Of a stretch of 64,000 bases of DNA, positions 1 to 64,000 are shown one piece after another. The notes beneath the pieces are model-generated. The model was not told the DNA's origin. It worked only from the letters and a program-made list of their open reading frames with translations, and did no database searches. Source of the stretch: a virus; IMG/VR virus record IMGVR_UViG_3300032313_000668, positions 1-64,000 of that record. The stretch is one strand, 5' to 3'. The translations under genes were made by a program, and so were the position numbers. Each line of letters begins with the position of its first letter. Positions within the stretch are counted from its first letter, which is position 1.

Positions 1-456
1 GTAGGTTCTACAGGTGCTCAAGGTATTCAGGGGCCAGTTGGTTTACCAGCTTTAGAATTATACACTCCTGTACTATCTGCAACTGGTCTTACCTTTACAG
101 GAACCCCAACATCTGGAAGATTTAGCAGATATGGAAGAAATATTTTCTTCTCTATACAGATTGACTGCACTAACGTAACCAACTTTGGTTCAGGTAATAT
201 TCAAGTAACTCTTCCAGTTTTACCAGATGGGATAGCTGCTTCATCCTTTAGTGGAATGATTGACGTATCTAATGGATTCAGCGGTAACGTTCATCAGATA
301 TTTGCTCAGAACGCCTTGAGCTCAGCAGTTATAAGATTATTTACAGTGGGAACAAATGGTCTAAGAACTGCAGTAACTGGAACAGCTCCAGCTACACTAA
401 CTACAAATACTCGAATATACATAACTGGCACTTACATTGCCGCGAGTGATGCGTAA
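1..456 (+). CDS. Collagen-like fibre protein, C-terminal part (5' end outside window)
   Basis: The frame is open from base 1 and ends at TAA 454-456, so only the C-terminal 151 residues are present. It begins with the tail of a collagen-like tract ([13 protein letters not shown]) and continues into a globular beta-rich head starting LELYTPVLSATG. That head resembles the head of the next gene: both have a YTP start, then GR-Y, then a GSG or GNIQ-VTLP segment. Such proteins are trimeric phage fibres with a Gly-X-Y shaft and a receptor-contact tip (family knowledge). The next gene starts 14 bp later behind a GGAGGG ribosome site, so the fibre genes look co-transcribed. The visible Met at 256 is internal and is not taken as the start. 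Confidence 0.7.
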   Translation, partial: VGSTGAQGIQGPVGLPALELYTPVLSATGLTFTGTPTSGRFSRYGRNIFFSIQIDCTNVTNFGSGNIQVTLPVLPDGIAASSFSGMIDVSNGFSGNVHQIFAQNALSSAVIRLFTVGTNGLRTAVTGTAPATLTTNTRIYITGTYIAASDA

Positions 457-470
457 GAGGAGGGTGAATA

Positions 471-1172
471 ATGCCAGCGATTGATTTTCCAAGTAACCCG
501 ACTCTTAACCAAGAGTACACAAACGGTATTCAGACATACCGTTGGAATGGTACGGCTTGGCGTCTAGTTCGTACAAGTGCAGTTGGTCCCACAGGACCGA
601 CAGGTCCTGCAGGTCTTGACTCAACTGCTATTGGTGAGATTGGTCCAACGGGACCAGCTGGGCCAACAGGTGCTACGGGTGCAACTGGTGCAGCTTCAAC
701 AGTACAAGGCCCAACAGGTGCAACAGGCCCAACAGGTTCCTTCACAATTGAGCCTTGGACTACTTACACTCCTCAATTAATTGCTAGCACTGTAAATCCA
801 ACTATTGGAAATGGAACAATACAAGGTCGATACATTGCTCTAGGAGCAATGGTTATGGGTGAGATTCAAATTATTGCAGGAACCTCTGGATTTAACAGAG
901 GCTCTGGAACATACTCAGTTACTTTGCCAACAAATGCAATCTTTGAGGCATATCAACCAATTGGCCAAGTTGTAATGCGAGATGAGGGTCCAGGTATTAC
1001 TTACTTTGGAACTGCAATCTTTACAACATTTGCTAACAGAGTAGAACTTTTTATTCACTCGCAGTCTGCAGCCTTCGATGAAGGTGTGTCAGTAACTGAG
1101 AGCACACCATTCTTGTATGGTGCTAATGACAAAATTCTTATCCAATTCACTTACGAAGCTGACCTAGGTTAG
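471..1172 (+). CDS. Short collagen-like tail fibre protein
   Basis: This 233-aa protein has three parts. Residues 1-40 form an N-terminal domain (AIDFPSNP, then YRWNGTAW) shared with the genes at 1185 and 4231; it probably docks the fibre to the virion. Residues about 42-95 are Gly-Pro-Thr collagen triplets, interrupted by DSTAIGEI and AASTVQ linkers. The C-terminal 140 residues are a beta-rich tip starting WTTYTPQ. The start has a clear GGAGGG ribosome site. It is paralogous to the partial protein at the window start. Function as a receptor-binding fibre is inferred from architecture; no enzymatic motif is visible. Confidence 0.75.
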
Positions 1173-1184
1173 GGGATGGTGTAA

Positions 1185-3089
1185 ATGGCGGCTATAGATT
1201 TTCCTAACTCACCTCAAGTAAACGATGTATTTACTTCTGGCAGTCAAAGCTGGGTTTGGACAGGTACTGCTTGGAACTTAGTTGTATCTTCAGTAGTTGG
1301 CGCAACTGGTCCAACAGGTCCGCAGGGAGCAGCAAGCAGCGTTGCGGGTCCAACAGGACCTACTGGAAGATTTACTGCAAGTGCAGATACTCCTCCAACT
1401 AATCCAACCCCCGTAACTGGTGATGCTTGGTTTAATTCAACAACTGGTCAGATATATGTCTATTATGACGAGTACTGGGTCGAATCTGCCTCCTCAAACG
1501 TAGGAGCAGAGGGACCAACAGGTCCAACGGGTGCAACGGGCCCAATCTCAACAACTCCAGGTCCAACAGGTTTTACTGGTCCTACAGGTGCAACTGGTCC
1601 TCGTGGTCAAACTGGTCCTCAGGGTTTGTCAATTACTGGTGCCACGGGAGCAACAGGTGCTCAAGGCCCAACAGGTGCTCGAGGTGAACAAGGTTTTGAA
1701 GGAGACCGTGGTCCAACTGGACCAACTGGTTCTGCAGGTGGTCAAGGTGTTGCTGGTGAAGAGGGGCCAACAGGTCCAGCAGGTCTTCAAGGTTCTCCTG
1801 GACCGACTGGTCCAACAGGCCCCCGCGGATTCGTAGGACCAACTGGTGCTGCTGGAACCGTAGGAGCAACAGGCCCAGCAGTTACTGGTCCAACTGGTGC
1901 GACAGGTCCTAGCGGTCCAGCTGGTGGACCTACTGGTCCAACAGGCCCTACTGGACCAACTGGAGACACTGGACCCCAAGGTGACGTAGGTCTTCGTGGA
2001 CCTGCGGGTGCGACTGGTGCAAATGGTGCAGCCTCGACAGTCCCTGGACCAACAGGTGCTCAAGGTATTCAAGGTCCAGTCGGACCAACAGGACAGTCTG
2101 GCCCAGCGGGTCCTCAAGGTCCTCAAGGTATTCAAGGTATTCAAGGTCCAACTGGTTTACAGGGACCAGCTGGTGCTGACTACAACAACACAACATCTTC
2201 TACTTCTAGAACGATGTCCCTTGGTAATTTGCTTTTTGTTACAAACGGGCCTCGTGCTTATGCAGTAGGAAATAGAGTTCGTGTATATTCCGTAAGCGCT
2301 CCAACAATCTTTGTTGAGGGTGTAATTATTACCATCGCTGTTAATGACATCACTGTAAACGTGGACCTTGTTCAGGGTAGCGGAACGTTTAACTCATGGA
2401 AATTTGCTCTTTCTGGTGAGCGCGGTCCAGCTGGTCCTACTGGTGCGCAAGGAACTGCAATCAGACTTCTTGGTTCAAAGGCTACAGTCGGTGCTCTTCC
2501 TCCAACTGGAAACACTCTTAATGATGCATGGATTGTTGAAGCTGATGGAAACCTCTATGTGTGGGGTGGAATCTCTTGGAGCAACGTAGGAAAGATAGTT
2601 GGTCCTACAGGTTCTCAAGGTCCTCAAGGTATTCAAGGTATTCAAGGTATTCAAGGTGTCAAGGGTGACACTGGTGACACGGGGCCTCAAGGACCGCAAG
2701 GAAATATCGGGCCAACAGGTGCTTCGGTTACTGGAGCTACAGGAGATACGGGACCAACAGGTCCTGCAGTATTTAATTTGATAGGCCCTCAGTATTTAGC
2801 ATCTACGACACTACAACCAACAGACGTAGCCAGCCTTGTAAAAGTAAATAGCTCGACTGCTACTGCCATTACCGTCCCAGCTGACGGAACAGCTGGATAC
2901 ACCTTCCCATCAGGTACGCAAATTGTTTTGACGCAGCTTGGTGTGGGTCAGGTGACAATCCTAGGAGCAGCTGGAGTATCTATCCTTACCGAAGGTGGAA
3001 GAAACATCACAAAAGCTAGATACGCTGTTGCTTCGCTTATTAAACTTAGTGCCAACTCTTGGCTACTAAGCGGAAACTTGACGGTGTAG
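1185..3089 (+). CDS. Long collagen-like tail fibre protein
   Basis: This 634-aa fibre starts with the shared AIDFPNSP / WVWTGTAW anchor domain. Several collagen tracts follow, rich in GPTGPTG and GIQGIQG triplets, separated by small folded inserts. Two of the inserts are a [17 protein letters not shown] element and a [19 protein letters not shown] element. The C-terminal roughly 95 residues ([13 protein letters not shown], then WLLSGNLTV) match the C-terminus of the fibre at 16618, which suggests a common trimerising tip. The collagen DNA is highly repetitive and contains exact 9-bp tandem copies at 2625-2657. Antisense open frames here are by-products of the repeat. Confidence 0.78.
2625..2657 (+). 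repeat. 9-bp tandem repeat encoding Gly-Ile-Gln triplets
   Basis: The unit CAAGGTATT occurs three times in exact tandem (2625-2651), followed by a partial copy. It encodes Gln-Gly-Ile triplets of the collagen shaft. A two-copy version lies near 2124-2147. Because the unit is a whole number of codons, slippage would change shaft length without breaking the frame. Confidence 0.85.
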
Positions 3090-3090
3090 T

Positions 3091-4011
3091 GTGCTTATAT
3101 CTACGCATGCCATGCATGCAACTCTTGAAGTCCCCTTTGTCCCAGCAGCTTGGGAAGCAGTAGTCGATAGTACTTTTGGTACTACAAACATAAATGCCGT
3201 AACTTCTAGTGGTATTAATGAATATATTGCGGTGGGAAATTCTGGAAAAGTGGGAACTTCCCCAAATGGAATTACCTGGACTCAAAGAGACTCAAGTTTT
3301 GATGGAAGCAATATCTACTGCATTGCTTACTATGATGGGCTATATGTAATAGGCGGAAGCTCAGGCAAAATGGCTGTGTCCTCTAATGCAGGAGCAACAT
3401 GGACTCTAGTTCCGTCATCTTTTGGTGCAAGCACGGTATTGGCTGTTACATACTCAACTTCAGCCTCCCTGTGGATTGCTGCTGGTGGTTCAGGAAAGCT
3501 TGCAACCTCTATTGATGGCCTTTCATGGACTCAAAGAACTTCATCTTTTAGTACGACTTTTATTAACGGTCTATATGCATCTTCAAGTTTGATAGTTGCC
3601 GTTGGGTTTGATGGCAAACTAGCAACATCTACTAACGGTACATCTTGGACTCAAAGGTCTTCATCTTTTGTGACCAGCTCTATTTATGCCGTAGCATCTG
3701 ACACAGAAAGTGGAAGATTTGTTGCTGTAGGAGATTCTGGAAAAATTGCCTATTCCGCAAACGGGTTATCTTGGACTCAGGCATTCCCTGCTACTTCTTT
3801 TGGTAACTCAATTGTTCGAGCAGTTGACGCAACTACAGAGGTTTATGTTGCAGCTGGTGCCTTAGGAAAGCTCGGGACATCATACGATGCCAATATTTGG
3901 TCTCAGCGCAACGCTACTTTTGCTACTAACAATATAAACGGAGTTTATATTGATAACAGAGCAGTTGCCGTTGCTGTTGGTAATTCAGGAAGAATAGCGT
4001 ATTCGCTATAG
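3091..4011 (+). CDS. Seven-bladed beta-propeller virion protein (predicted)
   Basis: This 306-aa protein consists almost wholly of a repeat of about 40 residues with the signature GxSGKxATSxNGxSWTQRxSSF. Seven copies can be counted (GNSGKVGTS, GSSGKMAVS, GGSGKLATS, GFDGKLATS, GDSGKIAYS, GALGKLGTS, GNSGRIAYS). The last copy lacks the Trp strand, while the N-terminus supplies an isolated AWEAVVDSTF strand; this is the usual way a propeller ring closes. Similar propellers in sialidase and photosystem assembly-factor-like proteins bind glycans or proteins. The start taken is GTG, one base after the upstream stop; an in-frame ATG at 3112 is an alternative. Lying among fibre genes, it is probably a tail-tip adhesin (inference). 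Confidence 0.65.
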   Translation: MLISTHAMHATLEVPFVPAAWEAVVDSTFGTTNINAVTSSGINEYIAVGNSGKVGTSPNGITWTQRDSSFDGSNIYCIAYYDGLYVIGGSSGKMAVSSNAGATWTLVPSSFGASTVLAVTYSTSASLWIAAGGSGKLATSIDGLSWTQRTSSFSTTFINGLYASSSLIVAVGFDGKLATSTNGTSWTQRSSSFVTSSIYAVASDTESGRFVAVGDSGKIAYSANGLSWTQAFPATSFGNSIVRAVDATTEVYVAAGALGKLGTSYDANIWSQRNATFATNNINGVYIDNRAVAVAVGNSGRIAYSL

Positions 4012-4026
4012 AGGAGAGGAGATATA

Positions 4027-4194
4027 ATGTTTTCATATCAAGTTTTGCATGAGACCCTTCTTGTGCAGATTCTCTATGGTGACAATGTCATCGATGAGAG
4101 TGGCCCATGGGAGTCACTTCAATCAGCAGTCAGCTGGGCAGAAGCCTACGTTGCAAAAATGAACGCTGGCATCCCAGAGCCAGATATCAGCTAA
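4027..4194 (+). CDS. Small 55-aa hypothetical protein
   Basis: This short ORF starts at ATG 4027 behind an excellent ribosome site (GAGGAGAGGAGATATA) and ends at TAA 4192-4194. The protein begins MFSYQVLHETLLVQ and ends GIPEPDIS. It contains a predicted amphipathic helix (SLQSAVSWAEAYVAKM) and no signal peptide or Cys. It fills the gap between the propeller and the next collagen fibre exactly. The family is not recognised; a small fibre-associated or chaperone role is possible but unsupported. Confidence 0.6.
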   Translation: MFSYQVLHETLLVQILYGDNVIDESGPWESLQSAVSWAEAYVAKMNAGIPEPDIS

Positions 4195-4230
4195 TATTTA
4201 GACTACACAGACCAGAAAGGAGTAACCAAA

Positions 4231-4881
4231 ATGGCAGCAATTGATTTTCCAACACCAGTAGCAGTTGACGAAGTATTTACAGTCAACAATCAGAGCTGGG
4301 TTTGGACTGGCATCGCTTGGGAAGCTCTTCGAGTAACTCCAACTGGTCCAACGGGTCCTCAGGGTATTCAAGGACCAACGGGACCAACAGGTGCACAAGG
4401 TGCAACTGGTGCTCAAGGTATTGAAGGTCCTACTGGTCCTGACTCAACTGTTGCAGGTCCAACAGGACCTACAGGTTCACAGGGTGTTGTAGGTCCTACT
4501 GGTCCTCAGGGTGTTCAAGGTGAGCGCGGTGAACGCGGTGTAACTGGTCCGACAGGTGCCGATTCTAATATTGCTGGTCCACAAGGTCCAACTGGCCCCC
4601 GCGGTGTTACAGGTCCAACGGGTTCTACAGGTTCACAATCAGAAGTTCCTGGACCGACTGGTCCAACGGGTCCAGTGGGTAAGTTCGTAGTTGGTGCAAC
4701 TCAACCAGACTTATTTACATCTGTAAATGGAGATGTTTGGTTTAACACTCAAACTGCAAAAACCTATGTATTCTTTGAAGGAGTCTTTGTTGAAACATCA
4801 AGTGGCTCTCAAGGTGTAACTGGTCCTACAGGCTCGCAAGGGTCTTATAGAATATCTACATCTTGGTGGCTTGGTGTATAA
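4231..4881 (+). CDS. Collagen-like tail fibre protein, possibly frameshifted at its 3' end
   Basis: The 216-aa protein starts with the shared anchor domain (AIDFPTP, then WVWTGIAW). Collagen triplets and a [18 protein letters not shown] insert like that of the gene at 1185 follow, then a short second collagen tract. It stops abruptly after SWWLGV without the globular tip seen in its paralogues. The +1 frame stays open from about 4820 to a TAA at 4952-4954, which overlaps the next ATG as TAATG, a junction type used repeatedly in this genome. The real C-terminus may therefore lie in that frame ([18 protein letters not shown] and on). This could be a programmed shift, a mutation or an assembly error. 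Confidence 0.7.
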
Positions 4882-4953
4882 TTACAAGAACAGCAGACTT
4901 ACTTCTGCAACAAACGTTACAATGATGTGTTCTCTTGAAAGAGGTAGCGAATA

Positions 4954-7431
4954 ATGCCTGGATTCCTTGGCGGTTCAAGTGGCGGAACTACTGGCACTGG
5001 TGGAGAAATTACTTTTCCTAAAGAGTTTATTGACCCAGTAACTAAACTCCGTGTCTCTGAGCCCGCAAACCTCATTGACACCGACTTCGAGTATGGTCTA
5101 CAGCCAACCAAGTGGGAAACTGTTGAGCTTATCAACAACACTCCATCGTTCTTTTCTAAGAGCGGTGATACAACTATTCCCAACGTCGAGTCTATTACAA
5201 CAATTACGGGCTCCCGCGAAGTCACAGTTAAAACACTTCTAGACCACGGTCTAGCCGTTGGTACACCTATCAACGTAAATGGAACAAAGTCTCTTACCTC
5301 TGATGGTTCTTACATCATCAACTCAATCCCCAACTCAAAGACTTTTACTTATCTAGCTAAAGAAAACCAATTCCAGACATCTAGTATTGAAGACCTTTAT
5401 ACCTCTATTGTTACTGGAGAGTTTTTTCAGGGTTCTCAGATTAAAATTTCTGACGCTCGAGGCGTCGAGACAGATGGTGAGCCAGTATCAACTTTGACTG
5501 TACGTACTAGTAGTCCGCACGGTTTTGGTCCAAACACACCTCTTTACTTCTTAAACCTCAACTCCACAATTACTCAGGAATTTGATTCTACTAATACTGA
5601 ATCTAAGTCCTTTGATGCTTCTAACAACGTTACCGCTCGTACTTTTGATGGTTCCAACACAACATCTCAAACCAGACTTAACTTAAACAATAGTGCTACT
5701 AGCAACCCAACTAGCGTTGCTAGCGCCATCGTAGGAGTTAATACAGAGAATGACACAATATCTGTTAACCATATAACAGAAAACTTTCAGAATCTAAGAG
5801 TTGGAGCTGCTCTTCAGTATGAAGTAGTAGCAGCTGATGGGTACTTTTTAAATAACCCAAGGGGCGTTGTATTCCTAAAAACTAACAATGCTTTAGGCGC
5901 TTCATCTTCTACATTTGAAGTAAGCGAAATTCCAAACGGTACAACAATTAACATAACTTCAAACATGAGTGGTTTTTTCCAAATTGCTAACCTTGCAGCT
6001 TCATTTGCTGGAAGCAACTTAGATACCAACAATCAAACAAGTATATCTACTTCTAAAGGAAATGCACTAGAGTTTGACGGAGATAACTCAGAGGGTGCTT
6101 CTTTTACTGTTTCTAGCATCGCTGGCCTTGGAAACATCACCCTAAATGCAAATACAAACTGGGCTATCGGTCAGATGATTTTCTATAGCACAACTGGCTC
6201 AGCCGCTACTGGCTTGACAAACAACACAACATATTGGGTATCTGCACTAAATGTTCAGACAAACCTTATTAATATTTCTGACTCGCCAGGCGGAGCCACT
6301 CTAACTGCTATATCTGGTGGTACTGGAACGCAAACTTTTAGAGCAATTAGCGTGTCCGTAGATAGAGACGTAATTGCACTACCAGGACATGGTTTTCAAG
6401 AAGCAGACATGGTTTTATATGAGTATACCAACGGTGCTCGTATGACTACCAATAACGATACAAACGACTACTACTTTGTTAATAAAGTCTTTGATTCAAC
6501 ACACGTCTCTCTAACTAAAACTAAGGGATTTGTATTAGATGGAACAACTCAGGCTCGGGCTGCCGCGAGCGCCCAAGCTATTAAAGTCGTTAATCCATCT
6601 GCGGCAGATGGCCCTTACTGGATTAAGCCAGTTGGTAGTGCTAATGCTTACCTAACCTATTGCAACTTCTCTCTCGAGAGCGGTGGCTGGACTCAGGTTA
6701 TGAAGCTATCAAGCAACACCCTTCTAACCAACACCCTACCTGCTGCTACTGCTGGATTAACCTCTGCTGGTGCCACTGTCACATTTGGTCCTCACTGGGA
6801 TGGATGGTCATGGAACTCAGAAGGTCAGTACACAAGCTTATTCCCACTAGCTAATAACTCAACCTTTGCTGATATTGATGCATTTAGCCCGCTTTTCCAC
6901 CTTCTTCCATTCAATGACATCATGATTATTCAGATTACTAATACAGCTAACAGAATTGGATGGCGTCACAACGCAACTATTCCAAACATGCGAGCAGTTA
7001 CTGGTGGTACGAATCTATCTACTTATGGAAACTCATGGCTATTCCCGACTGCCTTTGCTGCCAACCCAGACGAATGGTCTATGACGCGTCGCTTAGGTGT
7101 TCACACAAGCGTTCGTACGGACCTTTTACAGACTGGTGGTCGTTTTGGCTTTAAGGTTCTATCGGACTACGCCAACAACTATGCAACAGTTAACAACTTT
7201 ATTAATGGCGGGTACAGCACCCTCAACTCAGACGCCGTAACTGGTCATGGTGTGTCCATGATTGGTATGGGTGGTACTGGAACTACAGGAGTTCGTTGGG
7301 GTGGTGGTATCGGATTTACCTATACAGCTAACTCACAATGGCGTGCTCATGGCCACTTCTACAACCAGGGAATCACATCTGGTGGAACATCTAACCGCAC
7401 ATTCCTTAATTTAGCAGTATTCGTCAGATAA
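4954..7431 (+). CDS. Tail fibre/adhesin with C-terminal fibrinogen-like domain
   Basis: The 825-aa protein begins with a Gly-rich stretch (MPGFLGGSSGGTTGTGG). A copy of the dispersed tail module follows (DHGLAVGTPINVNG, then SKTFTYLA, residues about 90-130). The middle is beta-rich and Thr/Asn-rich. A second module type (PGHGFQEADMVLYE) lies near residue 480. The last roughly 280 residues, from DGPYWIKPVGSANAYLTYC and FSLESGGWTQVMKL to the Gly-rich end, resemble a fibrinogen-related domain, a fold that usually binds carbohydrate or acetylated groups. The assignment rests on the YW-x-YC-x-GGWTQV pattern read by eye. The ATG overlaps an upstream TAA in another frame. Confidence 0.62.
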   Translation: MPGFLGGSSGGTTGTGGEITFPKEFIDPVTKLRVSEPANLIDTDFEYGLQPTKWETVELINNTPSFFSKSGDTTIPNVESITTITGSREVTVKTLLDHGLAVGTPINVNGTKSLTSDGSYIINSIPNSKTFTYLAKENQFQTSSIEDLYTSIVTGEFFQGSQIKISDARGVETDGEPVSTLTVRTSSPHGFGPNTPLYFLNLNSTITQEFDSTNTESKSFDASNNVTARTFDGSNTTSQTRLNLNNSATSNPTSVASAIVGVNTENDTISVNHITENFQNLRVGAALQYEVVAADGYFLNNPRGVVFLKTNNALGASSSTFEVSEIPNGTTINITSNMSGFFQIANLAASFAGSNLDTNNQTSISTSKGNALEFDGDNSEGASFTVSSIAGLGNITLNANTNWAIGQMIFYSTTGSAATGLTNNTTYWVSALNVQTNLINISDSPGGATLTAISGGTGTQTFRAISVSVDRDVIALPGHGFQEADMVLYEYTNGARMTTNNDTNDYYFVNKVFDSTHVSLTKTKGFVLDGTTQARAAASAQAIKVVNPSAADGPYWIKPVGSANAYLTYCNFSLESGGWTQVMKLSSNTLLTNTLPAATAGLTSAGATVTFGPHWDGWSWNSEGQYTSLFPLANNSTFADIDAFSPLFHLLPFNDIMIIQITNTANRIGWRHNATIPNMRAVTGGTNLSTYGNSWLFPTAFAANPDEWSMTRRLGVHTSVRTDLLQTGGRFGFKVLSDYANNYATVNNFINGGYSTLNSDAVTGHGVSMIGMGGTGTTGVRWGGGIGFTYTANSQWRAHGHFYNQGITSGGTSNRTFLNLAVFVR

Positions 7432-7480
7432 GAACTGAGTTACAATTAACTTTAGTCTGTCAGAGAAGGGTTGACCATAA

Positions 7481-10400
7481 ATGTCTCTTGATATCCAAGC
7501 AATTGGTGGTCTTGGTACACACACACTCCGTAAGGTAAACGTAAACCTTGCGGAAAATTACGTGTATTTTGCCAACCGCGATTCAGGGACTGCATATCCA
7601 ACAGCTATCACTGATGATGCCGCCTGGGTTTACCGCGAGGGTACTGGAAACATTACTGGCCTTACAACTGGAACTGTTTATTATACCAATACAGACCAAT
7701 ACTCTATAGCCTTTGCCTCTTCTGCTGGTGGCACAAATATTGACCTTACCGAGTACGTTGCTGGAACTGTAACTCTTAACTATCCAAACGTTTTCCAAAA
7801 CGCCTTAAACATTTCTTCTGTGAAATACGCAGACCAGCAAGCAGTAAAGTACTACACAAATTCAGACCCAATTAATGGTCTAACTTCTGGTCAAACTTAT
7901 TTTGTCAAAAACCAGCTAACTGGTTTAGGTGGAAGTGCTCTGTACCAGTTCAGCGACTTTACTTTTACAACTGGTGGAGTTACTGGACAGAATGGTCCGA
8001 CAATTGAGCAGCTTCGAGCTTCCTACTCTTCTGCATCATGGAGAAACTTATACCTAAATCAAGGAACATTCCAGGGATACCAAGACTGGACAGTTCCTGA
8101 AGATGGTGTTTACGAATTTAACGTAAAGGGTGCCCCAGGTCGTCAGGGTCGCGCACTTGGCGGTGGCGGTGCCATCATCCGAGGTAGAGTACGTCTTACC
8201 AAGGGTGAAATTATCACTATTGTCTGCGGACAACGCGGTGAGCTTCCTACTAGCGCAATTAACCACCCAGCATCTTCTGGAGCTTCTTTTGTAGTTAGAA
8301 AAAGTGGAAATATTCCACTCTTTATTGCTGGTGGTGGTTCTTCATCTTCTTCTGTAACAAATGGTTTAAATGCTGTAACCACAAACACTGGTGGAACTTC
8401 TAGCCGTGGATTTGTTGGTGGTACAAGCGGTAATGGTGCTGTTGGACGTAGCTCTGGTGGTGGTGGAGGAGGGTTCTTCTCCGCTGGTGGTAACTCCTCC
8501 AACGGTGGCACTGGTGGTGGTGGATTTAACAACGGTCTTCTCGGTGGTAATCCAGGCAACACTGCAAACGGTGGACGTGGCGGTTTTGGCGGTGGCGGTG
8601 GTGCTGATGGCCAAACTAACGGTAACCCTGGTGGTGCTGGTGGTTACTCTGGTGGTGCTACTAACGATGCTGCTGCAGGTGTTGGTGGTGGTGGAGGTTC
8701 ATTCGTTCTTGCCACAGCTACAAACATTGCAACTTCTGACGGACTATATAACGGAAGCAATAATCTTTTCGGTGTAGCAATTACAAACCTTGCCCAGTAC
8801 AACACAGGCGACGTTGAAGGTGAAGTATCTGTAACTCTAGTAGAGCGTTCAGTATTTGGATTTAAGTTGCACCCAACTGCAAGCGATGCAGAAGCTGGAT
8901 TGAATGAAATCCCTGTTTCACCTGCTGGCTCACAGTTCCACGCTTTTGTCCCAGTTACTCTTGATTTAACATCTGAAACAATTAACACACTTACTCCTCA
9001 TGGATTTTCTGAGGGAGAAGGTGTTCAGTACTTCTTTAATACAACCGCTGCTGGTGGTTTAGACGCATCTACCGTTTACTACATTGACCGAGTAGATGAC
9101 TACACATTTAAACTAAGCCTAACTCCAGACCCAAATTTTACTACAGTAAACATAACTCGCCCTGCTAACTCAACTATTCAGGGTTTCCGTAGAGTTATTG
9201 TTAATCCTTCTACGGACACAATTACTATTAATAACCATGGTTTCTTAGTAGACCAGCCAGTTAGATACTCTCCTGGCACTGGAACTGCTATTGCTCCTTT
9301 GCAGAACAACTCAACTTACTACATTAAAGATGTTGTTGATGCTAATAGATTTACATTAAGTCAGTCGCTTCAAGGTCCTGTTATCAACATAACCTCTCCT
9401 GGAACTGGCACATCACACAGCTTTATTTTGACTGTTGTTAATGATTTGGAAGACACTCTTTACGTACCTACTCACGGCTATGTCTCTGGTCAAACTGTTA
9501 GATACCAAAAGTCTAGAGACTTTGTAATTTCTAACGTTACTTCTTCTGGAACTACAAGAGTAATTAACACAGTTGAGCCACATGGTATTCAAGTTAACTC
9601 AAGAATTACTCTTGACAACTTCACAAGACCAGCAGTTTCTGCTCCATCAATTGTTGTAACACGTATTGCAAGCTCTGGTCAGACTAGAACTTTGACTCTT
9701 GCTGCCAACCACAACTTACAAACAGGTATGTTTATCCAAGTTAGCGGTCTTACTGGAGTAAACGCATCTAACTTTAACGGCATTCATGTAGTTACAGCTA
9801 TCCCAACAGGAAACACTCTTACATACACTGCTGAAGTTAGCTCGACTCTTTCTGAACTAATTCTTTCAGGTACTGCTACTACAATGCAACGCAAGCCAGC
9901 CTTTGAGTTTGTTGAGCACACACGTGTTCTAAATGTTAGAAGCATTGCTTCATCTGGAACAACTCGTACGATTGTGACTAACGAACCTCACTACCTCAGC
10001 ACAGGATACCCAATTTGGATTCAAGGAATCTCTGGTTCTGTAACAGGAATCCAGGGTGATATTGGAGAGTATTTCAATGGAATCTACTTTTTAGCAAGCA
10101 CACCTAGCACTAACACATTTACATATGTTGCAGCTCACGATGGCGAGCCATCAAACTTGCAGCCAGCTATTACTTTTAACACTACTGGTGTTGGTACTGG
10201 TGGAGTAAACCTTGGCGGAACCGTTTATCGAGAAGTTGTAGCTTCTGCTGTTACTTCCAACTCAATTAGCTATGTCATGCCTCAATCTTCTATAACAGTA
10301 AGCCCAGCAGAAACAGTTACTGGTCGCGTGTCAAAGATTGGTGTTCGATTAAACAACAGAAACCTAACAAACACTACTCTTGGTGACCTAACATTTGATG

Positions 10401-13400
10401 TTAACCACGACTTGCAAATTGGAGATAGATTCTCTGTTCGTACTCTAACTGGAGCAAATCAGGATGTATTCCGTGGAACTTATCGAGTCACTGCCACACC
10501 TTCTACTACTCGAGTTTCATACACCGCAAACCGTAAAACTGTAAATATCTCTCAGCGTCGTCTATCTAGCAATACTTCAATTATTGCTAACACAGCTCTG
10601 CCTCATGACTTTATAACTGGAAACTTTGTATATCTTGAAAATAACAGCGGTCTTGATGCCAACTTCTGGGATAACAAAGTAAATATTCTTAATAGAAGCA
10701 GTGAAGGTACTACAAGAACAATAAACACTGACAACCCACACTACTTGTCAATAGGTGACCGCTTTAGAATTACTGACTTGACTGGTGTTAATCCAGAGCT
10801 TTTCCAAGGAGATTGGGTTGTACTTGCTGTACCTAGCGCAACTCAGATTACCTTTACTGGTACAACATCTGTAAGCATTCCGCAGATTAACGTTACAGGA
10901 TTTGTTCAAAAAGCATATTCCATTACTCAAGGACCTGCATACACAGTTTCCGCGAGAAGCCGTGCTGCTAACGTAGCTGACATTACATTTACTGGAAACC
11001 ATGACTTATTAGTTGGCGAGCGAATTCGTATCGACAATATTGGTGGAGTAAACCCAGAACTGTTTAACGGCGAGTGGACTATCTCTGCCGTTCCTGCAGC
11101 TAACAGAGTTCAGTTTGTAACTCCTGCTTCTGGAACAGTAGCCAACGCAAGCGTTAGCGGAAACGTAAATGCTGTAAATCAAGTTCGTTTTACCATTCCT
11201 ACATATACACGAGCCTTGGCAAGCAGAGAGCTTATATCTCACACGGTGGCAAGCTTTACAACTACATTTGACCACTATCTTGCTGTTGGTACAACCATAA
11301 CAATTTCATCAATTACTGGAACAAGTCAGACCATATTTAACGGAACTTGGGTAGTTGCCTCTGTCCCTACTGCACGTACATTTACAGTAACTAGAACTCC
11401 TGCAGCTAACGTAACTACCTTCACTGTCACAAACCGTTCTAGAAGCGTAAACGTTGCAGATGTTACCTTCAACGCAGTTCACAACTTAAAAATTGGTGAC
11501 CAAATTACCATCAACAGTATTTCAGGTACAGACCCTGAAGTATTTAACGGTACTCACGTAATTACTGGCGTACCCACAACCAGCCGTGTACAATTCTTTA
11601 CTTTGACAGCTGGAGTTATTTCGTCTGCAGTTGTGACTGGAAACATTTTAGTTGAGCGAATTGCTACTGAAAACGTAAGCGGAACTACAACTCTTAACAC
11701 TATTCCAAACCAGACTCCTGCTGCTGGAAACCTTCTTCTCCGTGAGGTTGGTGCTTCTGCAATTACTGGAGAGCTAATTACAGATACCGAAATTCCAGGT
11801 CTTCAGAATCAGCAGATTTACTTTATTCAAAGAGTCGACGCTAACACAGTTCGTTTGTTTAATAATAGAAATCTAACACTACCTACAGACATTACTGGAT
11901 TTGGTATTGGCTCTCATGCGCTGGTTACATTCTCTGTAAACGTTGATGACGACTCAATTACTATTCCAAACAATGGATTTAGCCTTGGTGAACTAGTCGA
12001 GTACGACACAATAGGACAAACCGCTATTAGTGGACTAACTTCTGGTGTCCCTTACTACGTAATTCCAGTTGATGGAAATACTTTCCGTCTAGCTACAACT
12101 AGCCAAAATGCACAAGATGGAATTTATATTAATTTGCTTGCAACCCCTGCACCAGTAGGACGACACAAGCTAAAGTCTCTTATTAGAACTCCAGACGGAA
12201 CATACACAATTGGAAACGTTGTAGATGCTAACTCATTTGAGGTAACAGCTAATGGTTCCGTACCAGAGATTGTGAAGACATTTTCCCCAAGAACATCTGT
12301 AAACCTAGACCAGAACCTTATTCGAGTCCCATCTCACGGGTTCAATACTGGTACAGAGGTTACATATTTAAACGGTGGAGAAACATCTATCGGAGGTTTG
12401 ACAGATGACACTCACTACTACGTAATTGTTGTAAATAAAGACTTTATTCGTCTAGCTGAGACAGAGCTTGATGCTAACTCTGGTGTTCCTCTAACTTTAG
12501 AAACTTTTGGTGCTGGTAACGCTCATTCATTGACTACTCAGCAGATTAATGGTCAGATTACTGGTACAGGAATTATTACAACAACAGCTGGCTCAGTGTT
12601 GGTTTCTGGTTCTGGAACTTCATTCTCTAAAATTCTTAAAGTGGGAGATAGATTCCGAATCTTCCCGCCAGATGTGGCCCAGTCTGGATACTTTGCTGCT
12701 TCTAACATTACCACTGCAACAGAAGTAGTTGAAGTTGCAGCTCACCCATTTGTTACTGGAGATGCAGTTACATTCTCTCCAGGAACTGGTGGAGCACGTC
12801 GAGACATATTCCAGATTTCTGGTTCAACTACATCTAGAACAATCAGAACTCGAGAAGCACATGGCTACTCGAATGGAAATAACGTAACTATTTCTGGTTT
12901 AAGTTCTTCTGTTGGTGCAGACTTTGTTGGAACTTACACTATTACCAGCGTGCCTGACTTATATAGCTTTACATACAACCACCCAGTAAGCCTTGTTTCA
13001 ACAATTACAAATGAGTATCAAACAACTGGTTTGGCTCAGGCAACTGGTGCTGGTGGTGTGTCTCCGAACCCACTTGTAGAAGGATTCTTCTACTTTGTTC
13101 GCGCAATTCCTAACTCAAGCACCTTTAGCATCAACAACCGTCGTAGATTTACTGACGGAACAACCAGCTTCCTTGAGTTTACAACCACTGCTCCACACAA
13201 CATTCGTGCAGGAAACACTTTCACAATCACAAGCATCTCTGGTGTAAACCCAGAAGTGTTTAATGGAACTTTTGTTGCTGCAACTATTCCAAGCACTACA
13301 ACAATCCGCGTTGCGCTTCCAGCAATAATTGCCGACATTGCTGCAGCTGTTGTTACTGGAACATTGACTCCAAACTCCAGCAACACTATGACTCTGCACT

Positions 13401-16084
13401 CTCTAAAGAGTGATGCAATAGGTAACTTAAACCCAGTTGACTTTGCTACACAGGGTAGCGGTTTTGCTATGGCTCTTACTAAGACCATTCCATCAACACC
13501 TATTGTTCGAGAAATTGCTGCTATTGGTTCTGACACTCAAATCACAGTAAACCGACCATACAGCGCAACATTTACAGGAATTAACTTCTCTTACCCAACA
13601 TTCTTGTATGTACGTCCTCAGGGTTACTCACTGCACCGTCCATTCGATGGTGGTGTTGAGATGTCTACAGGATTTGGTACTTGGTATGGTCAGATTATTC
13701 GCCAGACTCGTAAATACTTCCGTTACCAGTCAGGTAAGGGTATTCAGACTTCTGCTGGTATCAACTTTAAGCCTTCAATTGATATTGAATCAATTGCAAG
13801 AGTTGGTACATCACAGGTAGTGGCAGTGCGAACAAGACGTCCTCATGGGCTGATTAACGGCCTACTATGTAGAATTGACGACACCTTAACTTCTCAGGGT
13901 GTTCTAAGCACGGTATACAACGGAACATTCCAAGTAACAGTTATTGACTCATTCAACTTTACCTTTATCGCGACTAATACAATCGTCGAGCCAATTGGTT
14001 ACGGCTACCCAAGACTCCACGTCACAGCGTGGGAAAATGGTGCACTGCGAGCTGGTATGTTCGACTTCCAGAACGGTATGTTCTTCGAGTTTGATGGTCA
14101 GAAGCTTTACGCAGTTCGTCGTTCCTCTACTCAGCAGATTGCTGGAACATGTGCAGCTCTACAGGGTTCCGAGCTTGTGTTTGGTACCGACACTCAATTT
14201 ACTCGTCAACTTACAGTTGGAGATTATATTGTTCTTCGTGGACAGAGCTATAAAGTAGCTTCTATCTTTAGCGACACTCGTATTTCTATCAAACCTGAGT
14301 ACAAGGGTTCTTCTGGAAACGAAAAAGAGTTTAACCCTGGTAATGGAACTACTGGAGTAGTTAAGGTAGCTGACAACTACTTTAACCTTATCAATCATGG
14401 TTTTGCTAACAACTTGCCAGTCGTTTATAACTCAATTGATGGAAGTCCAATTGGTGGTCTAATTACTGGACGTACTTACTATGTAAGTGTTGTAGATAAC
14501 AATAGATTTAGATTAAAGTCTAGCCCAGACGCTATACAGAATGTAACTTTGTCAAGTCCTGGAACTGGCACTCCTCACTCATTTATCCCAGCAAAGACTG
14601 GAATTATTGCAACCCTTACAGAAGATGTTAAGGCACCGCAAGAAGAGTGGACCATTGACCCTTGTGATGGAAGCGGCCCAACTGGCTACGACCTTGACTT
14701 GTCTAAAATTCAGATGATTTACATGGACTACTCTTGGTACGGTGCGGGTAAGATTCGTTACGGTTTCAAGACAACCGACGGTCAAGTTCGTTATGTACAC
14801 GAGTTTATTCACAACAACCGAAAGTACGAATCATACTTCCGCTCTGGTAACTTGCCAGCTCGCTATGAGGTAACTACCTTCAATAACCCAACCTACATTC
14901 CATCCTTGTTCCACTGGGGTACTTCGGTAATGATGGATGGTAAGTTCGATGATGACCGTGCCTACTTGTTCTCTAAGTCAAGCCCATCTCTAAATATTGG
15001 TGGAACAACAGCAAAGACCTTTGGTTCAACTGCTATTAACCCACTTAGAGAAATTATTAACATCCCTTCTCACGGTTTCAATACAGGAGATGCTCTTACC
15101 TTTACTGGAACCAGCTCTACTGGTCAGCCACAGGTAAACGCTCAAAACCCTACACTTGAAGTTGTAGCAGGAGTGCAGACAGCTACAAACCTAGACAACT
15201 CTCGAGTTGTGTTTGCTAGAGCACTAAATGCTAACAACATCATTCTGTACCCAACTCAAGCTTTTGCTAACGTAGCTCCAGTTCTAATCACTAGTAGACA
15301 AAAGATTAACGGAGTTGTGACTATAACAACTGGTGCTGCTCATGGATTTAGTATTGGAGACAGCGTTTGGGTAAACCTATCAACAGATAGTCAGGCTGAC
15401 GCATTTAACGGTTCGTTCAGAGTACTTTCTGTCCCAAGCGGAACTCAGTTTACATACAACAATGCGGCTCAGGGTGGTTTCTTTACAACTGGCTCCGCAA
15501 CCCCGCCTGTAGCATCAATTGCTGCAAGAAATGTAATTAACTTTACAAACCAAGGTAACCCTACTGCTACATATGCTCTTGCTCCAGGTGGTGCCCTAAA
15601 TAACACCTCTGGCACAAACTACCAGCCACTGATTTCGCTCCGTTTGAGCCCCTCAGTATCTGAAGGTTTGACTGGTGCTCTTGGTGACCGCGATGTTATT
15701 AACCGAATGCAGCTACGTCTAAATGAAATTGGTGTTCAGACAAACCAACTAATCGACGTTAAGGTTCTACTTAATGGTCGTTTGAACAACCTAAACTTCC
15801 AGTCAGTAGATGTACCTTCTCTGGTTCAAGTTATTGAACACACATCTAACGACACCATCTCTGGTGGAGTTCTTGTTTATAACTTCCGAGCTAACGGTAA
15901 CAACGGAGTAGAGCAATCTACACTTGTAGATATCAGTCAGTTGTTTGAGCTTTCAAACTCTATTTTGGGTGGAAACAGCGTATTCCCCGATGGACCAGAT
16001 ATTATTACAATTGCGGTTGCTCGTTTGACAGGTTCAGAAACACTAGCTTCCGCGAAGCTATCGTGGGCTGAAGCTCAGGCGTAA
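7481..16084 (+). CDS. Giant 2867-aa modular virion structural protein / tail fibre
   Basis: This is the largest + strand gene. Residues about 185-435 form a glycine-rich domain (VPEDGVYEFNVKGAPG, then GGGGGGFFSAGG) like the Gly-rich domain family that includes the ALK/LTK receptors. Residues about 450-2000 hold many tandem beta modules of two kinds. One has HGF-x-VxY ... YYV-x-VDxNxFRL; the other has HyL-x-GxxI ... FNGTxxV-x-VP-x-TFTY. From about residue 2040 the sequence changes: FDGGVEMSTG, FRYQSGKGIQ, IQMIYMDYSWYGAGKIRYGF, FRSGNLPARYE and a C-terminal MQLRLNEIGV ... LLNGRLNNLNF. These resemble virion structural proteins of T4-like cyanophages, recalled from knowledge and not searched. It is probably a long tail or baseplate adhesin. 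Confidence 0.72.
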   Translation: MSLDIQAIGGLGTHTLRKVNVNLAENYVYFANRDSGTAYPTAITDDAAWVYREGTGNITGLTTGTVYYTNTDQYSIAFASSAGGTNIDLTEYVAGTVTLNYPNVFQNALNISSVKYADQQAVKYYTNSDPINGLTSGQTYFVKNQLTGLGGSALYQFSDFTFTTGGVTGQNGPTIEQLRASYSSASWRNLYLNQGTFQGYQDWTVPEDGVYEFNVKGAPGRQGRALGGGGAIIRGRVRLTKGEIITIVCGQRGELPTSAINHPASSGASFVVRKSGNIPLFIAGGGSSSSSVTNGLNAVTTNTGGTSSRGFVGGTSGNGAVGRSSGGGGGGFFSAGGNSSNGGTGGGGFNNGLLGGNPGNTANGGRGGFGGGGGADGQTNGNPGGAGGYSGGATNDAAAGVGGGGGSFVLATATNIATSDGLYNGSNNLFGVAITNLAQYNTGDVEGEVSVTLVERSVFGFKLHPTASDAEAGLNEIPVSPAGSQFHAFVPVTLDLTSETINTLTPHGFSEGEGVQYFFNTTAAGGLDASTVYYIDRVDDYTFKLSLTPDPNFTTVNITRPANSTIQGFRRVIVNPSTDTITINNHGFLVDQPVRYSPGTGTAIAPLQNNSTYYIKDVVDANRFTLSQSLQGPVINITSPGTGTSHSFILTVVNDLEDTLYVPTHGYVSGQTVRYQKSRDFVISNVTSSGTTRVINTVEPHGIQVNSRITLDNFTRPAVSAPSIVVTRIASSGQTRTLTLAANHNLQTGMFIQVSGLTGVNASNFNGIHVVTAIPTGNTLTYTAEVSSTLSELILSGTATTMQRKPAFEFVEHTRVLNVRSIASSGTTRTIVTNEPHYLSTGYPIWIQGISGSVTGIQGDIGEYFNGIYFLASTPSTNTFTYVAAHDGEPSNLQPAITFNTTGVGTGGVNLGGTVYREVVASAVTSNSISYVMPQSSITVSPAETVTGRVSKIGVRLNNRNLTNTTLGDLTFDVNHDLQIGDRFSVRTLTGANQDVFRGTYRVTATPSTTRVSYTANRKTVNISQRRLSSNTSIIANTALPHDFITGNFVYLENNSGLDANFWDNKVNILNRSSEGTTRTINTDNPHYLSIGDRFRITDLTGVNPELFQGDWVVLAVPSATQITFTGTTSVSIPQINVTGFVQKAYSITQGPAYTVSARSRAANVADITFTGNHDLLVGERIRIDNIGGVNPELFNGEWTISAVPAANRVQFVTPASGTVANASVSGNVNAVNQVRFTIPTYTRALASRELISHTVASFTTTFDHYLAVGTTITISSITGTSQTIFNGTWVVASVPTARTFTVTRTPAANVTTFTVTNRSRSVNVADVTFNAVHNLKIGDQITINSISGTDPEVFNGTHVITGVPTTSRVQFFTLTAGVISSAVVTGNILVERIATENVSGTTTLNTIPNQTPAAGNLLLREVGASAITGELITDTEIPGLQNQQIYFIQRVDANTVRLFNNRNLTLPTDITGFGIGSHALVTFSVNVDDDSITIPNNGFSLGELVEYDTIGQTAISGLTSGVPYYVIPVDGNTFRLATTSQNAQDGIYINLLATPAPVGRHKLKSLIRTPDGTYTIGNVVDANSFEVTANGSVPEIVKTFSPRTSVNLDQNLIRVPSHGFNTGTEVTYLNGGETSIGGLTDDTHYYVIVVNKDFIRLAETELDANSGVPLTLETFGAGNAHSLTTQQINGQITGTGIITTTAGSVLVSGSGTSFSKILKVGDRFRIFPPDVAQSGYFAASNITTATEVVEVAAHPFVTGDAVTFSPGTGGARRDIFQISGSTTSRTIRTREAHGYSNGNNVTISGLSSSVGADFVGTYTITSVPDLYSFTYNHPVSLVSTITNEYQTTGLAQATGAGGVSPNPLVEGFFYFVRAIPNSSTFSINNRRRFTDGTTSFLEFTTTAPHNIRAGNTFTITSISGVNPEVFNGTFVAATIPSTTTIRVALPAIIADIAAAVVTGTLTPNSSNTMTLHSLKSDAIGNLNPVDFATQGSGFAMALTKTIPSTPIVREIAAIGSDTQITVNRPYSATFTGINFSYPTFLYVRPQGYSLHRPFDGGVEMSTGFGTWYGQIIRQTRKYFRYQSGKGIQTSAGINFKPSIDIESIARVGTSQVVAVRTRRPHGLINGLLCRIDDTLTSQGVLSTVYNGTFQVTVIDSFNFTFIATNTIVEPIGYGYPRLHVTAWENGALRAGMFDFQNGMFFEFDGQKLYAVRRSSTQQIAGTCAALQGSELVFGTDTQFTRQLTVGDYIVLRGQSYKVASIFSDTRISIKPEYKGSSGNEKEFNPGNGTTGVVKVADNYFNLINHGFANNLPVVYNSIDGSPIGGLITGRTYYVSVVDNNRFRLKSSPDAIQNVTLSSPGTGTPHSFIPAKTGIIATLTEDVKAPQEEWTIDPCDGSGPTGYDLDLSKIQMIYMDYSWYGAGKIRYGFKTTDGQVRYVHEFIHNNRKYESYFRSGNLPARYEVTTFNNPTYIPSLFHWGTSVMMDGKFDDDRAYLFSKSSPSLNIGGTTAKTFGSTAINPLREIINIPSHGFNTGDALTFTGTSSTGQPQVNAQNPTLEVVAGVQTATNLDNSRVVFARALNANNIILYPTQAFANVAPVLITSRQKINGVVTITTGAAHGFSIGDSVWVNLSTDSQADAFNGSFRVLSVPSGTQFTYNNAAQGGFFTTGSATPPVASIAARNVINFTNQGNPTATYALAPGGALNNTSGTNYQPLISLRLSPSVSEGLTGALGDRDVINRMQLRLNEIGVQTNQLIDVKVLLNGRLNNLNFQSVDVPSLVQVIEHTSNDTISGGVLVYNFRANGNNGVEQSTLVDISQLFELSNSILGGNSVFPDGPDIITIAVARLTGSETLASAKLSWAEAQA

Positions 16085-16093
16085 GGGGTCAAT

Positions 16094-16618
16094 ATGGCTA
16101 TCACTCGGTTGGGGACAGCTAGGCCCAATGCAAACCAAGCTGTTTCGTTATTTACTTTTACAGAAAGCTATTTAGTTTCTGTAATTGCTGCTAACGTTAA
16201 CAGCACTACTACTCCAATTCCTAGAGTATCTATTTTTGTCATACCTTCAGGCGCAGTAACAGAAACATCGTACTCTTACGTTGCTGCAAACATTACTCTC
16301 CCGTTCGGAACATCTTTTGAAACATTCCGATTTGCTGTAAACCCTGGGGATGTTTTAACAGTAAGACCGACAACAGCCGATGTGGCATTTACTGCCTATG
16401 GAATTATTCAAGATGATGTTGTAGGTCAAGGCGACTTACCTCAGACATTTACAAATAAAGTTATTAGAGGAGACTTTAATACTTTATATGTAGAGAGTGG
16501 AACTACTGCTCAAAGAAATCCAGCTTCAGAAGTGGGCTATGTACGTTTTAACACAGAAGCCGATACCCTAGAGGTGCGAACCTCCGCTGGGTGGAAGAGA
16601 GTGACGGTTACAGAATAA
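16094..16618 (+). CDS. Fibre-associated structural protein, hypothetical
   Basis: The 174-aa protein starts [11 protein letters not shown] and has a beta-rich domain ([20 protein letters not shown], then [16 protein letters not shown]). The same domain opens the next gene ([20 protein letters not shown], then [15 protein letters not shown]). The C-terminus has a small Trp element ([20 protein letters not shown]) related to the GxxWxN...Y-x-G-x-W inserts in the collagen fibres. The stop TAA (16616-16618) overlaps the next ATG, implying translational coupling. It may be a fibre anchor lacking the collagen shaft. No enzymatic motif is visible. Confidence 0.6.
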
Positions 16619-18561
16619 TGGCTGTTAGAAGAATTGGCGTAGTTAATCCGCTTCCTAATATTGCAACTCCACTGCCAACCGCAACCCTTTCTGGTGTTTC
16701 GTCAGTAATTGCTGCAAACACATCTGGAGCTACTGCTTTAGTAACTATCTATATTCAACCAGCTGGAACATCTTCAGCTACAGATAGAGTTTATTTAGCG
16801 TCTAACCTTTCTATAACTACAGGTCAATCTTTTGAAACTTTTAGATTTGGTATTGTTCCTGGAGATGTTATCTGGACGCTTTCTGATATTAATGGATTGT
16901 CTTTTTCTGCCAGTCTTGTATATGAAACAGAAGGAAAAGTAAGCGTACTTTACCAAGAAAACCAACCAAACTTTCCTGAAGTTGGTTACATGTGGGTAAA
17001 GACAAGTAATGGAGAAGTTTATTTTTACACAGGCAGTGCCTGGGAGCAATTAGCTTACGTTGGTCTTGGACCGACTGGTCCAACAGGTGCAACAGGTTTG
17101 TTAGGTCCCGTGGGTCCAACAGGTGCACAAGGTTCTGGTGTTAGCGTATTAGGAAGCTACGCTACTGTTGAGCTACTTGAAGCTGATAACCCAATTGCAA
17201 ATGTTGGTGACGCTTATATTGTTCAAAATGAATTGTATATCTGGAATGACCTAAATCAAGAGTGGGACAACGTTGGCCCATTTGTGGGACCGATTGGTCC
17301 TACTGGTCCGACTGGTACTCAGGGAACTAATGGTGTAACTGGACCCACAGGTGCGCAAGGACCTACTGGTCCAGAAGGCGGACCAACAGGGCCAACTGGT
17401 GCAGCTGGTCCAACGGGCGCGACAGGCGCAAGTGGTGCAGCTGGTGCAACGGGAGCAACTGGACCCACAGGGGCTAGGTCGGCTCCCGCATTTAGGTTTG
17501 AAACTTCAACCGTGGACGGAAACCCAGGAGCTGGTCAGTTTAGGTTAAATAACTCAACAGTAGGCGATGTAACCCAGATTTTTATAAACAAAACAAGCTT
17601 TACTTTTGCCACAGACCTTTCTGCTTGGATATCGTCATGGGACAACTCGACTACATCGAATGATAGAGGAACTCTTTTCCTTTCCACCACCCCTGGCGCT
17701 ATTAGGACCGTCTTTGCGGTTTCTTCTGATGTTGTTGCCGTGGGAGACTATTTCCAAGTCCCAGTTACTTATGTTTCAGGATTGGTGCCTTTAGCAAGCA
17801 GTGTTTACAACTTTGAGTTCTCTCGAACTGGCTCTCTCGGTTCTACAGGACCAACTGGTCCTACGGGCCCAACAGGGACTACTGGCTCGGCGGGGCCAAC
17901 TGGTGCAACTGGTGCAGCTGGTCCAACAGGGCCTACAGGTGCGCAAGCATATCCAATAGATTTTCAGGGCAGCGTCGCTAACTTTGCTAGCTTGCCTACA
18001 GGACCAACAGCCGATGACGCGTACGTAACTGTTGACACTGGTGACGTATACTTCTGGGACGGAGCAGCGTGGGATAATATAGGTCCGCTTTTGGGCCCAG
18101 CAGGTCCAACGGGTGCAACAGGACCAACTGGCGCTGGCGCGACTGGTGCTACAGGTGACACGGGTCCAACTGGACCTACAGGACCAATAGGTCCAACGGG
18201 TGCAGCTTCAACTGTTACTGGTCCTACAGGTGCAACAGGTGAGTGGTCTACAGCACAGACTGTTCAGACTAAGAGTGCAAACTATACCCTTGTACTAGCA
18301 GACGCTGGAAAGCTCCTTCTACTAAGTAAAGTTAGTGCGTTTACATTGACAATTCCAGATGAAGCAACTGCGCCCCTAGGAATTGGACAGCAAATAAATA
18401 TTTCACAGTTTGGTACTGGACAAGTAACTGTAGAAGGTGCTGCAGGAGTTACTATTCGCTCAACTCCTACAACTAAACTTCGTACCCAGTACTCAACAGC
18501 TTTGTTGGTTAAAGTAGCTGCCGATGAGTGGCTTCTTACTGGAGATTTGGCGCTTAGCTAA
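16618..18561 (+). CDS. Collagen-like tail fibre protein with SVIAAN-type anchor
   Basis: The start is taken at ATG 16618, coupled by TAATG to the gene before, rather than the GTG at 16591; this gives 647 aa. It opens with an anchor domain paralogous to the preceding protein. A Trp element ([20 protein letters not shown]) and three collagen tracts follow. Between the tracts lie [15 protein letters not shown] and [20 protein letters not shown] inserts and a non-repetitive beta domain. The C-terminus ([16 protein letters not shown], then [10 protein letters not shown]) matches that of the 1185 fibre. Two fibre types with different anchors but the same tip suggest module shuffling. Its stop overlaps the next ATG. 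Confidence 0.78.
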
Positions 18562-19211
18562 TGCCTATTACCGCTGGAATGGTCAGTGCGGCTAGCGGTT
18601 TGAAAAACCCCGCTGGAGCCGTAGAGCTTAACTACCGTGTAAACCTTTGCGCTAATCCTAACTTTGACGGCTCTACTACTTTTTGGGCAGCAAACGGTGC
18701 AGGTGCTTCTATAGAAAAATCAGAAGAAGCTTTTATTTCTGGAACCAGCTCTCTTAAAGTAACCATGGATACTGGCTCGTTTACAGGCGCGGTCTATGGC
18801 AACTCGGGTAGAATTCCAGTTACACCAGGCGAATCTTATCGATTTAGTTTATATATAAAAACTGGACCAGATAACGAAGTCTCAAGTTACAGACTAAGAA
18901 CCAGAACATTTACTGCAATTTCAGGAGGGTCAACAATAGCCAATCCAGCTTCTGCAGCTGTAGAAATTCAACCAGACTCTGAGTGGACACGTTTGTCGTT
19001 TGCCCCCGTCTACTCTGACCCAGGAATTGCAGCGATAACTTTAACAATCGATAGAACAACTACTACAACCGCTTCTGGCGATTTCTTTTATATAGATAAT
19101 GTTATTTTTGAAAAATCTTCGACTCTAAAAGATTATTTTGATGGAAACTCGCCAGGAGCCTTTTGGGGAGGGGCAGAAAACGCTAGTATTAGCGGTATAA
19201 CTCCTTACTAA
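18561..19211 (+). CDS. Carbohydrate-binding-module-like tail protein
   Basis: The 216-aa protein has the look of a jelly-roll carbohydrate-binding module (CBM 4/9 type). Its features are an N-terminal NLCANPNFDGSTTFW motif, then SSLKVTM, an IPVTPGESYRFSLYIKTG strand pair, SEWTRLSFAPV, and FFYIDNVIFEKS near the end. It finishes DYFDGNSPGAFWGG, a pattern common after such domains in phage tail proteins. There is no signal peptide. It is translationally coupled to the fibre gene upstream (TAATG). It probably binds sugars on the host surface or completes a fibre (inference). Confidence 0.6.
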   Translation: MPITAGMVSAASGLKNPAGAVELNYRVNLCANPNFDGSTTFWAANGAGASIEKSEEAFISGTSSLKVTMDTGSFTGAVYGNSGRIPVTPGESYRFSLYIKTGPDNEVSSYRLRTRTFTAISGGSTIANPASAAVEIQPDSEWTRLSFAPVYSDPGIAAITLTIDRTTTTTASGDFFYIDNVIFEKSSTLKDYFDGNSPGAFWGGAENASISGITPY

Positions 19212-19233
19212 GAGAGACAAAGAGGAATGACAA

Positions 19234-19806
19234 ATGGACATGCCGAACTGGTTCGTCAATGACGGACAGAAAAATTTTGCATATAACTTAGGCTCCCTAA
19301 CTCAGCGCCCCGTGAGAATGCTTCAAATAGGAGCTTATACAGGAGACGCCAGCATTTGGTTGGTGGAAAATATTATGCAACACCCAGATTCAGTTCTAAT
19401 AGATGTAGACACCTGGGAAGGCTCTGACGAACCGTCACACCACGGAATGAACTGGGGAACAGTCGAAGAAGTCTATGATGCAAAAACTTATAAAGCTAGG
19501 TTAGAAAGAAAAGTTATTAAGTTCAAAGGAACTAGTGACAACTTCTTCAAGTCAAACCAAGAGCTATACGATTTTATCTACATTGACGGAGACCACACAG
19601 CTTATGGTGTAATAAAAGATGCTGTAGCAGCCTATGAGTATCTGGCAGTGGGTGGAATTATTGCTTTTGATGACTATCAATGGTCTGCTGGTCTAGGTGT
19701 CACTAGAGAGCCAAGGGTTTCTATAGATGCTTTTACACAGATTTATTCCGATAGAGTGACTATAATTGTAGATGGTTATCAACGATGGTTCAGGAAAATG
19801 AGGTAA
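19234..19806 (+). CDS. Class I SAM-dependent methyltransferase
   Basis: This 190-aa protein has the core of a class I methyltransferase of the Methyltransf_24 type. It has the SAM-binding loop RMLQIGAYTGDAS (residues about 27-40), an acidic strand end LIDVDTWEGSD, and a C-terminal FIYIDGDHTAYGVIKDA ... GGIIAFDDYQW with the usual DGDH and FDD motifs. Relatives methylate sugars or other small groups. The gene is followed directly by a glycosyltransferase (stop overlapping start), so a joint role in building a methylated glycan is likely. The acceptor is unknown. MDM at the start offers two Met codons; the first is used. Confidence 0.75.
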   Translation: MDMPNWFVNDGQKNFAYNLGSLTQRPVRMLQIGAYTGDASIWLVENIMQHPDSVLIDVDTWEGSDEPSHHGMNWGTVEEVYDAKTYKARLERKVIKFKGTSDNFFKSNQELYDFIYIDGDHTAYGVIKDAVAAYEYLAVGGIIAFDDYQWSAGLGVTREPRVSIDAFTQIYSDRVTIIVDGYQRWFRKMR

Positions 19807-20876
19807 TGATGAAAGTAGCAATTTATACAATTGCTCTAAACGAGCGTCAGTTTGTTGAGAAGTGGTATGAAGCCGCGAAAGAAGCTGACTATCTCCTTAT
19901 TGCAGATACTGGTTCTACAGATGGAACCATAGAAGCTGCAAAAAAACTTGGAATTAATATTGTAGAAATTAAAGTATCTCCATGGCGATTTGATGACGCA
20001 CGAAATGCTGCACTTGCTGCACTTCCACTAGATATTGATATGTGTATTTCTCTTGACATGGACGAAGTAATTACTCCAAACTGGAGAGAGCCACTACAAA
20101 AAGCCTGGGAGGCTGGTGTAACTCGTCCTCGCTACAAGCACATCTGGTCTTGGAACGAAGATGGAACTCCTGGACTTGAGTTTAGTTATGACCACATCCA
20201 TGCACGTAAAGGTTATCGTTGGAAGCATCCAGTCCACGAGTGCTTGTACGTATATGGCATGGAAGAGAAGCAGCAGTGGATTAGTGAAATTGAAACACAT
20301 CACCATCCAGACCCAACTAAAAGCCGTTCCCAGTATCTTCCTCTACTAAAGATGTCTGTTCAAGAAGACCCCTATAACGATAGGAATGCTTTCTACTACG
20401 GACGCGAGTTGTATTTTTATGGAAAGTACCAAGAGGCTGCTGTAGAATTAAAACGTCACTTAGAACTTCCAACTGCACATTGGGCACCAGAGCGTGCTGC
20501 ATCAATGCGATTTATCGGTAAATCATTGCCAGCAGAAGCAGAGATTTGGTTCCGTAAAGCAATCGAGCAAGCACCAGGACGCCGTGAGCCATATATGGAC
20601 CTTACAAAGCTTTATTATGACCGACAAGATTGGCCTAAATGTTTAGAGGCAGCAGAGACTGCTTTGGCTATACAAGAAAAACCTTTAGAGTATCTTTGCG
20701 AAGCAGAGTCATGGGGAGCTGCACCATATGATTATGCATCTATTGCTGCATATCGACTAGGTATGTTTGAAAAAGCTTTAGAGTACGCTAAAAAAGCTGT
20801 AGAGATTGAGCCAGGAGACGAACGTATGATTAAGAATGTAATGTTTTGCGAGGCTGCTTTGTCACAGGACTCTTAG
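19806..20876 (+). CDS. Family 2 glycosyltransferase with TPR-like C-terminus
   Basis: The start is taken at ATG 19806, which overlaps the upstream TAA; a GTG 21 bp earlier is also possible. The 356-aa protein begins with a GT-A fold: VAIYTIALNERQFVEKW, ADTGSTDGTIEAAKKLGI and the metal-binding SLDMDEV. HVHE-type catalytic-region residues (HPVHECLYV) follow. The C-terminal half (residues about 190-350) is made of TPR-like helical pairs, for example GKYQEAAVELKRHLEL and FEKALEYAKKAVEIEPGDE. Such GT2-TPR enzymes add sugars to proteins or surface glycans. Its 3' end overlaps the convergent WhiB gene by 47 bp. Confidence 0.8.
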   Translation: MMKVAIYTIALNERQFVEKWYEAAKEADYLLIADTGSTDGTIEAAKKLGINIVEIKVSPWRFDDARNAALAALPLDIDMCISLDMDEVITPNWREPLQKAWEAGVTRPRYKHIWSWNEDGTPGLEFSYDHIHARKGYRWKHPVHECLYVYGMEEKQQWISEIETHHHPDPTKSRSQYLPLLKMSVQEDPYNDRNAFYYGRELYFYGKYQEAAVELKRHLELPTAHWAPERAASMRFIGKSLPAEAEIWFRKAIEQAPGRREPYMDLTKLYYDRQDWPKCLEAAETALAIQEKPLEYLCEAESWGAAPYDYASIAAYRLGMFEKALEYAKKAVEIEPGDERMIKNVMFCEAALSQDS

Positions 20877-21378
20877 TCTTACGACGAGCTTTCTTTTCTT
20901 TCTCTTTAATTTTCTTCTCAAGCTTTTCAATTCTTTCAGCGTTGTAAAGTTCTACTGCATTAAAACTTGTTCTGCTTCTCCAAGAAAAGCTGCATGATGT
21001 ACAAGTTATAATTTTTGCAACGGTCCAACGACCACCACCTGGAACTTCTACAGAACTTGTTTGTAGTTTAGATGGACGAGCAGAGCAGTATGGGCAATTT
21101 GGAAATCTGCGACGACGCGCTTCTTCTCCCTTATAGGAAACAGAAAGTGCTCGACGGATTTCTACTTCATCTTTTCCGCCCCAGATACCCCAGATTTGAC
21201 GGTGCTCTAGTGCCCACTGTAGACACTTCTTTCGAACAGGGCAGCCAAAGCATAAATTTTTTGCGTCGTATTTTTCTTTGGGTTCTTTAGAAAAGAACCA
21301 ATCCCGAGAGTTGGTATGTTCGGCCTTGGCACAGAGCGAATCAATCTGCCAATCTAAGGTATTTGCTGGTTTCCACAC
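20830..21378 (-). CDS. WhiB-like Fe-S regulator with extra zinc-ribbon-like C-terminus
   Basis: The start is GTG 21378, as no in-frame ATG is near. The 182-aa protein has the WhiB pattern: Cys in DSLCAK, then CFGCPVRKKC (C-x2-C-x5-C) and the GIWGG turn followed by a basic stretch. WhiB proteins hold a 4Fe-4S cluster and act with the sigma factor region 4. Unusually, the basic region is followed by CPYC ... CTSC, a possible zinc ribbon, and a Lys-rich coiled tail (EKLEKKIKEKEKKARRK). Usual WhiB proteins are about 80-140 residues. It probably regulates host or phage transcription. Confidence 0.8.
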   Translation of the reverse strand: MWKPANTLDWQIDSLCAKAEHTNSRDWFFSKEPKEKYDAKNLCFGCPVRKKCLQWALEHRQIWGIWGGKDEVEIRRALSVSYKGEEARRRRFPNCPYCSARPSKLQTSSVEVPGGGRWTVAKIITCTSCSFSWRSRTSFNAVELYNAERIEKLEKKIKEKEKKARRKTKSPVTKQPRKTLHS

Positions 21379-21433
21379 ATAACTATACTATCAAACTCAA
21401 CCTAAAAATATTGAACTAATTTCAACTAAACTA

Positions 21434-21769
21434 CTATATTTCTATCCAAGTTACTGGAAAACTATTCTCGACTAAATCACCATATTCAGTCTCACCATTT
21501 TCATCACAAGCCCAATACTCAGTCTCATCTATAATAATTCCAGCCCACCCAATTGCTATGTACCCATTCTCAATCATCTTAAATCCATCAGACAGAGAGT
21601 CTGCAATTCCATCCCTTTGTAGGGTTGAAGCTAGAGCTCTACGAACTAGCTCGTTGTCTGTATCAACATGGTCGTGCGTGAAGTAAATAACTTCTGATTC
21701 TGTCTCTGGCTCATAGCCATCACCATGCCATTGACTCCATAAAGACTCACCGACTCTTACATCTTTCAT
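21434..21769 (-). CDS. Hypothetical protein (111 aa)
   Basis: Not recognised. The protein is acidic (for example GYEPETESEVIYFTHDHVDTD) with aromatic clusters near the C-terminus (TEYWACDENGETEYGD). It has no signal peptide, membrane segment or obvious catalytic motif. Its start overlaps the stop of the upstream gene by 4 bp, as expected within an operon. It lies in a run of small genes between two WhiB genes, so a host-takeover role is possible but not shown. Confidence 0.55.
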   Translation of the reverse strand: MKDVRVGESLWSQWHGDGYEPETESEVIYFTHDHVDTDNELVRRALASTLQRDGIADSLSDGFKMIENGYIAIGWAGIIIDETEYWACDENGETEYGDLVENSFPVTWIEI

Positions 21770-22074
21770 ATTTCCTCCTCTTCCCCGTCCTCTAAAGGAG
21801 TTAATGTGTGACGAACTTCAGCTGGTCCAGTTGCTGGATACATAACAACTTTTGCATCTCGTAATTCAAATATTCCAGAAATTGTAATTTGACCACAAAC
21901 AGAGCAGACCTCTACGGAGCCAGTATTAATTTTTTGCGGGACATCTACTCCCTTTAAGCGCATAAGAATGTTTCCGCTGTCGTCTATGCTTTCTGGTTCC
22001 CACTTAGCATGGTCTTTAATCCAGCAAAGCTCGCATATCGGCATCGGAGAGGTAAATTCTCTAGAAGCACTCAT
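21766..22074 (-). CDS. Hypothetical zinc-ribbon-like protein (102 aa)
   Basis: Not assigned to a named family. Two Cys pairs are visible, CELCW (residues about 14-18) and CSVCGQ (about 56-61), spaced like a small zinc-binding domain. The C-terminus is acidic (LTPLEDGEEEEI). The middle (DSGNILMRLKGVDVPQ) looks beta-rich. It overlaps the next gene by 4 bp. It might bind nucleic acid or protein; there is no direct evidence for either. Confidence 0.55.
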   Translation of the reverse strand: MSASREFTSPMPICELCWIKDHAKWEPESIDDSGNILMRLKGVDVPQKINTGSVEVCSVCGQITISGIFELRDAKVVMYPATGPAEVRHTLTPLEDGEEEEI

Positions 22075-22090
22075 AATATAAGTTTACTAT

Positions 22091-22387
22091 CTAGACCAGG
22101 ACAGTGTCTTTAGTTTTCGACTCTCTACGACGTCTTATCTTTCTTCTTTCATTGGGAGTAAGCCCTCCCCACACACCGTGGTCTTCATTTTGAATGCCCC
22201 ATTCTGCGCATTCAATTTTGTGTATACAACCGCTACAAATTTTTTTTGCAAGGTCATATTGACGTTCAATTTGGAACTTACTGTACCCAGGCTCGTCTGG
22301 GTCTTTACCATAGAATAAGTCACTATCTATAGATGCGCACTTTGGCTCTTCATAGTTGCGGGGGTCTTTTAAATTATTCTTTTTCAT
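22091..22387 (-). CDS. WhiB-like Fe-S transcriptional regulator (second copy)
   Basis: The start is placed at ATG 22387 (98 aa). The longer reading from 22474 would lie mostly inside the upstream gene and adds no recognisable sequence. The WhiB features are Cys in PKCASID, then CSGCIHKIEC (C-x2-C-x5-C), the HGVWGG turn and a basic tail (NERRKIRRRRE). These four Cys ligate the 4Fe-4S cluster in the family. It is more typical in length than the WhiB gene at 20830. It overlaps the DUF6378-like gene by 14 bp. It probably modulates transcription through the host sigma factor. Confidence 0.8.
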   Translation of the reverse strand: MKKNNLKDPRNYEEPKCASIDSDLFYGKDPDEPGYSKFQIERQYDLAKKICSGCIHKIECAEWGIQNEDHGVWGGLTPNERRKIRRRRESKTKDTVLV

Positions 22388-22724
22388 GCAGATTTTTCGA
22401 CACTTCGTAGCCGCATCCTGCATATCCTGCAATATCAATCCAAGTGTCTGGTTGGAATCCAGAGTTAGCAACAAATCTAGCTAGCTTCATACCAATCATT
22501 GCCATAGCAACATCTTCCGTTGTGAACTCGCGTTGAAAGATTACTGACCATACTTTTGCAATATTAGTGAAATTTTCTTCTGGACCGCCATACTGAGCAT
22601 TACGGTCGCCATTAATAATTCGAGCTGCTTCACGAAGGGCTTGAACTCTTACGGGGGTATCATCTGATGGTTTAGCAGTTGCTGCTTGTTCTGTGTACAA
22701 AGGCTTCTGTTCGTTATCTGGCAT
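22374..22724 (-). CDS. DUF6378-like phage protein (116 aa)
   Basis: The protein carries the pattern of the DUF6378 family of phages: ALREAARIINGDRNAQYGG, then an FTNIAKVW helix, FTTEDVAMAMIGMKLAR and WIDIAGYAG. The family is widespread in phages of many hosts and has no proven function. The compact all-helical look and conserved Asp, Arg and Glu residues recall MazG-like nucleotide pyrophosphohydrolases, but this is speculation. It lies among small early-type genes and overlaps genes on both sides. Confidence 0.7.
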   Translation of the reverse strand: MPDNEQKPLYTEQAATAKPSDDTPVRVQALREAARIINGDRNAQYGGPEENFTNIAKVWSVIFQREFTTEDVAMAMIGMKLARFVANSGFQPDTWIDIAGYAGCGYEVSKNLHEKE

Positions 22725-22959
22725 CTTTTATTCTCGCAATCACTTCGGCTTTATATTGATAGTCACTTGATACATCTTCAGACTCACTTACAACCAACTC
22801 ATAATTAATGTTGTGTCGAGTCTCTGGTTCATAATCGTCACCGAAATCGTAATCATCTTCTGCAGAGCTCAAAAACTTTTCAATGGCGGTGTCTGCTGCA
22901 CTCGTAAGTTCGTCGTAGCTGTCGCCACTGACATGGAACTTCAACGTTGTAGTTCTCAA
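22714..22959 (-). CDS. Hypothetical protein (81 aa)
   Basis: Not recognised. The start (MRTTTLKFHVSGDSYDEL) suggests a beta strand followed by a helix, and the middle is strongly acidic (SSAEDDYDFGDDYEPETR). It has no Cys, signal peptide or membrane segment. It overlaps the upstream gene by 4 bp and the downstream gene by 11 bp, so it is probably translated as part of a coupled run. Confidence 0.5.
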   Translation of the reverse strand: MRTTTLKFHVSGDSYDELTSAADTAIEKFLSSAEDDYDFGDDYEPETRHNINYELVVSESEDVSSDYQYKAEVIARIKDAR

Positions 22960-23381
22960 CTTAGGATTAGTTTCTCTAGCTTCTGAGGTGGGTAATGCGC
23001 TCCCTCAAGAACTGGCTCCAATCCGTCTGTGCTTTTAATAATTACATCTCCGTATCGAACCCCAACTACAACACCACGACGACCATTGTGAACCATTCCT
23101 AATTCACCATCAAAAGCATCTGCTTTGACACGAACTTGTTCAGTAACCTTAATATCACCTGGACGCACAGGAACCCAGTTTTCGTTCTTTTTTTCTTTAA
23201 TTACAATGTGCCCCAACGCTAACTTTGAAAACATTTCTATTGTTTGCTTTTTAAAATCTGGCGTTAGGTTTTCAATCGAGTCAAAAAGCTCGACTAATTT
23301 CATGGTCGCATCGCCTACAGGTTTGCGGACCTTTGCTGCTTGAAGCTGGGATTTAACCCAGTTCATATCTAGTTCTGCCAT
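22956..23381 (-). CDS. Hypothetical protein with SH3/KOW-like C-terminus (141 aa)
   Basis: The N-terminal half is helical (SQLQAAKVRKPVGDATMKLV). The C-terminal half looks like a small beta barrel: VRPGDIKVTEQVRVK, NGRRGVVVGVRYGDVIIK and a closing strand. The RRGVVVGVRYGD stretch recalls KOW/SH3-like nucleic-acid or protein binding folds. The ATG has a good ribosome site (AGGAAAGG) 7 bp upstream, and a candidate promoter lies at 23401-23429, so it may open a short operon running to the WhiB gene at 20830. Confidence 0.55.
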   Translation of the reverse strand: MAELDMNWVKSQLQAAKVRKPVGDATMKLVELFDSIENLTPDFKKQTIEMFSKLALGHIVIKEKKNENWVPVRPGDIKVTEQVRVKADAFDGELGMVHNGRRGVVVGVRYGDVIIKSTDGLEPVLEGAHYPPQKLEKLILS

Positions 23382-23400
23382 GGTAATCCTTTCCTATCTG

Positions 23401-23429
23401 ATTGTAGCCTTTTTTAGTTGTTTAGTCCA
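23401..23429 (-). promoter_or_regulatory. Candidate sigma-70-type promoter
   Basis: On the - strand a -35-like TGGACT (23429-23424) is separated by 17 bp from a -10-like TACAAT (23406-23401). The -10 box lies 20 bp before the ATG at 23381, with an AGGAAAGG ribosome site between. The gap separates the glycosyltransferase gene from the small-gene run. Found by eye only. Confidence 0.35.
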
Positions 23430-23431
23430 CA

Positions 23432-24460
23432 TTAGATGTTTACTTTTGATAGATTAATAGTTTGTAATAGAAGCTCAGATACTTGTTCCCAAGTTGGAAC
23501 TAACTCAAGATATGACTCTTTTTGAGCAAGAGCTAAGGCATATCTTTCTTCTGATGACATTTCCTCGATAGAGCTAGCCAAGTGGCTCCACTCAACTCCT
23601 AAAGAGGATGTTAGACGCCAGTCAGTCACGACTGGAACACCCACTGAGAGGCTCTGTGCGAGCGCTGGAGACCACCAGGGCTCGTTATTGCGGTAGATAC
23701 TTACAATCGTACCTAAAGACTTTTTAATGCGTTCTAGGGTCGATTCCTGCTCTTCCCACCGAGACCCACGGGTTGCCACCACGTCATTGTTTAGGGTTGC
23801 GGTAACGGCTTTGGCCCACTTTGTTTTTGGGTTATCGCAGGTCCAGTAACCCCTGGGGGAGCTTAGATTTGCCTGAATGTATGGAGCACGAAGAATATAG
23901 GAATCAACCATTACTGGAACTAAGTTTTGTGAATCTGTGTTCAGCAAAGACTTTGAGATATCTTCCGAGTTAGACCATGGAAAAGCTGGGTATAAAGTTG
24001 TAGGCCATCTCTCGCTAAAAAGAAATTCATTAAACTCGTGGACTTCGGCACGAAACTCTGCGTCAGAGATTAGATGTGAATAACTTTTTCTTCTCTGATA
24101 AAAATCTTTAGACAAATCTGCAACATTGAGAGATACAGATTTTAGAGATGCTTGCAATTTGTATTGCTCTGGGGCATCGATAAAAAGAGAAAGATTCCCA
24201 ATCTTGCGTGCTCGATTGGCAATCGCAAAAGCTGGGTAAATTTTATTTGCAGAAAGACTTGTAGGAGGAGCAATACCGACGAGTACGCTGTCAAACTCCT
24301 CAAGTTGTTTTGATGTGAATACAGTTGAAGGTTCAACTACCTCTACTACGGCACCACCGTCTTCTAATGCTTTCGCCAAAAGTGCGGAAAACGTAGGAGT
24401 TCTCGAAGCTGTTTTATTGGAAGCCTGCTGTGCAGTGCACCCCGTAATTAGAACTTTCAT
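23432..24460 (-). CDS. Putative GT-B-type glycosyltransferase (342 aa)
   Basis: The N-terminal half starts with a Rossmann-like strand and turn (MKVLITGCTAQQASNK) and includes FDSVLVGIAPP. The C-terminal half has the usual closing pattern of family 4-like glycosyltransferases: YRNNEPWWSPALAQSLSVGV followed by VPVVTDWR, then SPE-like Glu/Ser residues and a helical tail (WEQVSELLLQTI). Overall length fits. No exact donor-binding motif is seen, so the assignment is moderate. It may modify phage DNA, a virion protein or a host glycan. It is preceded by a strong hairpin at 24495-24527 and followed by a candidate promoter. Confidence 0.5.
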   Translation of the reverse strand: MKVLITGCTAQQASNKTASRTPTFSALLAKALEDGGAVVEVVEPSTVFTSKQLEEFDSVLVGIAPPTSLSANKIYPAFAIANRARKIGNLSLFIDAPEQYKLQASLKSVSLNVADLSKDFYQRRKSYSHLISDAEFRAEVHEFNEFLFSERWPTTLYPAFPWSNSEDISKSLLNTDSQNLVPVMVDSYILRAPYIQANLSSPRGYWTCDNPKTKWAKAVTATLNNDVVATRGSRWEEQESTLERIKKSLGTIVSIYRNNEPWWSPALAQSLSVGVPVVTDWRLTSSLGVEWSHLASSIEEMSSEERYALALAQKESYLELVPTWEQVSELLLQTINLSKVNI

Positions 24461-24494
24461 TGTTCTACCTTCCTAAAGTTTTGGACTCTAACTA

Positions 24495-24527
24495 GAAAGC
24501 CACTCAACGTTTTGTCGAGTGGCTTTC
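24495..24527 (-). terminator. Strong hairpin, probable terminator after the SSB-like gene
   Basis: An 11-bp perfect stem, GAAAGCCACTC (24495-24505) with GAGTGGCTTTC (24517-24527), encloses an 11-nt loop. It lies 20 bp after the stop of the SSB-like gene and before the glycosyltransferase start. On the - strand the stem ends in CTTTCT rather than a pure T run, so termination efficiency is uncertain; it could also be a processing or stabilising hairpin. Confidence 0.7.
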
Positions 24528-24547
24528 CAGCAGAGAGTTGACCGTTA

Positions 24548-25075
24548 TTAGAACGGTGCTGATGGTGCTGCAGCAGGTGCTGGTGCAGGTGCTGGAGCGG
24601 GTGCAGGTGCTGGTGCTGGTGCTGGAGCAGCAGCAGATACAGGAGCTGGTGCACCAGGTGCAGCAGAAGCTGTTGCTGGGTAGTAGTTCTTAATTTCGTT
24701 TGACTTGTTACCGTTGTAGGTACGTGTACCAATCTGTCCACGGAACTTACGACCAACAAGTGCAGACTCAATCTGAGCATTACTTGGTGCACGGTCAAAG
24801 AAGTCTCGGTTAAGACCCATTGCCGCCATCTTGCGGAAGAAGATACCCAACGCAGTTGAGTTATCTGGTGAGACAACTAGGTTGTCCCAAACTAGACGCT
24901 TTGCGAAAGCGCCTGATTCGACCTGACTCTTGGTAGAGAACATGGTCTTGCCAGACTGAGTAACCTTTGCGGTTGCCTCAAGCACTACGAGGTCGTAGTC
25001 GCCATCTGGTAGTGGTTCGTACGATGCTGATTCTCCAGCATCCTTAATAAGGTCAGCCCAGTTCAATGAACTCAT
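24548..25075 (-). CDS. Single-stranded DNA-binding-like protein with Ala-Pro linker
   Basis: The 175-aa protein has a globular N-terminal part (residues 1-135) resembling phage DUF669/SSB-like OB-fold proteins: YEPLPDGDYDLVVLEA, then KRLVWDNLVVSP, FFRKMAAMGLN, and FRGQIGTRTYNGNKSNEIKN. A long Ala-Pro alternation follows, ending PSAPF. A flexible linker ending in a terminal Phe is how bacterial SSB proteins present their partner-binding tip. It directly precedes a terminator-like hairpin and follows a Sak4-like ATPase gene by 2 bp, which supports a recombination or replication role. A second frame across the Ala-Pro tract is an artefact. Confidence 0.62.
   Translation of the reverse strand: MSSLNWADLIKDAGESASYEPLPDGDYDLVVLEATAKVTQSGKTMFSTKSQVESGAFAKRLVWDNLVVSPDNSTALGIFFRKMAAMGLNRDFFDRAPSNAQIESALVGRKFRGQIGTRTYNGNKSNEIKNYYPATASAAPGAPAPVSAAAPAPAPAPAPAPAPAPAPAAAPSAPF
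24575..24626 (-). repeat. Low-complexity Ala-Pro coding repeat
   Basis: Short GGTGCT/GGTGCA/GGAGC units in tandem encode about ten Ala-Pro pairs in the linker of the SSB-like protein. The unit is in frame, so length variation between strains would not disrupt the gene. Confidence 0.75.
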
Positions 25076-25077
25076 GG

Positions 25078-25848
25078 TTAAGCCTCTTTCTTTTTAGTGG
25101 TGGCTTCAGTCTTCTTCGGACCAAAGATTGTGTCAAGCATTACCTCGATGGAAAGCTTGTCTTGTTCGACGATTGCTCCAAGACGACCTTGGACTCGCTC
25201 GCCTGCTTCATACTCATTAGTTCGCTCGACATACATACGTCGAACTTTGTAAGGAGGCTGAAGCGGGTCTGGATTAGGAAACTGCTCGATGGTCAACGCA
25301 CCAAGAATGTCGTAAAAATATGGTGCTTGAATTGCAAGCTGTCCCTGTAGGTAAGGACGGTGCTTACCATCCTGAGTCACTCGAGACATTGCTGTTAGAA
25401 CAACGGCCTCAAGTGGATTAGTTGGGTGCATTGTTAGGTCGCGTAGGTCGCGTAGAAGACCACCCATGTGACGAAGCAATTCGCCCCACTGTTGCATCTT
25501 CATCTGCTCGCTACCTGCGATGCTGTCCATACACTTGACTTGCAACTCCGAGATGGAGTCAATAATCAAGCTTTTGAACTGATGCTTACCTAACTGCAAC
25601 CACTGATACGCCTTGACTACAGTGTCGTAGTCACGTACCTGTACAACAACCGTGTCCCAAGTTCCATCTGCGACAGGTGGTTCCTCGCGCAGTGGGTCCC
25701 AATACTTAACGACGATAGGGAGGAATCGGTGTCCACCCTCAACGTCGAGCATTAGTCGTGGGTATGGTGCTGTAACAGCAAAGCTGGATTTACCAACTTT
25801 GGATTCGCCGTAAATCATTGCGGTCAACGACCGTTGGATTTCACTCAT
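25078..25848 (-). CDS. RecA-fold ATPase, Sak4-like (AAA_24)
   Basis: The 256-aa protein has a Walker A motif GESKVGKSS (residues about 13-21), an acidic LMLDVEGGHRF strand and a Walker B-like SLIIDSISEL. A later TAMSRVTQDGKHRPYLQG region could be the sensor or hairpin part. Phage proteins of this type are single-strand-annealing recombinases or replication accessory ATPases of the Sak4 group (family knowledge). It sits 2 bp upstream of the SSB-like gene, the usual partner, and 3 bp downstream of a PD-(D/E)XK nuclease. Together they form a plausible recombination unit. Confidence 0.78.
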   Translation of the reverse strand: MSEIQRSLTAMIYGESKVGKSSFAVTAPYPRLMLDVEGGHRFLPIVVKYWDPLREEPPVADGTWDTVVVQVRDYDTVVKAYQWLQLGKHQFKSLIIDSISELQVKCMDSIAGSEQMKMQQWGELLRHMGGLLRDLRDLTMHPTNPLEAVVLTAMSRVTQDGKHRPYLQGQLAIQAPYFYDILGALTIEQFPNPDPLQPPYKVRRMYVERTNEYEAGERVQGRLGAIVEQDKLSIEVMLDTIFGPKKTEATTKKKEA

Positions 25849-25851
25849 GCG

Positions 25852-26778
25852 TCACTCGTTTCCTTTCTTCTCTTCGCCGTAGTAAGCATATGGGTCAGCC
25901 TCTACGAACATTTCGCTTATTGCCTGCTCTGCAGCACTACCATCATCGACGAGAGTGCATACAGAGTAGAACTTGCACTTCCACTTGCAATCCCTAGACG
26001 GACTTGGGTATGCGTGGAAGCTTGGTTGTTCACCTTTATCAAGAGCTGTACGAACTCGCATGAGGTCTGTAACAGTTCCGTGCAAGCGGTCCCAGAAGGA
26101 GCGCAAGGTGAAGATATTGTGTCGAACTTCAATCTGGTCATAAAACGGAGGACGAGCAGCAGCACTGCGACGAACCTTCTTTAACATTGTGAAAATACCG
26201 CCGTCAGAGCGTTCTCCGTCTTTGTCCTTACTCTGTTCAAGAATCATGTAAGTAAGAATCTGTTCGTTCATAGGTGCAAGGTTTGCAAAGTCTGAAAGCG
26301 AACCACCAACAGTTTTAAAGTCACGGAACATACGCACACCGTCAGCCTTACGACGAACACGCATGTCAAGCTTGCCTTGAAGTTCAACTTCACCGTTGAA
26401 CATCGGCATCACAATTGTTTCTTCTGTAGAAATCATCTCGAGGTCAGCATCAATGCCGTTCTCTTCATTCCACTGGAGGTAACCCTCAAGCATGATGTGC
26501 CCAAGTTCAGCTTCTTTTTCAAGTTCAGATACATCGCGGAAGTCTTGCAAAAGTAATTCTTTTTCTGTGTTCACAAGGGTTGCGTGTGCTTGTAGAAGCG
26601 GAGTTCCGTTGGCGTAATAATCATCAAGAGCAGCGTGTACGCGAGTACCCAGTGCAAGAGCACCAGTTGCATCTTTGTACTTTGGCTGTAGACGTCGATA
26701 GTAGGTCAACCACCAGCGACGGCGACAGTCTTTGAATGTTTGAATCTCCGAGTTAGAAATTCTTACTACATCACTCAT
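25852..26778 (-). CDS. PD-(D/E)XK nuclease, RecB/Cas4-like, with probable Fe-S cluster
   Basis: The 308-aa protein begins SEIQTFKDCRRRWWLTYYR, the opening of RecB/Cas4-like nucleases, followed by GTRVHAALDDYY with the motif His. The catalytic core reads VELQGKLDMRVRRK (Asp) and MFRDFKTVGG (D-F-K). Cys18 together with the C-terminal CKWKCKFYSVC cluster gives four Cys that could ligate a 4Fe-4S cluster, as in Cas4 and AddB. It probably resects or processes DNA ends during recombination or replication. Its ATG overlaps the helicase stop by 4 bp. Confidence 0.82.
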   Translation of the reverse strand: MSDVVRISNSEIQTFKDCRRRWWLTYYRRLQPKYKDATGALALGTRVHAALDDYYANGTPLLQAHATLVNTEKELLLQDFRDVSELEKEAELGHIMLEGYLQWNEENGIDADLEMISTEETIVMPMFNGEVELQGKLDMRVRRKADGVRMFRDFKTVGGSLSDFANLAPMNEQILTYMILEQSKDKDGERSDGGIFTMLKKVRRSAAARPPFYDQIEVRHNIFTLRSFWDRLHGTVTDLMRVRTALDKGEQPSFHAYPSPSRDCKWKCKFYSVCTLVDDGSAAEQAISEMFVEADPYAYYGEEKKGNE

Positions 26779-28574
26779 AGTTTGCCTGCCTTATCATCTT
26801 TAAGAAGATTGAGTAGCTGGTCCTTGTCACGAACAATCTGCTCAAAGTTATCTGCCTTGGTTTCAAGGACTTGTAAAACTCGTTCTTCGATGGTGCCCTC
26901 TGTTACGTAATCCGTGATGATGATTGAATCGTGAATCTCTGACCCAATGCGGTGCACACGGTCCAACGCTTGCTTGTGGTCAACAAGTGACCAAGGGCGT
27001 TGAAGCATAATCAAGCGCCGAGCAGCAGTGAGAGTTACACCCACACCACCAGCTTGCGCTGTGAAGAGAATCCACTTTATCTTGCCTGACTGGAAATCGT
27101 CAATAGCCTTCTGTCGCTCATCTTCATCCTGAGCACCAGTAATCAAACCATGCTCAATCTTGGCCTTAGTCATTGCAGCACTAAGAAGCTCAATTAGTTG
27201 GCGAGATACAGCGCAGACTGCTACCGAGTCATCGCCAAAATCACCGTGAGAGATATCATCCATTAGTTGGTCAACCTTACAAGAAGGCTCTGACAAAATA
27301 GCTTTTGGCTCTCCAGTAGTCTCGTTAACGACAATCTCTGCATAAGCATTTGCAAACTGCACTAGGCGAGTTGTCTGAGTCAGGATAGAAGGAGCAGTCA
27401 ATGCTTCTCCACCTTCAAGCTCAGCAATCATTGTGTCGCGCATCTGCTCATAAGCCTTTTTTTGCTTAGTTGACATTTCAACATCGCGACGCTCATTTAC
27501 TACCTCGGGTAGCCAAGGAAGCACGACTTTTTTTAACATGCGACGCATGTGAGGATTGACTGCTTTATAAAACTCATCTTGCATGTGTGGTTTGACACCA
27601 ATCACTAACATGCCACCGAATGCATTAAGCATCGTGTCAATCATGCGGTCAATCCACTTGGTTTTGCTAGGCCAATCTTTTGGAGATAGCCAGTGCAGAA
27701 TTGCCCACAAGTCGACGACATTGTTAGCGATTGGTGTTCCTGTTAAGGCAAACCGAATCTGTGCATCGCCAGTAGCTGACCATAATGCACGGGTTTGCTT
27801 TGACTTAGGCTCTTTCGAGCGGTGAATCTCGTCGGCCACTACAGCCTTAAAATTAATCTTGTTTAGTTCACGCTGGTGTACTTCACAGCGGGTCTCTGAG
27901 ACACCGTCATCGTGACCACCACAAGCAGAACACCGTGTAAGTGCTACAGAGCCATACGGTGCAAGTCTGGAGTGAGCACGAAGAGACTCCCAGTTAATTA
28001 CATAAACGTCAGCTTCAGTCTCGAATTGCTTTTTGCGCTGAGCAGCAGTTCCTTTGATAACTTGCACGGTGACCCCAGGCCACCAAAGCTTAAATTCACG
28101 AGCCCAGTTCTTCTTTAGAGTGTTGGGGCAGACTACTAGGGCAGGAAAGACATCCTCGCCATTTTCCTGAATACGCTTAAGACCGCGGATAGCCTGAGCG
28201 GTCTTACCAAGACCTGGTTCATCGGCTAGAAGGGCCTTCTTAGCGGTCGCTAGGAACGCTACGCCAGCTCTTTGGTGTGGGAATAGGTCTTCGTCTCCAT
28301 CGGCTGTTTCAAGCTCTCTGAGGGCCATAGAAGGGCTAATACGGGTGTTTACTTCATTCTCTGCCCAAGAACTAAGCCCTGGGCCAATAACTAGGTCTTC
28401 ACGGAATGTAGAGCGTAAGGCAAGGCAACTGGACCACGCTAAAGGCACTCGCCATACTTGGTCTGTCTGCGACCATGAAGAACCTGGAAGACCCTTACAC
28501 AGCTCTTTATAACGCCATTCAGCGTTAATAAGGATGTGGGCTTTCTCGCTATCGAGGTCCACCGATACTGGCAT
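26775..28574 (-). CDS. SNF2-family DNA helicase/translocase
   Basis: The 599-aa protein has the SF2 motifs of SNF2 enzymes: motif I DEPGLGKTAQ (residues about 117-126), motif Ia LVVCPNTL, motif II DEIH, motif III FALTGTPIAN, motif V AGGVGVTLTAA, and motif VI QALDRVHRIGS. An N-terminal stretch (WSQTDQVWRVPL) resembles the HARP region of SMARCAL1-type annealing helicases. A CSACGG-type Cys pair lies between motifs Ia and II. It probably remodels forks or recombination intermediates together with the adjoining nuclease and resolvase. A candidate promoter lies 27 bp upstream of its ATG. Confidence 0.88.
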   Translation of the reverse strand: MPVSVDLDSEKAHILINAEWRYKELCKGLPGSSWSQTDQVWRVPLAWSSCLALRSTFREDLVIGPGLSSWAENEVNTRISPSMALRELETADGDEDLFPHQRAGVAFLATAKKALLADEPGLGKTAQAIRGLKRIQENGEDVFPALVVCPNTLKKNWAREFKLWWPGVTVQVIKGTAAQRKKQFETEADVYVINWESLRAHSRLAPYGSVALTRCSACGGHDDGVSETRCEVHQRELNKINFKAVVADEIHRSKEPKSKQTRALWSATGDAQIRFALTGTPIANNVVDLWAILHWLSPKDWPSKTKWIDRMIDTMLNAFGGMLVIGVKPHMQDEFYKAVNPHMRRMLKKVVLPWLPEVVNERRDVEMSTKQKKAYEQMRDTMIAELEGGEALTAPSILTQTTRLVQFANAYAEIVVNETTGEPKAILSEPSCKVDQLMDDISHGDFGDDSVAVCAVSRQLIELLSAAMTKAKIEHGLITGAQDEDERQKAIDDFQSGKIKWILFTAQAGGVGVTLTAARRLIMLQRPWSLVDHKQALDRVHRIGSEIHDSIIITDYVTEGTIEERVLQVLETKADNFEQIVRDKDQLLNLLKDDKAGKL

Positions 28575-28600
28575 TTGTTACCTTTCGTCGCTATGTATAA

Positions 28601-28630
28601 ATACTAACACTAATTTCTTAGAAAGTGCAA
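28601..28630 (-). promoter_or_regulatory. Candidate promoter for the helicase-nuclease-recombinase unit
   Basis: On the - strand TTGCAC (28630-28625) is followed after 18 bp by TAGTAT (28606-28601), 27 bp before the ATG at 28574. A GAAAGG ribosome site lies in between. The gap of 74 bp between resolvase and helicase is one of the few in this region. Boxes were picked by eye. Confidence 0.35.
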
Positions 28631-28648
28631 ATTCTTTGTTAGTACCTT

Positions 28649-29122
28649 TTACTTGTCCAACAATACTCTAGGAATCCATCTTTGTCTAACCAAAGCCATT
28701 AGGGCGTGTCGTAGGGCATCATTTGCGTGCCCTTCCCCACCTTTATGCCAAACACCTATGGTCTGTAGAGCTTTGTTATTAAACATGTTTTTAGCATCTG
28801 CTGGAGTTTGAAAAACAATCTTGTCGACTGGATACCCAGCCTCTCGGCAGAGGTGCTTTAGGACACCAATTTGCTCGAGTGAATATGGAGCCTGAGAATT
28901 ACGGACTGTCTGAGCATTGATGGTGAAGCGCTCGCAGACAACAATAAAGCTGTCATAGGCTTTCCACCCTGTCATAGATGTTGTAACGACTTGAGCAAAC
29001 TCTTCTGGCTGAGGTTCCAGAGAAAGAAGTCTCTTTGGGAGGTCATCTGGATTTCCAGACCACTCGACTAAACCAACACCAGTTGCTTTTCCTGGGTCAA
29101 CTGAAAGTACGACTATGCTCAT
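28649..29122 (-). CDS. RuvC-like Holliday junction resolvase
   Basis: The start is placed at ATG 29122, which overlaps the upstream TGA as ATGA; this gives 157 aa. A TTG 6 bp earlier also reads in frame. The RNase H-type fold shows VVLSVDPGKATGVGLV (first Asp), FIVVCERFTIN (Glu) and a C-terminal GHANDALRHALMAL (closing Asp). RuvC enzymes cut four-way junctions; in phages they clear branched DNA before packaging. Its neighbours are a deaminase, a family A polymerase and an SNF2 helicase. Confidence 0.78.
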   Translation of the reverse strand: MSIVVLSVDPGKATGVGLVEWSGNPDDLPKRLLSLEPQPEEFAQVVTTSMTGWKAYDSFIVVCERFTINAQTVRNSQAPYSLEQIGVLKHLCREAGYPVDKIVFQTPADAKNMFNNKALQTIGVWHKGGEGHANDALRHALMALVRQRWIPRVLLDK

Positions 29123-29442
29123 GTCCAAACCACCTGTGCCACTCGATATCTGTCTAGAAAACCCTCACACTTTTTGCAAGGCTTTGAATTAGCTGGACTA
29201 CCGTCAGCAGCAGCGCGAGCAACATAAACAGTTGAACCAGCAGCATACTTTCCAGCAGCTTTTACTGCAGCAGCTTCTGCATGAATGTGAGCCCTTCTCC
29301 ACTGATTATTGATTGGAGAAGAAACTTTCTTGTTAGTTTTTGATGCAACAATTGTTCCCTTCTGAACAACAATTGCGCCATGCTTGTGTCGACACTTGCT
29401 AGTTTTTGCTATCTCAAGTGCCCTTTCTAGATACTTATTCAT
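29119..29442 (-). CDS. Cytidine/deoxycytidylate deaminase-like protein
   Basis: The 107-aa protein carries the zinc-binding motifs of the cytidine deaminase superfamily: IHAEAAAV (H-A-E) and PCKKC (P-C-x-x-C). The core SKCRHKHGAIVVQKGTIVAS strand pair is also present. It is shorter than typical dCMP deaminases, so the substrate (free nucleotide or nucleic acid) is not clear. A role in the dUMP/dTTP supply for phage replication is the simplest reading. The ATG overlaps the polymerase stop (TAATG), and its own stop overlaps the resolvase start. Confidence 0.8.
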   Translation of the reverse strand: MNKYLERALEIAKTSKCRHKHGAIVVQKGTIVASKTNKKVSSPINNQWRRAHIHAEAAAVKAAGKYAAGSTVYVARAAADGSPANSKPCKKCEGFLDRYRVAQVVWT

Positions 29443-31265
29443 TAGTACTTTTGTCCCCAGTTTTCAAGTGGACCATCAACATCGGCAGTAAGAGGTACTG
29501 CCCACCCTTCGGTTGTAGTCATACATTGGCGAACTAGTTGTTTAATTTCTTCTGCGTCTTCACGGGGAGCATTAAGAACAATTTCGTCGTGTACAGGAAC
29601 AATCAGGTAGTCAGTTAAATCTGCAGCATCAAGTTTTACCAAGTTGCTCTTAAAGATTTCAGCAGCACCACCCTGAATCAAATAGTTCACAAGTGTGTAT
29701 GTACGGTCATCATCGCAAGGGATTCGACGACCAGTCCATGTGTAGACATAGCCTTGGCCTTCCTCACGGAAACGACGCTGACCAATGTTGTCAATTTCTT
29801 TCTGGAATCGAATCATTCCTGGGTAGTTAGAGTCAAATGAGTCAGACACTTCCTTCATTTGATACTCAGGGACGCCAGCAGTAAGTGCCTGCTTTGCGAC
29901 TCCCGCTCCGTAAAGACGACCATAGACAACACCCTTGATGAGGTTACGACGCTTGTCAGATTTTTGCATGGTCGGGTCTGCATAAACTTGACGACCAATT
30001 TCGGTAAAAGGGTCAGAGCCTTCTGCATCTGCACGGTTAAACAAGTTAATAAGATTTGCATCTCCAGAAAGCGACGCAAACATACGGAACTCAACCTGGT
30101 CAAGGTCTGAGGTCACAATAACGTGGTCTTTATCCTTCGGGATAAACGCACGGCGCACCGTGTCATCGCCCTTAGGCAGAGTCTGCAACGCTGGGTCAGT
30201 GATAGACATACGAGATGTACGAGCACCTACAGTCTTTACAGATGGGTGAAGTAATCCGTCAACATGTTTGTCTAGGAAGTTAGCAAAGTATGTTGTAGCA
30301 AGTTTGTCAGCCTTGCGTTGCTTAAGAACAGTCTCGGCTAGGTTTTTAACCTCGGCGTTACCGTCAATGATTAGTTTTTTTAACTGGTCTGCGCTTGCAG
30401 ACTTCTGTCCTGATGGAGTGAACTCTGTAATTTCAGCGCCAAGCTTTTCAAAAAGGCGAACCATTTGCACGTTGCTTGTAATAGATACGTCGTACTGGTT
30501 ATACGCCCACAGTTTTGTTTTCTCTGTGTAGTCGATAAGTTCTTCGTATTTCTTTTTTGAATAGTCAAGGTCCACGCGAGCGCCATTGATTTCCATACGG
30601 GTAACAATCTTGCGTGTAGCCATTTCAAGTTCATAAGCCTTGTGGTAAGGACCACCAGGTCCACACTTCTCCCAATACATTTCCCACAGACGCATTGTTA
30701 TAACGGTGTCAAGAGCACCATAAGCCCAGTAGGGTTCAAAGTTTGTAGGAACTGTTCCCCAAGTCCAACCATTAGTTGCAAGGCTTTCATCAAGCTTGCT
30801 CTGCAAGTGTGCAGCCATCGGGTCAATGTGCTGGGATGCAAGACGCTTTAGTGCACCAGAGCCTAATGGGTCAATAATGTGCGCCATAATCATGGTGTCA
30901 TGTGCACGTCCCCAAGGAAGTTCCCAATTGGATTTAATTGAAAACCAACGCGCTTCAAAAGCAATGTTGTGACAGACAATGGGCCCTTCGAAGCGTTCCA
31001 TTGCTTCGTAGAAAACACCCTTCCACTCGTCCCAGGGAATAGACCAGCCAGTCATGCCATCACCTACTTGAACAAGACGTAGGTCACCATGCCACGGGGA
31101 TAGTGCATCTGCGCGGGGGCGTCCAGGGCGTTCACCCGTTTCAGTGTCAATTGCAATTGCGTTGTGTGGGCGTCGCTCACTCAGCCAATTAAGAAATTTT
31201 TCTGCAGTCTCTACATTGTTAACAAGGTGAAGTTGTACACCTGATAAATCTCGTCGCTCTGTCAT
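29442..31265 (-). CDS. polA-like: Family A DNA polymerase with 3'-5' exonuclease domain
   Basis: The 607-aa enzyme has no 5' nuclease domain. The proofreading domain shows AIDTETGERPG, CHNIAFEARW and YGALDTVITM (the YxxxD of motif Exo III). Polymerase motif A is VTSDLDQVEFRMFASL, motif B is KRRNLIKGVVYGRLYGAG and motif C is VPVHDEIVL. Aligning motif B with E. coli Pol I (R754, K758, F762, Y766) puts Tyr at position 762. That variant is reported mostly in virulent phages. It is the replicative polymerase of the phage. It lies downstream of the tail genes on the same strand. Confidence 0.93.
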   Translation of the reverse strand: MTERRDLSGVQLHLVNNVETAEKFLNWLSERRPHNAIAIDTETGERPGRPRADALSPWHGDLRLVQVGDGMTGWSIPWDEWKGVFYEAMERFEGPIVCHNIAFEARWFSIKSNWELPWGRAHDTMIMAHIIDPLGSGALKRLASQHIDPMAAHLQSKLDESLATNGWTWGTVPTNFEPYWAYGALDTVITMRLWEMYWEKCGPGGPYHKAYELEMATRKIVTRMEINGARVDLDYSKKKYEELIDYTEKTKLWAYNQYDVSITSNVQMVRLFEKLGAEITEFTPSGQKSASADQLKKLIIDGNAEVKNLAETVLKQRKADKLATTYFANFLDKHVDGLLHPSVKTVGARTSRMSITDPALQTLPKGDDTVRRAFIPKDKDHVIVTSDLDQVEFRMFASLSGDANLINLFNRADAEGSDPFTEIGRQVYADPTMQKSDKRRNLIKGVVYGRLYGAGVAKQALTAGVPEYQMKEVSDSFDSNYPGMIRFQKEIDNIGQRRFREEGQGYVYTWTGRRIPCDDDRTYTLVNYLIQGGAAEIFKSNLVKLDAADLTDYLIVPVHDEIVLNAPREDAEEIKQLVRQCMTTTEGWAVPLTADVDGPLENWGQKY

Positions 31266-31303
31266 TTTTTCCTCTTGTAGAAGGTTTAGCTATTGTATCT
31301 CTT

Positions 31304-31774
31304 TTATGGAATCATTTCCACTCTGTAGATGGCATCAATCTTTTCATCTTGCTCGGATGCTTGCTCAAGCAAACGTTGGGCAACATTAGTTAGATATCTT
31401 GCACCACCTTGGTCATATTTATAAAGAGCGTCTAGCACAGGAGTTGGGTCGTCGCTGACTTGGGCCCAAGTGCGGTCCTTCTCTGGGAAAATAATTGGAA
31501 GGTTTCGATTTGGATAGCACTCTTCGCAGGGTACTGCATCTTCTTTTAAATCAGCTACAGGGGCTTCTGTTAGCGCATAACGCTTAACCAGCGGACATGC
31601 AGCACCGTGATAAGTGATAGAAACACCAACGCGGGAAAGAACATAGGAACCATTGTCAGTTTTAAAAAGTTTAAACTCAATCCACCGCGTTGAACCGCGA
31701 CGCCAAGAAGAAGACTCTCCAAGAACTTTGCCGTTGAATTGGAGGGTACGAGAACCGTCCTTTACTTCATGCAT
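31304..31774 (-). CDS. Hypothetical protein (156 aa)
   Basis: Not recognised. The N-terminal half is beta-rich (GSRTLQFNGKVLGESSSWRR, then WIEFKLFKTDNGSYVL). It has Cys at AACPLV and a CEEC pair (residues about 100-103), a possible zinc site together with nearby His. The C-terminal third is helical. It lies between the S74 fibre region and the polymerase, and its ATG overlaps the upstream stop (TAATG). Its role is unknown. Confidence 0.55.
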   Translation of the reverse strand: MHEVKDGSRTLQFNGKVLGESSSWRRGSTRWIEFKLFKTDNGSYVLSRVGVSITYHGAACPLVKRYALTEAPVADLKEDAVPCEECYPNRNLPIIFPEKDRTWAQVSDDPTPVLDALYKYDQGGARYLTNVAQRLLEQASEQDEKIDAIYRVEMIP

Positions 31775-32127
31775 TAGGCTGGCGTCCCCTCTTCTATCTC
31801 TTCTGGCTCTCGAGTTTTATATATGTACTCAAACCAACTGTAGGAGTCAGCATACAAGGATTCTATTTCTCCATACCCAGAGATGGCATACTTTAAACTT
31901 ATAGTTTCGTCATTTAAACGGACAGTCTCTAGAGTTTTTGAAGCGTTTTGTATCTCTAAAACTATGTTGTCTATATGAGAATAAATAGTCTCTAGTGGTA
32001 TGGCATCTACCTCTTCTTTAGGCATGCTCGGACTGAGTTTAGTTTCGTATGACTCACCAGAAACGGATACGACCTTAGCTAAATACGGCCTTGTACCTTT
32101 GGTGTATATAGCGCTGTAGTTAATCAT
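31774..32127 (-). CDS. Hypothetical protein (117 aa)
   Basis: Not recognised. The N-terminal part is beta-rich (NYSAIYTKGTRPYLAKVVSV), the middle acidic and helical (EEVDAIPLETIYSHIDNIVL), and the end acidic. It has no membrane segment or Cys. The start overlaps the stop of the S74 fibre gene (ATGA) and the stop overlaps the next start. By position it could be a chaperone or partner of the fibre, but the sequence does not show this. Confidence 0.5.
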   Translation of the reverse strand: MINYSAIYTKGTRPYLAKVVSVSGESYETKLSPSMPKEEVDAIPLETIYSHIDNIVLEIQNASKTLETVRLNDETISLKYAISGYGEIESLYADSYSWFEYIYKTREPEEIEEGTPA

Positions 32128-33704
32128 TTTGCTTCCTTTAGTCTCTGAATCTCTTCTTTAAGAGAGTCTATCTCATTTTGGTGTTTCTTGAGTAAATCTA
32201 TGACGTAAACAGAGAGAAGGTCATAACGGAGCGAAGCAGGAAGTCCTTCGTTATCATACCAAATTACTTCTTCAATTCCAGCCTCTAAAACCTCTTCAGC
32301 CATGAATCCAAGGACCCAGGGTCTATTGTAGGTTTCCCCGTATTGTTGGTCTCGATGTCCAGCTTTATATTTAAAAGTTTTTGCTTGAAGGTTAAGAAGC
32401 TTTGTGCCATCTACTTCGTAGTCAGCAATGTCTTTTTTAAATCGTATAGAAGATGATGGAGGTTGGTTGTTTGCTGGGTGGGTATGGTTTCCATTTGCGA
32501 GAGAACCATTTGTATTACTTATATTTAAATCAAGAAAAGCCGCTAAACTTCCACGTTGCGATTTAGAAATAGTACCAGCTATTACACCAACTGTACTGTT
32601 GGCTAATATCGTACCACCGCTACTTGTGGCAACATGTCTTGGAGAAAGGCAGCCATCTATCATTTGGAGACTACCAACTGAATCTGTTGCCATTTTTGGC
32701 TGAGTTACAGCTAGGTTTGCAATTTTTGCAGTGGTAACAGAGCCATTTGCTGGTGGGAAAGTAACGTCAGTCGCGATTTTAACCTGTGTAACCGCTCTAT
32801 CAATAAGCTCGCCTGTTCCTACAGCCAAAGGGCCAATATTTAACTGACCGATGGTGTTATCAGCAATGTGGTTTTTAATTCCTTTAGAGCCAGATATTTG
32901 ATTGGCAGCAATTTTGGCAGATGTAACTGAATCACCCACGATAGCGTTTGTGTCAACAGAGTTATTTCCTAGCTCTGATGAACCAATCGCGTCTAGACCA
33001 ATAGCAGTAGCATCCACGGAACCTGATGCGTAGTGCTCTGAGTCAATAGAGCGGTCTATGTATTCAGCTGAGTCTACGGAGTTATCTGCCATCTCGCCGT
33101 TTTCAACAGCGTTTAATCCGATTGCAGCTGCGTTAACAGAACCAGATGAGTAGTGTTCAGCATCAATTGAAAAGTCAATATACTCGGTCGAGTCAATAGA
33201 GTTGTCTGCCATTTCGCCATTTTGAATAGCATTTAGACCAACTGCATTATTGTCTACAGAACCGATTGAGTAATGCTCGGAGTCAATTGAATTATCTATG
33301 TACTCAGCTGAATCAACAGAGTTGTCTGTCATTTCACCGTTTCCTACAGCATTAACACCGATTGCGTTAATATCAACGGAACCCACTCCATAGTGTTCGG
33401 TATCAATTGAGCCGTCAATATAGTTTTCTGAATCAACAGCGTTCGCATCAAGTTCAGAATTTCCTACGGAGTCTGCAGCAAGCTTTGCTGCATTAACTGC
33501 GTTATCTTCAATTGTAGAATTTACGACAGCATTAAGAGCTAGCTGGTCAGTTGCTACGGCACGCGGTTGGATGTTCCCGCGAAGAACAGCCTGGTTTCCA
33601 ATCCTTGATGGCGAAGGTTTTCCTTCTAGGAACTTGAGCCTGCGCTGCACATCAGAGATGTTTCCAGTAATTGTTTTACGACTTGAGCGACGTCTGCTAG
33701 CCAT
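32124..33704 (-). CDS. Tail fibre/spike with C-terminal S74 self-cleaving chaperone domain
   Basis: The 526-aa protein has four near-perfect 40-residue repeats (residues about 80-240; core NGEMADNSVDSAEYID and SIDSEHYSxGSV), then a looser beta-helix-like region with AKIA and VKIA motifs. The C-terminal 110 residues are an intramolecular chaperone of the S74 peptidase type. SSSIRFKKDI carries the Ser-Lys dyad region; it is followed by FKYKAG, VLGFMAEEV and a closing coiled coil (LLKKHQNEIDSLKEEIQRLK). Such domains trimerise the fibre and then cut themselves off. The N-terminus is basic (ASRRRSSRKT). Confidence 0.8.
   Translation of the reverse strand: MASRRRSSRKTITGNISDVQRRLKFLEGKPSPSRIGNQAVLRGNIQPRAVATDQLALNAVVNSTIEDNAVNAAKLAADSVGNSELDANAVDSENYIDGSIDTEHYGVGSVDINAIGVNAVGNGEMTDNSVDSAEYIDNSIDSEHYSIGSVDNNAVGLNAIQNGEMADNSIDSTEYIDFSIDAEHYSSGSVNAAAIGLNAVENGEMADNSVDSAEYIDRSIDSEHYASGSVDATAIGLDAIGSSELGNNSVDTNAIVGDSVTSAKIAANQISGSKGIKNHIADNTIGQLNIGPLAVGTGELIDRAVTQVKIATDVTFPPANGSVTTAKIANLAVTQPKMATDSVGSLQMIDGCLSPRHVATSSGGTILANSTVGVIAGTISKSQRGSLAAFLDLNISNTNGSLANGNHTHPANNQPPSSSIRFKKDIADYEVDGTKLLNLQAKTFKYKAGHRDQQYGETYNRPWVLGFMAEEVLEAGIEEVIWYDNEGLPASLRYDLLSVYVIDLLKKHQNEIDSLKEEIQRLKEAK
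32975..33465 (-). repeat. Four 120-bp coding repeats (40 aa each) in the S74 fibre
   Basis: The 40-residue unit consists of eight pentads whose fourth residue is hydrophobic (for example DNSID, STEYI, DFSID, AEHYS, SGSVN, AAAIG, LNAVE, NGEMA). Four units are closely similar and a fifth is degenerate. This suggests a regular beta-solenoid or fibrous shaft. Confidence 0.75.
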
Positions 33705-35703
33705 TTCTTTGTGTCTTCCAATCTGTTATTAGTTCTAGTTCTACTGCTTCGGGGAATGTCGGACTGTCTGGAACACTCACCTTAATAGAGTTTATCTTTC
33801 GGTATAAACGGTCATCTAGTGGTTCTTGGTCGCTTGCAAGGCGTTGAAGCACAAACTCATCATCAGCAGAGAAAGTGCACCAATCCCCTGGGTAGTATGA
33901 CCCAACAATCGGAGCAAGCGAGCCATTTACAGCGATGCTATATGTCCCAACTGGTGGTCTGGATTCGTTGAGGTAGTCAAGTGCATAGTTATATAGAGAC
34001 TCTTCATCCTCCACTGAATCCATTTTCTCAACTTGGTCAAGAAGTGGCCAGCTACGACCGCTTTTGTTGTTAAGCATGTCTTTTGCAGATGCTCCTGCGT
34101 AAGGCTGACTTGCATCGTCTGTAAGGTCTTCAATATTTCCAACTACAAAAAATCTAGTAGAGGCATCTTCTGCAGTTTCATCAATAGCAAAGTTGATAAC
34201 ATTTCCAGGATAGATAAACATTAAATCTTCTGCGCCTAGTTCTTTTGGTGTAAGTTTTTCTCCAGTTTCAGAGTTATATCTAGTCTCCTGACCAAACCAC
34301 ATTGTGCGTGTAAATTGACCAGTATCGAAGTCATAGTCGCAGTCAATTCGATAATCAAATCCACCCTCGGTTGTGTTGGAATATTTCTCAAGAATTTCTC
34401 CAACAGTTAGCTGCTCAAAACCACGAATAACTTGAGTATCTTGATAAAACCCACTCAATATAGTTCCAAATGGTTCGCTGTAGTAGTCAATGTCAATGTC
34501 ACCGTTTGCAGTAAAGCTACCGTAATCTCCGTAAATAACTTTTGAACCTAAAGTAGCAACTCCACCTCTTGCTGATTCAGGTGGTACGTCTAAAATTCCT
34601 CCAGACTTAAAAGTAAAACTATTAGCAGTAGGAGTCCCAGTAATTGTAAAACGACCATTAAAAATTGTGTCAAGTCGACCAGATAGGTAGGAGTCAATAC
34701 CAGTCACAATTACAGTCTCCCCGACTGAAGCCTGGTGATTACTTTCCAAGGTTAATAGTGCAGTGAAATTTGTAAGCTGCTTTGTTGTGACGTTTAATGT
34801 TCTTAAACCAGGCAAAGAAGTTGTAGGAACATCTGGACCGTTTAGCTCAAAACGAATTGTTCTGTTGTCTGGAACCTCGGTGCATGTGTGTATACCGTCA
34901 AGGTTAGAGCCGACTTCAACAACTTGAATTTCTTGACCAGGAATGACATCGTGGTTTGTAGAAGTTTTAAGAGTTACTACTCCTCCAGAACGCTGCTTTG
35001 AGACAATTGAAACTTGAATTTCTTTAGCTGGCTTGATTACTTCATTAGGGAATCCTAGTCCACCTAAATCTGTAGACATTCTATAAATAAGGTCACGAGC
35101 AAAGTCATAGTTATCAACCAAGCTACGGAAAGCGCCACTGATAATTCCAGTGCCACTTCCATTTGCAGAAGTAGTAGCAAACTGGAAGGTTGTTGCACTT
35201 TGAACGTTAGTAATAGTGTGGATACCATCAACAAGAGGGCTAGTAAAAGTAATTTTTACTTTATCTCCAGCAGAGAACCCGTGAGGTGTTTCAGTTGTTA
35301 TGGTGGCTACTTGGCTGACAATTGAGAAACTAGGGATACCAATAAAATCTGAACCATATTGGATTGTTTGCCAGATATTGCGGTGATAGAAGTAGCTTGT
35401 AAATTCTGCTCCTTCTACTCCCATATTTCTAGAAGCAACATCATAAGAGCGTGACCACACCATTCCGCCCCAAACACAGACGTTGTTGCGAACAACATAC
35501 AAACCAGTGCGTCCTGGCATCGTGGACTCGTAAAGGTTTATTCCTTTGGTTGCTTCAATAAATGGGATGGTTCCGCTAAACCCACCAGCTCTTTTATTTG
35601 CACGCTCGAAGGAGACACCTTTAAAAGGTACTTCTGCAATGACCTGATTTGAGAGTAGGTCAGTAAGGAAGTATCGGTAACTAACTTCTGTTTGTAATGA
35701 CAT
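33697..35703 (-). CDS. Siphovirus minor tail protein, Gp37-like, with inserted modules
   Basis: The 668-aa protein resembles the Siphovirus ReqiPepy6 Gp37-like family of distal tail proteins. Supporting motifs are LYVVRNNVCVWGGMVWSRSY near the N-terminus, later FEQLTVGEILEKY and YRIDCDYDFDTG, and a C-terminal YYPGDWCTFSADDEFV. Between the N- and C-terminal family parts are three copies of the dispersed module (PHGFSAGDKVKITF ... HTITNV; VIPGQEIQVVEV; ASVGETVIVTG ... FNGRFTITGTP). The family probably forms part of the baseplate hub. It overlaps the S74 fibre start by 8 bp. Confidence 0.72.
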   Translation of the reverse strand: MSLQTEVSYRYFLTDLLSNQVIAEVPFKGVSFERANKRAGGFSGTIPFIEATKGINLYESTMPGRTGLYVVRNNVCVWGGMVWSRSYDVASRNMGVEGAEFTSYFYHRNIWQTIQYGSDFIGIPSFSIVSQVATITTETPHGFSAGDKVKITFTSPLVDGIHTITNVQSATTFQFATTSANGSGTGIISGAFRSLVDNYDFARDLIYRMSTDLGGLGFPNEVIKPAKEIQVSIVSKQRSGGVVTLKTSTNHDVIPGQEIQVVEVGSNLDGIHTCTEVPDNRTIRFELNGPDVPTTSLPGLRTLNVTTKQLTNFTALLTLESNHQASVGETVIVTGIDSYLSGRLDTIFNGRFTITGTPTANSFTFKSGGILDVPPESARGGVATLGSKVIYGDYGSFTANGDIDIDYYSEPFGTILSGFYQDTQVIRGFEQLTVGEILEKYSNTTEGGFDYRIDCDYDFDTGQFTRTMWFGQETRYNSETGEKLTPKELGAEDLMFIYPGNVINFAIDETAEDASTRFFVVGNIEDLTDDASQPYAGASAKDMLNNKSGRSWPLLDQVEKMDSVEDEESLYNYALDYLNESRPPVGTYSIAVNGSLAPIVGSYYPGDWCTFSADDEFVLQRLASDQEPLDDRLYRKINSIKVSVPDSPTFPEAVELELITDWKTQRNG

Positions 35704-35731
35704 CGTTCGTCCTGTCTATTGTCGTTAAGTG

Positions 35732-38053
35732 TTAGCCGAGCCAACCAGAGCGGTAATACACCCTTAAGGATGCCGTACTTTCTGGGTTCCCATTGTCGTA
35801 AAACTCAATCTGGTTTTCTCCAGGAGCAAGCTCAATAAAGTCTGCCAAGATATCAATTCTACCTCTTGCACCATTTACATCACCGTTAAAAGCTACTTCT
35901 TTATTCTTGGTGTCTATCTCAAGGATGTCTGCGCTCAATACAGCGGAAGCACCAGATATTCCAGGGAAGAACTGAATGTCGTTCTTCTGAATTGCTTTAC
36001 CAGCTGAGAAAGTCCTAGCAATAGTGTCAGAAACAGTCGCCACTCCGTTTACTCCCCGAAATGCAAGAGTTCCAGCAACTGTTGCTTGTCCCGCTGGGAT
36101 TACATCTTGAAGATTAATAGTCCCTGGGATTTCAGCAAAGGCACCAGTTACGTCAGCTGCAACAACATTACCTGCTGTTTTTTGATATGTAAAAGTATTG
36201 GCTGTTGGGATAGAAACAACGGTGTATGTTCCATTAAAAGTTGCATCGATTCCACTTATAACAACTTGCTCACCGAGGAGCATACCGTGAGAGTTTGTAG
36301 TAGTTATTGTTACTATGTTTCCAATAAGTCCTCTTGACTTAATTACACGCTTACGGGAACGAACTACTACGTTGTTAACGGTAGTTGCATTAATACTAGT
36401 CAGTCCAGTTTTTGTAAATGTAAAAGTAGTGCTGGATGGCAAAGTTGTAATTGCGTAGGTTCCATCTAGTGTGCTACTTCCCTCGATGGTGACGTCCTCA
36501 CCTACAAGGAAGTTGTGATTTTCAGAAGTAGTAATGGTTACAGTAGTACCAGATACAGCCGTTAGTGCGACAGATTTTTGAGTAGAGCGAACTCTTTTAT
36601 ATGAAAATGTATCTGAAGTAACTGCAGAAATTGTATATCCACCATTTAGAGAAATGTCTACTGCTGTTATGTTTACTGGTTCAGCCGCAATGAACCCGTG
36701 TACCTCAGAGGTTGTCAGGGTTACAACATCGTTTGTCATTATTTTGGAGATAATGCTGCGAGCATTAGTACGGGTGGCAGCATATGAAAATTGATTTGGA
36801 GAAGGTATGTCAGTAATAATTGCTGAAACTTCATTATAGTTTTCATCAATACCAGTTACGGTTACTGCTTCTCTTAAAATAAACTGGTGAGGGTCGGTTG
36901 TTGTGAGTGTTGCGATATTAGAAACAAGTACTGCACCAATAACATTTCTTGGTGGAATACGGGTTTTTGGAAAAGTAAAAGTAGTAGACGAAGGCGTAGA
37001 TGCTATTGAATAGTTGCCATCAAAAACAGCATCTACTCCAGCAACAGTAATTTGCTGACCACTAGTAAACCCATGCGGTGTAGTTGTTTCTATTGTAGCT
37101 ACACTGCTTTGTAAAGTCTTATGAGAGACATTTCTTACGGTTGCTGCATCAGCTTCAAATGTAAATGTGGTGTCAGTTGGTACTGAAATAATAAGCTGGT
37201 CACCGTCAAAAGGCTCACCCACACCAGAGATGTAAACAGAATCTCCTGCTTTGAAGTCGTGCTTTGCTGTAGTTGTTAGTGTTGCAATATCTTTAAGAAC
37301 TGTAACGTCATATTCAAGTTGCTTATTTACAATATTGCGAGAGATACTGCCTTTTAGACCTTGAACGATTCCAATAAGTTGATTAGTTGTTCTATTCCAA
37401 ATCTCTCCTGGAGCAGTAAGCTCTCCAGTTACTTCGAGGTAACACGGTACTTGATAGTTTCCAATATTAGTTACAGTGTCAATTCCGTCGTAGTTAAGGT
37501 CTGAATTCTTTGCTGGAATTTCTACATAGTTGTAACCATCTGGGTCAACATCGTTCCATGCGTACTTAATTGGGTCTGGAGCGCGAAGGGGGATTGAAAA
37601 CTCGGTGCGTCCACGAGCATTAACAGTGTTAATTTCTACATCGCCAGCAAGACGAACAAAAGAAGCGCGAATTGGGTTGTTACCAGTCTTTAGCCAAGCA
37701 CCTTTGTATACAAGATTTGTTGCAGCAACAAGTCGGTCACGGGCAGCTTCAACGAGTGCTGGGTCTGGTACAAGGAAGGTTCCAGTTAGATTTAAAGAGC
37801 GAGCAACATACTTTCCCTGAACATCATATGAGCCATCGCCCCAACCGCGCTCAATATCTGGTACTTCTGCAGATGGGTGTTGCCACCAACCTTCAATGTC
37901 GCTAATTACCCAAGTAACACCAAACTCATCAATAGTGTTAAAGATAAAGTCTCCAAGAATAATGTTTCCTTGAAGTTTTAGTTTTTCAATTTCATTTGGC
38001 TGTAAAGGTGTCAGCCCTCGATTGACATAATAGTTCTCTCTAGCTTGTGACAT
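35732..38053 (-). CDS. Distal tail protein (Dit-like) with six inserted beta modules
   Basis: The 773-aa protein starts with a siphoviral distal-tail domain (FNTIDEFGVTWVISDIEGWW, then GSYDVQGKYVARSLNLTGTF). Residues about 250-625 are six tandem modules of about 60 aa with THGF or PHGF and then TYTVVSIPTANTFTY. The C-terminal part (ILADFIELAPGENQIEFYDN, then YYRSGWLG) looks like the closing strands of the tail domain. The modules therefore seem inserted inside it. The protein would ring the tail tip beneath the tape measure. The ATG overlaps the tape measure stop (TAATG). Confidence 0.75.
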   Translation of the reverse strand: MSQARENYYVNRGLTPLQPNEIEKLKLQGNIILGDFIFNTIDEFGVTWVISDIEGWWQHPSAEVPDIERGWGDGSYDVQGKYVARSLNLTGTFLVPDPALVEAARDRLVAATNLVYKGAWLKTGNNPIRASFVRLAGDVEINTVNARGRTEFSIPLRAPDPIKYAWNDVDPDGYNYVEIPAKNSDLNYDGIDTVTNIGNYQVPCYLEVTGELTAPGEIWNRTTNQLIGIVQGLKGSISRNIVNKQLEYDVTVLKDIATLTTTAKHDFKAGDSVYISGVGEPFDGDQLIISVPTDTTFTFEADAATVRNVSHKTLQSSVATIETTTPHGFTSGQQITVAGVDAVFDGNYSIASTPSSTTFTFPKTRIPPRNVIGAVLVSNIATLTTTDPHQFILREAVTVTGIDENYNEVSAIITDIPSPNQFSYAATRTNARSIISKIMTNDVVTLTTSEVHGFIAAEPVNITAVDISLNGGYTISAVTSDTFSYKRVRSTQKSVALTAVSGTTVTITTSENHNFLVGEDVTIEGSSTLDGTYAITTLPSSTTFTFTKTGLTSINATTVNNVVVRSRKRVIKSRGLIGNIVTITTTNSHGMLLGEQVVISGIDATFNGTYTVVSIPTANTFTYQKTAGNVVAADVTGAFAEIPGTINLQDVIPAGQATVAGTLAFRGVNGVATVSDTIARTFSAGKAIQKNDIQFFPGISGASAVLSADILEIDTKNKEVAFNGDVNGARGRIDILADFIELAPGENQIEFYDNGNPESTASLRVYYRSGWLG
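36180..37300 (-). repeat. Six tandem protein modules within the Dit-like gene
   Basis: Six units of about 60 residues each share the pattern (T/H)(H)GF-x-xGxxVxVxGxDxxFxGxYxIxxxPsxTTFTF. DNA identity between units is low, so this is old duplication and not recent slippage. Confidence 0.75.
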
Positions 38054-41000
38054 TATGCGGCACCTTTTCTCATTGTCTGGGCTAGCTTACGTGAAACAAG
38101 CTCAGCGAGTTGTCTTTCATCCATACCAGCAGATGGGTAAACGTTGATAGTTGTTCCACCGCGGGAACCGCCACTCATAAAATCAATCATTGCCTTGTCA
38201 CGCTTTGATAAGCCATCAGCATCAAGAGGCTCTACACGCTCTGCTTTACCAGCTTCACCAATAAGAGCCATCATTCCACCGTTTGTTGCTGGAACAACTC
38301 CACCTCGAGCAAGACGAGGGAATCCAAGTTCAATCTTAGGAATCTGAACACCTAGTACGTTAAAGCCACCAATTGTAAGTTTCTTGCTTGCTACGTTGTT
38401 ATTCCACCAAGCTTTTGCTGCAGCCCAGGCAGCTTGTAGACCGCTTCCTAGTGCATTCCAAAGTCCAGATAGTCCAGCAGCAAACTTAGCTGGAAGACTC
38501 TTTAAGAAGTTAGGAACAGTATTGGTGAAGAAGCCAGTTACATTGCCCCAAGCGGTCTTAGCTGCGTCAAAGAGGAAGGTCCAAATCTTTCCTGCAAATC
38601 CAAGAACCTTGCCAGGAAGTTCTTTATAGAAAGTCCAAACAGTTGTAAACCATGAAACAAGTAATCCCCACGCCTTAACAGCAGCGTCCTTGAGGAAGTC
38701 CCAGACTTTACCAGCAAATCCAAGAACCTTACCTGGTAGAGCTCGGTAGAAGTCCCAAGCAACGGTGAACCATGTAACAAGTTGATTCCATGCATTTACT
38801 GCAGCATCTTTTAGGAAGTTCCAAACTTTGCCCGCAAATTCCATTACCTTGCCAGGAAGAGCAACAAGCCAAGGGAACACAGTGTTAGTAAAGAATCCTG
38901 TTATTTCTGGCCAGAACTTAATAAGCAACATCGGAAGTGGGAACAGAATGAAAGCAATAATTTCTAGAGCTTTTTTGAAGAAGTCACCAATTCCAGGGAG
39001 GAAAGACTGAGTAAACCAAGTTGAAACATTCTTCCAAGCGTTTTTTAGGAAGGTTAATAATCCATTCCACATATCGCCAAATATTTTTCCTAGTTTAGGA
39101 ACTAGGTCTTTAAAGAAGGCAACAATCTTGTCCCAGTTTTCAATAATAAGTGGAAGTACTAAGAATATAATTCCGATAGGTCCGCCAATAAATGCTAGGG
39201 CCTTACCAGCAAGACGTAAGCCCTTACTAGCTACAGTAGCTGCAGCTCCAAGACCTCTCATTGCAATTGACTTAGTATTTGCAGCAACAGTGCTTGTAGC
39301 CATGGCTGTTCTTGCTCGAGTTGATGCAGGGGCTACAAGACCAATAGCTCGCGCTGCTTGGTCAGCAGATATTTGAACACCCTTCATGGCTGCTTGCTTT
39401 TGCTTATCAACAATCATCTGCTTCTGAAGCTCGGTGCGAGCTAATGCAGAACCAGAGCGAAGTTTTCCAAACGGGTCTTTAATAAAACCAAGGGTTTTTG
39501 TTATAGTTCCACCTATTTTGAGGAACGTTCCGATAATAGCTTGTCCTACAAATTTAACTGTTCGGAAGACAAGACCAAAACCCTTGCTAAGACCAATTAC
39601 AACACCGAGTACCCCAAGAATTTTTTGAACAATTGAGTTACCGAATATAGTGTTAGCAATATCTAGAGCACCGTTAAGGACTTTAAAGAAAGTCTCAATG
39701 GAGCCGCTGTCAGTTAGCTTTTCTGAGAGAAGAGCGAACTTTTCAATGAAAGTACCTAAACCAGAAGCGGCTCCATCTGGACCAGTAAGCTTCTCACCGA
39801 TACGACCAAAGGTGTCAACAGCGCGACTTAGGGAGTCGGTAAATTCACCAACACCTTCATTGTCACCAAGCTTAAGAAGCTCTGCAACTATGTTTCCGAT
39901 TAGGCTTAACACCTTTGTAAAGTTTTCTGTAGCGTTGTTGAAAAACTCTTTTAGGCTTCCGTCTTCTCTACCAGCAGATGTAAAGTCCCGAAAGCGCTCG
40001 GCGGCAGTCTTAAAGTAGTCGTTAAGAATATCAACTGCTCCACCCTCTTCGGTGATGACGGCAAAGATATCTTTAAGACCGTCCCAGAAAATACCGAGGT
40101 ACTCACCAATGTCAGCAGTAATCTCGCCTAGACGGTCAAACTTTTTAGTTAAAGCTCCCGATTGATTATTTAGCTTCTGTGTTTCTGCCCAAGCACCAGT
40201 TACTTTTACAAGCCACTCTCCAAATTTTGTAATAAGAGGGCCAGCTGCTTCTAAAATATTTAGGAATCCTGTATAAAGATTTCCTACTACCGTACCTAGG
40301 TTTCCAATAAGCTTGTCGTTGGTTTTCCAAACGCTTTCTAGACTCTTAAGATTGTCAGCATCAGTAATAACATTTGAAAGTTCAATAGCAACATCGCCAA
40401 GAGCCTTACCAGTTCCCTCAAGGAGTGGGTTAAGAACTGGGAATAGGTTGTCAACAAGATTCTGAATTGCAGTTTCAAGTCTTGGGAAAAGCTCTTTACC
40501 AGCAGAAGCTTTAAGTTTTTTAAACTCGTCTTGAATGCTTATTAAAAAGCGAACAAACTTTTGAGCTTCTGGTGAAAGTTTAGCCATTGCATCAGCAAAT
40601 GCGTCAGCAGCACCACCGCCACCCTTTGCATCTGCAAGGTCTTTCCTGGCTTCTTTTACAGCATCGTTTGCATCTGCAAGAGCTCTATTAATATCTCGGA
40701 ATGCTTTTCCACTGTCTATATCTGCTTTTGACTGATTAGCTTCTGCTACGGCTCGGGCAGCATCAATTTCAGCTCGTGAAGAATCAATTTTTGCATCAGC
40801 TTGAGCTTGCTGGGCATCTTTAACTTCTTGAGTTTGCATAATGTCTTGAGCACGCATCTTTGCAACTTCAACAGTCTTTTTCTTTTCTTCGTCTTTTAAA
40901 TCTTTGTTTCGGTCAATTGCTTTACGCAAGTTTAGGTCGGCCTCAGCAAATGCAAGCTCTGCTTCTTGACGTGCGCGAGAGTTAGGTGGGAGGTCTTGGA

Positions 41001-41826
41001 CGCGCTGTAGGGAATCACGAGCCTTCTCAAATTCAATACGGGCTTTCTTTTCAGAGATAGCCCCGCCTTCAGTCTCAAAGCGAAGTTGTTGTAGAGACTC
41101 AATAGCATCTTCGCGAGCCTTAGTTACATCTTTAATAACCTTTTCAGTGTTACGCTGAGCTGCTTCATAAGAACGCTCTGAACGCTTTGCTGAAATAATT
41201 GCATCCATAGCACTGCGCTGCGCGTCTGCATTAGCTTGTTTAATATCTTTAATCTGGTCTACACGGTCTTGCTCAACTCGGAAAAGAGCAAGCTGTGCTT
41301 TTTCAAGTCGTTTATTGGCTGCTTCTACAGCTTTTGCTTGAGCAGCAGAGCCTTGAGAAAGTTTTAATCCTGCTGAAAGTGCAGCTCCAACACCAGAAAG
41401 TGCAAGCTTCAAAGTTATAGCAGATTGAATTAGAGCAGTAAAAGCTCCACCCAATACAAGAATACCGCTAGTGGCTGCAGCGCCTGCTGCAGCACCAAGA
41501 GTTACAAGTCCTGCACCAAGTGCGCCAAGAACTCCAGCAAGAGCAGAGAATGCTGGTGCAGCAAAAAATCCTGCTTGAGTAAGACGACGAAGTTTTACAC
41601 GAGCTCTTTCTGCATCTTTTTCAAAGCTAGAGCCAAGAGCTCGACCTAAGGCTCCGCCTCGGCCACCTCCACCGCCGCTTGACATGGACTCATTTAAAGC
41701 ATTTGAGATATCTCTTCCAGCATCTCTACCAATATCATCTAAGCCAGTAAAAGCACGCTGAATTTCTGGGCGAACACGGTTAGTGAGAGCACGGACAACT
41801 ACGTATGCGTCTCCTACAACTGCCAT
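38053..41826 (-). CDS. Tape measure protein (1257 aa)
   Basis: The order and composition are those of a siphoviral tape measure. A hydrophobic Ala/Gly region (residues about 85-155) is followed by a long charged helical region (about 160-400, rich in Lys, Glu, Ala, Arg). Further hydrophobic segments lie around 720-900, and the C-terminus is Trp-rich with a tandem LPGKVLGFAGKVWDFLKDA unit. It directly follows the frameshifted tail chaperones. At about 0.15 nm per residue the tail would be near 190 nm, using the general rule for the family. No lysozyme-like or peptidase domain was recognised. Confidence 0.9.
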   Translation of the reverse strand: MAVVGDAYVVVRALTNRVRPEIQRAFTGLDDIGRDAGRDISNALNESMSSGGGGGRGGALGRALGSSFEKDAERARVKLRRLTQAGFFAAPAFSALAGVLGALGAGLVTLGAAAGAAATSGILVLGGAFTALIQSAITLKLALSGVGAALSAGLKLSQGSAAQAKAVEAANKRLEKAQLALFRVEQDRVDQIKDIKQANADAQRSAMDAIISAKRSERSYEAAQRNTEKVIKDVTKAREDAIESLQQLRFETEGGAISEKKARIEFEKARDSLQRVQDLPPNSRARQEAELAFAEADLNLRKAIDRNKDLKDEEKKKTVEVAKMRAQDIMQTQEVKDAQQAQADAKIDSSRAEIDAARAVAEANQSKADIDSGKAFRDINRALADANDAVKEARKDLADAKGGGGAADAFADAMAKLSPEAQKFVRFLISIQDEFKKLKASAGKELFPRLETAIQNLVDNLFPVLNPLLEGTGKALGDVAIELSNVITDADNLKSLESVWKTNDKLIGNLGTVVGNLYTGFLNILEAAGPLITKFGEWLVKVTGAWAETQKLNNQSGALTKKFDRLGEITADIGEYLGIFWDGLKDIFAVITEEGGAVDILNDYFKTAAERFRDFTSAGREDGSLKEFFNNATENFTKVLSLIGNIVAELLKLGDNEGVGEFTDSLSRAVDTFGRIGEKLTGPDGAASGLGTFIEKFALLSEKLTDSGSIETFFKVLNGALDIANTIFGNSIVQKILGVLGVVIGLSKGFGLVFRTVKFVGQAIIGTFLKIGGTITKTLGFIKDPFGKLRSGSALARTELQKQMIVDKQKQAAMKGVQISADQAARAIGLVAPASTRARTAMATSTVAANTKSIAMRGLGAAATVASKGLRLAGKALAFIGGPIGIIFLVLPLIIENWDKIVAFFKDLVPKLGKIFGDMWNGLLTFLKNAWKNVSTWFTQSFLPGIGDFFKKALEIIAFILFPLPMLLIKFWPEITGFFTNTVFPWLVALPGKVMEFAGKVWNFLKDAAVNAWNQLVTWFTVAWDFYRALPGKVLGFAGKVWDFLKDAAVKAWGLLVSWFTTVWTFYKELPGKVLGFAGKIWTFLFDAAKTAWGNVTGFFTNTVPNFLKSLPAKFAAGLSGLWNALGSGLQAAWAAAKAWWNNNVASKKLTIGGFNVLGVQIPKIELGFPRLARGGVVPATNGGMMALIGEAGKAERVEPLDADGLSKRDKAMIDFMSGGSRGGTTINVYPSAGMDERQLAELVSRKLAQTMRKGAA
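38440..38880 (-). repeat. Trp-rich tandem repeats in the tape measure
   Basis: About four units of roughly 40 residues start LPGKV or LPAKF and run through FAGKVWxFLKDAA to a WF-rich end. They are near-identical in the central two and degenerate outward. They may be amphipathic segments that contact the membrane when the tape measure is ejected (inference). Confidence 0.7.
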
Positions 41827-41848
41827 GCTCTCACCTCCGTTTCGTTAA

Positions 41849-42226
41849 TTAATTAAGTGGTGCGTCTAGAACCTTGCCAAAAGGCAAAGGACTATCTACA
41901 TCCATATCTGTTGCTGGTACAAATGGTTTTACAGTTTTTGGTGTGTTATTGGTTGGGTCAAACGGAGTGATGTCATTGTCATCATAAAATCCATCCGTAG
42001 GAATCGATGTGCCATCTGCAGCAAACATATTAGAACTACTGCTTGATGACGAATTGATTGCATACTTGTAAGTGGTGCCATACAGAGTTCTATAGACCGA
42101 AGAACGCGTATCCGACCGAACTTGTTGCTGTTCTGCAGAGGCGACAGCAAGGTCATCTTCGAAGAAGTAATGAATTACATCAACCATTTCCGTTGCCTCC
42201 ATCTCTGCTAGTCGTAGCCCGCTCAC
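41849..42226 (-). CDS. Tail assembly chaperone, frameshifted (second) segment
   Basis: The conventional ORF starts at GTG 42226 (125 aa), but that start is unlikely to be used. The same frame is open upstream to about 42311 and reads YTAARALIEWAIDLWPYVNG before the GTG, a conserved-looking sequence. The segment is therefore read as the -1 continuation of the gene at 42259-42606, giving a longer fusion that ends with the acidic DMDVDSPLPFGKVLDAPLN. In siphoviruses a short and a frameshifted long chaperone coat the tape measure during tail assembly. Its position just upstream of the tape measure fits exactly. Confidence 0.85.
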   Translation of the reverse strand: MSGLRLAEMEATEMVDVIHYFFEDDLAVASAEQQQVRSDTRSSVYRTLYGTTYKYAINSSSSSSSNMFAADGTSIPTDGFYDDNDITPFDPTNNTPKTVKPFVPATDMDVDSPLPFGKVLDAPLN

Positions 42227-42258
42227 AAGAGCCTTTCCGTTAACGTAAGGCCAGAGGT

Positions 42259-42606
42259 CTATTGCCCACTCGATGAGTGCTCTGGCCGCTGTGTAGGGCG
42301 GCTTGAATACTCCTCAACCAGCCATGCGGTGATGTCGCCAAGGGCATCGACTGTAACAATCTTTTCTGGGTCAATTAGTAGTGCGTTGAAGCGCTCTGCA
42401 CTCTCTGGGAGAAGTGCTACGTTAAAGAATTCGGTGATGCTTTTTGCAGCACCAGCACCGTCATCAGAAGCGTTTGCAATGATGTCGAGTAGTGTCTTTC
42501 CCTGTAAATTAGGTCGGCACGAAAACTCTTCACCGTGGAGCTTAAATGAGAGTGGGGTCTTGGTAACGTCCCCGCCCGAACCAAAGTCCTTAAATCGGTT
42601 TGTCAT
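42259..42606 (-). CDS. Tail assembly chaperone, first segment
   Basis: This 115-aa protein begins MTNRFKDFGSGGD and contains FKLHGEEFSCRPNLQGKTLL, SITEFFNVALLPESAERFNA and ITAWLVEEYSSRPTQRPEHS. That matches the usual siphoviral short chaperone: an N-terminal beta part, a helical FNALL-type segment, then a Ser/Pro-rich end where the frameshift occurs. In frame 0 it terminates at TAG 42261-42259. It is made in excess over the frameshifted fusion in related phages. Confidence 0.87.
   Translation of the reverse strand: MTNRFKDFGSGGDVTKTPLSFKLHGEEFSCRPNLQGKTLLDIIANASDDGAGAAKSITEFFNVALLPESAERFNALLIDPEKIVTVDALGDITAWLVEEYSSRPTQRPEHSSSGQ
42293..42303 (-). promoter_or_regulatory. Probable -1 programmed ribosomal frameshift site
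   Basis: Frame 0 reads AGC CGC CCT ACA; the -1 frame reads CCG CCC TAC ACA and stays open through the second chaperone segment. A P-site tRNA-Pro slipping from CCT to CCC (42297-42295 to 42298-42296) would re-pair well. The site is not a canonical XXXYYYZ heptamer. The -1 frame has a TGA shortly upstream (about 42312-42314), which confines the slip to this interval. Confidence 0.65.
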
Positions 42607-42670
42607 CTGTTTTCCTTATCTTGTGTCTTTGATATCCAGCGGTTGCTGCATACCATTGTTCCTACTTATT

Positions 42671-43063
42671 TTACCCAATAATTCGACGCATGTTATCTGT
42701 CAAATAGCGGTTAGCAGGAGTTCCTGGGTGGCGCACCATGTGCGCGAACACAATTTGCCCTTTGCTTACAAAACGAAGCATTTGGGCAGTGTTTGGTTTA
42801 ATTAGGTGAGGCTTTGTACCTTCATGGTGGGCTCTGGCATACCTTAGAGGTGAGCCAATTCGTACATATTGACCACGAGGGTCAGCAAAATGACGCATGT
42901 GTATAGAAGAACGAAGTGCCCCAGTGCTGACACCAACTTGACGTTTTGCACCAGCTTCAATCAGTCGACCCCTGCGTGCCAGGTATCTACCTACCTCGCC
43001 GCTAGGACTATCCAAGAAGTTGTCCATGACAGGCTTACGAAAAACAAATTTAGATGCAACCAT
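42671..43063 (-). CDS. HK97 gp10-like head-tail completion / minor tail protein
   Basis: The 130-aa basic protein shows the signature of gp10-like proteins: GRYLARRGRLIEAGAKRQVG, TGALRSSIHMRHF, VRIGSPLRYARAHHEGTKPH, then HPGTPANRYLTDNMRRI near the end. The YA-x-xHHEGTKPH segment is particularly characteristic. The family helps join the head and tail or completes the neck. It lies between the tail terminator candidate and the tail chaperones. Its ATG overlaps the upstream stop (TAATG). Confidence 0.8.
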   Translation of the reverse strand: MVASKFVFRKPVMDNFLDSPSGEVGRYLARRGRLIEAGAKRQVGVSTGALRSSIHMRHFADPRGQYVRIGSPLRYARAHHEGTKPHLIKPNTAQMLRFVSKGQIVFAHMVRHPGTPANRYLTDNMRRIIG

Positions 43064-43569
43064 TACGGAATTGCCATTGTGATAGTCATACTTGTGGTTG
43101 TAAATCCACCTTCAGGCTGGCTACCATCTACCGTGGCAATAACTCCAAGACCTGGGAATCCGTCATCACCCCAAGTATCAAGAAGGTTTACGCTTTCCAT
43201 CAAAACCCAAGCGTCTAGGGCTGCTACTCGGTTAGCTTCTTGGATGTCATCAGCATGAGGTGCTTGACCATTTTGCTGAGTAGTTGGAACTGCGCGAGAT
43301 ACTGAAATATTTAATGTAGCGCTACGTGGGTCATGACAGCGACGAGGTGTGGTCGCTTCATCTCCAGGAACACCAAGATACATTTGGATAAAAGAAACTA
43401 CAATTTGTTCGCACTCAACGGCTGGAGCACCAAAAGTGTAATAGCGACGACTAGGCAGTGGCATATTAAATGAGTCATATGCTGTAATAACTCGGTCTAA
43501 AACTCCCTGAAGCATATCTGCTAAGTTTTTTGCATCATCTGATACAGCTGAGGTGTTTACAATAGCCAT
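43063..43569 (-). CDS. Tail terminator-like neck protein (168 aa)
   Basis: The protein begins with a helical part (DDAKNLADMLQGVLDRVITA). A segment with YYTFGAPAVECEQIVVSF, TLNISVSRAVPTT, and a C-terminal beta stretch (GGFTTTSMTITMAI) follows. The alternation of one helix with several strands and the position between connector and gp10-like genes fit a tail terminator or tail completion protein. The match is by order and shape only. The single conspicuous Cys-His cluster (RRCHDPR) is probably not a metal site. Confidence 0.6.
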   Translation of the reverse strand: MAIVNTSAVSDDAKNLADMLQGVLDRVITAYDSFNMPLPSRRYYTFGAPAVECEQIVVSFIQMYLGVPGDEATTPRRCHDPRSATLNISVSRAVPTTQQNGQAPHADDIQEANRVAALDAWVLMESVNLLDTWGDDGFPGLGVIATVDGSQPEGGFTTTSMTITMAIP

Positions 43570-43584
43570 GTCATTAACCTCTTT

Positions 43585-44727
43585 TTAAGCAATCGCGATT
43601 GGGATTGAGCTTGGCTGCCCTAATTGATAGATAACATTTCCTGTTAGCAAATTGATGACCTCATCTACTGCAGGGTTTCCTAAACTAGGACGAGATGCGT
43701 ACAAATCTACTGTTCCTGGGTCACGAGGACCTAAGACAGACAAAATGTCTGCATACGAAGCGCTTAGTCTAATTGTACCCTCTACAGAGTCCAAAACAGC
43801 GGCACTTTCTAATGTTTTTGTTACCGTGTTATTAAAGTTTGACATTACTGCATACACATTCCAAGATTCATCATCTGTAAGGAAGTCTCCACCAAACTCA
43901 TTTAGGTAGTAGACCTGGGTTCCACCTGTAGAGGTGACATATAAATCAAATGCAGATAGCTCAAAGGCTGGTGAATGACCAATAATTCTACGAGCACGAG
44001 GTGTGTCTGGGGAGAACACCCGAGAACGTGCACGAGCTTTGTCTGGGTTGGCAGTTTTAAGAAAAAGGTCTACTGCATAGATACCAGTCTTTAGTTCATC
44101 TACGAACGACTGGTTATCTAAGACTGTATAAGTTACACCCTGTCGAGCAACGGTTGTTACACGCTGAGGTAGGGCGCAAGTGTCGTCATTTTCGTAAAGC
44201 TTTACAAGTTCTGTAGCCAAGATACGTGCTGCTGCTTTTCCAGCTGATGGTGGAGGAGAACCATATGTGTAAGTGACTTCTACGTTGGCTGCAGACCAAT
44301 TAGCATTTGGTGTACCAAAAATCGTAGAGTGGTCTGAAAGATAATAAGTGGATGGGTCAATAATTTCACCATCTTGATTGCGGAGAGCATGTACTTCAAC
44401 AACTTTACGACCACGCAGGCGTACACGGCTGTATGAAGAACTTCCATCTCCTTGGTAGTCTCGGTGGGAGTAACGACCAGAACCACCCTGAGGAACGTTT
44501 TCTACCTGTCCCTCTATAAGAATTGGGGTGTAGTTAAACCTAGAGCCACCAGCTCTTAGGAATGGGTCATAAGCGGATACATAACGCTCTGTAACAGTTG
44601 TAGTACCGCTGAACTTGCGTCCTGACAATGCCCAAAGCATGTAGGAAGCAGTTTTTACAGCTTCATATGCGTAATCGGAGTCAGCGTAAACACCAAGCTC
44701 TTCGACATCTGTCCAGAGATTGCTCAT
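43585..44727 (-). CDS. Head-to-tail connector (adaptor) protein
   Basis: The 380-aa protein starts with a helical adaptor-type domain: AVKTASYMLWALSGRKFSGT, then YRL-like RGRKVVEVHALRNQDGEII, YYLSDHSTIFG, VEVTYTYGSPPP and AARILATELVKLYENDDTCA. This is the usual head-tail adaptor layout of actinophages. A C-terminal extension of about 150 residues (FSPDTPRARRIIGHS onward) is beta-rich and not recognised. It forms the ring beneath the portal. It follows a strong terminator at 44756-44803. Confidence 0.75.
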   Translation of the reverse strand: MSNLWTDVEELGVYADSDYAYEAVKTASYMLWALSGRKFSGTTTVTERYVSAYDPFLRAGGSRFNYTPILIEGQVENVPQGGSGRYSHRDYQGDGSSSYSRVRLRGRKVVEVHALRNQDGEIIDPSTYYLSDHSTIFGTPNANWSAANVEVTYTYGSPPPSAGKAAARILATELVKLYENDDTCALPQRVTTVARQGVTYTVLDNQSFVDELKTGIYAVDLFLKTANPDKARARSRVFSPDTPRARRIIGHSPAFELSAFDLYVTSTGGTQVYYLNEFGGDFLTDDESWNVYAVMSNFNNTVTKTLESAAVLDSVEGTIRLSASYADILSVLGPRDPGTVDLYASRPSLGNPAVDEVINLLTGNVIYQLGQPSSIPIAIA

Positions 44728-44755
44728 TCCGTCACCTTATCCTTTTAATAGTAAA

Positions 44756-44803
44756 GGCGGGCAGAAGCCGAGTAGATAAACCACCTACGGCAATCTGCCC
44801 GCC
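44756..44803 (-). terminator. GC-rich intrinsic terminator after the major tail protein gene
   Basis: A 10-bp perfect stem GGCGGGCAGA (44756-44765) / TCTGCCCGCC (44794-44803) encloses further pairing (GCCG-TAG with CTA-CT-CGGC). On the - strand it is followed by TTTACTATT. It lies 8 bp after the major tail protein stop and before the connector gene, so it should limit read-through from the highly expressed capsid-tail tube genes. Confidence 0.8.
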
Positions 44804-44811
44804 CGAACTAA

Positions 44812-45858
44812 TTACGCTGTTGGGTCCTCAGTTGAAGCAATGATGAAGTCAATTGCATCGTCTGGGTTGTATGTGTCAGAACCTGGAACGTTGTATGTAT
44901 CTGTTGAACCTTGTGAGTCAAAGTCAGATACTGCAAGATATCCACGAGCACGGACTGCTGAACCTACTGGGCTAACTGCTGTAGATGCAACATCTGTTGC
45001 AACCTTTGCATAGCGGAAGCTTGTTGTAGTTGGAACTGCAGTGATTGTGTAGGTTCCATTGAAAGTGGAATCTACGCTGCTGATTGTTACAGACTGACCA
45101 ACTTCGAATCCGTGTGCTGAACCTGTTGTAAGGGTTGCAACGTTTGAAGTTAGAGCCTTGTTGTTGATAGTCTTTGTTGACTCGTCGAACCAGCGGTAGA
45201 AGCCCTTAAGACCCTGAGGTGCCCAGTCAGTGCGTGCATAAGCGTATGGACGCTCAGTCGCGATTGGGTACTCCCAACGGCCATCAAGACCTGAATCAAA
45301 TTCAATGTTTCCAAGGCCGTAACCTTCGAATGTGTTAGCAAGAAGACCATTCTCAATTACACGGTCACCTGACTGACGAAGCTTGACGTATGGGAATACC
45401 CAGTAGAAGTAAGGAAGTGTGCTTGCACGCTTTCCGTCCTTAACTGCGAAAGACCATACCTCAACAGCAACACCGTTGCCTGCTGGGTCATCGCCAACGG
45501 CAGGGGCAGCCCAACCAATTGACTTGTTCTCTGGTGATGCGTAAGAACCGAAGTTCTTGCGAAGTAGCAAACCACCTGACATAAGAGCTGTTAGCTCTGG
45601 GTCTGGGTCGCAAATTGCGATTTCCATAGTGATTCGCTTGAGGGTGTCAGGAGCTTTGTAAGATACACATACTGTACCGTCTGCTGACTTCTCAACGATT
45701 TCGTCACCCTCTTCATATTCAGGGGTGAATGATGTACGAAGGAATGCAGAGGTAGTGTAGCTATCTCCTGCACCCGTTAGTAGGTTGCCAGCGGCGTCAA
45801 GTCGAGTGACTCGGATTGCAACGCCTTGGACGCTGGCTGCGTAGTCCTGTGTAGCCAT
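44812..45858 (-). CDS. Major tail (tube) protein with C-terminal beta module
   Basis: The 348-aa protein fits a siphoviral major tail protein. Its features are VQGVAIRVTRLDAAGNLLTG, then YTTSAFLRTSFTPEYEEGDE, VCVSYKAPDTLKRITMEIAI, and LRQSGDRVIENGLLANTFEG. Near residues 235-295 it has one copy of the dispersed module (AHGFEVGQSVTISSVD, then FNGTYTITAVPTTTSFRY), which would project from each tube subunit. A strong terminator follows the gene and the capsid genes precede it. Tube identity is from order and composition; the fold is known from the family. Confidence 0.8.
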   Translation of the reverse strand: MATQDYAASVQGVAIRVTRLDAAGNLLTGAGDSYTTSAFLRTSFTPEYEEGDEIVEKSADGTVCVSYKAPDTLKRITMEIAICDPDPELTALMSGGLLLRKNFGSYASPENKSIGWAAPAVGDDPAGNGVAVEVWSFAVKDGKRASTLPYFYWVFPYVKLRQSGDRVIENGLLANTFEGYGLGNIEFDSGLDGRWEYPIATERPYAYARTDWAPQGLKGFYRWFDESTKTINNKALTSNVATLTTGSAHGFEVGQSVTISSVDSTFNGTYTITAVPTTTSFRYAKVATDVASTAVSPVGSAVRARGYLAVSDFDSQGSTDTYNVPGSDTYNPDDAIDFIIASTEDPTA

Positions 45859-45888
45859 TCCTGATGCTCCTTTGTTGGTTTCTTAGGC

Positions 45889-46779
45889 TTAGTCGCTAGG
45901 TAGTGTCACTCGCATGGCGAAGTGCATGCTTGGGTCTGCGTAGGCTGCCGCTGGGCGGAATGCCTTGATACGCATGTTGTTAATTGTAACATCTGCACCT
46001 TGAGCCAAGTTTTCGTTTACAATCTCGACTTTGCCAAGATGCACCTGAACCGAACTAGTTGCATACATCCACTTGTTAGTTGCTGACGCTGTTGCGTTGG
46101 CATCTCCAATTGGACCGTTACCTGTATAACCAGAGCCAATAATGACGTCTGTACCTAAACGAGTCATAGCCCGTCCAGAATTCTCTGTTTCGCCCTTTTT
46201 GTAGATAAGACGTGAGCCAAGGATTGAAGCCATATCGCGGGTCATGTGAATAACACCGTTCTCACCTACAGGTGAGGAGGCAATTGCTTGCTCAAGAATC
46301 ATTAGGGCATTTTCTGGCTTTTTAGCGCCAGACACTGGGATTGTTGCTGCACCTGACTTGCGTAGGTACATATTTGTTGCAGCATCAGTTTCTTCCTGAG
46401 CTGCAGCGCCTTCCCAAAATTCAAACTCAAGTGCCTTTTGTGTAACGCAGTCAAGTGCTTTGGTAACTTGAGCAAAGCGGTCCTCGCCTGGAAGGCTAAA
46501 TGTTGAATCAAAAAGCTCAGCATCGATGAAAAATGGGACATAGTACTGATAGTTGTTATCAGCCTGATTGTCAGTTAGTTCTCCAGATGCGATTGTCTCG
46601 TCGTTTACTGTAAGTAGACGAACATATGAAGGCATGCTGTCAAACTCATAAGCAAATTTTCTAACCCAACGCTCATCGCGCTCACGCGCTGTGTGCATCA
46701 TTACGTTAGCAACGCTCAGAATTCCGCAAGGGGCTTGAACTAACTCACCAGCGGGGAAAACCCCATTAAATGTAGCCAT
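45889..46779 (-). CDS. Second capsid-like virion protein (296 aa)
   Basis: The protein has features of an HK97-like capsid fold. They are an N-terminal helical part (VANVMMHTARERDERWVRKF), EDRFAQVTKALDCVTQKALE and EFWEGAAAQEETDAATNMYL, a GVIHMTRDMASILGSRLIYK segment, TDVIIGSGYTGNGP, and a late AFRPAAAYADPSMHFAMRV strand. It lies between the major capsid gene and the major tail gene. Some actinophages encode separate hexamer and pentamer capsid proteins; a decoration or minor capsid role is also possible. The assignment is not firm. Confidence 0.5.
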   Translation of the reverse strand: MATFNGVFPAGELVQAPCGILSVANVMMHTARERDERWVRKFAYEFDSMPSYVRLLTVNDETIASGELTDNQADNNYQYYVPFFIDAELFDSTFSLPGEDRFAQVTKALDCVTQKALEFEFWEGAAAQEETDAATNMYLRKSGAATIPVSGAKKPENALMILEQAIASSPVGENGVIHMTRDMASILGSRLIYKKGETENSGRAMTRLGTDVIIGSGYTGNGPIGDANATASATNKWMYATSSVQVHLGKVEIVNENLAQGADVTINNMRIKAFRPAAAYADPSMHFAMRVTLPSD

Positions 46780-46842
46780 TTCTTTTATTACCTCTCTTAG
46801 AATCCTGAGCGTTGCCTATGTAACGTTAACTACTTAGTCGGC

Positions 46843-48972
46843 TTAGTACTCGACTGCTGCAGCTGTTGCGCCACCTGTTGTGTCACGGAGAGCTGCTGCT
46901 ACACCGTTCACTGAGATGGTTGATGTGATTGCAAGACCCTCGATACCGACCTTTGCGATACCTTCGAATGTCTCAACGAACATCTTGTAGTCGTTAGTTC
47001 CGACTAGAGATGAGTCGCGGATGATTCCAAGGTCCAAAGTACCACCGTCAAGGAACAAGAATGTTCCCTCAGCGAATAGGTACCAGGTGAAGCTGTCTGC
47101 GAACTCAAGAAGTGCAGATGCACCCTGAGCGCCGTAGACGTTCTGGTCGAGAGAGTAGCTCACTACAACGCCACGAGCTGACAGGTAACCGTCAATCTCA
47201 CTGTAAGCGTTAAGTGTTGAATCACCAGGCATTGCAAGAGCAAGGTCAGCAGCCATAGCGTCCTTAACCCATGAAGGGATAATAACGCGTAGTGGAGCAT
47301 CAGCCTCTAGACGGTGACGTGAACGGTAAGCAGCTGCAGCGCGTCCAACCTGTACGAGGAAGTCGCGACCAAAACCGATTAGTGAAGAAGTTGTAACAGC
47401 TGTTGAAGCTGATGCAATCTTAGCTAGAAGGTTCTGCTCTGCCTCACGAGCGTGCTGGATTAGACCAAGCTCGTTGTGGCGTGCGATTAGCTCTGGGTAA
47501 GCGCGTGTTGCTAGGTTACCGAACTGTAGCTGTAGAGTTACAGCGTCAGTTGCGACGGTGTTTTCTCCAGCAGCAGTCACTGTCAAGCTAGCCTTTGCAG
47601 CAGGGTTTGGAGTTGTAGCTGCATCATTAGCAGCTGTCCATACGCCTACAGCGTCAGCATAGTCTGAAAGCACTGGTGGGGTGATGAAGCGGATTCCGCC
47701 ACGGTCAGCCTGGAAACGAGGAAGAGCATCGCGCACTGGGCGTCCTGTTGTTCCGAATCCAAAGATGTCGTAACGTGCTTCGAATGGTGCAACGTGTCCA
47801 CCAGCAGCCACAATGGCTTCTGGGGATGTTACATTGTTAATCTTTGCCCAGTTGGACTCAGCATCTGTTGTCAGAGTGCGGTCTTCAGGGAAAGATGTGG
47901 TGATAGATGCAACGATGTGCTGCTCTCCATCTCCACCATTTACACGACGCAAAGCGTGGATACGCTTTTCCATTGCTGATGCAACAGATGTCATGTCTTC
48001 TAGAGCGGAACCTGCGCTGTAGCCAGGAATGTCAGCACCTGCCGTGATTGCCACGGGTGCGGCTGATACCTGAGTAACAGGGCGGCGGTCCGCTGGGACC
48101 TCTGGAGTGAGGTCTGCGTTTGCAGCGGCGGTCACTGGTGCCTCCATTGTTTCCTGAGCTTCAGTTGTTGAAAGCTCAATTGTTGTGGTTTCTTTGTTTG
48201 ATGCTTCTGCATCTTCTGCAACATCTGCTGCAGCGTCATCTTCAGCTACTGCTGAGTCATCTGCTGCTTCATCTGCTGCTGGTGCTTCTGCTTCTTCAGC
48301 AGGAGCTGCTTCTACTTCAACTTCGGCTGCTGGAGCCTCGTCTTCTGCAGATGCAATTACTGGTGCCTCGGCTACAGGAGCCTCAGCTGTCTCGGTTGTT
48401 TCAGTCGAGAGCTCGGCGGTCTCTACCGCTTCTGTTGATGCTTCGGACATAGTTTTCTTCTCTTCCTCTTCCTTGTCAGCTTCTTCCTTAGATTTCTCTT
48501 CGGCTGGAGCTTCCTCGGAAGAAACGGGAGCGTCTGCAGCGGGTGCTGCTTCAGCTACGGGGGTTTCCTCTACCATTGGGGTTTCTGCAGGAGCGTCTTC
48601 CTTCTTGTCCTCGACAGGCATTTCTGCTGTCTCAGCCATAGGCATCTTCTCTTCTTCTGCAGGCATTTCCTCTGGGGTTTCGGAAGAGTCTTCTGAACTA
48701 TCTTCCTTTGCTTCGTCATCTGCCCCATGTACACGAGTAGCAGCTTCAGCGGCACGCTGAGCGAGCTCCTGAATTGCGGTCTCGCGGGTCTTGAGCTCAG
48801 TACGAACTGAGTCAAGCATGTCGGCAAGCGACGTCATAGCATCAACTGTCTGCGGAGTAGGCTCTTCGCCCTCGACCGATTCGAATTCGCTGACGATTGA
48901 CTTCTGAAGCTCTGCGACTTGTGCGTCGTCGAGTTCAGAGAGTGAATCCATCATCTCTTTGATTCGGTCCAC
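46843..48972 (-). CDS. Major capsid protein with N-terminal acidic scaffold-like extension
   Basis: The start is GTG 48972 with a strong AAGGAGGG ribosome site. The 709-aa protein has a helical N-terminus (residues 1-85), then a low-complexity Glu/Ala/Pro/Ser tract (about 90-290). From about 315 an HK97-type capsid domain follows: GADIPGYSAGSALED, HVAPFEARYDIFGFGTTGRP, LPRFQADRGGIRFITPP, IIPSWVKDAMAADLALAMPG, and a C-terminal NDYKMFVETFEGIAKVG. The N-terminal part may act as a built-in scaffold (delta domain) removed by the upstream-encoded protease. An antisense ORF across the acidic tract is not a gene. Confidence 0.88.
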   Translation of the reverse strand: MDRIKEMMDSLSELDDAQVAELQKSIVSEFESVEGEEPTPQTVDAMTSLADMLDSVRTELKTRETAIQELAQRAAEAATRVHGADDEAKEDSSEDSSETPEEMPAEEEKMPMAETAEMPVEDKKEDAPAETPMVEETPVAEAAPAADAPVSSEEAPAEEKSKEEADKEEEEKKTMSEASTEAVETAELSTETTETAEAPVAEAPVIASAEDEAPAAEVEVEAAPAEEAEAPAADEAADDSAVAEDDAAADVAEDAEASNKETTTIELSTTEAQETMEAPVTAAANADLTPEVPADRRPVTQVSAAPVAITAGADIPGYSAGSALEDMTSVASAMEKRIHALRRVNGGDGEQHIVASITTSFPEDRTLTTDAESNWAKINNVTSPEAIVAAGGHVAPFEARYDIFGFGTTGRPVRDALPRFQADRGGIRFITPPVLSDYADAVGVWTAANDAATTPNPAAKASLTVTAAGENTVATDAVTLQLQFGNLATRAYPELIARHNELGLIQHAREAEQNLLAKIASASTAVTTSSLIGFGRDFLVQVGRAAAAYRSRHRLEADAPLRVIIPSWVKDAMAADLALAMPGDSTLNAYSEIDGYLSARGVVVSYSLDQNVYGAQGASALLEFADSFTWYLFAEGTFLFLDGGTLDLGIIRDSSLVGTNDYKMFVETFEGIAKVGIEGLAITSTISVNGVAAALRDTTGGATAAAVEY

Positions 48973-48994
48973 TGTCCCTCCTTGGGCAGTTAAG

Positions 48995-49012
48995 TAGAAC
49001 GGAAACGTTCTA
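48995..49012 (-). promoter_or_regulatory. 5' leader hairpin of the major capsid gene
   Basis: A 7-bp perfect stem, TAGAACG (49012-49006 on the - strand) with CGTTCTA (49001-48995), has a 4-nt loop. It lies 22 bp before the capsid start and 14 bp before its ribosome site. It may stabilise the mRNA or tune initiation. It overlaps the last bases of the small ORF at 49010-49093. Confidence 0.5.
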
Positions 49013-49093
49013 TTCGCTGATTAGTCGAGGCCGAGGGACTCCGAGACGCACTGGGGCGTGGAGGCACTCTACCTGATTAAATAGTACATCCAC
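49010..49093 (-). CDS. Possible 27-aa leader peptide / GC-rich element
   Basis: On the - strand GTG 49093 to TAG 49012-49010 reads a 27-residue peptide with CLHAPVRLGVP and PRPRLISE at its end. The DNA is markedly more GC-rich than its surroundings and the ORF ends at the base of the capsid leader hairpin. The ribosome site is weak, so translation is uncertain; a structured leader RNA is the alternative. Similar small actinophage peptides are recalled from memory only. Confidence 0.3.
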   Translation of the reverse strand: MDVLFNQVECLHAPVRLGVPRPRLISE

Positions 49094-49123
49094 CTGAAAA
49101 AGGTGATTGTACGATTTTCGTAC
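49091..49123 (-). terminator. Two tandem hairpins after the protease gene
   Basis: On the - strand the first stem GTACGA / TCGTAC (49123-49109, 3-nt loop) and the second CACCT / AGGTG (49105-49091, 5-nt loop) follow the protease stop by 13 bp. No long T run follows, so they could be processing sites or weak terminators separating the protease and capsid transcripts. Confidence 0.45.
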
Positions 49124-49136
49124 TAATTCTGGTTCT

Positions 49137-52100
49137 TTAAGTTAGAAGCCTGAGCAGCTTAGACATCTGGGAAGAAATCTCGGACTGGTTGTAGTAATCA
49201 GCACCAGACATAAAACCCTTTAAATCTTTAGTGGCAATATCGGCATCTTCTGAGCCAATCTTGTCTTCAACTTTTTTAATCATATCTTTCATCAAATCCT
49301 GCAAAGCAGGTGGGATATCCGAGAATCTAATCTTTGTAGCAGTCTCTCCGAAAGCGAATGGTAAGTTAGCAATAACTTTTCCAAGTTCTGCGGAGCTAGT
49401 TCTGATGTTCTCTAAAGATTCAGGATTCAACGCTTTTGCGTCCAATCGGTCAATAATCCCAATCAAATCGGCTGCTGCGTCAGCTGAAGCCTTGTAGTCT
49501 CCAGCATTATCAAGGTTTTCAGCCTCTTCAACCTTTTCTACGACTCTTTGTAAGCCTGAAGTTCCTAAATCTTGCTTTAGTCGAGCAAGAACCTGACGGA
49601 ACTTTCCTGAAGTGTCTCGTGGCTGTGTTTCAGGTGTGTACTTAACCCGAGAATCATCTTTTTTTGGGGCGGCTTTTGCTTCCTGCTTTAGTGCTTCAAT
49701 TTCCTCAGGAGTTAGGTCCTCAATGATGTCATCCACGCCAGCAGCGGTCAAAACATCTTTTTCAAAAAGTGCTTCTGAATTTGTAGATTTTGTTGCAAAT
49801 TCAATGCGCTCTCTTAAATCAGCAGTCATGTCATCAATAGTGAATTCAGAGGAGGCAACCTTCCAGTTTTCTGGGATTAGGTCGCGACGGTCTAGGGCAC
49901 GAGCCTGCTTCATAATGTGCTTGCGAACAGCAGCTTTATGCCCTGGCTTTGCACGACCATATGCCTGAACTGCGTTACGCAAATCAGAAATATTTCGGAT
50001 TGGGTATGACCCGTCCTTTAGGGCCTTACCTTCTTGAGCAAGGCGCTCGCGGACTCGACGAGAAACTACTGCTAGTTCTTTATCGGTGTCATCATCCATT
50101 ATCTGATTCATGTAGTCAGAGTCAGCATCAATATCTTCTTTAGTTTTACGGACTTTAGCTGCAAGCTCTGCTTGACGCTTAGTCAAAATTTCTGTGTTGT
50201 AAGATGCAAACTTTGCACGAGCCTCTTCAGCAGCAGCAAGCATTGGAGCCTTCTGAGCCATTTCGAGGTTGTTAACTTTTGCGCTAAGTTCTGCAAGTGG
50301 GTCATGCTTTAGTTGAGCAAGTGTTGAAGCACCTGCAGCAACTAGAGCCATAACCTGACCAGAGGCAACGCGAGCACGAGCAATTGGGAAGCCAGGAACA
50401 TTTACCTGACAAACTGCAACGAGCTCAAGGGCACCCTTAATTGGACGCCAGTCACCTGATGGAGCAGACGCACGAGCTGCACGAATTTGCTCGGGGGTTG
50501 TGCCAGGTCGTAATGAACCTGAAACCCAAATTCCGTAGGCATCTTCTCCTGCATGTACATCTGCGAATGCTGAGGCAGTGTCGTCATAGTGACGAACTGC
50601 TTGCTCAGCAGAGGCTTCAAGACCAGCGTGTCCGCCAGCCAAAGTTAGTTGACCAACTGGCACATCCGTACCATTTTCGGTACGTAATACTCCAGTGTGG
50701 AAGTAAGCATATTTGCTACGAGAGCGTGGTGGGCGAGTACCAAAGGCCATACCAATGTGGTCTACATGCCAAGCAGCAATGTGACCGAATACGCGACCAT
50801 CATCACCAATAGTGAGAGGAGTTGCCTTAGTTAGTTTTGGGTTGTCGAACCATTCTGCTGGTGGCTCATTGGGAATTGCGCCAGCTACCATGCCACAAGC
50901 AACAAGTGCTGAAGCATCTAGCGGGTTCACCCCGTCCACATATACGCCATCTGGAACTAGCACATCTTCCTCCTGTATCTCAGCGCCATCATTAATAATT
51001 TGAATGAAGCACTCTTGGAACGCTGGTTTAGGCACGATAGTTACCGCCATGATACGGGCGTTCTTGATATTAATTCTACCTGACTCTATTTTCTTTGTAT
51101 CTTCAGAATCATCGCCAGTAGACTCTTCTACAACCTCTTCGTCAGCCTCGAACTTGTCCATATCAGCTGATACTCCACGGATAAACCCGTGACGAACTAA
51201 GCGCTCTGCTTCCATACCGAACTGGCCCTTGTCAAAGACTCCATAAGCATTTCCTATGCCGCCATCGACTCGTTCCATGTGGGTAATCTGTCCAACAACT
51301 ACAGAACCATCGTGTCCAGCCCCTGTTTTGATTTGCCATAGGAGCGGTAGAGGCAGGTCACGCATTGAAATAGCGCCTGCTTCAAAGATTCGACCATCGC
51401 CAGTCTCAGTTCCTTCGGGGATTACCAAAGGAATAGTGAACTTAGCACCGTGTTCTGTTGGGGTAACACCTTCGCGTCCCACCATGCGAGATTTAGCAGC
51501 TTCAGCGCGAGCTCGGAGAGTGAACTCCCCAATAACTTGCTCTTCTGGCTTTAAAGTTTCAACTGCAGCAGATGCTCGAAGACTCTTCTTCTTACGTCCT
51601 GGATTGTTCTTGTCTCCAGGCCAAATACCAGTCATCTCCTTGTGGCGTAGAGCGCAGTAACCCTTTGAGCGAGGTCCCAAATACTTAGCAAGCTGTTTGT
51701 GGCATCTAGTCCAGTCTCCTGGGCTTCCCCAGCGAATCTTTAAACCGCCCTTACCAACTGTCCAGTAACGACGAAGCTTCTCAGCGTTGCCACGGTTGCG
51801 GTCAGCACCACCTGCAGCTTGGATTGAGGCAATCAAAGCATTATTAGATAGTGCAGCTGCAGCTGGAATACGAACTGAAGCAGTTACTGTCTTGCTATCA
51901 ACTTGCTTAAGAACCTCGCACAAATCTGGAGTGCTTAATACAACAACAGGTGGTGGTGTTGGGCTGTTTAGGTCAGCCATAATGCGGTCGTTGCGTTCCC
52001 ACTTGTTATTGCGACGAACAAAAGTAGCTGGAGTACTGCTCTTAGTGCTTGCTGGTACAAGAGAAACAAGTTCCATAACTGCACTTGGGTCATCTTCAGC

Positions 52101-54020
52101 AACAATAGCCATGTAAATTGGAGGAATGTCAGAAGTTTCTGGCGTAAGAGCTACGTCTTCTCCTGCAGCAGTAAGTGCAGCAAAATATCTCTCGTCAAAA
52201 ATCTTCTCGTACTGCGGACGGTCTTTTTTAACTTGGTCTGCAGATTTCTTTTTGTCATACCCTGGCTTTTCTTTATACCAGCCACCAACACCTAGATATT
52301 CTGGAGAGTCTTTTGAATTTCCAAAGTTTTTGTCTAGCCAATCACGAAGATTTGGGTTGTTATACATGTTTGCTGCAACAGCTGGGTTCCAACCTGCAGT
52401 GCGGTTACCAATTGGGTCAAATGCACCTTGGTAGTACTCTCCCCATGCTGTATCTAGAGGAGGGGCTTTATCATAAACTCTTTCTGGTGCTGGCTGTGCA
52501 ACATACTCGGGAGTAAGACGCTGAGCGCCAACAAATGCGCCCCAGTCATTAATAAGAGTATTTACAGCAGGAGCTGTCAGTGCTGGAAGTCTTCCTGGAA
52601 GCTGAGCAAGAGGCTCGTCGATAGGAGTGCGAGGCTCGCCAAGAATGCCTGAGAAATCAAGATTGTTTTGTGGGAAGTTAGCGGTTGAGACTGGCTCGAA
52701 GGTACTGATTTCCTGAGTAGTGTTACCAGGAACTTCAACAGAGGTTCCATTGTCCATTTGTACAACAACATTGCCAGTAGTTGGGTTCTGAGAGGTAATT
52801 GTTCCCTGTCTAGCGTAGTCACCGCCAATAACAACTCGTGAGCCGTTAACAGCAAATCGTCCTAGCTTGTCACGAACTTGAGTGGCAGCATTTGCTGCAC
52901 GCTCATCTTCGGTATAAACACCAGGAGATGAGTCTTGAGTGCTTGGAAGAGTTACAGACTCTGAACCAGCGGGTGCTGCTTCAGCGAACTCTGTGGCAGA
53001 AGCCATAAGTCCGTCTTGGTCCCAGTAATCTTCGTCTTCAATTGAGTCCTCGCTAAGCTGGTCCATAAACTTGTAATCAAGTTCTGGCATTGCTTGCTCA
53101 AAAAGCTCTGTCTCATCGAAATTAAGTTTGTGTAGGAAAATACTTTCCATAGGGTTGTTATCAAGCATTGCTGCAATTTGAACAGCAGACTCTCGGTCAA
53201 CAGGAAGATGTATCTTCTTTACGGTGTCGTAAGCATCGTCCATTACCTTGTCGTAAGTGTGGAAGTCGTGCTCAACGTTGCCCATGTCTTCCCAGCAACC
53301 GTCATCCCAAAAACGGCATGTGCCATCTTCATCTACTTTGTAAAGACGGTCGATTCCTGAGCCATCAAGGCGAATGCGAATAAAGAAATCTGGCTCATAA
53401 TCTGCTGGAGTAAATGAAGCGTATCCTGTAGTTTCTGCCATGTTTTCATTAACATAGTAAACAGAAGCAGTCATCCCAGCTTTTTTATTTTCACGCTCTA
53501 CGATTGCTGAGGCCCAACGCTCTGCAGCATCTCCACCCCAAAGTGCCCATGCAATACGTCCGTTACTTGGATAGTTATCTTGTCCAGGCTTGTAGCCCTT
53601 ACCCTTTTTGTCAACTTGGTGACGAGGGAAATACTTTGCAATGTGGCGAACCTTGCGGATGCCAATCTGTCCACCCTTAGCAAGAGTGCGAGCAGAGTTT
53701 AAACCTACAGGTGTTCCACCACGGTTCTCTTCTTTGCGCCATGCAAGACCGCGCTTTGCCTCAGCAATAACAGCATCTGGGATTGTGTACATACGGTCAT
53801 TATCGGAAAAAACTTTAATGTCTAGGTCAGTTACAGCAGCGTTAGCCAATTCATAGATATGCTTCGCTGGCTCTTCGTCAAGAACATCCCACTCTGCAGA
53901 GGCAAGCAAAGCCTGCTTACTCTGTACATTAACAATAGTGTTTGTAGACTCGTCTACTACTACACCTAATTTGTTAGTTGAGAAAAGGACCTCTGAACCG
54001 AATCTGCCTAGATATTCCAT
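49137..54020 (-). CDS. Capsid maturation protease, large multidomain (1627 aa)
   Basis: Several actinophage-type segments are in order. The N-terminus (AKRGLAWRKEENRGG, then SNGRIAWALWGGDAAERWA) is followed by an Ala/Pro-rich middle and a Cys-containing RNRGNAEKLRRYWTVGKGG ... GYCALRHKEMTG region (from about 740). An HK97-like prohead protease domain (about 830-1010) shows AGHDGSVVVGQITHMERVDG (His) and GFIRGVSADMDKFEADEE (Ser), then IVPKPAFQEC. A second conserved region is FGHIAAWHVDHIGMAFG (about 1075). A helical C-terminus follows. It would cut the scaffold part of the capsid protein. It is unusually long for the family. Confidence 0.82.
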   Translation of the reverse strand: MEYLGRFGSEVLFSTNKLGVVVDESTNTIVNVQSKQALLASAEWDVLDEEPAKHIYELANAAVTDLDIKVFSDNDRMYTIPDAVIAEAKRGLAWRKEENRGGTPVGLNSARTLAKGGQIGIRKVRHIAKYFPRHQVDKKGKGYKPGQDNYPSNGRIAWALWGGDAAERWASAIVERENKKAGMTASVYYVNENMAETTGYASFTPADYEPDFFIRIRLDGSGIDRLYKVDEDGTCRFWDDGCWEDMGNVEHDFHTYDKVMDDAYDTVKKIHLPVDRESAVQIAAMLDNNPMESIFLHKLNFDETELFEQAMPELDYKFMDQLSEDSIEDEDYWDQDGLMASATEFAEAAPAGSESVTLPSTQDSSPGVYTEDERAANAATQVRDKLGRFAVNGSRVVIGGDYARQGTITSQNPTTGNVVVQMDNGTSVEVPGNTTQEISTFEPVSTANFPQNNLDFSGILGEPRTPIDEPLAQLPGRLPALTAPAVNTLINDWGAFVGAQRLTPEYVAQPAPERVYDKAPPLDTAWGEYYQGAFDPIGNRTAGWNPAVAANMYNNPNLRDWLDKNFGNSKDSPEYLGVGGWYKEKPGYDKKKSADQVKKDRPQYEKIFDERYFAALTAAGEDVALTPETSDIPPIYMAIVAEDDPSAVMELVSLVPASTKSSTPATFVRRNNKWERNDRIMADLNSPTPPPVVVLSTPDLCEVLKQVDSKTVTASVRIPAAAALSNNALIASIQAAGGADRNRGNAEKLRRYWTVGKGGLKIRWGSPGDWTRCHKQLAKYLGPRSKGYCALRHKEMTGIWPGDKNNPGRKKKSLRASAAVETLKPEEQVIGEFTLRARAEAAKSRMVGREGVTPTEHGAKFTIPLVIPEGTETGDGRIFEAGAISMRDLPLPLLWQIKTGAGHDGSVVVGQITHMERVDGGIGNAYGVFDKGQFGMEAERLVRHGFIRGVSADMDKFEADEEVVEESTGDDSEDTKKIESGRINIKNARIMAVTIVPKPAFQECFIQIINDGAEIQEEDVLVPDGVYVDGVNPLDASALVACGMVAGAIPNEPPAEWFDNPKLTKATPLTIGDDGRVFGHIAAWHVDHIGMAFGTRPPRSRSKYAYFHTGVLRTENGTDVPVGQLTLAGGHAGLEASAEQAVRHYDDTASAFADVHAGEDAYGIWVSGSLRPGTTPEQIRAARASAPSGDWRPIKGALELVAVCQVNVPGFPIARARVASGQVMALVAAGASTLAQLKHDPLAELSAKVNNLEMAQKAPMLAAAEEARAKFASYNTEILTKRQAELAAKVRKTKEDIDADSDYMNQIMDDDTDKELAVVSRRVRERLAQEGKALKDGSYPIRNISDLRNAVQAYGRAKPGHKAAVRKHIMKQARALDRRDLIPENWKVASSEFTIDDMTADLRERIEFATKSTNSEALFEKDVLTAAGVDDIIEDLTPEEIEALKQEAKAAPKKDDSRVKYTPETQPRDTSGKFRQVLARLKQDLGTSGLQRVVEKVEEAENLDNAGDYKASADAAADLIGIIDRLDAKALNPESLENIRTSSAELGKVIANLPFAFGETATKIRFSDIPPALQDLMKDMIKKVEDKIGSEDADIATKDLKGFMSGADYYNQSEISSQMSKLLRLLT

Positions 54021-54277
54021 TACTGGCTCATTTCCGTCTTGTACTCCTGGACAGCGGACTCATCTAGAGTTTCTCCGCTGGCTTGGGCTTTATCAAACAT
54101 CTCAATGAATGATGGTTCTATTGTAACGACTAGAAAGCCATCCCATTCTTCAATTTCACTCAAAGTAGGGGCAGACCAATCGCCATTACGACGAATTACA
54201 TCTCCAGTTTCCTCATCATTTTGGAAAAGTGCAGCAACCTTAGAGTTGTCATCAATTAGAACGTAAAGACCTTCCAT
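54020..54277 (-). CDS. Hypothetical acidic protein (85 aa)
   Basis: Not recognised. The N-terminal half has beta character (MEGLYVLIDDNSKVAALFQN, then FLVVTIEPSF). The C-terminal half is helical and acidic. It is linked to both neighbours by TAATG overlaps, so its expression is coupled to the protease gene. A small capsid-assembly partner is possible. Confidence 0.5.
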   Translation of the reverse strand: MEGLYVLIDDNSKVAALFQNDEETGDVIRRNGDWSAPTLSEIEEWDGFLVVTIEPSFIEMFDKAQASGETLDESAVQEYKTEMSQ

Positions 54278-54627
54278 TAGATGTAGTCCTCTCCATACTT
54301 GGCATCCATAGCATCTGCATATATCTGCTCGTCTGCAATAAGGTCATCAATTTCATCAGCAGTTTCACCTTCAATAGGGTGTAGTGCAATTCCGTTGATG
54401 TTATAGGCAGCAAGAAGAGCCCATCCTTCGGGGGTTGTTGGTATCTCTTCTTCGGGTCTACTTAAAGTCAGTCCTTGAATACGGTCTTGGTCAAAGGCGC
54501 TAAAAGCTTCCTTACGACCCTCCGCAACAATATATTGTGCTTGCTTTTCATTAGCAACAATAGAGAACATGTAGTCCATGTCTCGAATAACATCACCGCT
54601 ATAGAAGCGATATACCTGTGCAGTCAC
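54277..54627 (-). CDS. Hypothetical acidic protein (116 aa)
   Basis: Not recognised. The start is GTG 54627, one base after the upstream stop. The protein begins MTAQVYRFYSGDVIRDMDYM and ends with an acidic helical stretch (EQIYADAMDAKYGEDYI). It has no Cys, signal or membrane segment. It is translationally coupled to the 85-aa gene (TAATG). It lies between two very large virion-related genes. Confidence 0.5.
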   Translation of the reverse strand: MTAQVYRFYSGDVIRDMDYMFSIVANEKQAQYIVAEGRKEAFSAFDQDRIQGLTLSRPEEEIPTTPEGWALLAAYNINGIALHPIEGETADEIDDLIADEQIYADAMDAKYGEDYI

Positions 54628-54628
54628 T

Positions 54629-57600
54629 TTAGTCCCTTCCTGTCATCTTGCGCCATTCATTAACATCAATAGCTTCAATTTCTTTTAGTCTCTGTATGAT
54701 ACGAGCCAACTGAGCAGGGCGCATTTGTCCTGGTTCTAATGACTCAAGATATTGAATCGCCTGTTGGATGCTCATATCTACAAGTTTCTTGTAAGCCTCA
54801 GCGCCTAGCTTCTTGGCCATTTGCTCAACAATAGCGCCACCATCACGTCCATAGCGACCAATTCTTAAAGCAAATTCCTTTGCATCATACATGTTTCGTG
54901 ACTTGTCATCGTTAAGAGCAGAAGCAAATCCGTGGTCGATAGGTATGATATGAGCATTTTCATGTCCGTTATCTCCTACACCAGCAGCGTCAATATTTCC
55001 AAACTGGAAATTAACGTGGTGGCGGTCAGTATTACTAATAACTGCATCCAAGATACCCATACGGATAGTGTCGATTAGGGTTGCTTTTTCAGCAGCACCT
55101 TCTGTGCGACCAATTTTGTTCTCGACATTAACAAATCCAGTAGCTGGTCCAGTTAGGCGAAGAGTGTCACCAGCAAATGTCTGAACTACAACACCTGGGT
55201 CAAGTTCGTGCACCTCGGAGAATACACGACCACCAATTCCAAGAGCAGCAGTAATACGAGCAACTTCTGCTTCGGCGCGAGCTGCCTGCGGAGTCTGCTC
55301 ACGTTTGAACATAAACTTCTGTCCAGTGGCTTTGTCAGTTACGAAGAAGTTCTCTCCGCTGTTAATACCAGTGCTTACCTGCTTGACTGTAAAACCAGTG
55401 TCCTGACCATCAATAACTAGGTCTCCATTTGGTCCAGCTTTTTTAGCTGCAGCAAAGAATTTTTTAGGCTCTATTGTCATTAAGCGAAGGCCAATTGCAC
55501 CTAAGTCATTACGCTGTGGCTGGTAGAAGTCACGTTCTTGATGAAGCGCTATTGCCAAATCAACTAGCTCTGAAGCAGTCTCCTTGTCTTTACCACTACT
55601 CTTTAGAAGCTCTGAAACTTTTTGTGCTACGGCTTGACGCTCGCGGAGGTCAAGTGCAGCCATTGGGTTAGCGTCACCATTGAAGAATTCCTGAATCTTA
55701 TCTTTGAATGGGCGTAGGAAAGGAGAATCTTCAAAGACTTTATCATCAGCGAATAACGCTTTTATTTTTTCTTTTGCTTGGAATTTATTCTCCCCCGCTG
55801 CAACGCGGTCTTCAGCAAGTGCAATTGGGTCAACTTCTTCTAAGTTAATTCCAGCAAATGGACGTATAGGACGCTCTAGTACACGACGTACCATGAAGTC
55901 TTGCATCTCTTGAAGCTTGTCTCCAAACTCCTTATACTTCTCATCATTGGCACCATTTAGACCACGAATTGCTTCGCTTAGGTTACTCATATCTGCTACT
56001 AGTGGGTCAGCAGCTGAACTTAAGTTATCGCGGAAGTTACGAAGATTATCTAGAGCACGAATTGGCTTGCGGTCAGCGTCTTCATCTTCATCTTTTGGAA
56101 GACGGTCGATAATTTGCTCAACTAATTTAAGGAAGTCATCCTTAGATTCCTTACCTTCTCCAGGCATAATGTCTTCTGGAAGCTCAGCGTTACGGCGAGC
56201 TAAGAACTTATCGCGGGCTTCACCTTTGAGTAGATTCTTTTTCTCAACTAGTTGGTCAAGAGCCTTCTGAGCAAACTCAGCAATCTGCTTTTCCTCATCG
56301 TTTCCGTATGCATTGACCTTCTCAATAATCTTCTGAAGAGGTGTGTCATCAAAATTCTTTAGAGCATTTTCGTCTCCATTAGCAAGACGTTCTGCAGCAT
56401 CGAGACCTTTTTGAGCATATTCGCCAGCGCGACGAACTTGACGGTCTGCATCAATTTCATTTGGCTGAGGAAGTTTCTCTTGAAGTGCCTTAAAGATATC
56501 TACAAGGTTGTCCTTGTCTAACTCAGCGGGAGTTCCAATAACTAGATTTTCATCAAATGGCTTAGCAAGACGTTTCTTGTAAGCAGCAAGACGCTGTTCA
56601 CGGAAGATAGCCTTGTTATCCTCGACTAGCTTGAGCATGTCCTCAAGCTTCTGAGCAATCTCATCTTGACGTGGGTCTTTACGACGACGCAATTGTTCAA
56701 TAGCACGTTTGATTTCATAATCACCGATAGTGTCTGGGTCGTTATTCTCTAGTTGAGCTCGGTAACTACGGATTCTATCCGCTGCACGATATAAATCATC
56801 GTCTGCATCGCGTTCTTCAGATGTCGGAAGAAGTGCAATAACTGCATCAAGTGCACCAGCAACCTTTTCGCGGTTTAGTTCTTCGGCATTTGCTGGGAAA
56901 GCATCATCTGCAAGTGGTTGATTCATACGTTGAATGAACTTAGCGTGACGAACTGCACGGTCAGCAAGAGCTTTTTCATTGATAACACCATTTAGTGCCT
57001 CAAGTTTATCTGCTAAAGCATTCTGAGCATCAGCATCAATTCCTGCTCTACGGATGTACTTGATTGCACTATCTAGATAGTCTGGGTCTAAACGGTCAAA
57101 GTCTGCTTCACCAAGACGTTCTAGTTTGTCAATAGCGTTACGAACATACTGACCACCTTGATATAAGTCTCGGTCAATGTCATAGTTTTGACGGTTTGGT
57201 AGACGGTTGTCGAACTCTTTCAAAACATCAATAACACCTTGACGATTTAGAGCATCAACATTCTCTGGGATAGCTACACCATCTATAGGATTCTTTAGAT
57301 TCTCGGCAATTGCATCTGCACGCTTCTTGCGAATCTCTGCTTTCTTAGCATCAATATTGTCACGAAGTTTCTCAAGCTCTGGAAGGATTTGAGCCTTTAG
57401 AGCAGGGTCAACAATTTTGCTTGCATAACGAATAGCATCGTTAATTTCATATGAACCAACTCGGTCAACTGGACCACGACCTAATTCCTCATTCAACTCA
57501 TCAATACGACGACGTGCCCAACGAGCATTGCGCTCTGCACGATTGTTGCGGAACTTGGGCATCTTTGCAGCAAGTTCACCTAGCTTGGCGCGAATTGCTT

Positions 57601-60600
57601 CGGGGTCTTCTAGGTCAACGAACGGGTCTCCTGCTGCCGCTGCAGGTGCTTCAGGAACTGGAGCAACCTCTGGAGCAACTTCTTCTACTGCAGGAGCTTC
57701 TGCTGCTGGAGCTTGAGGTGCTTCAACTGATGGAGCTTTTTCCTCTATTGCAGGTGCAGCTGGAACTGCTGGTGCTGCTGGAGCTTCTGCGTTATCCATG
57801 CGATAAACATTCGGAAGTTCAAAGCCCTTTGCAATTGGGTTGTACTCCCACTGACGACCATTTGGGTACTCAACTTTGATGCGAACTGCACGGTCTAGGT
57901 CTTCAATTGCTACAACGCGACCAATGTTCTTGTCACCCTTTGTAGGTAGGAAGTCACCAACCTTTACATCACCTGCAGCAAAAGCCTGAGGCTTCACATT
58001 TTCTTTGAACCAATCAATGTCGTGTACAAATGAAGGCTTAGCAACTGGCTGTCCTTCTACGGCTTCTGGCACAACGCCATCAGCTACATTCTTTACATCG
58101 CCAACAACTTCTTCAACTTCTGCATCAGCAGCATCTACTGCTTCATTACCCTTACGAGGCTTCTTACGACGCTCTGCAAGTGCGATGTCCATTTCTTCTT
58201 GGTTCATCCAGTTAATGCGTGGCTCTGCATCGAAACGCTGCTTAGCAACGGCACCATCAACGTGACGCTGGAAGCGTGAAGCAAACTTACGAACGTCTCC
58301 GTTTGGATACTTAACTAGAACATAGTCAACGTATACAACACCCTTACGTTGTAGTCCACCAATTTCTCCTTGGACTTTACCAATTACTTCACCCTCGCCA
58401 TACTTATCTGCCTTGGCTGGGTTTTCGTGAATAACCTTGTCACCAATTGCTAGTGGGTTACCGTTTGAGTCTGCGTAAAGACCTGCAAGCATGCGTAGGA
58501 ACACCTGACGACGATACTTCTCAGGGATTGGAGGCAGGTTGCGACGCCCACGACCATCTGAGCGAAGAAGCAAACCATCGCGCTGCTCTTTAATTTGCTC
58601 AGCAAGTGCATCAGCCATTGCATCAATGTTGTTGCGTCCGCCTTCAGAGGCTGCCTTGCGGTCAGGGAAGTTCTCAACAATCTGAGCAACTACTTCACCT
58701 TCGTCAACAACTTTTGCATCTGACTTGAAAACAATTTCTGCATCTACAAGCTGCGGAGTAATTTCGTTCTGACCTTCACCAACTGGTAGGTCCTCAACAA
58801 CTTCAACAACTGGAAGTTGGTCAACGTTTGCTGGTTCCACACCAACAGCAACTGACTTCTCTTTAGACTCTGGCTTACCTTCATTACGACGAGCAGCGTC
58901 TGCCTGCTCTACAGCAGCGCGACGTAGAAGTGCTTTACCTTCTGCCTCTGCACCAGCTTGTGATAAGTAGCGTCCCTCGAATACATAAATTTCATTTCCT
59001 TCATTGTCAAGGATTCGACCCTTAGCAATAAATTCATCTCCGTCTTGAGTAATCTCAAGTACAGCATTTCCAGCAGCAACAGTAACTGCTTGCTTGTTTA
59101 CATCTTCAGGTGTGCGCTCTACTTCTGGAAGTGGTTCGCCTGCAAGTTCTGCACGGTTCTTAGGACGACGAACTTCATCTAGGAATGCATTTTGATTCCA
59201 GAAAACAACTTTCTGTTCGCCTTCAGGATTTTGGACAACAATACGGCGCTTGAATTCCTCGACACCAAATTCTTCTCCACCACGGATGGATACAACTTGG
59301 AAGAATTCTTCTTTGTCTTTAATAGCTTTAACAAAGTCTCCAGGACGTAAGTCATTAGCCTTAATTTCACCACGGAACAGCTGGTCAACCTTCTCAAGGT
59401 CATTAGCAAACTCAGGTTCTGCAATGCGCATCTTGCCGTCGGGGAATGCAGAATCAATCTGCACATCAACAAGGTCAGCTTGTGGCTTTGGAGCCTGCTC
59501 TGGATTATCCATTGCACCAACATTGTCGATTGGGCCTTCTGGAAGTGCAGCAGGAATCTCTTTCTGAATCTCTGCAAGGTCTACTGGCTTACCAGCAAGT
59601 CCATCACGAAGAGCCTTCTTTGCAACATAATCTGCAGCGGCTTTATTAAACTCATCGATGCGTGGCTGTAGTGCTGCCATCTTTGCATCGTAGGCAGCCT
59701 TCTGTGCGTCTGCATCAAGAGCAGCTACACCGAAATCACCACTAGCAGCAAGGTCAATAAGTTTTGTAAATGCTTGAGCTGTCACTTCTGCATCATTTAG
59801 ACCATCATGCCAGTTTTCATTTTTAATTCCTAGGAATTCGGCAATTACACCAAGACCCTTTTTATCTGGAGCATCTGGCGCATCCTTAAAGATTTCTGCA
59901 GCCATTCCCATGGTGTCAGCCATGCCAGCAGGGTTCCACTCAAGGCCAAGTTCTGCAGCCTTACGTTTCATAATTTCGTCGTCAAACTTTGCGTTCTGTG
60001 CAATAGCAAGTGGGTTTGCGCCAGCCCATTCTAAGAACTGCGCAAGTCCTTCTGCTTGACTTGGCTTATCAGCAAAGAACTCATCAGTTAGCGGATTGCC
60101 ATCTGGGTCTTTTGCATTTTCCCCAGCGTATGTACCCTTAAGACTTCTGCCTGGGTTCATAAAGATATTGATACGGTCAACAATCTTGCCATCGCGCATC
60201 TTAACTGCAGCAATCTGCCAAGGTTCATTGCCGTCTTTTACATCTACGCCAGTTGTCTCAAAGTCAAAAACAATCAGGTCTTGACCTGCAAGCTTTTTCT
60301 TAAACTCTGCCCAATTACCTTGAGCTTCTTTAGCCCACTCAGCAAACTTGCCCATAAACGCTGGGTATGCAGGTTCGCGGGGTTTTGGTGGAAGTTTAAT
60401 GTTGTCTTCAAGTTTATTTTCACCAGTAACATCACCAAAAGAAACAATTGGAAGATTCTCTGGTGGAATCCAACGACCCTTTACTTCTGCAAGCTTTGCT
60501 TCATGCTCAGCGTTGAGAGCTGTATCTTCAATTGGGAACCAACCACCCTTAGGTCCTCGACCTGCTGGACGGTGTAGCGAACCTTCACCAAGTTGCGGTG

Positions 60601-63600
60601 CTTGGTCTTCAGGAATGCCACGATAAACTTCAATGCGTGTGTCAGGCTTCCACTGCTTCTCTTGTAGACCTTGACCTGGGTAATGACCAACAATAATAAT
60701 CTTGTCGCCTTCTCCAGCCTTGATATCAACAATGCGGAAGTGGTCCTTAGTGCTAATGTCGCCAATCTGAAGGTCTTTTGCTTTTACCTTAACAATGAAT
60801 GGGCCATTTGGTGGTCCACCAGCTGCGGCTGCAGGTAGTGCATCAGCCTGTGCAGCGTTATCAACAAATCCATCTTCTTCGCGCTTTGTTGGGTCAACAA
60901 AGTTTGCGCTAGCGGCTTGTACTGCAGCTTTATGTGCTGCTAGGTCTGCTGCATATTTTTCTTGTATGGCTGGGTCTTTTGCACCCCACTCGCCGTCAAT
61001 CTTCTTCATGTCCTTGCGACCACCAACGTAGTCTTCAAGTTTTGGTTTATTTAGTGGTTCAGCGTTGCCCTTTGCAGGAGCAGCAGCACCACGAATAACT
61101 TCAATCTTTCCTTCAGCAAACCAGTCACGGTCTTGTGTTTGGTGACCTGGGTAATAGCCCTTAACGTTAATACGATTACGGCCCTTATCCTTTTGACCAC
61201 CCTCACTCAAGTCTGCAGGGGCTGCAACTTCTTCAATAACAAAGAACTCGTTATCGCGAACTGCAATATCACCAGGCTGTAGATTTTTAGCAGCAACCAT
61301 TTCACGACGTGGCTCGCCCATTGCAAGGTCAGCCTCTTGTGAACCTAGTCGTTCGACTCCTTCGGCAGCTTCTGCTCTTCCTTCAGCTCCCTGAGGTGCA
61401 ATATCTGCTGGTAGTCCTGCCTTTGGTTCAGCGGCGTCGGGTCTTTGCGCGTTCTGCGGAGCTTGCTGCGGGGCTTCGGCTGGTTCTTCTTGGACATTTT
61501 CCCCTTCCAGTGCATCGACAATCTCTTGGTTAGACGGTTCGTTGTCGTTACCTTCGGCATAGATGTCTTTAAGCAAGGCGTTTGTATCTTCACCTTGAAG
61601 CTGTAGTGCATCACGGATTGCTTCACCTGGAACAGAGGCTTGGTATGCCTCGCCCTCTGGTGTTTCTTGGGCAAGAATGCCATGTCCTGGCATGTTGTTT
61701 GCTGGCTCTACGGCACGACGAAGTTCACCCTTAAGTTCTTCTTTGTCATATCCAAGAGCAATATCTACTGGGTTGTTTGAGAAACCTTCTGGAGCATCTG
61801 CTGGTACGTCAACGATGGCTTCATTAAATGGCTCGTTGTCTAAAGCAACATATCCCTCGGGGACATCCTGCTCTTGATTTTCTGGCAAATACTTTTTGTA
61901 GTCACCATTGTCAATAAAGTCGCGCTGCTCTTCAGGAGTCATGCCCTCGATTAGAGGTGGCAATTCTTTTGTAGGAACTTTAGCAACAGGTGCTTCTGCA
62001 ACGTCTGCTTCAGCAAGTGCATCAGCCATTTCTTTTTTCTCAAACTTGTATAGGTCATCAAGGAACTTGTCAACATCGACGCCTTGTTCCTTCAGTGCGT
62101 TGTAAAGAGCTTCCGCTGGAACGCGCTCATCGCCTTCTTGGAATGGAAGACGGCCAACACCTGTAGCAGGGTCTTCTGGAGTTCCTTCTACGGCATCCTT
62201 AAGAGATTCTTGCAACTCTTCTTGGTCAAACTTCTGTGCAAGTTCTGCAGGGTCATCTGTAAAGTCTGGAGACTCCTGACCATTGATTGGGCCCTCTGGC
62301 TTGTACTCATCGCGGTCTACTTCATAAGCACCCTTAGGAGCAAACCTTTCACGGATACGCTCCATGAGACCAGGCTCTTCGTCTGGTAAGAAAACCTGAC
62401 GCTCAGTATTGCGAAGCATCTCGCCAGAATCTCTATCAACGATAGAGCCATCTGGAAGAAGCGCCCAGTTCTTACGTGGGTCTAGCGGAACTAGTCCACC
62501 ATTCTTACGGAAGTCTTTTAGGCTCTTGCGGTACTCGCTTAGCTCTGCGCGAGATGCCTTCGGGTTACCAGGAATAAACTCTGTGCCCTCAGGGAATTCG
62601 CTAGCGCCGTCTTCTGGAAGTTCTGCAACTGGCTTGGCTGGTGGTTTATCTCCACCATCATCTCCGCCACCCATACGGTCTGGGCTTGGGTTTTCGTTTT
62701 TCTCAAAGCGTGGCTCATCTTGTCCAATAAAGTCTTGTACTTCTGCCCATGACTGAACAGCAGCAAATGGACGGTCATCTTCTTGTCCTCGACGATTTAC
62801 TAAAAATACTGGCTTGTTAGGGTCAAGCTCACCATTAGCGCCATCACCCTGTGCAACAACATTTTGGCCTTCACGCTCACGTTGCTGTGCCATTTCAAAC
62901 TGGTCTTTAGCAAACTGATTGTTTTCCATTTTGATGACGTCATATGCATCATCTGTGTACTTAACTCCGAGGTCAACGTTCTCGCCATAAAGGTCTTGGT
63001 CTTCTTTCTTTGGAGACCATGCATCATCGCGACGGAAACCTTCTGGTGCCTCAATCTCGATAAGGTCTGCTTCGTTAAGTACTGGGTCTTTTGCTGAAGC
63101 CTTTGCTGCACCCTTTGAGTAGCCATCCTTGGTCTGCTGACTTGGGATGATTGCTTTAATTGCTTCTACATTGCCTGCTGGAACACGGAATAGTCTTCCA
63201 TCTGGAGTTTCCATATCGAAAGTGTCGCCTTCGATTCCCTGAGAAACAGCGCGACCATTCAAATTCTGAATCATGCCATTAACACGACGGATAAGTGCAC
63301 GGAGACCGCCACCCATTTCAGCAAAGCGACCCTTACGGTCACGACGCTGACGCATTGCACGAGCACGACGAGCTGCAGAAGAGTTTCCATCTCCTAGAGC
63401 TGCAAGAAGTGCATACTGAGGAATTTGTCCTTCTGGGAAAGACTCGAGGCGAGCAACAGAGTATTCGTACTCTGCAGAAGCTGGGTGTGCAGTAAGTGCA
63501 GATGCAAGAAGTGTCTTGATTGCTGCGTCTTTAATAGTTGGGTCATCAGTCACCCAACGGGCACGGGACTGCATCAATGATGCGGTAGTCATATCATGTG

Positions 63601-63991
63601 CACGAGTTGAACGTGGGTGTGCAACTGGAAGAAGGTCTGTGTGTTCTGGCTTACCGTTTAGGACACGGTTTTGTTGAGCAAGAGTGACGTACTGAGAAAG
63701 TTCTGTAAGAGCGCGGTGCTTGCGAACAGAGAAAGGCTCTGCTTCATTCTTAGCAATCGAGCGGTCAACAATTGTCAATGCTGCACGAGCTGTAACTAAA
63801 CGAGTACCAGTAAATTCGGTGTTGGCTTCTTTAACAAGAGCGAGGGCAGCATCTTTAATCTTTTGTGTCTGCTCTTCAATAGTGCTGAGATTCTTTGCAC
63901 GCTTGATAGGTACGCAGTTAGGCACTTTTTTCCCGTTCTTCATTTTCATTCCGATTTGCTCGTATCCGTCCCAGCAAGGATTCTCAGCCAT
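54629..63991 (-). CDS. Giant 3120-aa multidomain protein: DnaQ-like exonuclease and kinase-like domains
   Basis: The N-terminus has a CWDGYEQIGMK ... PNCVP motif. Residues about 570-800 hold a duplicated acidic module (DDPAELAQKFDQEELQESLK; NPVDIALGYDKEELKGELRR). SH3-like modules with LxxGD cores lie near 900, 1070, 1545 and 2005. A DEDDh exonuclease domain spans about 1230-1415 (VFDFETTGVD, NAKFDDEI, WHDGLNDAEV). Five helical repeats cover about 2120-2710. A kinase-like domain spans about 2850-3030 (KFMFKREQTPQ, SNTDRHHVNFQFGN, IIPIDHGFAS). As the first visible gene of the head block it may be an internal or ejected protein. Only 9 bp precede the ATG, so the start is provisional. Confidence 0.75.
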   Translation of the reverse strand: MAENPCWDGYEQIGMKMKNGKKVPNCVPIKRAKNLSTIEEQTQKIKDAALALVKEANTEFTGTRLVTARAALTIVDRSIAKNEAEPFSVRKHRALTELSQYVTLAQQNRVLNGKPEHTDLLPVAHPRSTRAHDMTTASLMQSRARWVTDDPTIKDAAIKTLLASALTAHPASAEYEYSVARLESFPEGQIPQYALLAALGDGNSSAARRARAMRQRRDRKGRFAEMGGGLRALIRRVNGMIQNLNGRAVSQGIEGDTFDMETPDGRLFRVPAGNVEAIKAIIPSQQTKDGYSKGAAKASAKDPVLNEADLIEIEAPEGFRRDDAWSPKKEDQDLYGENVDLGVKYTDDAYDVIKMENNQFAKDQFEMAQQREREGQNVVAQGDGANGELDPNKPVFLVNRRGQEDDRPFAAVQSWAEVQDFIGQDEPRFEKNENPSPDRMGGGDDGGDKPPAKPVAELPEDGASEFPEGTEFIPGNPKASRAELSEYRKSLKDFRKNGGLVPLDPRKNWALLPDGSIVDRDSGEMLRNTERQVFLPDEEPGLMERIRERFAPKGAYEVDRDEYKPEGPINGQESPDFTDDPAELAQKFDQEELQESLKDAVEGTPEDPATGVGRLPFQEGDERVPAEALYNALKEQGVDVDKFLDDLYKFEKKEMADALAEADVAEAPVAKVPTKELPPLIEGMTPEEQRDFIDNGDYKKYLPENQEQDVPEGYVALDNEPFNEAIVDVPADAPEGFSNNPVDIALGYDKEELKGELRRAVEPANNMPGHGILAQETPEGEAYQASVPGEAIRDALQLQGEDTNALLKDIYAEGNDNEPSNQEIVDALEGENVQEEPAEAPQQAPQNAQRPDAAEPKAGLPADIAPQGAEGRAEAAEGVERLGSQEADLAMGEPRREMVAAKNLQPGDIAVRDNEFFVIEEVAAPADLSEGGQKDKGRNRINVKGYYPGHQTQDRDWFAEGKIEVIRGAAAPAKGNAEPLNKPKLEDYVGGRKDMKKIDGEWGAKDPAIQEKYAADLAAHKAAVQAASANFVDPTKREEDGFVDNAAQADALPAAAAGGPPNGPFIVKVKAKDLQIGDISTKDHFRIVDIKAGEGDKIIIVGHYPGQGLQEKQWKPDTRIEVYRGIPEDQAPQLGEGSLHRPAGRGPKGGWFPIEDTALNAEHEAKLAEVKGRWIPPENLPIVSFGDVTGENKLEDNIKLPPKPREPAYPAFMGKFAEWAKEAQGNWAEFKKKLAGQDLIVFDFETTGVDVKDGNEPWQIAAVKMRDGKIVDRINIFMNPGRSLKGTYAGENAKDPDGNPLTDEFFADKPSQAEGLAQFLEWAGANPLAIAQNAKFDDEIMKRKAAELGLEWNPAGMADTMGMAAEIFKDAPDAPDKKGLGVIAEFLGIKNENWHDGLNDAEVTAQAFTKLIDLAASGDFGVAALDADAQKAAYDAKMAALQPRIDEFNKAAADYVAKKALRDGLAGKPVDLAEIQKEIPAALPEGPIDNVGAMDNPEQAPKPQADLVDVQIDSAFPDGKMRIAEPEFANDLEKVDQLFRGEIKANDLRPGDFVKAIKDKEEFFQVVSIRGGEEFGVEEFKRRIVVQNPEGEQKVVFWNQNAFLDEVRRPKNRAELAGEPLPEVERTPEDVNKQAVTVAAGNAVLEITQDGDEFIAKGRILDNEGNEIYVFEGRYLSQAGAEAEGKALLRRAAVEQADAARRNEGKPESKEKSVAVGVEPANVDQLPVVEVVEDLPVGEGQNEITPQLVDAEIVFKSDAKVVDEGEVVAQIVENFPDRKAASEGGRNNIDAMADALAEQIKEQRDGLLLRSDGRGRRNLPPIPEKYRRQVFLRMLAGLYADSNGNPLAIGDKVIHENPAKADKYGEGEVIGKVQGEIGGLQRKGVVYVDYVLVKYPNGDVRKFASRFQRHVDGAVAKQRFDAEPRINWMNQEEMDIALAERRKKPRKGNEAVDAADAEVEEVVGDVKNVADGVVPEAVEGQPVAKPSFVHDIDWFKENVKPQAFAAGDVKVGDFLPTKGDKNIGRVVAIEDLDRAVRIKVEYPNGRQWEYNPIAKGFELPNVYRMDNAEAPAAPAVPAAPAIEEKAPSVEAPQAPAAEAPAVEEVAPEVAPVPEAPAAAAGDPFVDLEDPEAIRAKLGELAAKMPKFRNNRAERNARWARRRIDELNEELGRGPVDRVGSYEINDAIRYASKIVDPALKAQILPELEKLRDNIDAKKAEIRKKRADAIAENLKNPIDGVAIPENVDALNRQGVIDVLKEFDNRLPNRQNYDIDRDLYQGGQYVRNAIDKLERLGEADFDRLDPDYLDSAIKYIRRAGIDADAQNALADKLEALNGVINEKALADRAVRHAKFIQRMNQPLADDAFPANAEELNREKVAGALDAVIALLPTSEERDADDDLYRAADRIRSYRAQLENNDPDTIGDYEIKRAIEQLRRRKDPRQDEIAQKLEDMLKLVEDNKAIFREQRLAAYKKRLAKPFDENLVIGTPAELDKDNLVDIFKALQEKLPQPNEIDADRQVRRAGEYAQKGLDAAERLANGDENALKNFDDTPLQKIIEKVNAYGNDEEKQIAEFAQKALDQLVEKKNLLKGEARDKFLARRNAELPEDIMPGEGKESKDDFLKLVEQIIDRLPKDEDEDADRKPIRALDNLRNFRDNLSSAADPLVADMSNLSEAIRGLNGANDEKYKEFGDKLQEMQDFMVRRVLERPIRPFAGINLEEVDPIALAEDRVAAGENKFQAKEKIKALFADDKVFEDSPFLRPFKDKIQEFFNGDANPMAALDLRERQAVAQKVSELLKSSGKDKETASELVDLAIALHQERDFYQPQRNDLGAIGLRLMTIEPKKFFAAAKKAGPNGDLVIDGQDTGFTVKQVSTGINSGENFFVTDKATGQKFMFKREQTPQAARAEAEVARITAALGIGGRVFSEVHELDPGVVVQTFAGDTLRLTGPATGFVNVENKIGRTEGAAEKATLIDTIRMGILDAVISNTDRHHVNFQFGNIDAAGVGDNGHENAHIIPIDHGFASALNDDKSRNMYDAKEFALRIGRYGRDGGAIVEQMAKKLGAEAYKKLVDMSIQQAIQYLESLEPGQMRPAQLARIIQRLKEIEAIDVNEWRKMTGRD
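55860..57625 (-). repeat. Five tandem helical repeats (about 110-125 aa) in the 3120-aa protein
   Basis: Each unit starts near AxELNxxxVxDxL, continues xxLPxxxxxDxDRDLYRA with a Tyr- or Arg-rich helix, then an EIxxAIxxL helix and a closing AxKLExLxxxV helix followed by a basic linker. Five units are recognisable, the first and last more divergent. Spacing is regular, so this probably forms a superhelical rod. Confidence 0.65.
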
Positions 63992-64000
63992 TACATATCT

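Follow-up and report, generated by a model that had tools for sequence, protein, structure and literature searches.

How does one small protein unit come to stand in the tail tube, the distal tail and the fibres of a single phage, and what could it be doing there? The question is raised by the window analysed here, a stretch of 64,000 nucleotides at the start of an IMG/VR virus record of 118,251 bp (IMGVR_UViG_3300032313_000668). A first-pass annotation, made from the letters alone, had noted a shared unit of about 60 residues once in the major tail protein (MTP), three times in a Gp37-like protein, six times in a Dit-like protein (Dit), at least once in an 825-aa fibre protein and many times in a 2867-aa protein. 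Its counts and coordinates are right, the five open reading frames (ORFs) all exist as it described them (Table 1), and together these tail and fibre proteins hold ~23 copies of one small beta-barrel. Within the record the modules are confined to virion proteins, and a search with a ten-copy profile found none in the remainder outside the window. The phage is a freshwater one and probably infects an actinobacterium, to judge its host by its closest named relatives: the host of DSL-LC01 is thought to belong to the Actinomycetia (PMC10611076), and the others infect Microbacterium.

Identity and fold of the repeated unit

A profile hidden Markov model (HMM) built from the six Dit copies alone and run against every six-frame ORF of 50 aa or more in the window (404 in all) matched, besides Dit itself, the four other named ORFs and none else. 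A second profile, built from ten copies and run against the 8544 ORFs from all loci, returned 621 domains, and not one in the same 8544 proteins reversed. With E-values reaching 1e-21, this empty control indicates that the shared unit is not due to chance. The first-pass annotation had allowed that the copies might prove to be unrelated folds matching by a common motif, a thought invited by a unit so short and so rich in the common residues T, G and V; given these values and the equal strands predicted in MTP and Dit, that explanation is contradicted for the MTP, Dit and Gp37-like copies, and we give it practically no weight. The module copies in the tail tube, distal tail, Gp37-like and fibre proteins are one homologous domain. 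The contradiction does not extend to a second, longer variant (type-2), of which the 2867-aa protein has five strong copies beside its ~10–12 module copies (a count that varies with threshold): its relation to the module is weak (hhalign probability 26%), and the case for its being the same domain is suggestive only. The 825-aa fibre that bears both a module and a type-2 repeat also contains a fibrinogen-like domain. As for the Gp37-like protein, its name found no Pfam support, whether the modules were left in or excised, and the sole family match is to phrog_1885, “minor tail protein”.

Table 1. Positions of the module-bearing ORFs and of their repeats in the window.
Feature	Position	Strand	Evidence and remarks
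825-aa fibre ORF	4954-7431	+	1 clear copy
825-aa fibre module, residues 84-143	5203..5382	+	HMM E 2.7e-8
825-aa fibre, second longer repeat variant, residues ~468-540	6355..6573	+	type-2 HMM 82 bits, by construction, as this repeat seeded the HMM
2867-aa ORF	7481-16084	+	whole-protein HMM E 3.9e-50
2867-aa protein, module-rich part, residues 686-1385	9536..11635	+	HMM, Pfam E1_FCCH 8.2e-8
2867-aa protein module, residues 1782-1843	12824..13009	+	HMM and half-module profiles
2867-aa protein module, residues 1901-1947	13181..13321	+	HMM and half-module profiles
2867-aa protein module, residues 2605-2664	15293..15472	+	HMM E 5.1e-11
Gp37-like ORF	33697-35703	-	3 copies, HMM E 1.7e-7 to 1.2e-10
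Gp37-like module 3, residues 307-369	34597..34785	-	HMM and half-module profiles; b3-b4 loop 8 aa longer
Gp37-like module 2, residues 235-297	34813..35001	-	HMM and half-module profiles
Gp37-like module 1, residues 125-185	35149..35331	-	HMM and half-module profiles
Dit, six tandem modules within the Dit core, residues ~250-640, period ~62 aa	36134..37306	-	HMM, half-module counts, AlphaFold2
MTP ORF	44812-45858	-	1 copy, HMM E 1.4e-21
MTP module, residues 228-303, between tube domain and C-terminal tail	44950..45177	-	HMM, AlphaFold2, empty DSL-LC01 site

Structure prediction gave a confident six-stranded barrel in both MTP and Dit. In the AlphaFold2 model of MTP (32 sequences) the module has pLDDT mostly 87–96 and strands at 227–237, 240–245, 256–260, 268–274, 280–284 and 290–303, while the tube part is poorly modelled (pLDDT 26–60). 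The Dit model (25 sequences) has a mean pLDDT of 87, its six modules lie at ~87–95, and their predicted strands are the same as those of the MTP module. From the 62-aa period and the list of strands, the closing strand of one unit in the Dit array would seem to be the opening strand of the next.

By its models and profile matches the module is predicted to be a barrel of the kind found in the first catalytic cysteine half-domain (FCCH) of the ubiquitin-activating enzyme E1 and in phage endosialidases. Foldseek with the MTP model placed UBA6/UBA1 (probability 1.00, E 2e-3; for UBA6, 9qiv_B, rmsd 3.3 over 92 columns) and the phi92 endosialidase on top, with the K1F endosialidase close behind, and no match fell below E 1e-3. 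The aligned part of E1 is presumably the FCCH, given the Pfam match and the length. Independently of Foldseek, a PDB profile search returned the phi92 endosialidase (195–244, E 5.6e-4). In Pfam, the E1_FCCH family (PF16190, cut-off 29.5 bits) is passed by the 2867-aa protein (32.6 bits) and, at 29.8 bits, by its DSL-LC01 ortholog, Dit (20.8), the MTP copy (15.1) and the Gp37-like protein (10.2) staying below; 11 of 44 single copies match it, mostly below the cut-off. The endosialidase match is weak at sequence level: PF12195 was found in 3/44 single copies at E <= 0.1 (best 0.0069) and was not called in any full module protein at the Pfam cut-off.

The domain is thus already in the databases, as PF16190, and one viral protein in BFVD even bears the title “Ubiquitin-activating enzyme E1, FCCH domain containing protein”, although a search of the literature found no paper that describes FCCH domains in phages. 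The likeness is one of domain fold: a Pfam search found no E1 adenylation or catalytic-cysteine domain in any of the five proteins, which rules out a ubiquitin E1 enzyme. Nor was an Ig family called in the module proteins, the module model standing nearest to E1 and endosialidase structures.

Insertion sites and history of the copies

That the unit is an insertion module, lying within other domains as the first-pass annotation had supposed, is shown for MTP by an empty site: in the DSL-LC01 MTP, GFYTW is followed by STTGAYTAVSDF with no module, and the matched parts are 74% identical to the window MTP. In the Gordonia phages Sixama and Phendrix and the Arthrobacter phage Mimi, whose genomes hold zero modules, the whole C-terminal part of MTP is missing. 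For the other module proteins insertion is probable by extension. Flanking the array, the Dit core matches the SPP1 Dit fold (2x8k, TM 0.51–0.56 by target), and in the AlphaFold2 model it folds from segments on either side of the insertion; the score of Dit against the SPP1_Dit model rises from 32.6 to 35.6 bits once the modules are removed, the first 38 model positions still being unmatched. Among relatives copy number varies, with 0 or 1 in MTP (97 of 98 complete MTPs carry the module), 1, 6 or 7 in Dit and 2, 3, 5 or 6 in the Gp37-like protein, and with the ten-copy profile no counterpart of Gp37-like module 1 was found at the same place in DSL-LC01.

The spread claimed at first, from the tail tube through the distal tail and the Gp37-like protein to the fibres, is real and in two relatives (contigs L097 and L115) wider still, reaching a head-tail adaptor and a phrog_779 protein. 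The latter belongs to a family with no assigned function, and we read it as a head protein because it is the neighbour of the major head protein and has an HK97-like C-terminus. A 732-aa protein of phage ct2KA10, unrelated to these, also has one module, and a scan of host genomes with MTP, which turned up no prophage, found a module in an Anaerolineae MAG, in a protein of 2384 aa.

The copies have long gone their own ways. Of the 218 copies placed on a tree, 190 lie nearest to their positional counterpart in a different genome and only 5 to a copy from the same genome, and there is no homogenisation among copies. The ten window copies in MTP, Dit and the Gp37-like protein share 14–44% of residues and are 37–56% identical in DNA; such low identity marks them as old and rules out recent duplication. 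The claim that the module spreads by duplication therefore holds in part, Dit copy number varying by lineage (1, 6, 7), but these duplications are old and not ongoing. Estimates of dN/dS, rough since dS is near or above 1, are 0.095 for the MTP tube and 0.18 for its module, and 0.19, 0.35 and 0.24 for the N-part, modules and C-part of Dit, so that modules diverge faster than the cores of their proteins. Altogether the copies are old, position-orthologous and individually kept, under purifying selection that is moderately relaxed.

These data bear on two other accounts of the module. Antigenic or phase variation through recombination among copies, also raised in the first-pass annotation, could draw on the many copies held by one genome; clustering by position and dN/dS well under 1 argue against it, as do the rarity of own-genome neighbours, the lack of homogenisation and the divergence of the window copies, and we regard it as very improbable. 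Somewhat less remote, yet still unlikely, is a near-neutral promiscuous insertion domain, kept as it does little harm, as proposed for some phage Ig-like domains. Its tolerance by many unrelated proteins, the head protein and the adaptor included, would suit such a domain, as would the fact that most mutations are tolerated in the K1F barrel (PMC12632334), but the module is present in nearly all complete MTPs and is there under purifying selection, with a dN/dS of 0.18.

Half-module runs in Microbacterium phages

When A denotes the first three strands of a module and B the last three, the window proteins read ABABABABABAB (Dit), ABABAB (Gp37-like) and AB (MTP). In five Microbacterium phages, Pumpernickel, A3Wally, Cece, Zooman and Big4, half-modules recur with periods of ~36 aa (A) and ~42 aa (B), and A-run and B-run numbers nearly balance. 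With “B 2+5” meaning two B in Dit itself and five in the gene that follows, the last Dit hairpin is A7, B 2+5 in two of the phages (Pumpernickel and Zooman) and A8, B 3+5 in two others (A3Wally and Big4). In each of the latter one A is weak (4.3 and 3.3 bits, against 3.1–3.5 bits for A matches in the reversed control), so that the balance may be 7 versus 8. The Cece Dit has seven A by half-profile and an eighth only by the full-module profile (29 bits); two weak B calls in this phage (3.5 and 3.7 bits) were taken as noise. The Gp37-like proteins of all five likewise show an A run followed by a B run, the B beside the last A being mostly missed by the profile and read by eye.

The end of Dit itself is found in two places. 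Searched among 2399 ORFs, a 34-residue profile of the Dit C-terminus matched in five of five phages, with about its positions 1–15 inside the Dit gene and with about its positions 18–34 (RSGW) where the following gene ends, and the only match above these split pieces was the intact Dit of DSL-LC01. In Pumpernickel the two genes are gp95 and gp96, in A3Wally gp98 and gp99. Taken singly, the matches are weak, their E-values running from 0.001 to 1.8 while an unrelated ORF scores 0.45; their weight comes from the way the positions complement each other, from the order of the genes and from the recurrence in phage after phage. The same split is seen in an environmental contig (L113; A8, B 3+4), and another (L114) has the downstream half. 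Stop-codon readthrough as sole cause is ruled out, as the frame offset between the two genes differs between phages (0, 2, 0, 2 and 1 in the five). That the b3-b4 loop can take insertions is indicated by contig L080, where the third Gp37-like module has a ~60-aa foreign segment in this loop that L062 lacks.

The simplest reading of these patterns, which we think rather probable, is that the module entered its own b3-b4 loop recursively, building in both Dit and the Gp37-like protein a nest A-A-A-A-A-A-[A B]-B-B-B-B-B-B of some 6–8 levels, and that a gene boundary then cut the Dit nest. The upstream gene would keep the A halves along with the innermost B halves, and the next gene would hold the other five B halves and end in the last strand of Dit (RSGWxG). 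Two polypeptides would then have to come together to complete most barrels and the core of Dit, and might form a snap-together rod at the tail tip. The five phages are relatives, and few independent events would be involved. Recursive nesting and the split Dit are the most novel part of these findings; if true, they describe an unusual way in which a single small domain can yield a long appendage, and Dit annotation in a cultured phage group would need correction.

Proposed function and known counterparts

What the module does is most readily explained, with a probability of roughly 0.6, by adhesion: the copies would serve as many weak attachment sites for host polysaccharide. The long first and last strands of the module appear to lie side by side, which would let it fit surface loops without disturbing the host protein, and the phage lineage may have placed it accordingly on the tail tube, on Dit (six per chain), on the Gp37-like protein and on the fibres. 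If the tube consists of hexamer rings, one module per MTP would amount to hundreds per virion, and so many weak contacts could keep the virion close to its host before it engages the main receptor, the role proposed for sugar-binding modules of Dit, MTP and neck proteins in lactococcal phages. The copies of MTP, Dit and the fibres differ much, and one common ligand is not required.

E1 FCCH is not known as a sugar binder, which, like the weak sequence match to endosialidases, weighs against adhesion. Adhesion is favoured by fold relatives on glycan-handling tailspikes and by sugar-binding modules at like places on other virions, which make glycan binding plausible. In the K1F endosialidase the barrel forms one of three sialic-acid binding sites and is a hotspot of host discrimination (PMC12632334), and in the LKA1 tailspike a barrel insertion makes the substrate groove deeper (PMC5701251). 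In lactococcal 936 phages the neck, MTP and Dit carry modules that bind sugars, and for two of these modules attachment to host cells was shown (PMC6669499); an evolved Dit restored adsorption to polysaccharide-bearing hosts (PMC10688798). The fibrinogen-like domain of the module-bearing 825-aa fibre also fits adhesion. Counting against adhesion are the purifying selection and the lack of any sign of the positive selection that might be expected at a contested receptor interface.

The chief competitor, distinctly less probable though to be taken seriously, holds that the barrels bind no ligand and are structural, serving to space, stabilise or rigidly extend the tail and fibres. Rods would result from arrays of tandem or nested units, and purifying selection and the conservation of copies by position also speak for this reading. 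DALI, in the LKA1 study, relates that barrel also to a domain of the P22 capsid with a supposed role in stabilising contacts between subunits (PMC5701251), and the Ig domain of lambda gpV influences activity without a known ligand (PMC8718954). Yet the varying numbers in Dit and MTP imply that no copy is generally essential for assembly, and the modules diverge faster than the cores. Whether as adhesion sites, which we prefer, or otherwise, the modules join the Ig-like domains as a second class of promiscuous accessory domain in tailed phages, and a protein with 0, 1, 6 or 7 copies offers a natural experiment on the role of decoration domains.

Several known systems share part of this pattern. 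The E1 FCCH, the top fold match, is itself a barrel inserted in a host protein, as here, but here neither an adenylation domain nor a ubiquitin pathway accompanies it. The endosialidase barrel (PF12195; K1F, phi92) is a phage adhesin domain with fold and weak sequence similarity to the module, whereas the sialidase domain is absent here and the sugar-contact residues may not be conserved. In the LKA1 gp49 tailspike a six-stranded barrel (Foldseek probability 0.87, E only 0.28) likewise interrupts another phage domain, but as a single copy and as part of an enzyme active site. The carbohydrate-binding modules of 936 phages (neck, MTP, evolved Dit) occupy the same virion places, with the same insertion logic and patchy presence, although binding was shown there and is inferred here, and several module families are spread over those places; like evolved Dits and decorated MTPs, the Dit and MTP described here have an extra beta domain compared with their classical relatives. 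Finally, phage Ig-like domains (Fraser et al., 2006, as cited in PMC8718954) are, in that account, promiscuous accessory beta domains like the module; they are Ig sandwiches and in the tube proteins reviewed there C-terminal (PMC8718954), whereas the module is predicted to be a six-stranded barrel and sits in loops and arrays.

Apparently split Dit proteins and insertions within modules

Dit appears to be shared between two adjacent genes in Microbacterium phages and one environmental contig (L113), with the break inside the half-module nest (a run of A, then of B halves, read as modules recursively inserted into one another) and the RSGWxG strand of Dit at the end of the second gene. In L113, about 200 extra aa lie between two A half-modules of this nest (residues about 720-920). 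Elsewhere, roughly 60 foreign residues interrupt the b3-b4 loop of a Gp37-like module (L080, residues about 366-435; VVTVSSATNLKPGMLVTGTNISPGTSIRSISGTSVTLD); this insert looks like another small beta domain.

Modules outside tail and fibres

Two loci, L097 and L115, carry the module in the head-tail adaptor and in a phrog_779 protein, likely a head protein, both with orthologs in the window. An uncultured Anaerolineae MAG (L109) also encodes a module, in a protein of 2384 aa that is probably secreted and lies in no recognised phage context.

Positions of the features discussed
Feature	Locus	Positions
Apparent split Dit	L103	12997-18963
Apparent split Dit	L104	12394-18572
Apparent split Dit	L105	10734-15875
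Apparent split Dit	L111	2292-8251
Apparent split Dit	L112	1612-7795
Apparent split Dit	L113	1-5631
Extra ~200 aa in nest	L113	1-3276
Gp37-like insertion	L080	8270-10939
phrog_779 protein and head-tail adaptor	L097	2-1090 and 2249-3637
phrog_779 protein and head-tail adaptor	L115	899-2020 and 3190-4560
phrog_779 ortholog	window	45889-46779
Adaptor ortholog	window	43585-44727
Anaerolineae protein	L109	8942-16093
Collagen-like proteins	window	471-4881 and 16591-18561
825-aa fibre	window	4954-7431
Glycine-rich stretch	window	8099-8719

Companion domains and neighbours of the fibres

On either side of the fibres that carry the module lie several collagen-like proteins with GPTGPTG repeats. The 825-aa fibre includes a fibrinogen-like YCDxxxxGGGW domain (residues 539-582; NF040941, E 1.8e-9), possibly its receptor-binding end, and residues 207-413 of the 2867-aa protein are glycine-rich and ALK/LTK-like (PF12810, match just under cut-off), which is presumably why its ortholog in the related Actinomycetia phage DSL-LC01 is annotated 'ALK tyrosine kinase receptor'.

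What the first reader, a model, noticed from the sequence alone, without database searches (positions are those of the whole stretch)
41849..42606. Tail chaperones joined by an unusual -1 frameshift site
The second segment's frame is open well upstream of any start codon and reads YTAARALIEWAIDLWPYVNG there, so the GTG at 42226 is very unlikely to be the true start. A TGA in the -1 frame limits the slip to about 42296-42311. The best candidate is CGC CCT (Pro CCT to CCC), not a canonical slippery heptamer, so the mechanism may rest on a single P-site tRNA.
Basis: partly seen in the sequence, partly recalled or inferred. Interest (0 to 1): 0.6.

Follow-up and report, generated by a model that had tools for sequence, protein, structure and literature searches.

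The report
Phage tail-chaperone frameshift at a proline codon
This phage very probably makes its two tail-assembly helper proteins from one message by letting some ribosomes slip back one base at a fixed proline codon in front of an RNA hairpin; the trick itself is well known, but the slip site here lacks the usual double-slip sequence and seems to depend on one tRNA.

Summary
Minus-strand TacA (42606-42262) and the next ORF lie in a -1 relation just upstream of the tape measure gene. All 259 loci in which both halves were found show the same overlapping -1 arrangement; 99 distinct relatives were analysed. The -1 frame is conserved protein well upstream of GTG 42226, and codon periodicity switches frame across the overlap. 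The TGA at 42316-42314 bounds the slip only on its 5' side. In relatives, frame stops on both sides narrow it to CGN-CCN-NNN. CCN (here CCT, 42297-42295) is the only codon at which a -1 re-pairing works in all 99. The preceding Arg codon is always CGC or CGT, as re-pairing with tRNA-Pro requires. At the same position some relatives carry CCCAAAT (canonical) or CCCGGAA (a motif already listed by PRFect), which allow a two-tRNA slip. The window and most relatives carry C CCT ACN, where the A-site tRNA cannot re-pair, so a P-site tRNA-Pro slip is the best model. This is a known kind of frameshift with an unusual slip site; nothing was tested experimentally.

The parts
42262..42606 (-). TacA, the zero-frame tail assembly chaperone (115 aa); stop TAG 42261-42259
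   Evidence: 59% identical to the annotated tail assembly chaperone of Actinomycetia phage DSL-LC01, 44-48% to Microbacterium phages. Lies between the major tail protein/connector genes and the tape measure gene.
41849..42295 (-). TacB, the -1-frame extension (148 aa plus stop), from the first -1 codon after the slip (TAC 42295-42293). The fusion TacA-TacB would be 104 + 148 = 252 aa; base 42295 is read twice.
   Evidence: translate the two halves; the -1 frame is open from 42313 and conserved in 99 distinct relatives.
42295..42300 (-). Slip site CGC CCT: peptidyl-tRNA-Pro on CCT (42297-42295) re-pairs with CCC (42298-42296); the next A-site codon becomes TAC instead of ACA
   Evidence: The only codon in the overlap whose first two positions re-pair after -1 slip in 99 of 99 relatives (92 Watson-Crick, 7 needing U.G). 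Arg codon is CGC 92 / CGT 7, no other Arg codon.
42249..42287 (-). Stimulatory hairpin: GGCCAGAG (42287-42280) pairs with CTCTGGCC (42256-42249), with an inner CACTC/GAGTG hairpin (42279-42275 with 42271-42267); starts 7 nt after CCT
   Evidence: Fold -18.6 kcal/mol, z -3.2. Outer helix 8 of 8 bp; 86% of 91 relatives have at least 7 of 8 pairs versus 10% of synonymous randomisations. Leu codon in the 3' arm CTC 66 / CTT 16 / CTA 1 while other Leu positions use all six codons. Covariation proper is sparse.
42310..42315 (-). SD-like GAGGAG, 12 nt upstream of the CCT codon; candidate upstream stimulator
   Evidence: Sequence. Glu codons at these two places are GAG in 78 of 93 and 49 of 60 relatives, against 40% GAG elsewhere. 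Some relatives have GAGCAG instead.
42314..42316 (-). TGA in the -1 frame: 5' bound of the slip in the window
42224..42226 (-). GTG called as start of the second ORF by ORF finding; not the main start
   Evidence: Conserved -1 coding lies upstream. Codon at this place in relatives: GTG 42, ATG 35, others 22; none of four SD-like motifs (AGGA, GGAG, GAGG, AGGAG) within 16 nt upstream in any.
38053..41826 (-). Tape measure protein, 22 nt downstream of TacB (context)
   Evidence: PHROG tape measure families, best E 6.9e-55.

Best explanation
TacA and TacB are the lambda G / GT type of tail assembly chaperone pair. Most ribosomes make TacA (115 aa). A minority slip back one base when peptidyl-tRNA-Pro sits on CCT (42297-42295) and re-pairs with the overlapping CCC, then read TAC and go on to make a 252-aa TacA-TacB fusion. 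In this phage and most of its relatives the A-site codon (ACN) cannot re-pair in the -1 frame, so the slip would happen with only the P-site tRNA paired. It is favoured by the pause at a hairpin 7 nt downstream and by an SD-like GAGGAG upstream. Shown by sequence comparison: the -1 fusion frame, the slip position, constraint on the base before CCN, constraint on the hairpin arms. Inferred: that slippage occurs, its rate, that one tRNA suffices, and the roles of the hairpin and SD-like element.
For: All 259 loci with both halves show an overlapping -1 relation. The most variable base of the codon moves from zero-frame position 3 upstream to -1-frame position 3 downstream. Frame stops in relatives bracket the slip: seven sequences (L002, L172, L208, L216, L225, L230, L236) have a -1 stop immediately before the NCG codon, and L230 has a zero-frame TAA right after CGC CCA AAT. 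Pro CCN is the sole codon where -1 re-pairing works in all 99. The third base of the Arg codon before it is free in the zero frame, yet is C or T in 99 of 99, while Arg elsewhere is AGA in 37%, CGT 21%, CGC 13%. Canonical CCCAAAT (8 sequences) and CCCGGAA (14) occupy exactly this position in relatives and the classes have interchanged repeatedly on the family tree. PRFect reports CCCGGAA as a phage slip motif (PMC10885494; PMC10274946). Gordonia phage GMA2, whose record states a programmed frameshift, has G_GGA_AAC about one codon upstream of the homologous place. Hairpin and codon-bias evidence.
Against: No expression data. Seven relatives have TCC instead of CCC (CGT CCT), which re-pairs only with a U.G pair. 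True compensatory changes in the hairpin are few (one pair, three sequences) and the five Microbacterium phages lack this stem. The constraint to C/T could in part reflect -1 coding (Pro/Ser) if the slip were earlier, although the -1 stops exclude that in seven sequences. Single-tRNA slippage is usually weak unless the A-site codon is slow; host tRNA levels are unknown.
Confidence: 0.85

Rival explanations
1. Two-tRNA slip on C CGC CCT (heptamer CCGCCCT) with tRNA-Arg in the P site and tRNA-Pro in the A site.
For: The A-site Pro re-pairs well (CCT to CCC), and the 7-nt gap to the hairpin fits this placement.
Against: After the slip, Arg codon CGC would face NCG, mismatched at position 2 in all 99 relatives. 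The base before CGC is free to vary (C 66, G 18, A 8, T 3 of 95; entropy 1.23 bits), as expected if it is not used.
Confidence: 0.08
2. No frameshift: TacB is made as a separate protein from GTG 42226 or another start.
For: GTG or ATG at this place in 77 of 99 relatives; Val there is GTG in 42 of 50. Annotators of DSL-LC01 and the Microbacterium and Arthrobacter phages call two separate genes.
Against: More than 20 codons upstream of GTG are conserved in the -1 frame, with -1-frame codon periodicity after the TacA stop. None of four SD-like motifs searched was found upstream in any relative. The GTG/ATG bias is what repeated Val/Met exchange would give. An extra internal product in addition to the fusion remains possible.
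Confidence: 0.05
3. The frame change happens by transcriptional slippage or is a sequencing or assembly error.
For: None specific.
Against: No homopolymer run; the site is conserved across 99 distinct sequences from many samples and isolated phages, with no in-frame version found.
Confidence: 0.01
4. The slip lies further downstream, for example at GGG in CAG GGG CCA.
For: In 42 of 96 relatives that allow it, the codon four after CGN (GGG after G) re-pairs by Watson-Crick.
Against: The window has CGG there, which cannot re-pair; L230 has already stopped (TAA) in the zero frame before it.
Confidence: 0.02

Closest known systems
Lambda G / GT programmed -1 frameshift and its equivalents in tailed phages (Xu, Hendrix, Duda 2004, cited in PMC5009743)
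   Same: Place between major tail protein and tape measure gene, short chaperone with a -1 extension near its 3' end, overlap of the two frames.
   Different: Lambda uses a GGGAAAG-type heptamer (own knowledge); here the second codon cannot re-pair, and a proline codon is the constant element.
CCCGGAA ('threetwotwo') and other non-standard motifs of PRFect (PMC10885494)
   Same: Relatives of this phage, including Microbacterium phages Cece, Big4, Zooman, Pumpernickel and A3Wally, have CCCGGAA at the same position.
   Different: The window has CCCTACA; it did not appear in the passages of that paper read here (its motif figure was not readable here).
E. coli dnaX frameshift signal (SD-like element, slip site, hairpin)
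   Same: Three-part layout: SD-like sequence upstream, slip site, hairpin downstream (layout as described in PMC3711429).
   Different: dnaX slips on A_AAA_AAG; here CCT ACA, with hairpin and SD roles not tested.
One-tRNA ('hungry codon') -1 frameshifting (Rodnina and coworkers, as reviewed in PMC9426525)
   Same: Slip by the P-site tRNA while the A site is empty.
   Different: Described there as a second route at a two-tRNA slip site (HIV-1) when A-site tRNA is scarce; here the site offers no two-tRNA route.

Membership tests
Tailed-phage tail assembly chaperone pair with programmed frameshift (lambda G/GT type) | Gene order: major tail protein, connectors, chaperone pair, tape measure | tested here: met
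   major tail protein 45858-44812, connectors, TacA/TacB, tape measure 41826-38053.
Tailed-phage tail assembly chaperone pair with programmed frameshift (lambda G/GT type) | Homology of the first ORF to known tail assembly chaperones | tested here: met
   tblastn to annotated tail assembly chaperones, best E 8e-39. Pfam Phage_TAC_16 only weakly (E 0.044 for the window, best 1.2e-4 among 12 members).
Tailed-phage tail assembly chaperone pair with programmed frameshift (lambda G/GT type) | Second ORF overlaps in the -1 (or +1) frame and is conserved upstream of any start | tested here: met
Tailed-phage tail assembly chaperone pair with programmed frameshift (lambda G/GT type) | Fusion protein made at a low ratio to the short form and needed for tail assembly | not testable with these tools
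   Needs infected cells or a reporter.
Canonical X XXY YYZ two-tRNA -1 slip site | Both P-site and A-site codons re-pair after the slip | tested here: not met
   Window CCCTACA: P site re-pairs, A site ACA to TAC does not. Met in CCCAAAT, and with G.U pairing in CCCGGAA, relatives.
dnaX-like stimulated -1 signal | Stable stem starting about 5-9 nt after the slip site | tested here: met
   stem begins 7 nt after CCT (4 nt after the A-site codon ACA).
dnaX-like stimulated -1 signal | Upstream SD-like element about 10 nt before the slip site | tested here: inconclusive
   GAGGAG present with GAG bias, but weaker versions (GAGCAG) occur in relatives.

The most novel reading that the evidence does not exclude
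A large group of freshwater and soil actinophages carries out its tail-chaperone -1 frameshift by P-site tRNA-Pro alone, with lineages moving back and forth between one-tRNA (CCT ACN) and two-tRNA (CCC AAA T, CCC GGA A) slip sites at one fixed position.
Probability: 0.6. Interest if true: 0.55.

Novelty: new variant of a known kind. Interest (0 to 1): 0.42.

Why it matters
The family is a natural series in which the P-site codon is held constant while the A-site codon varies from slippable to unslippable, so it can show what a -1 frameshift really needs. It also means that searches for canonical heptamers miss real frameshifts. The records of DSL-LC01 and the Microbacterium and Arthrobacter relatives annotate the second half as a separate, truncated hypothetical protein.

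Tried and rejected
A prophage relative in bacterial genomes was sought with the TacB alignment: none found, so the host was not determined this way. Rfam: no match in the region. A PHROG or Pfam name for TacB: none for the window's TacB, and only weak hits (best E 0.008) to families without a named function among its relatives. A hairpin around the slip site itself (GCCGC...GCGGC) was noticed by eye but is not kept in relatives. A +2 shift was rejected because tRNA-Pro cannot pair with TAC. RNAalifold consensus gives the same core stem but a small covariation term, so I rest the hairpin on codon bias and randomisation rather than on covariation. The z-scores against dinucleotide shuffles are near zero or positive in one subgroup (L017-L043), which keeps a 7-bp stem.

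Full report
What is there. On the minus strand the window holds a standard tail module: major tail protein (45858-44812), connector genes, TacA (42606-42262, 115 aa), a second ORF open from 42313 to 41849 in the -1 frame, and the tape measure gene from 41826. The window lies in a 118,251-base virus record. TacA is 59% identical to the annotated tail assembly chaperone of the lake-water Actinomycetia phage DSL-LC01 and 32-48% to those of Microbacterium, Arthrobacter and Gordonia phages.

Is the -1 frame real coding upstream of GTG 42226? Yes. In 259 loci in which both halves were recognised by profile, the relation is -1 and overlapping in every case. In 99 distinct sequences the distance from the slip codon to the conserved Trp is the same without exception. 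Column variability is highest at zero-frame third positions upstream (1.31 bits), and at -1-frame third positions downstream (1.45 bits, with 0.34 and 0.77 at the other two), with the overlap intermediate. GTG 42226 lies inside this conserved stretch. Its place holds GTG or ATG in 77 of 99, which Val/Met exchange can explain; an extra internal start is not excluded.

Where is the slip? In the window the 3' bound is the TacA stop at 42261. Relatives narrow it: seven sequences have a -1 stop directly before the codon that overlaps CGN, and L230 has a zero-frame TAA after CGC CCA AAT. I scored every codon that both frames allow for -1 re-pairing of its own tRNA. CCN scores in 99 of 99 (92 Watson-Crick at positions 1 and 2, 7 with U.G); the Arg codon before it scores in none; the codon after it in 24. 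The third base of the Arg codon is free in the zero frame, yet is C in 92 and T in 7, while Arg elsewhere in these genes is AGA in 37%, CGT 21%, CGC 13%. C or U is just what the first codon position needs to pair with G36 of tRNA-Pro.

One tRNA or two? At the same position eight relatives have C CCA AAT (CCCAAAT, canonical) and fourteen have C CCG GAA (CCCGGAA), a motif that PRFect reports from phage data. In both the A-site tRNA can re-pair, in CCCGGAA through a G.U pair. The window has C CCT ACA, and most relatives C CCT ACG/ACC/ACA: the A-site tRNA cannot re-pair. On the TacA-TacB tree the five slip classes need 16 changes, so types have replaced one another at a fixed place. Gordonia phage GMA2, annotated as using a programmed frameshift, has G_GGA_AAC about one codon upstream of the homologous place (alignment by eye). 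The simplest reading is that the constant element is P-site tRNA-Pro and that the window's type works with that tRNA alone. One-tRNA -1 slippage is documented as a second route in other systems (PMC9426525). tRNA-Pro is known to be prone to frame errors in the forward direction (PMC4519876). A possible reason for CCT, from general knowledge, is that an anticodon GGG tRNA would exchange a G.U wobble for a full G-C pair by slipping to CCC; the host's tRNAs are not known.

Stimulators. A hairpin starts 7 nt after CCT: GGCCAGAG (42287-42280) with CTCTGGCC (42256-42249), enclosing CACTC/GAGTG; -18.6 kcal/mol, z -3.2. When codons are replaced by synonymous -1-frame codons, 10% of randomised sequences keep 7 or more of the 8 pairs, against 86% of the 91 real sequences, and mean folding z is -1.7. 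The Leu codon in the 3' arm is CTC 66, CTT 16, CTA 1, while other conserved Leu columns in the same sequences use all six codons. Compensatory changes are few: one pair with three sequences, such as GGCCAAAG/CTTTGGCC in L050. The Arthrobacter phages lack this stem but have another hairpin 6 nt after CCT (GCGTCC...GGACGC in L009), and L024, L076 and L080 have GGAGCC...GGCTCC; the Microbacterium phages have neither. Upstream, GAGGAG (42315-42310) is SD-like, and Glu at those two places is GAG in 84% and 82% of cases against 40% elsewhere.

Limits. Everything is sequence comparison. The 99 sequences are related, so counts are not independent. The randomisation keeps the -1 protein but not the overlapping zero-frame protein, which also constrains the 5' arm. 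The frameshift rate, the junction peptide and the one-tRNA step need experiments.

Verdict. By gene order and homology this is a member of the tail-chaperone frameshift pairs of tailed phages, with a non-canonical slip site whose position is well fixed by comparison. The class of event is known; the slip-site type, and the natural series of slip sites around one proline codon, are the new part.

Noticed in passing
window 44812-45858, 33697-35703 and 35732-38053 (-): A module of about 45-50 aa (like NVATLTTGSAHGFEVGQSVTISSVDSTFNGTYTITAVPTTTSFRY) occurs in the major tail protein and, repeated, in two minor tail proteins; PHROG 9998 hits two of these proteins.
   Followed up: no
window 32124-33704 (-): Degenerate repeats (NSVDSAEYIDNSIDSEHYSIGSVD...) followed by a C-terminal region resembling an intramolecular chaperone (SSSIRFKKDIADYE), likely a tail fibre protein; family by eye only.
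   Followed up: no
L266 19583-19661 (genome position about 103583): The phage carries five tRNA genes outside the window, including a tRNA-Tyr with the unusual anticodon AUA and a tRNA-Thr (UGU) that would read the ACA codon following the slip codon.
   Followed up: no
L002-L009 (DSL-LC01, Microbacterium and Arthrobacter phage records): The second chaperone half is annotated as a separate, start-truncated hypothetical protein; the frameshift seems unannotated in these records.
   Followed up: partly
L008, L009, L254-L257 just after the slip site: Arthrobacter-type relatives have a different short hairpin (GCGTCC...GGACGC or GGGCGC) in place of the window's stem, starting about 6 nt after CCT.
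   Followed up: partly
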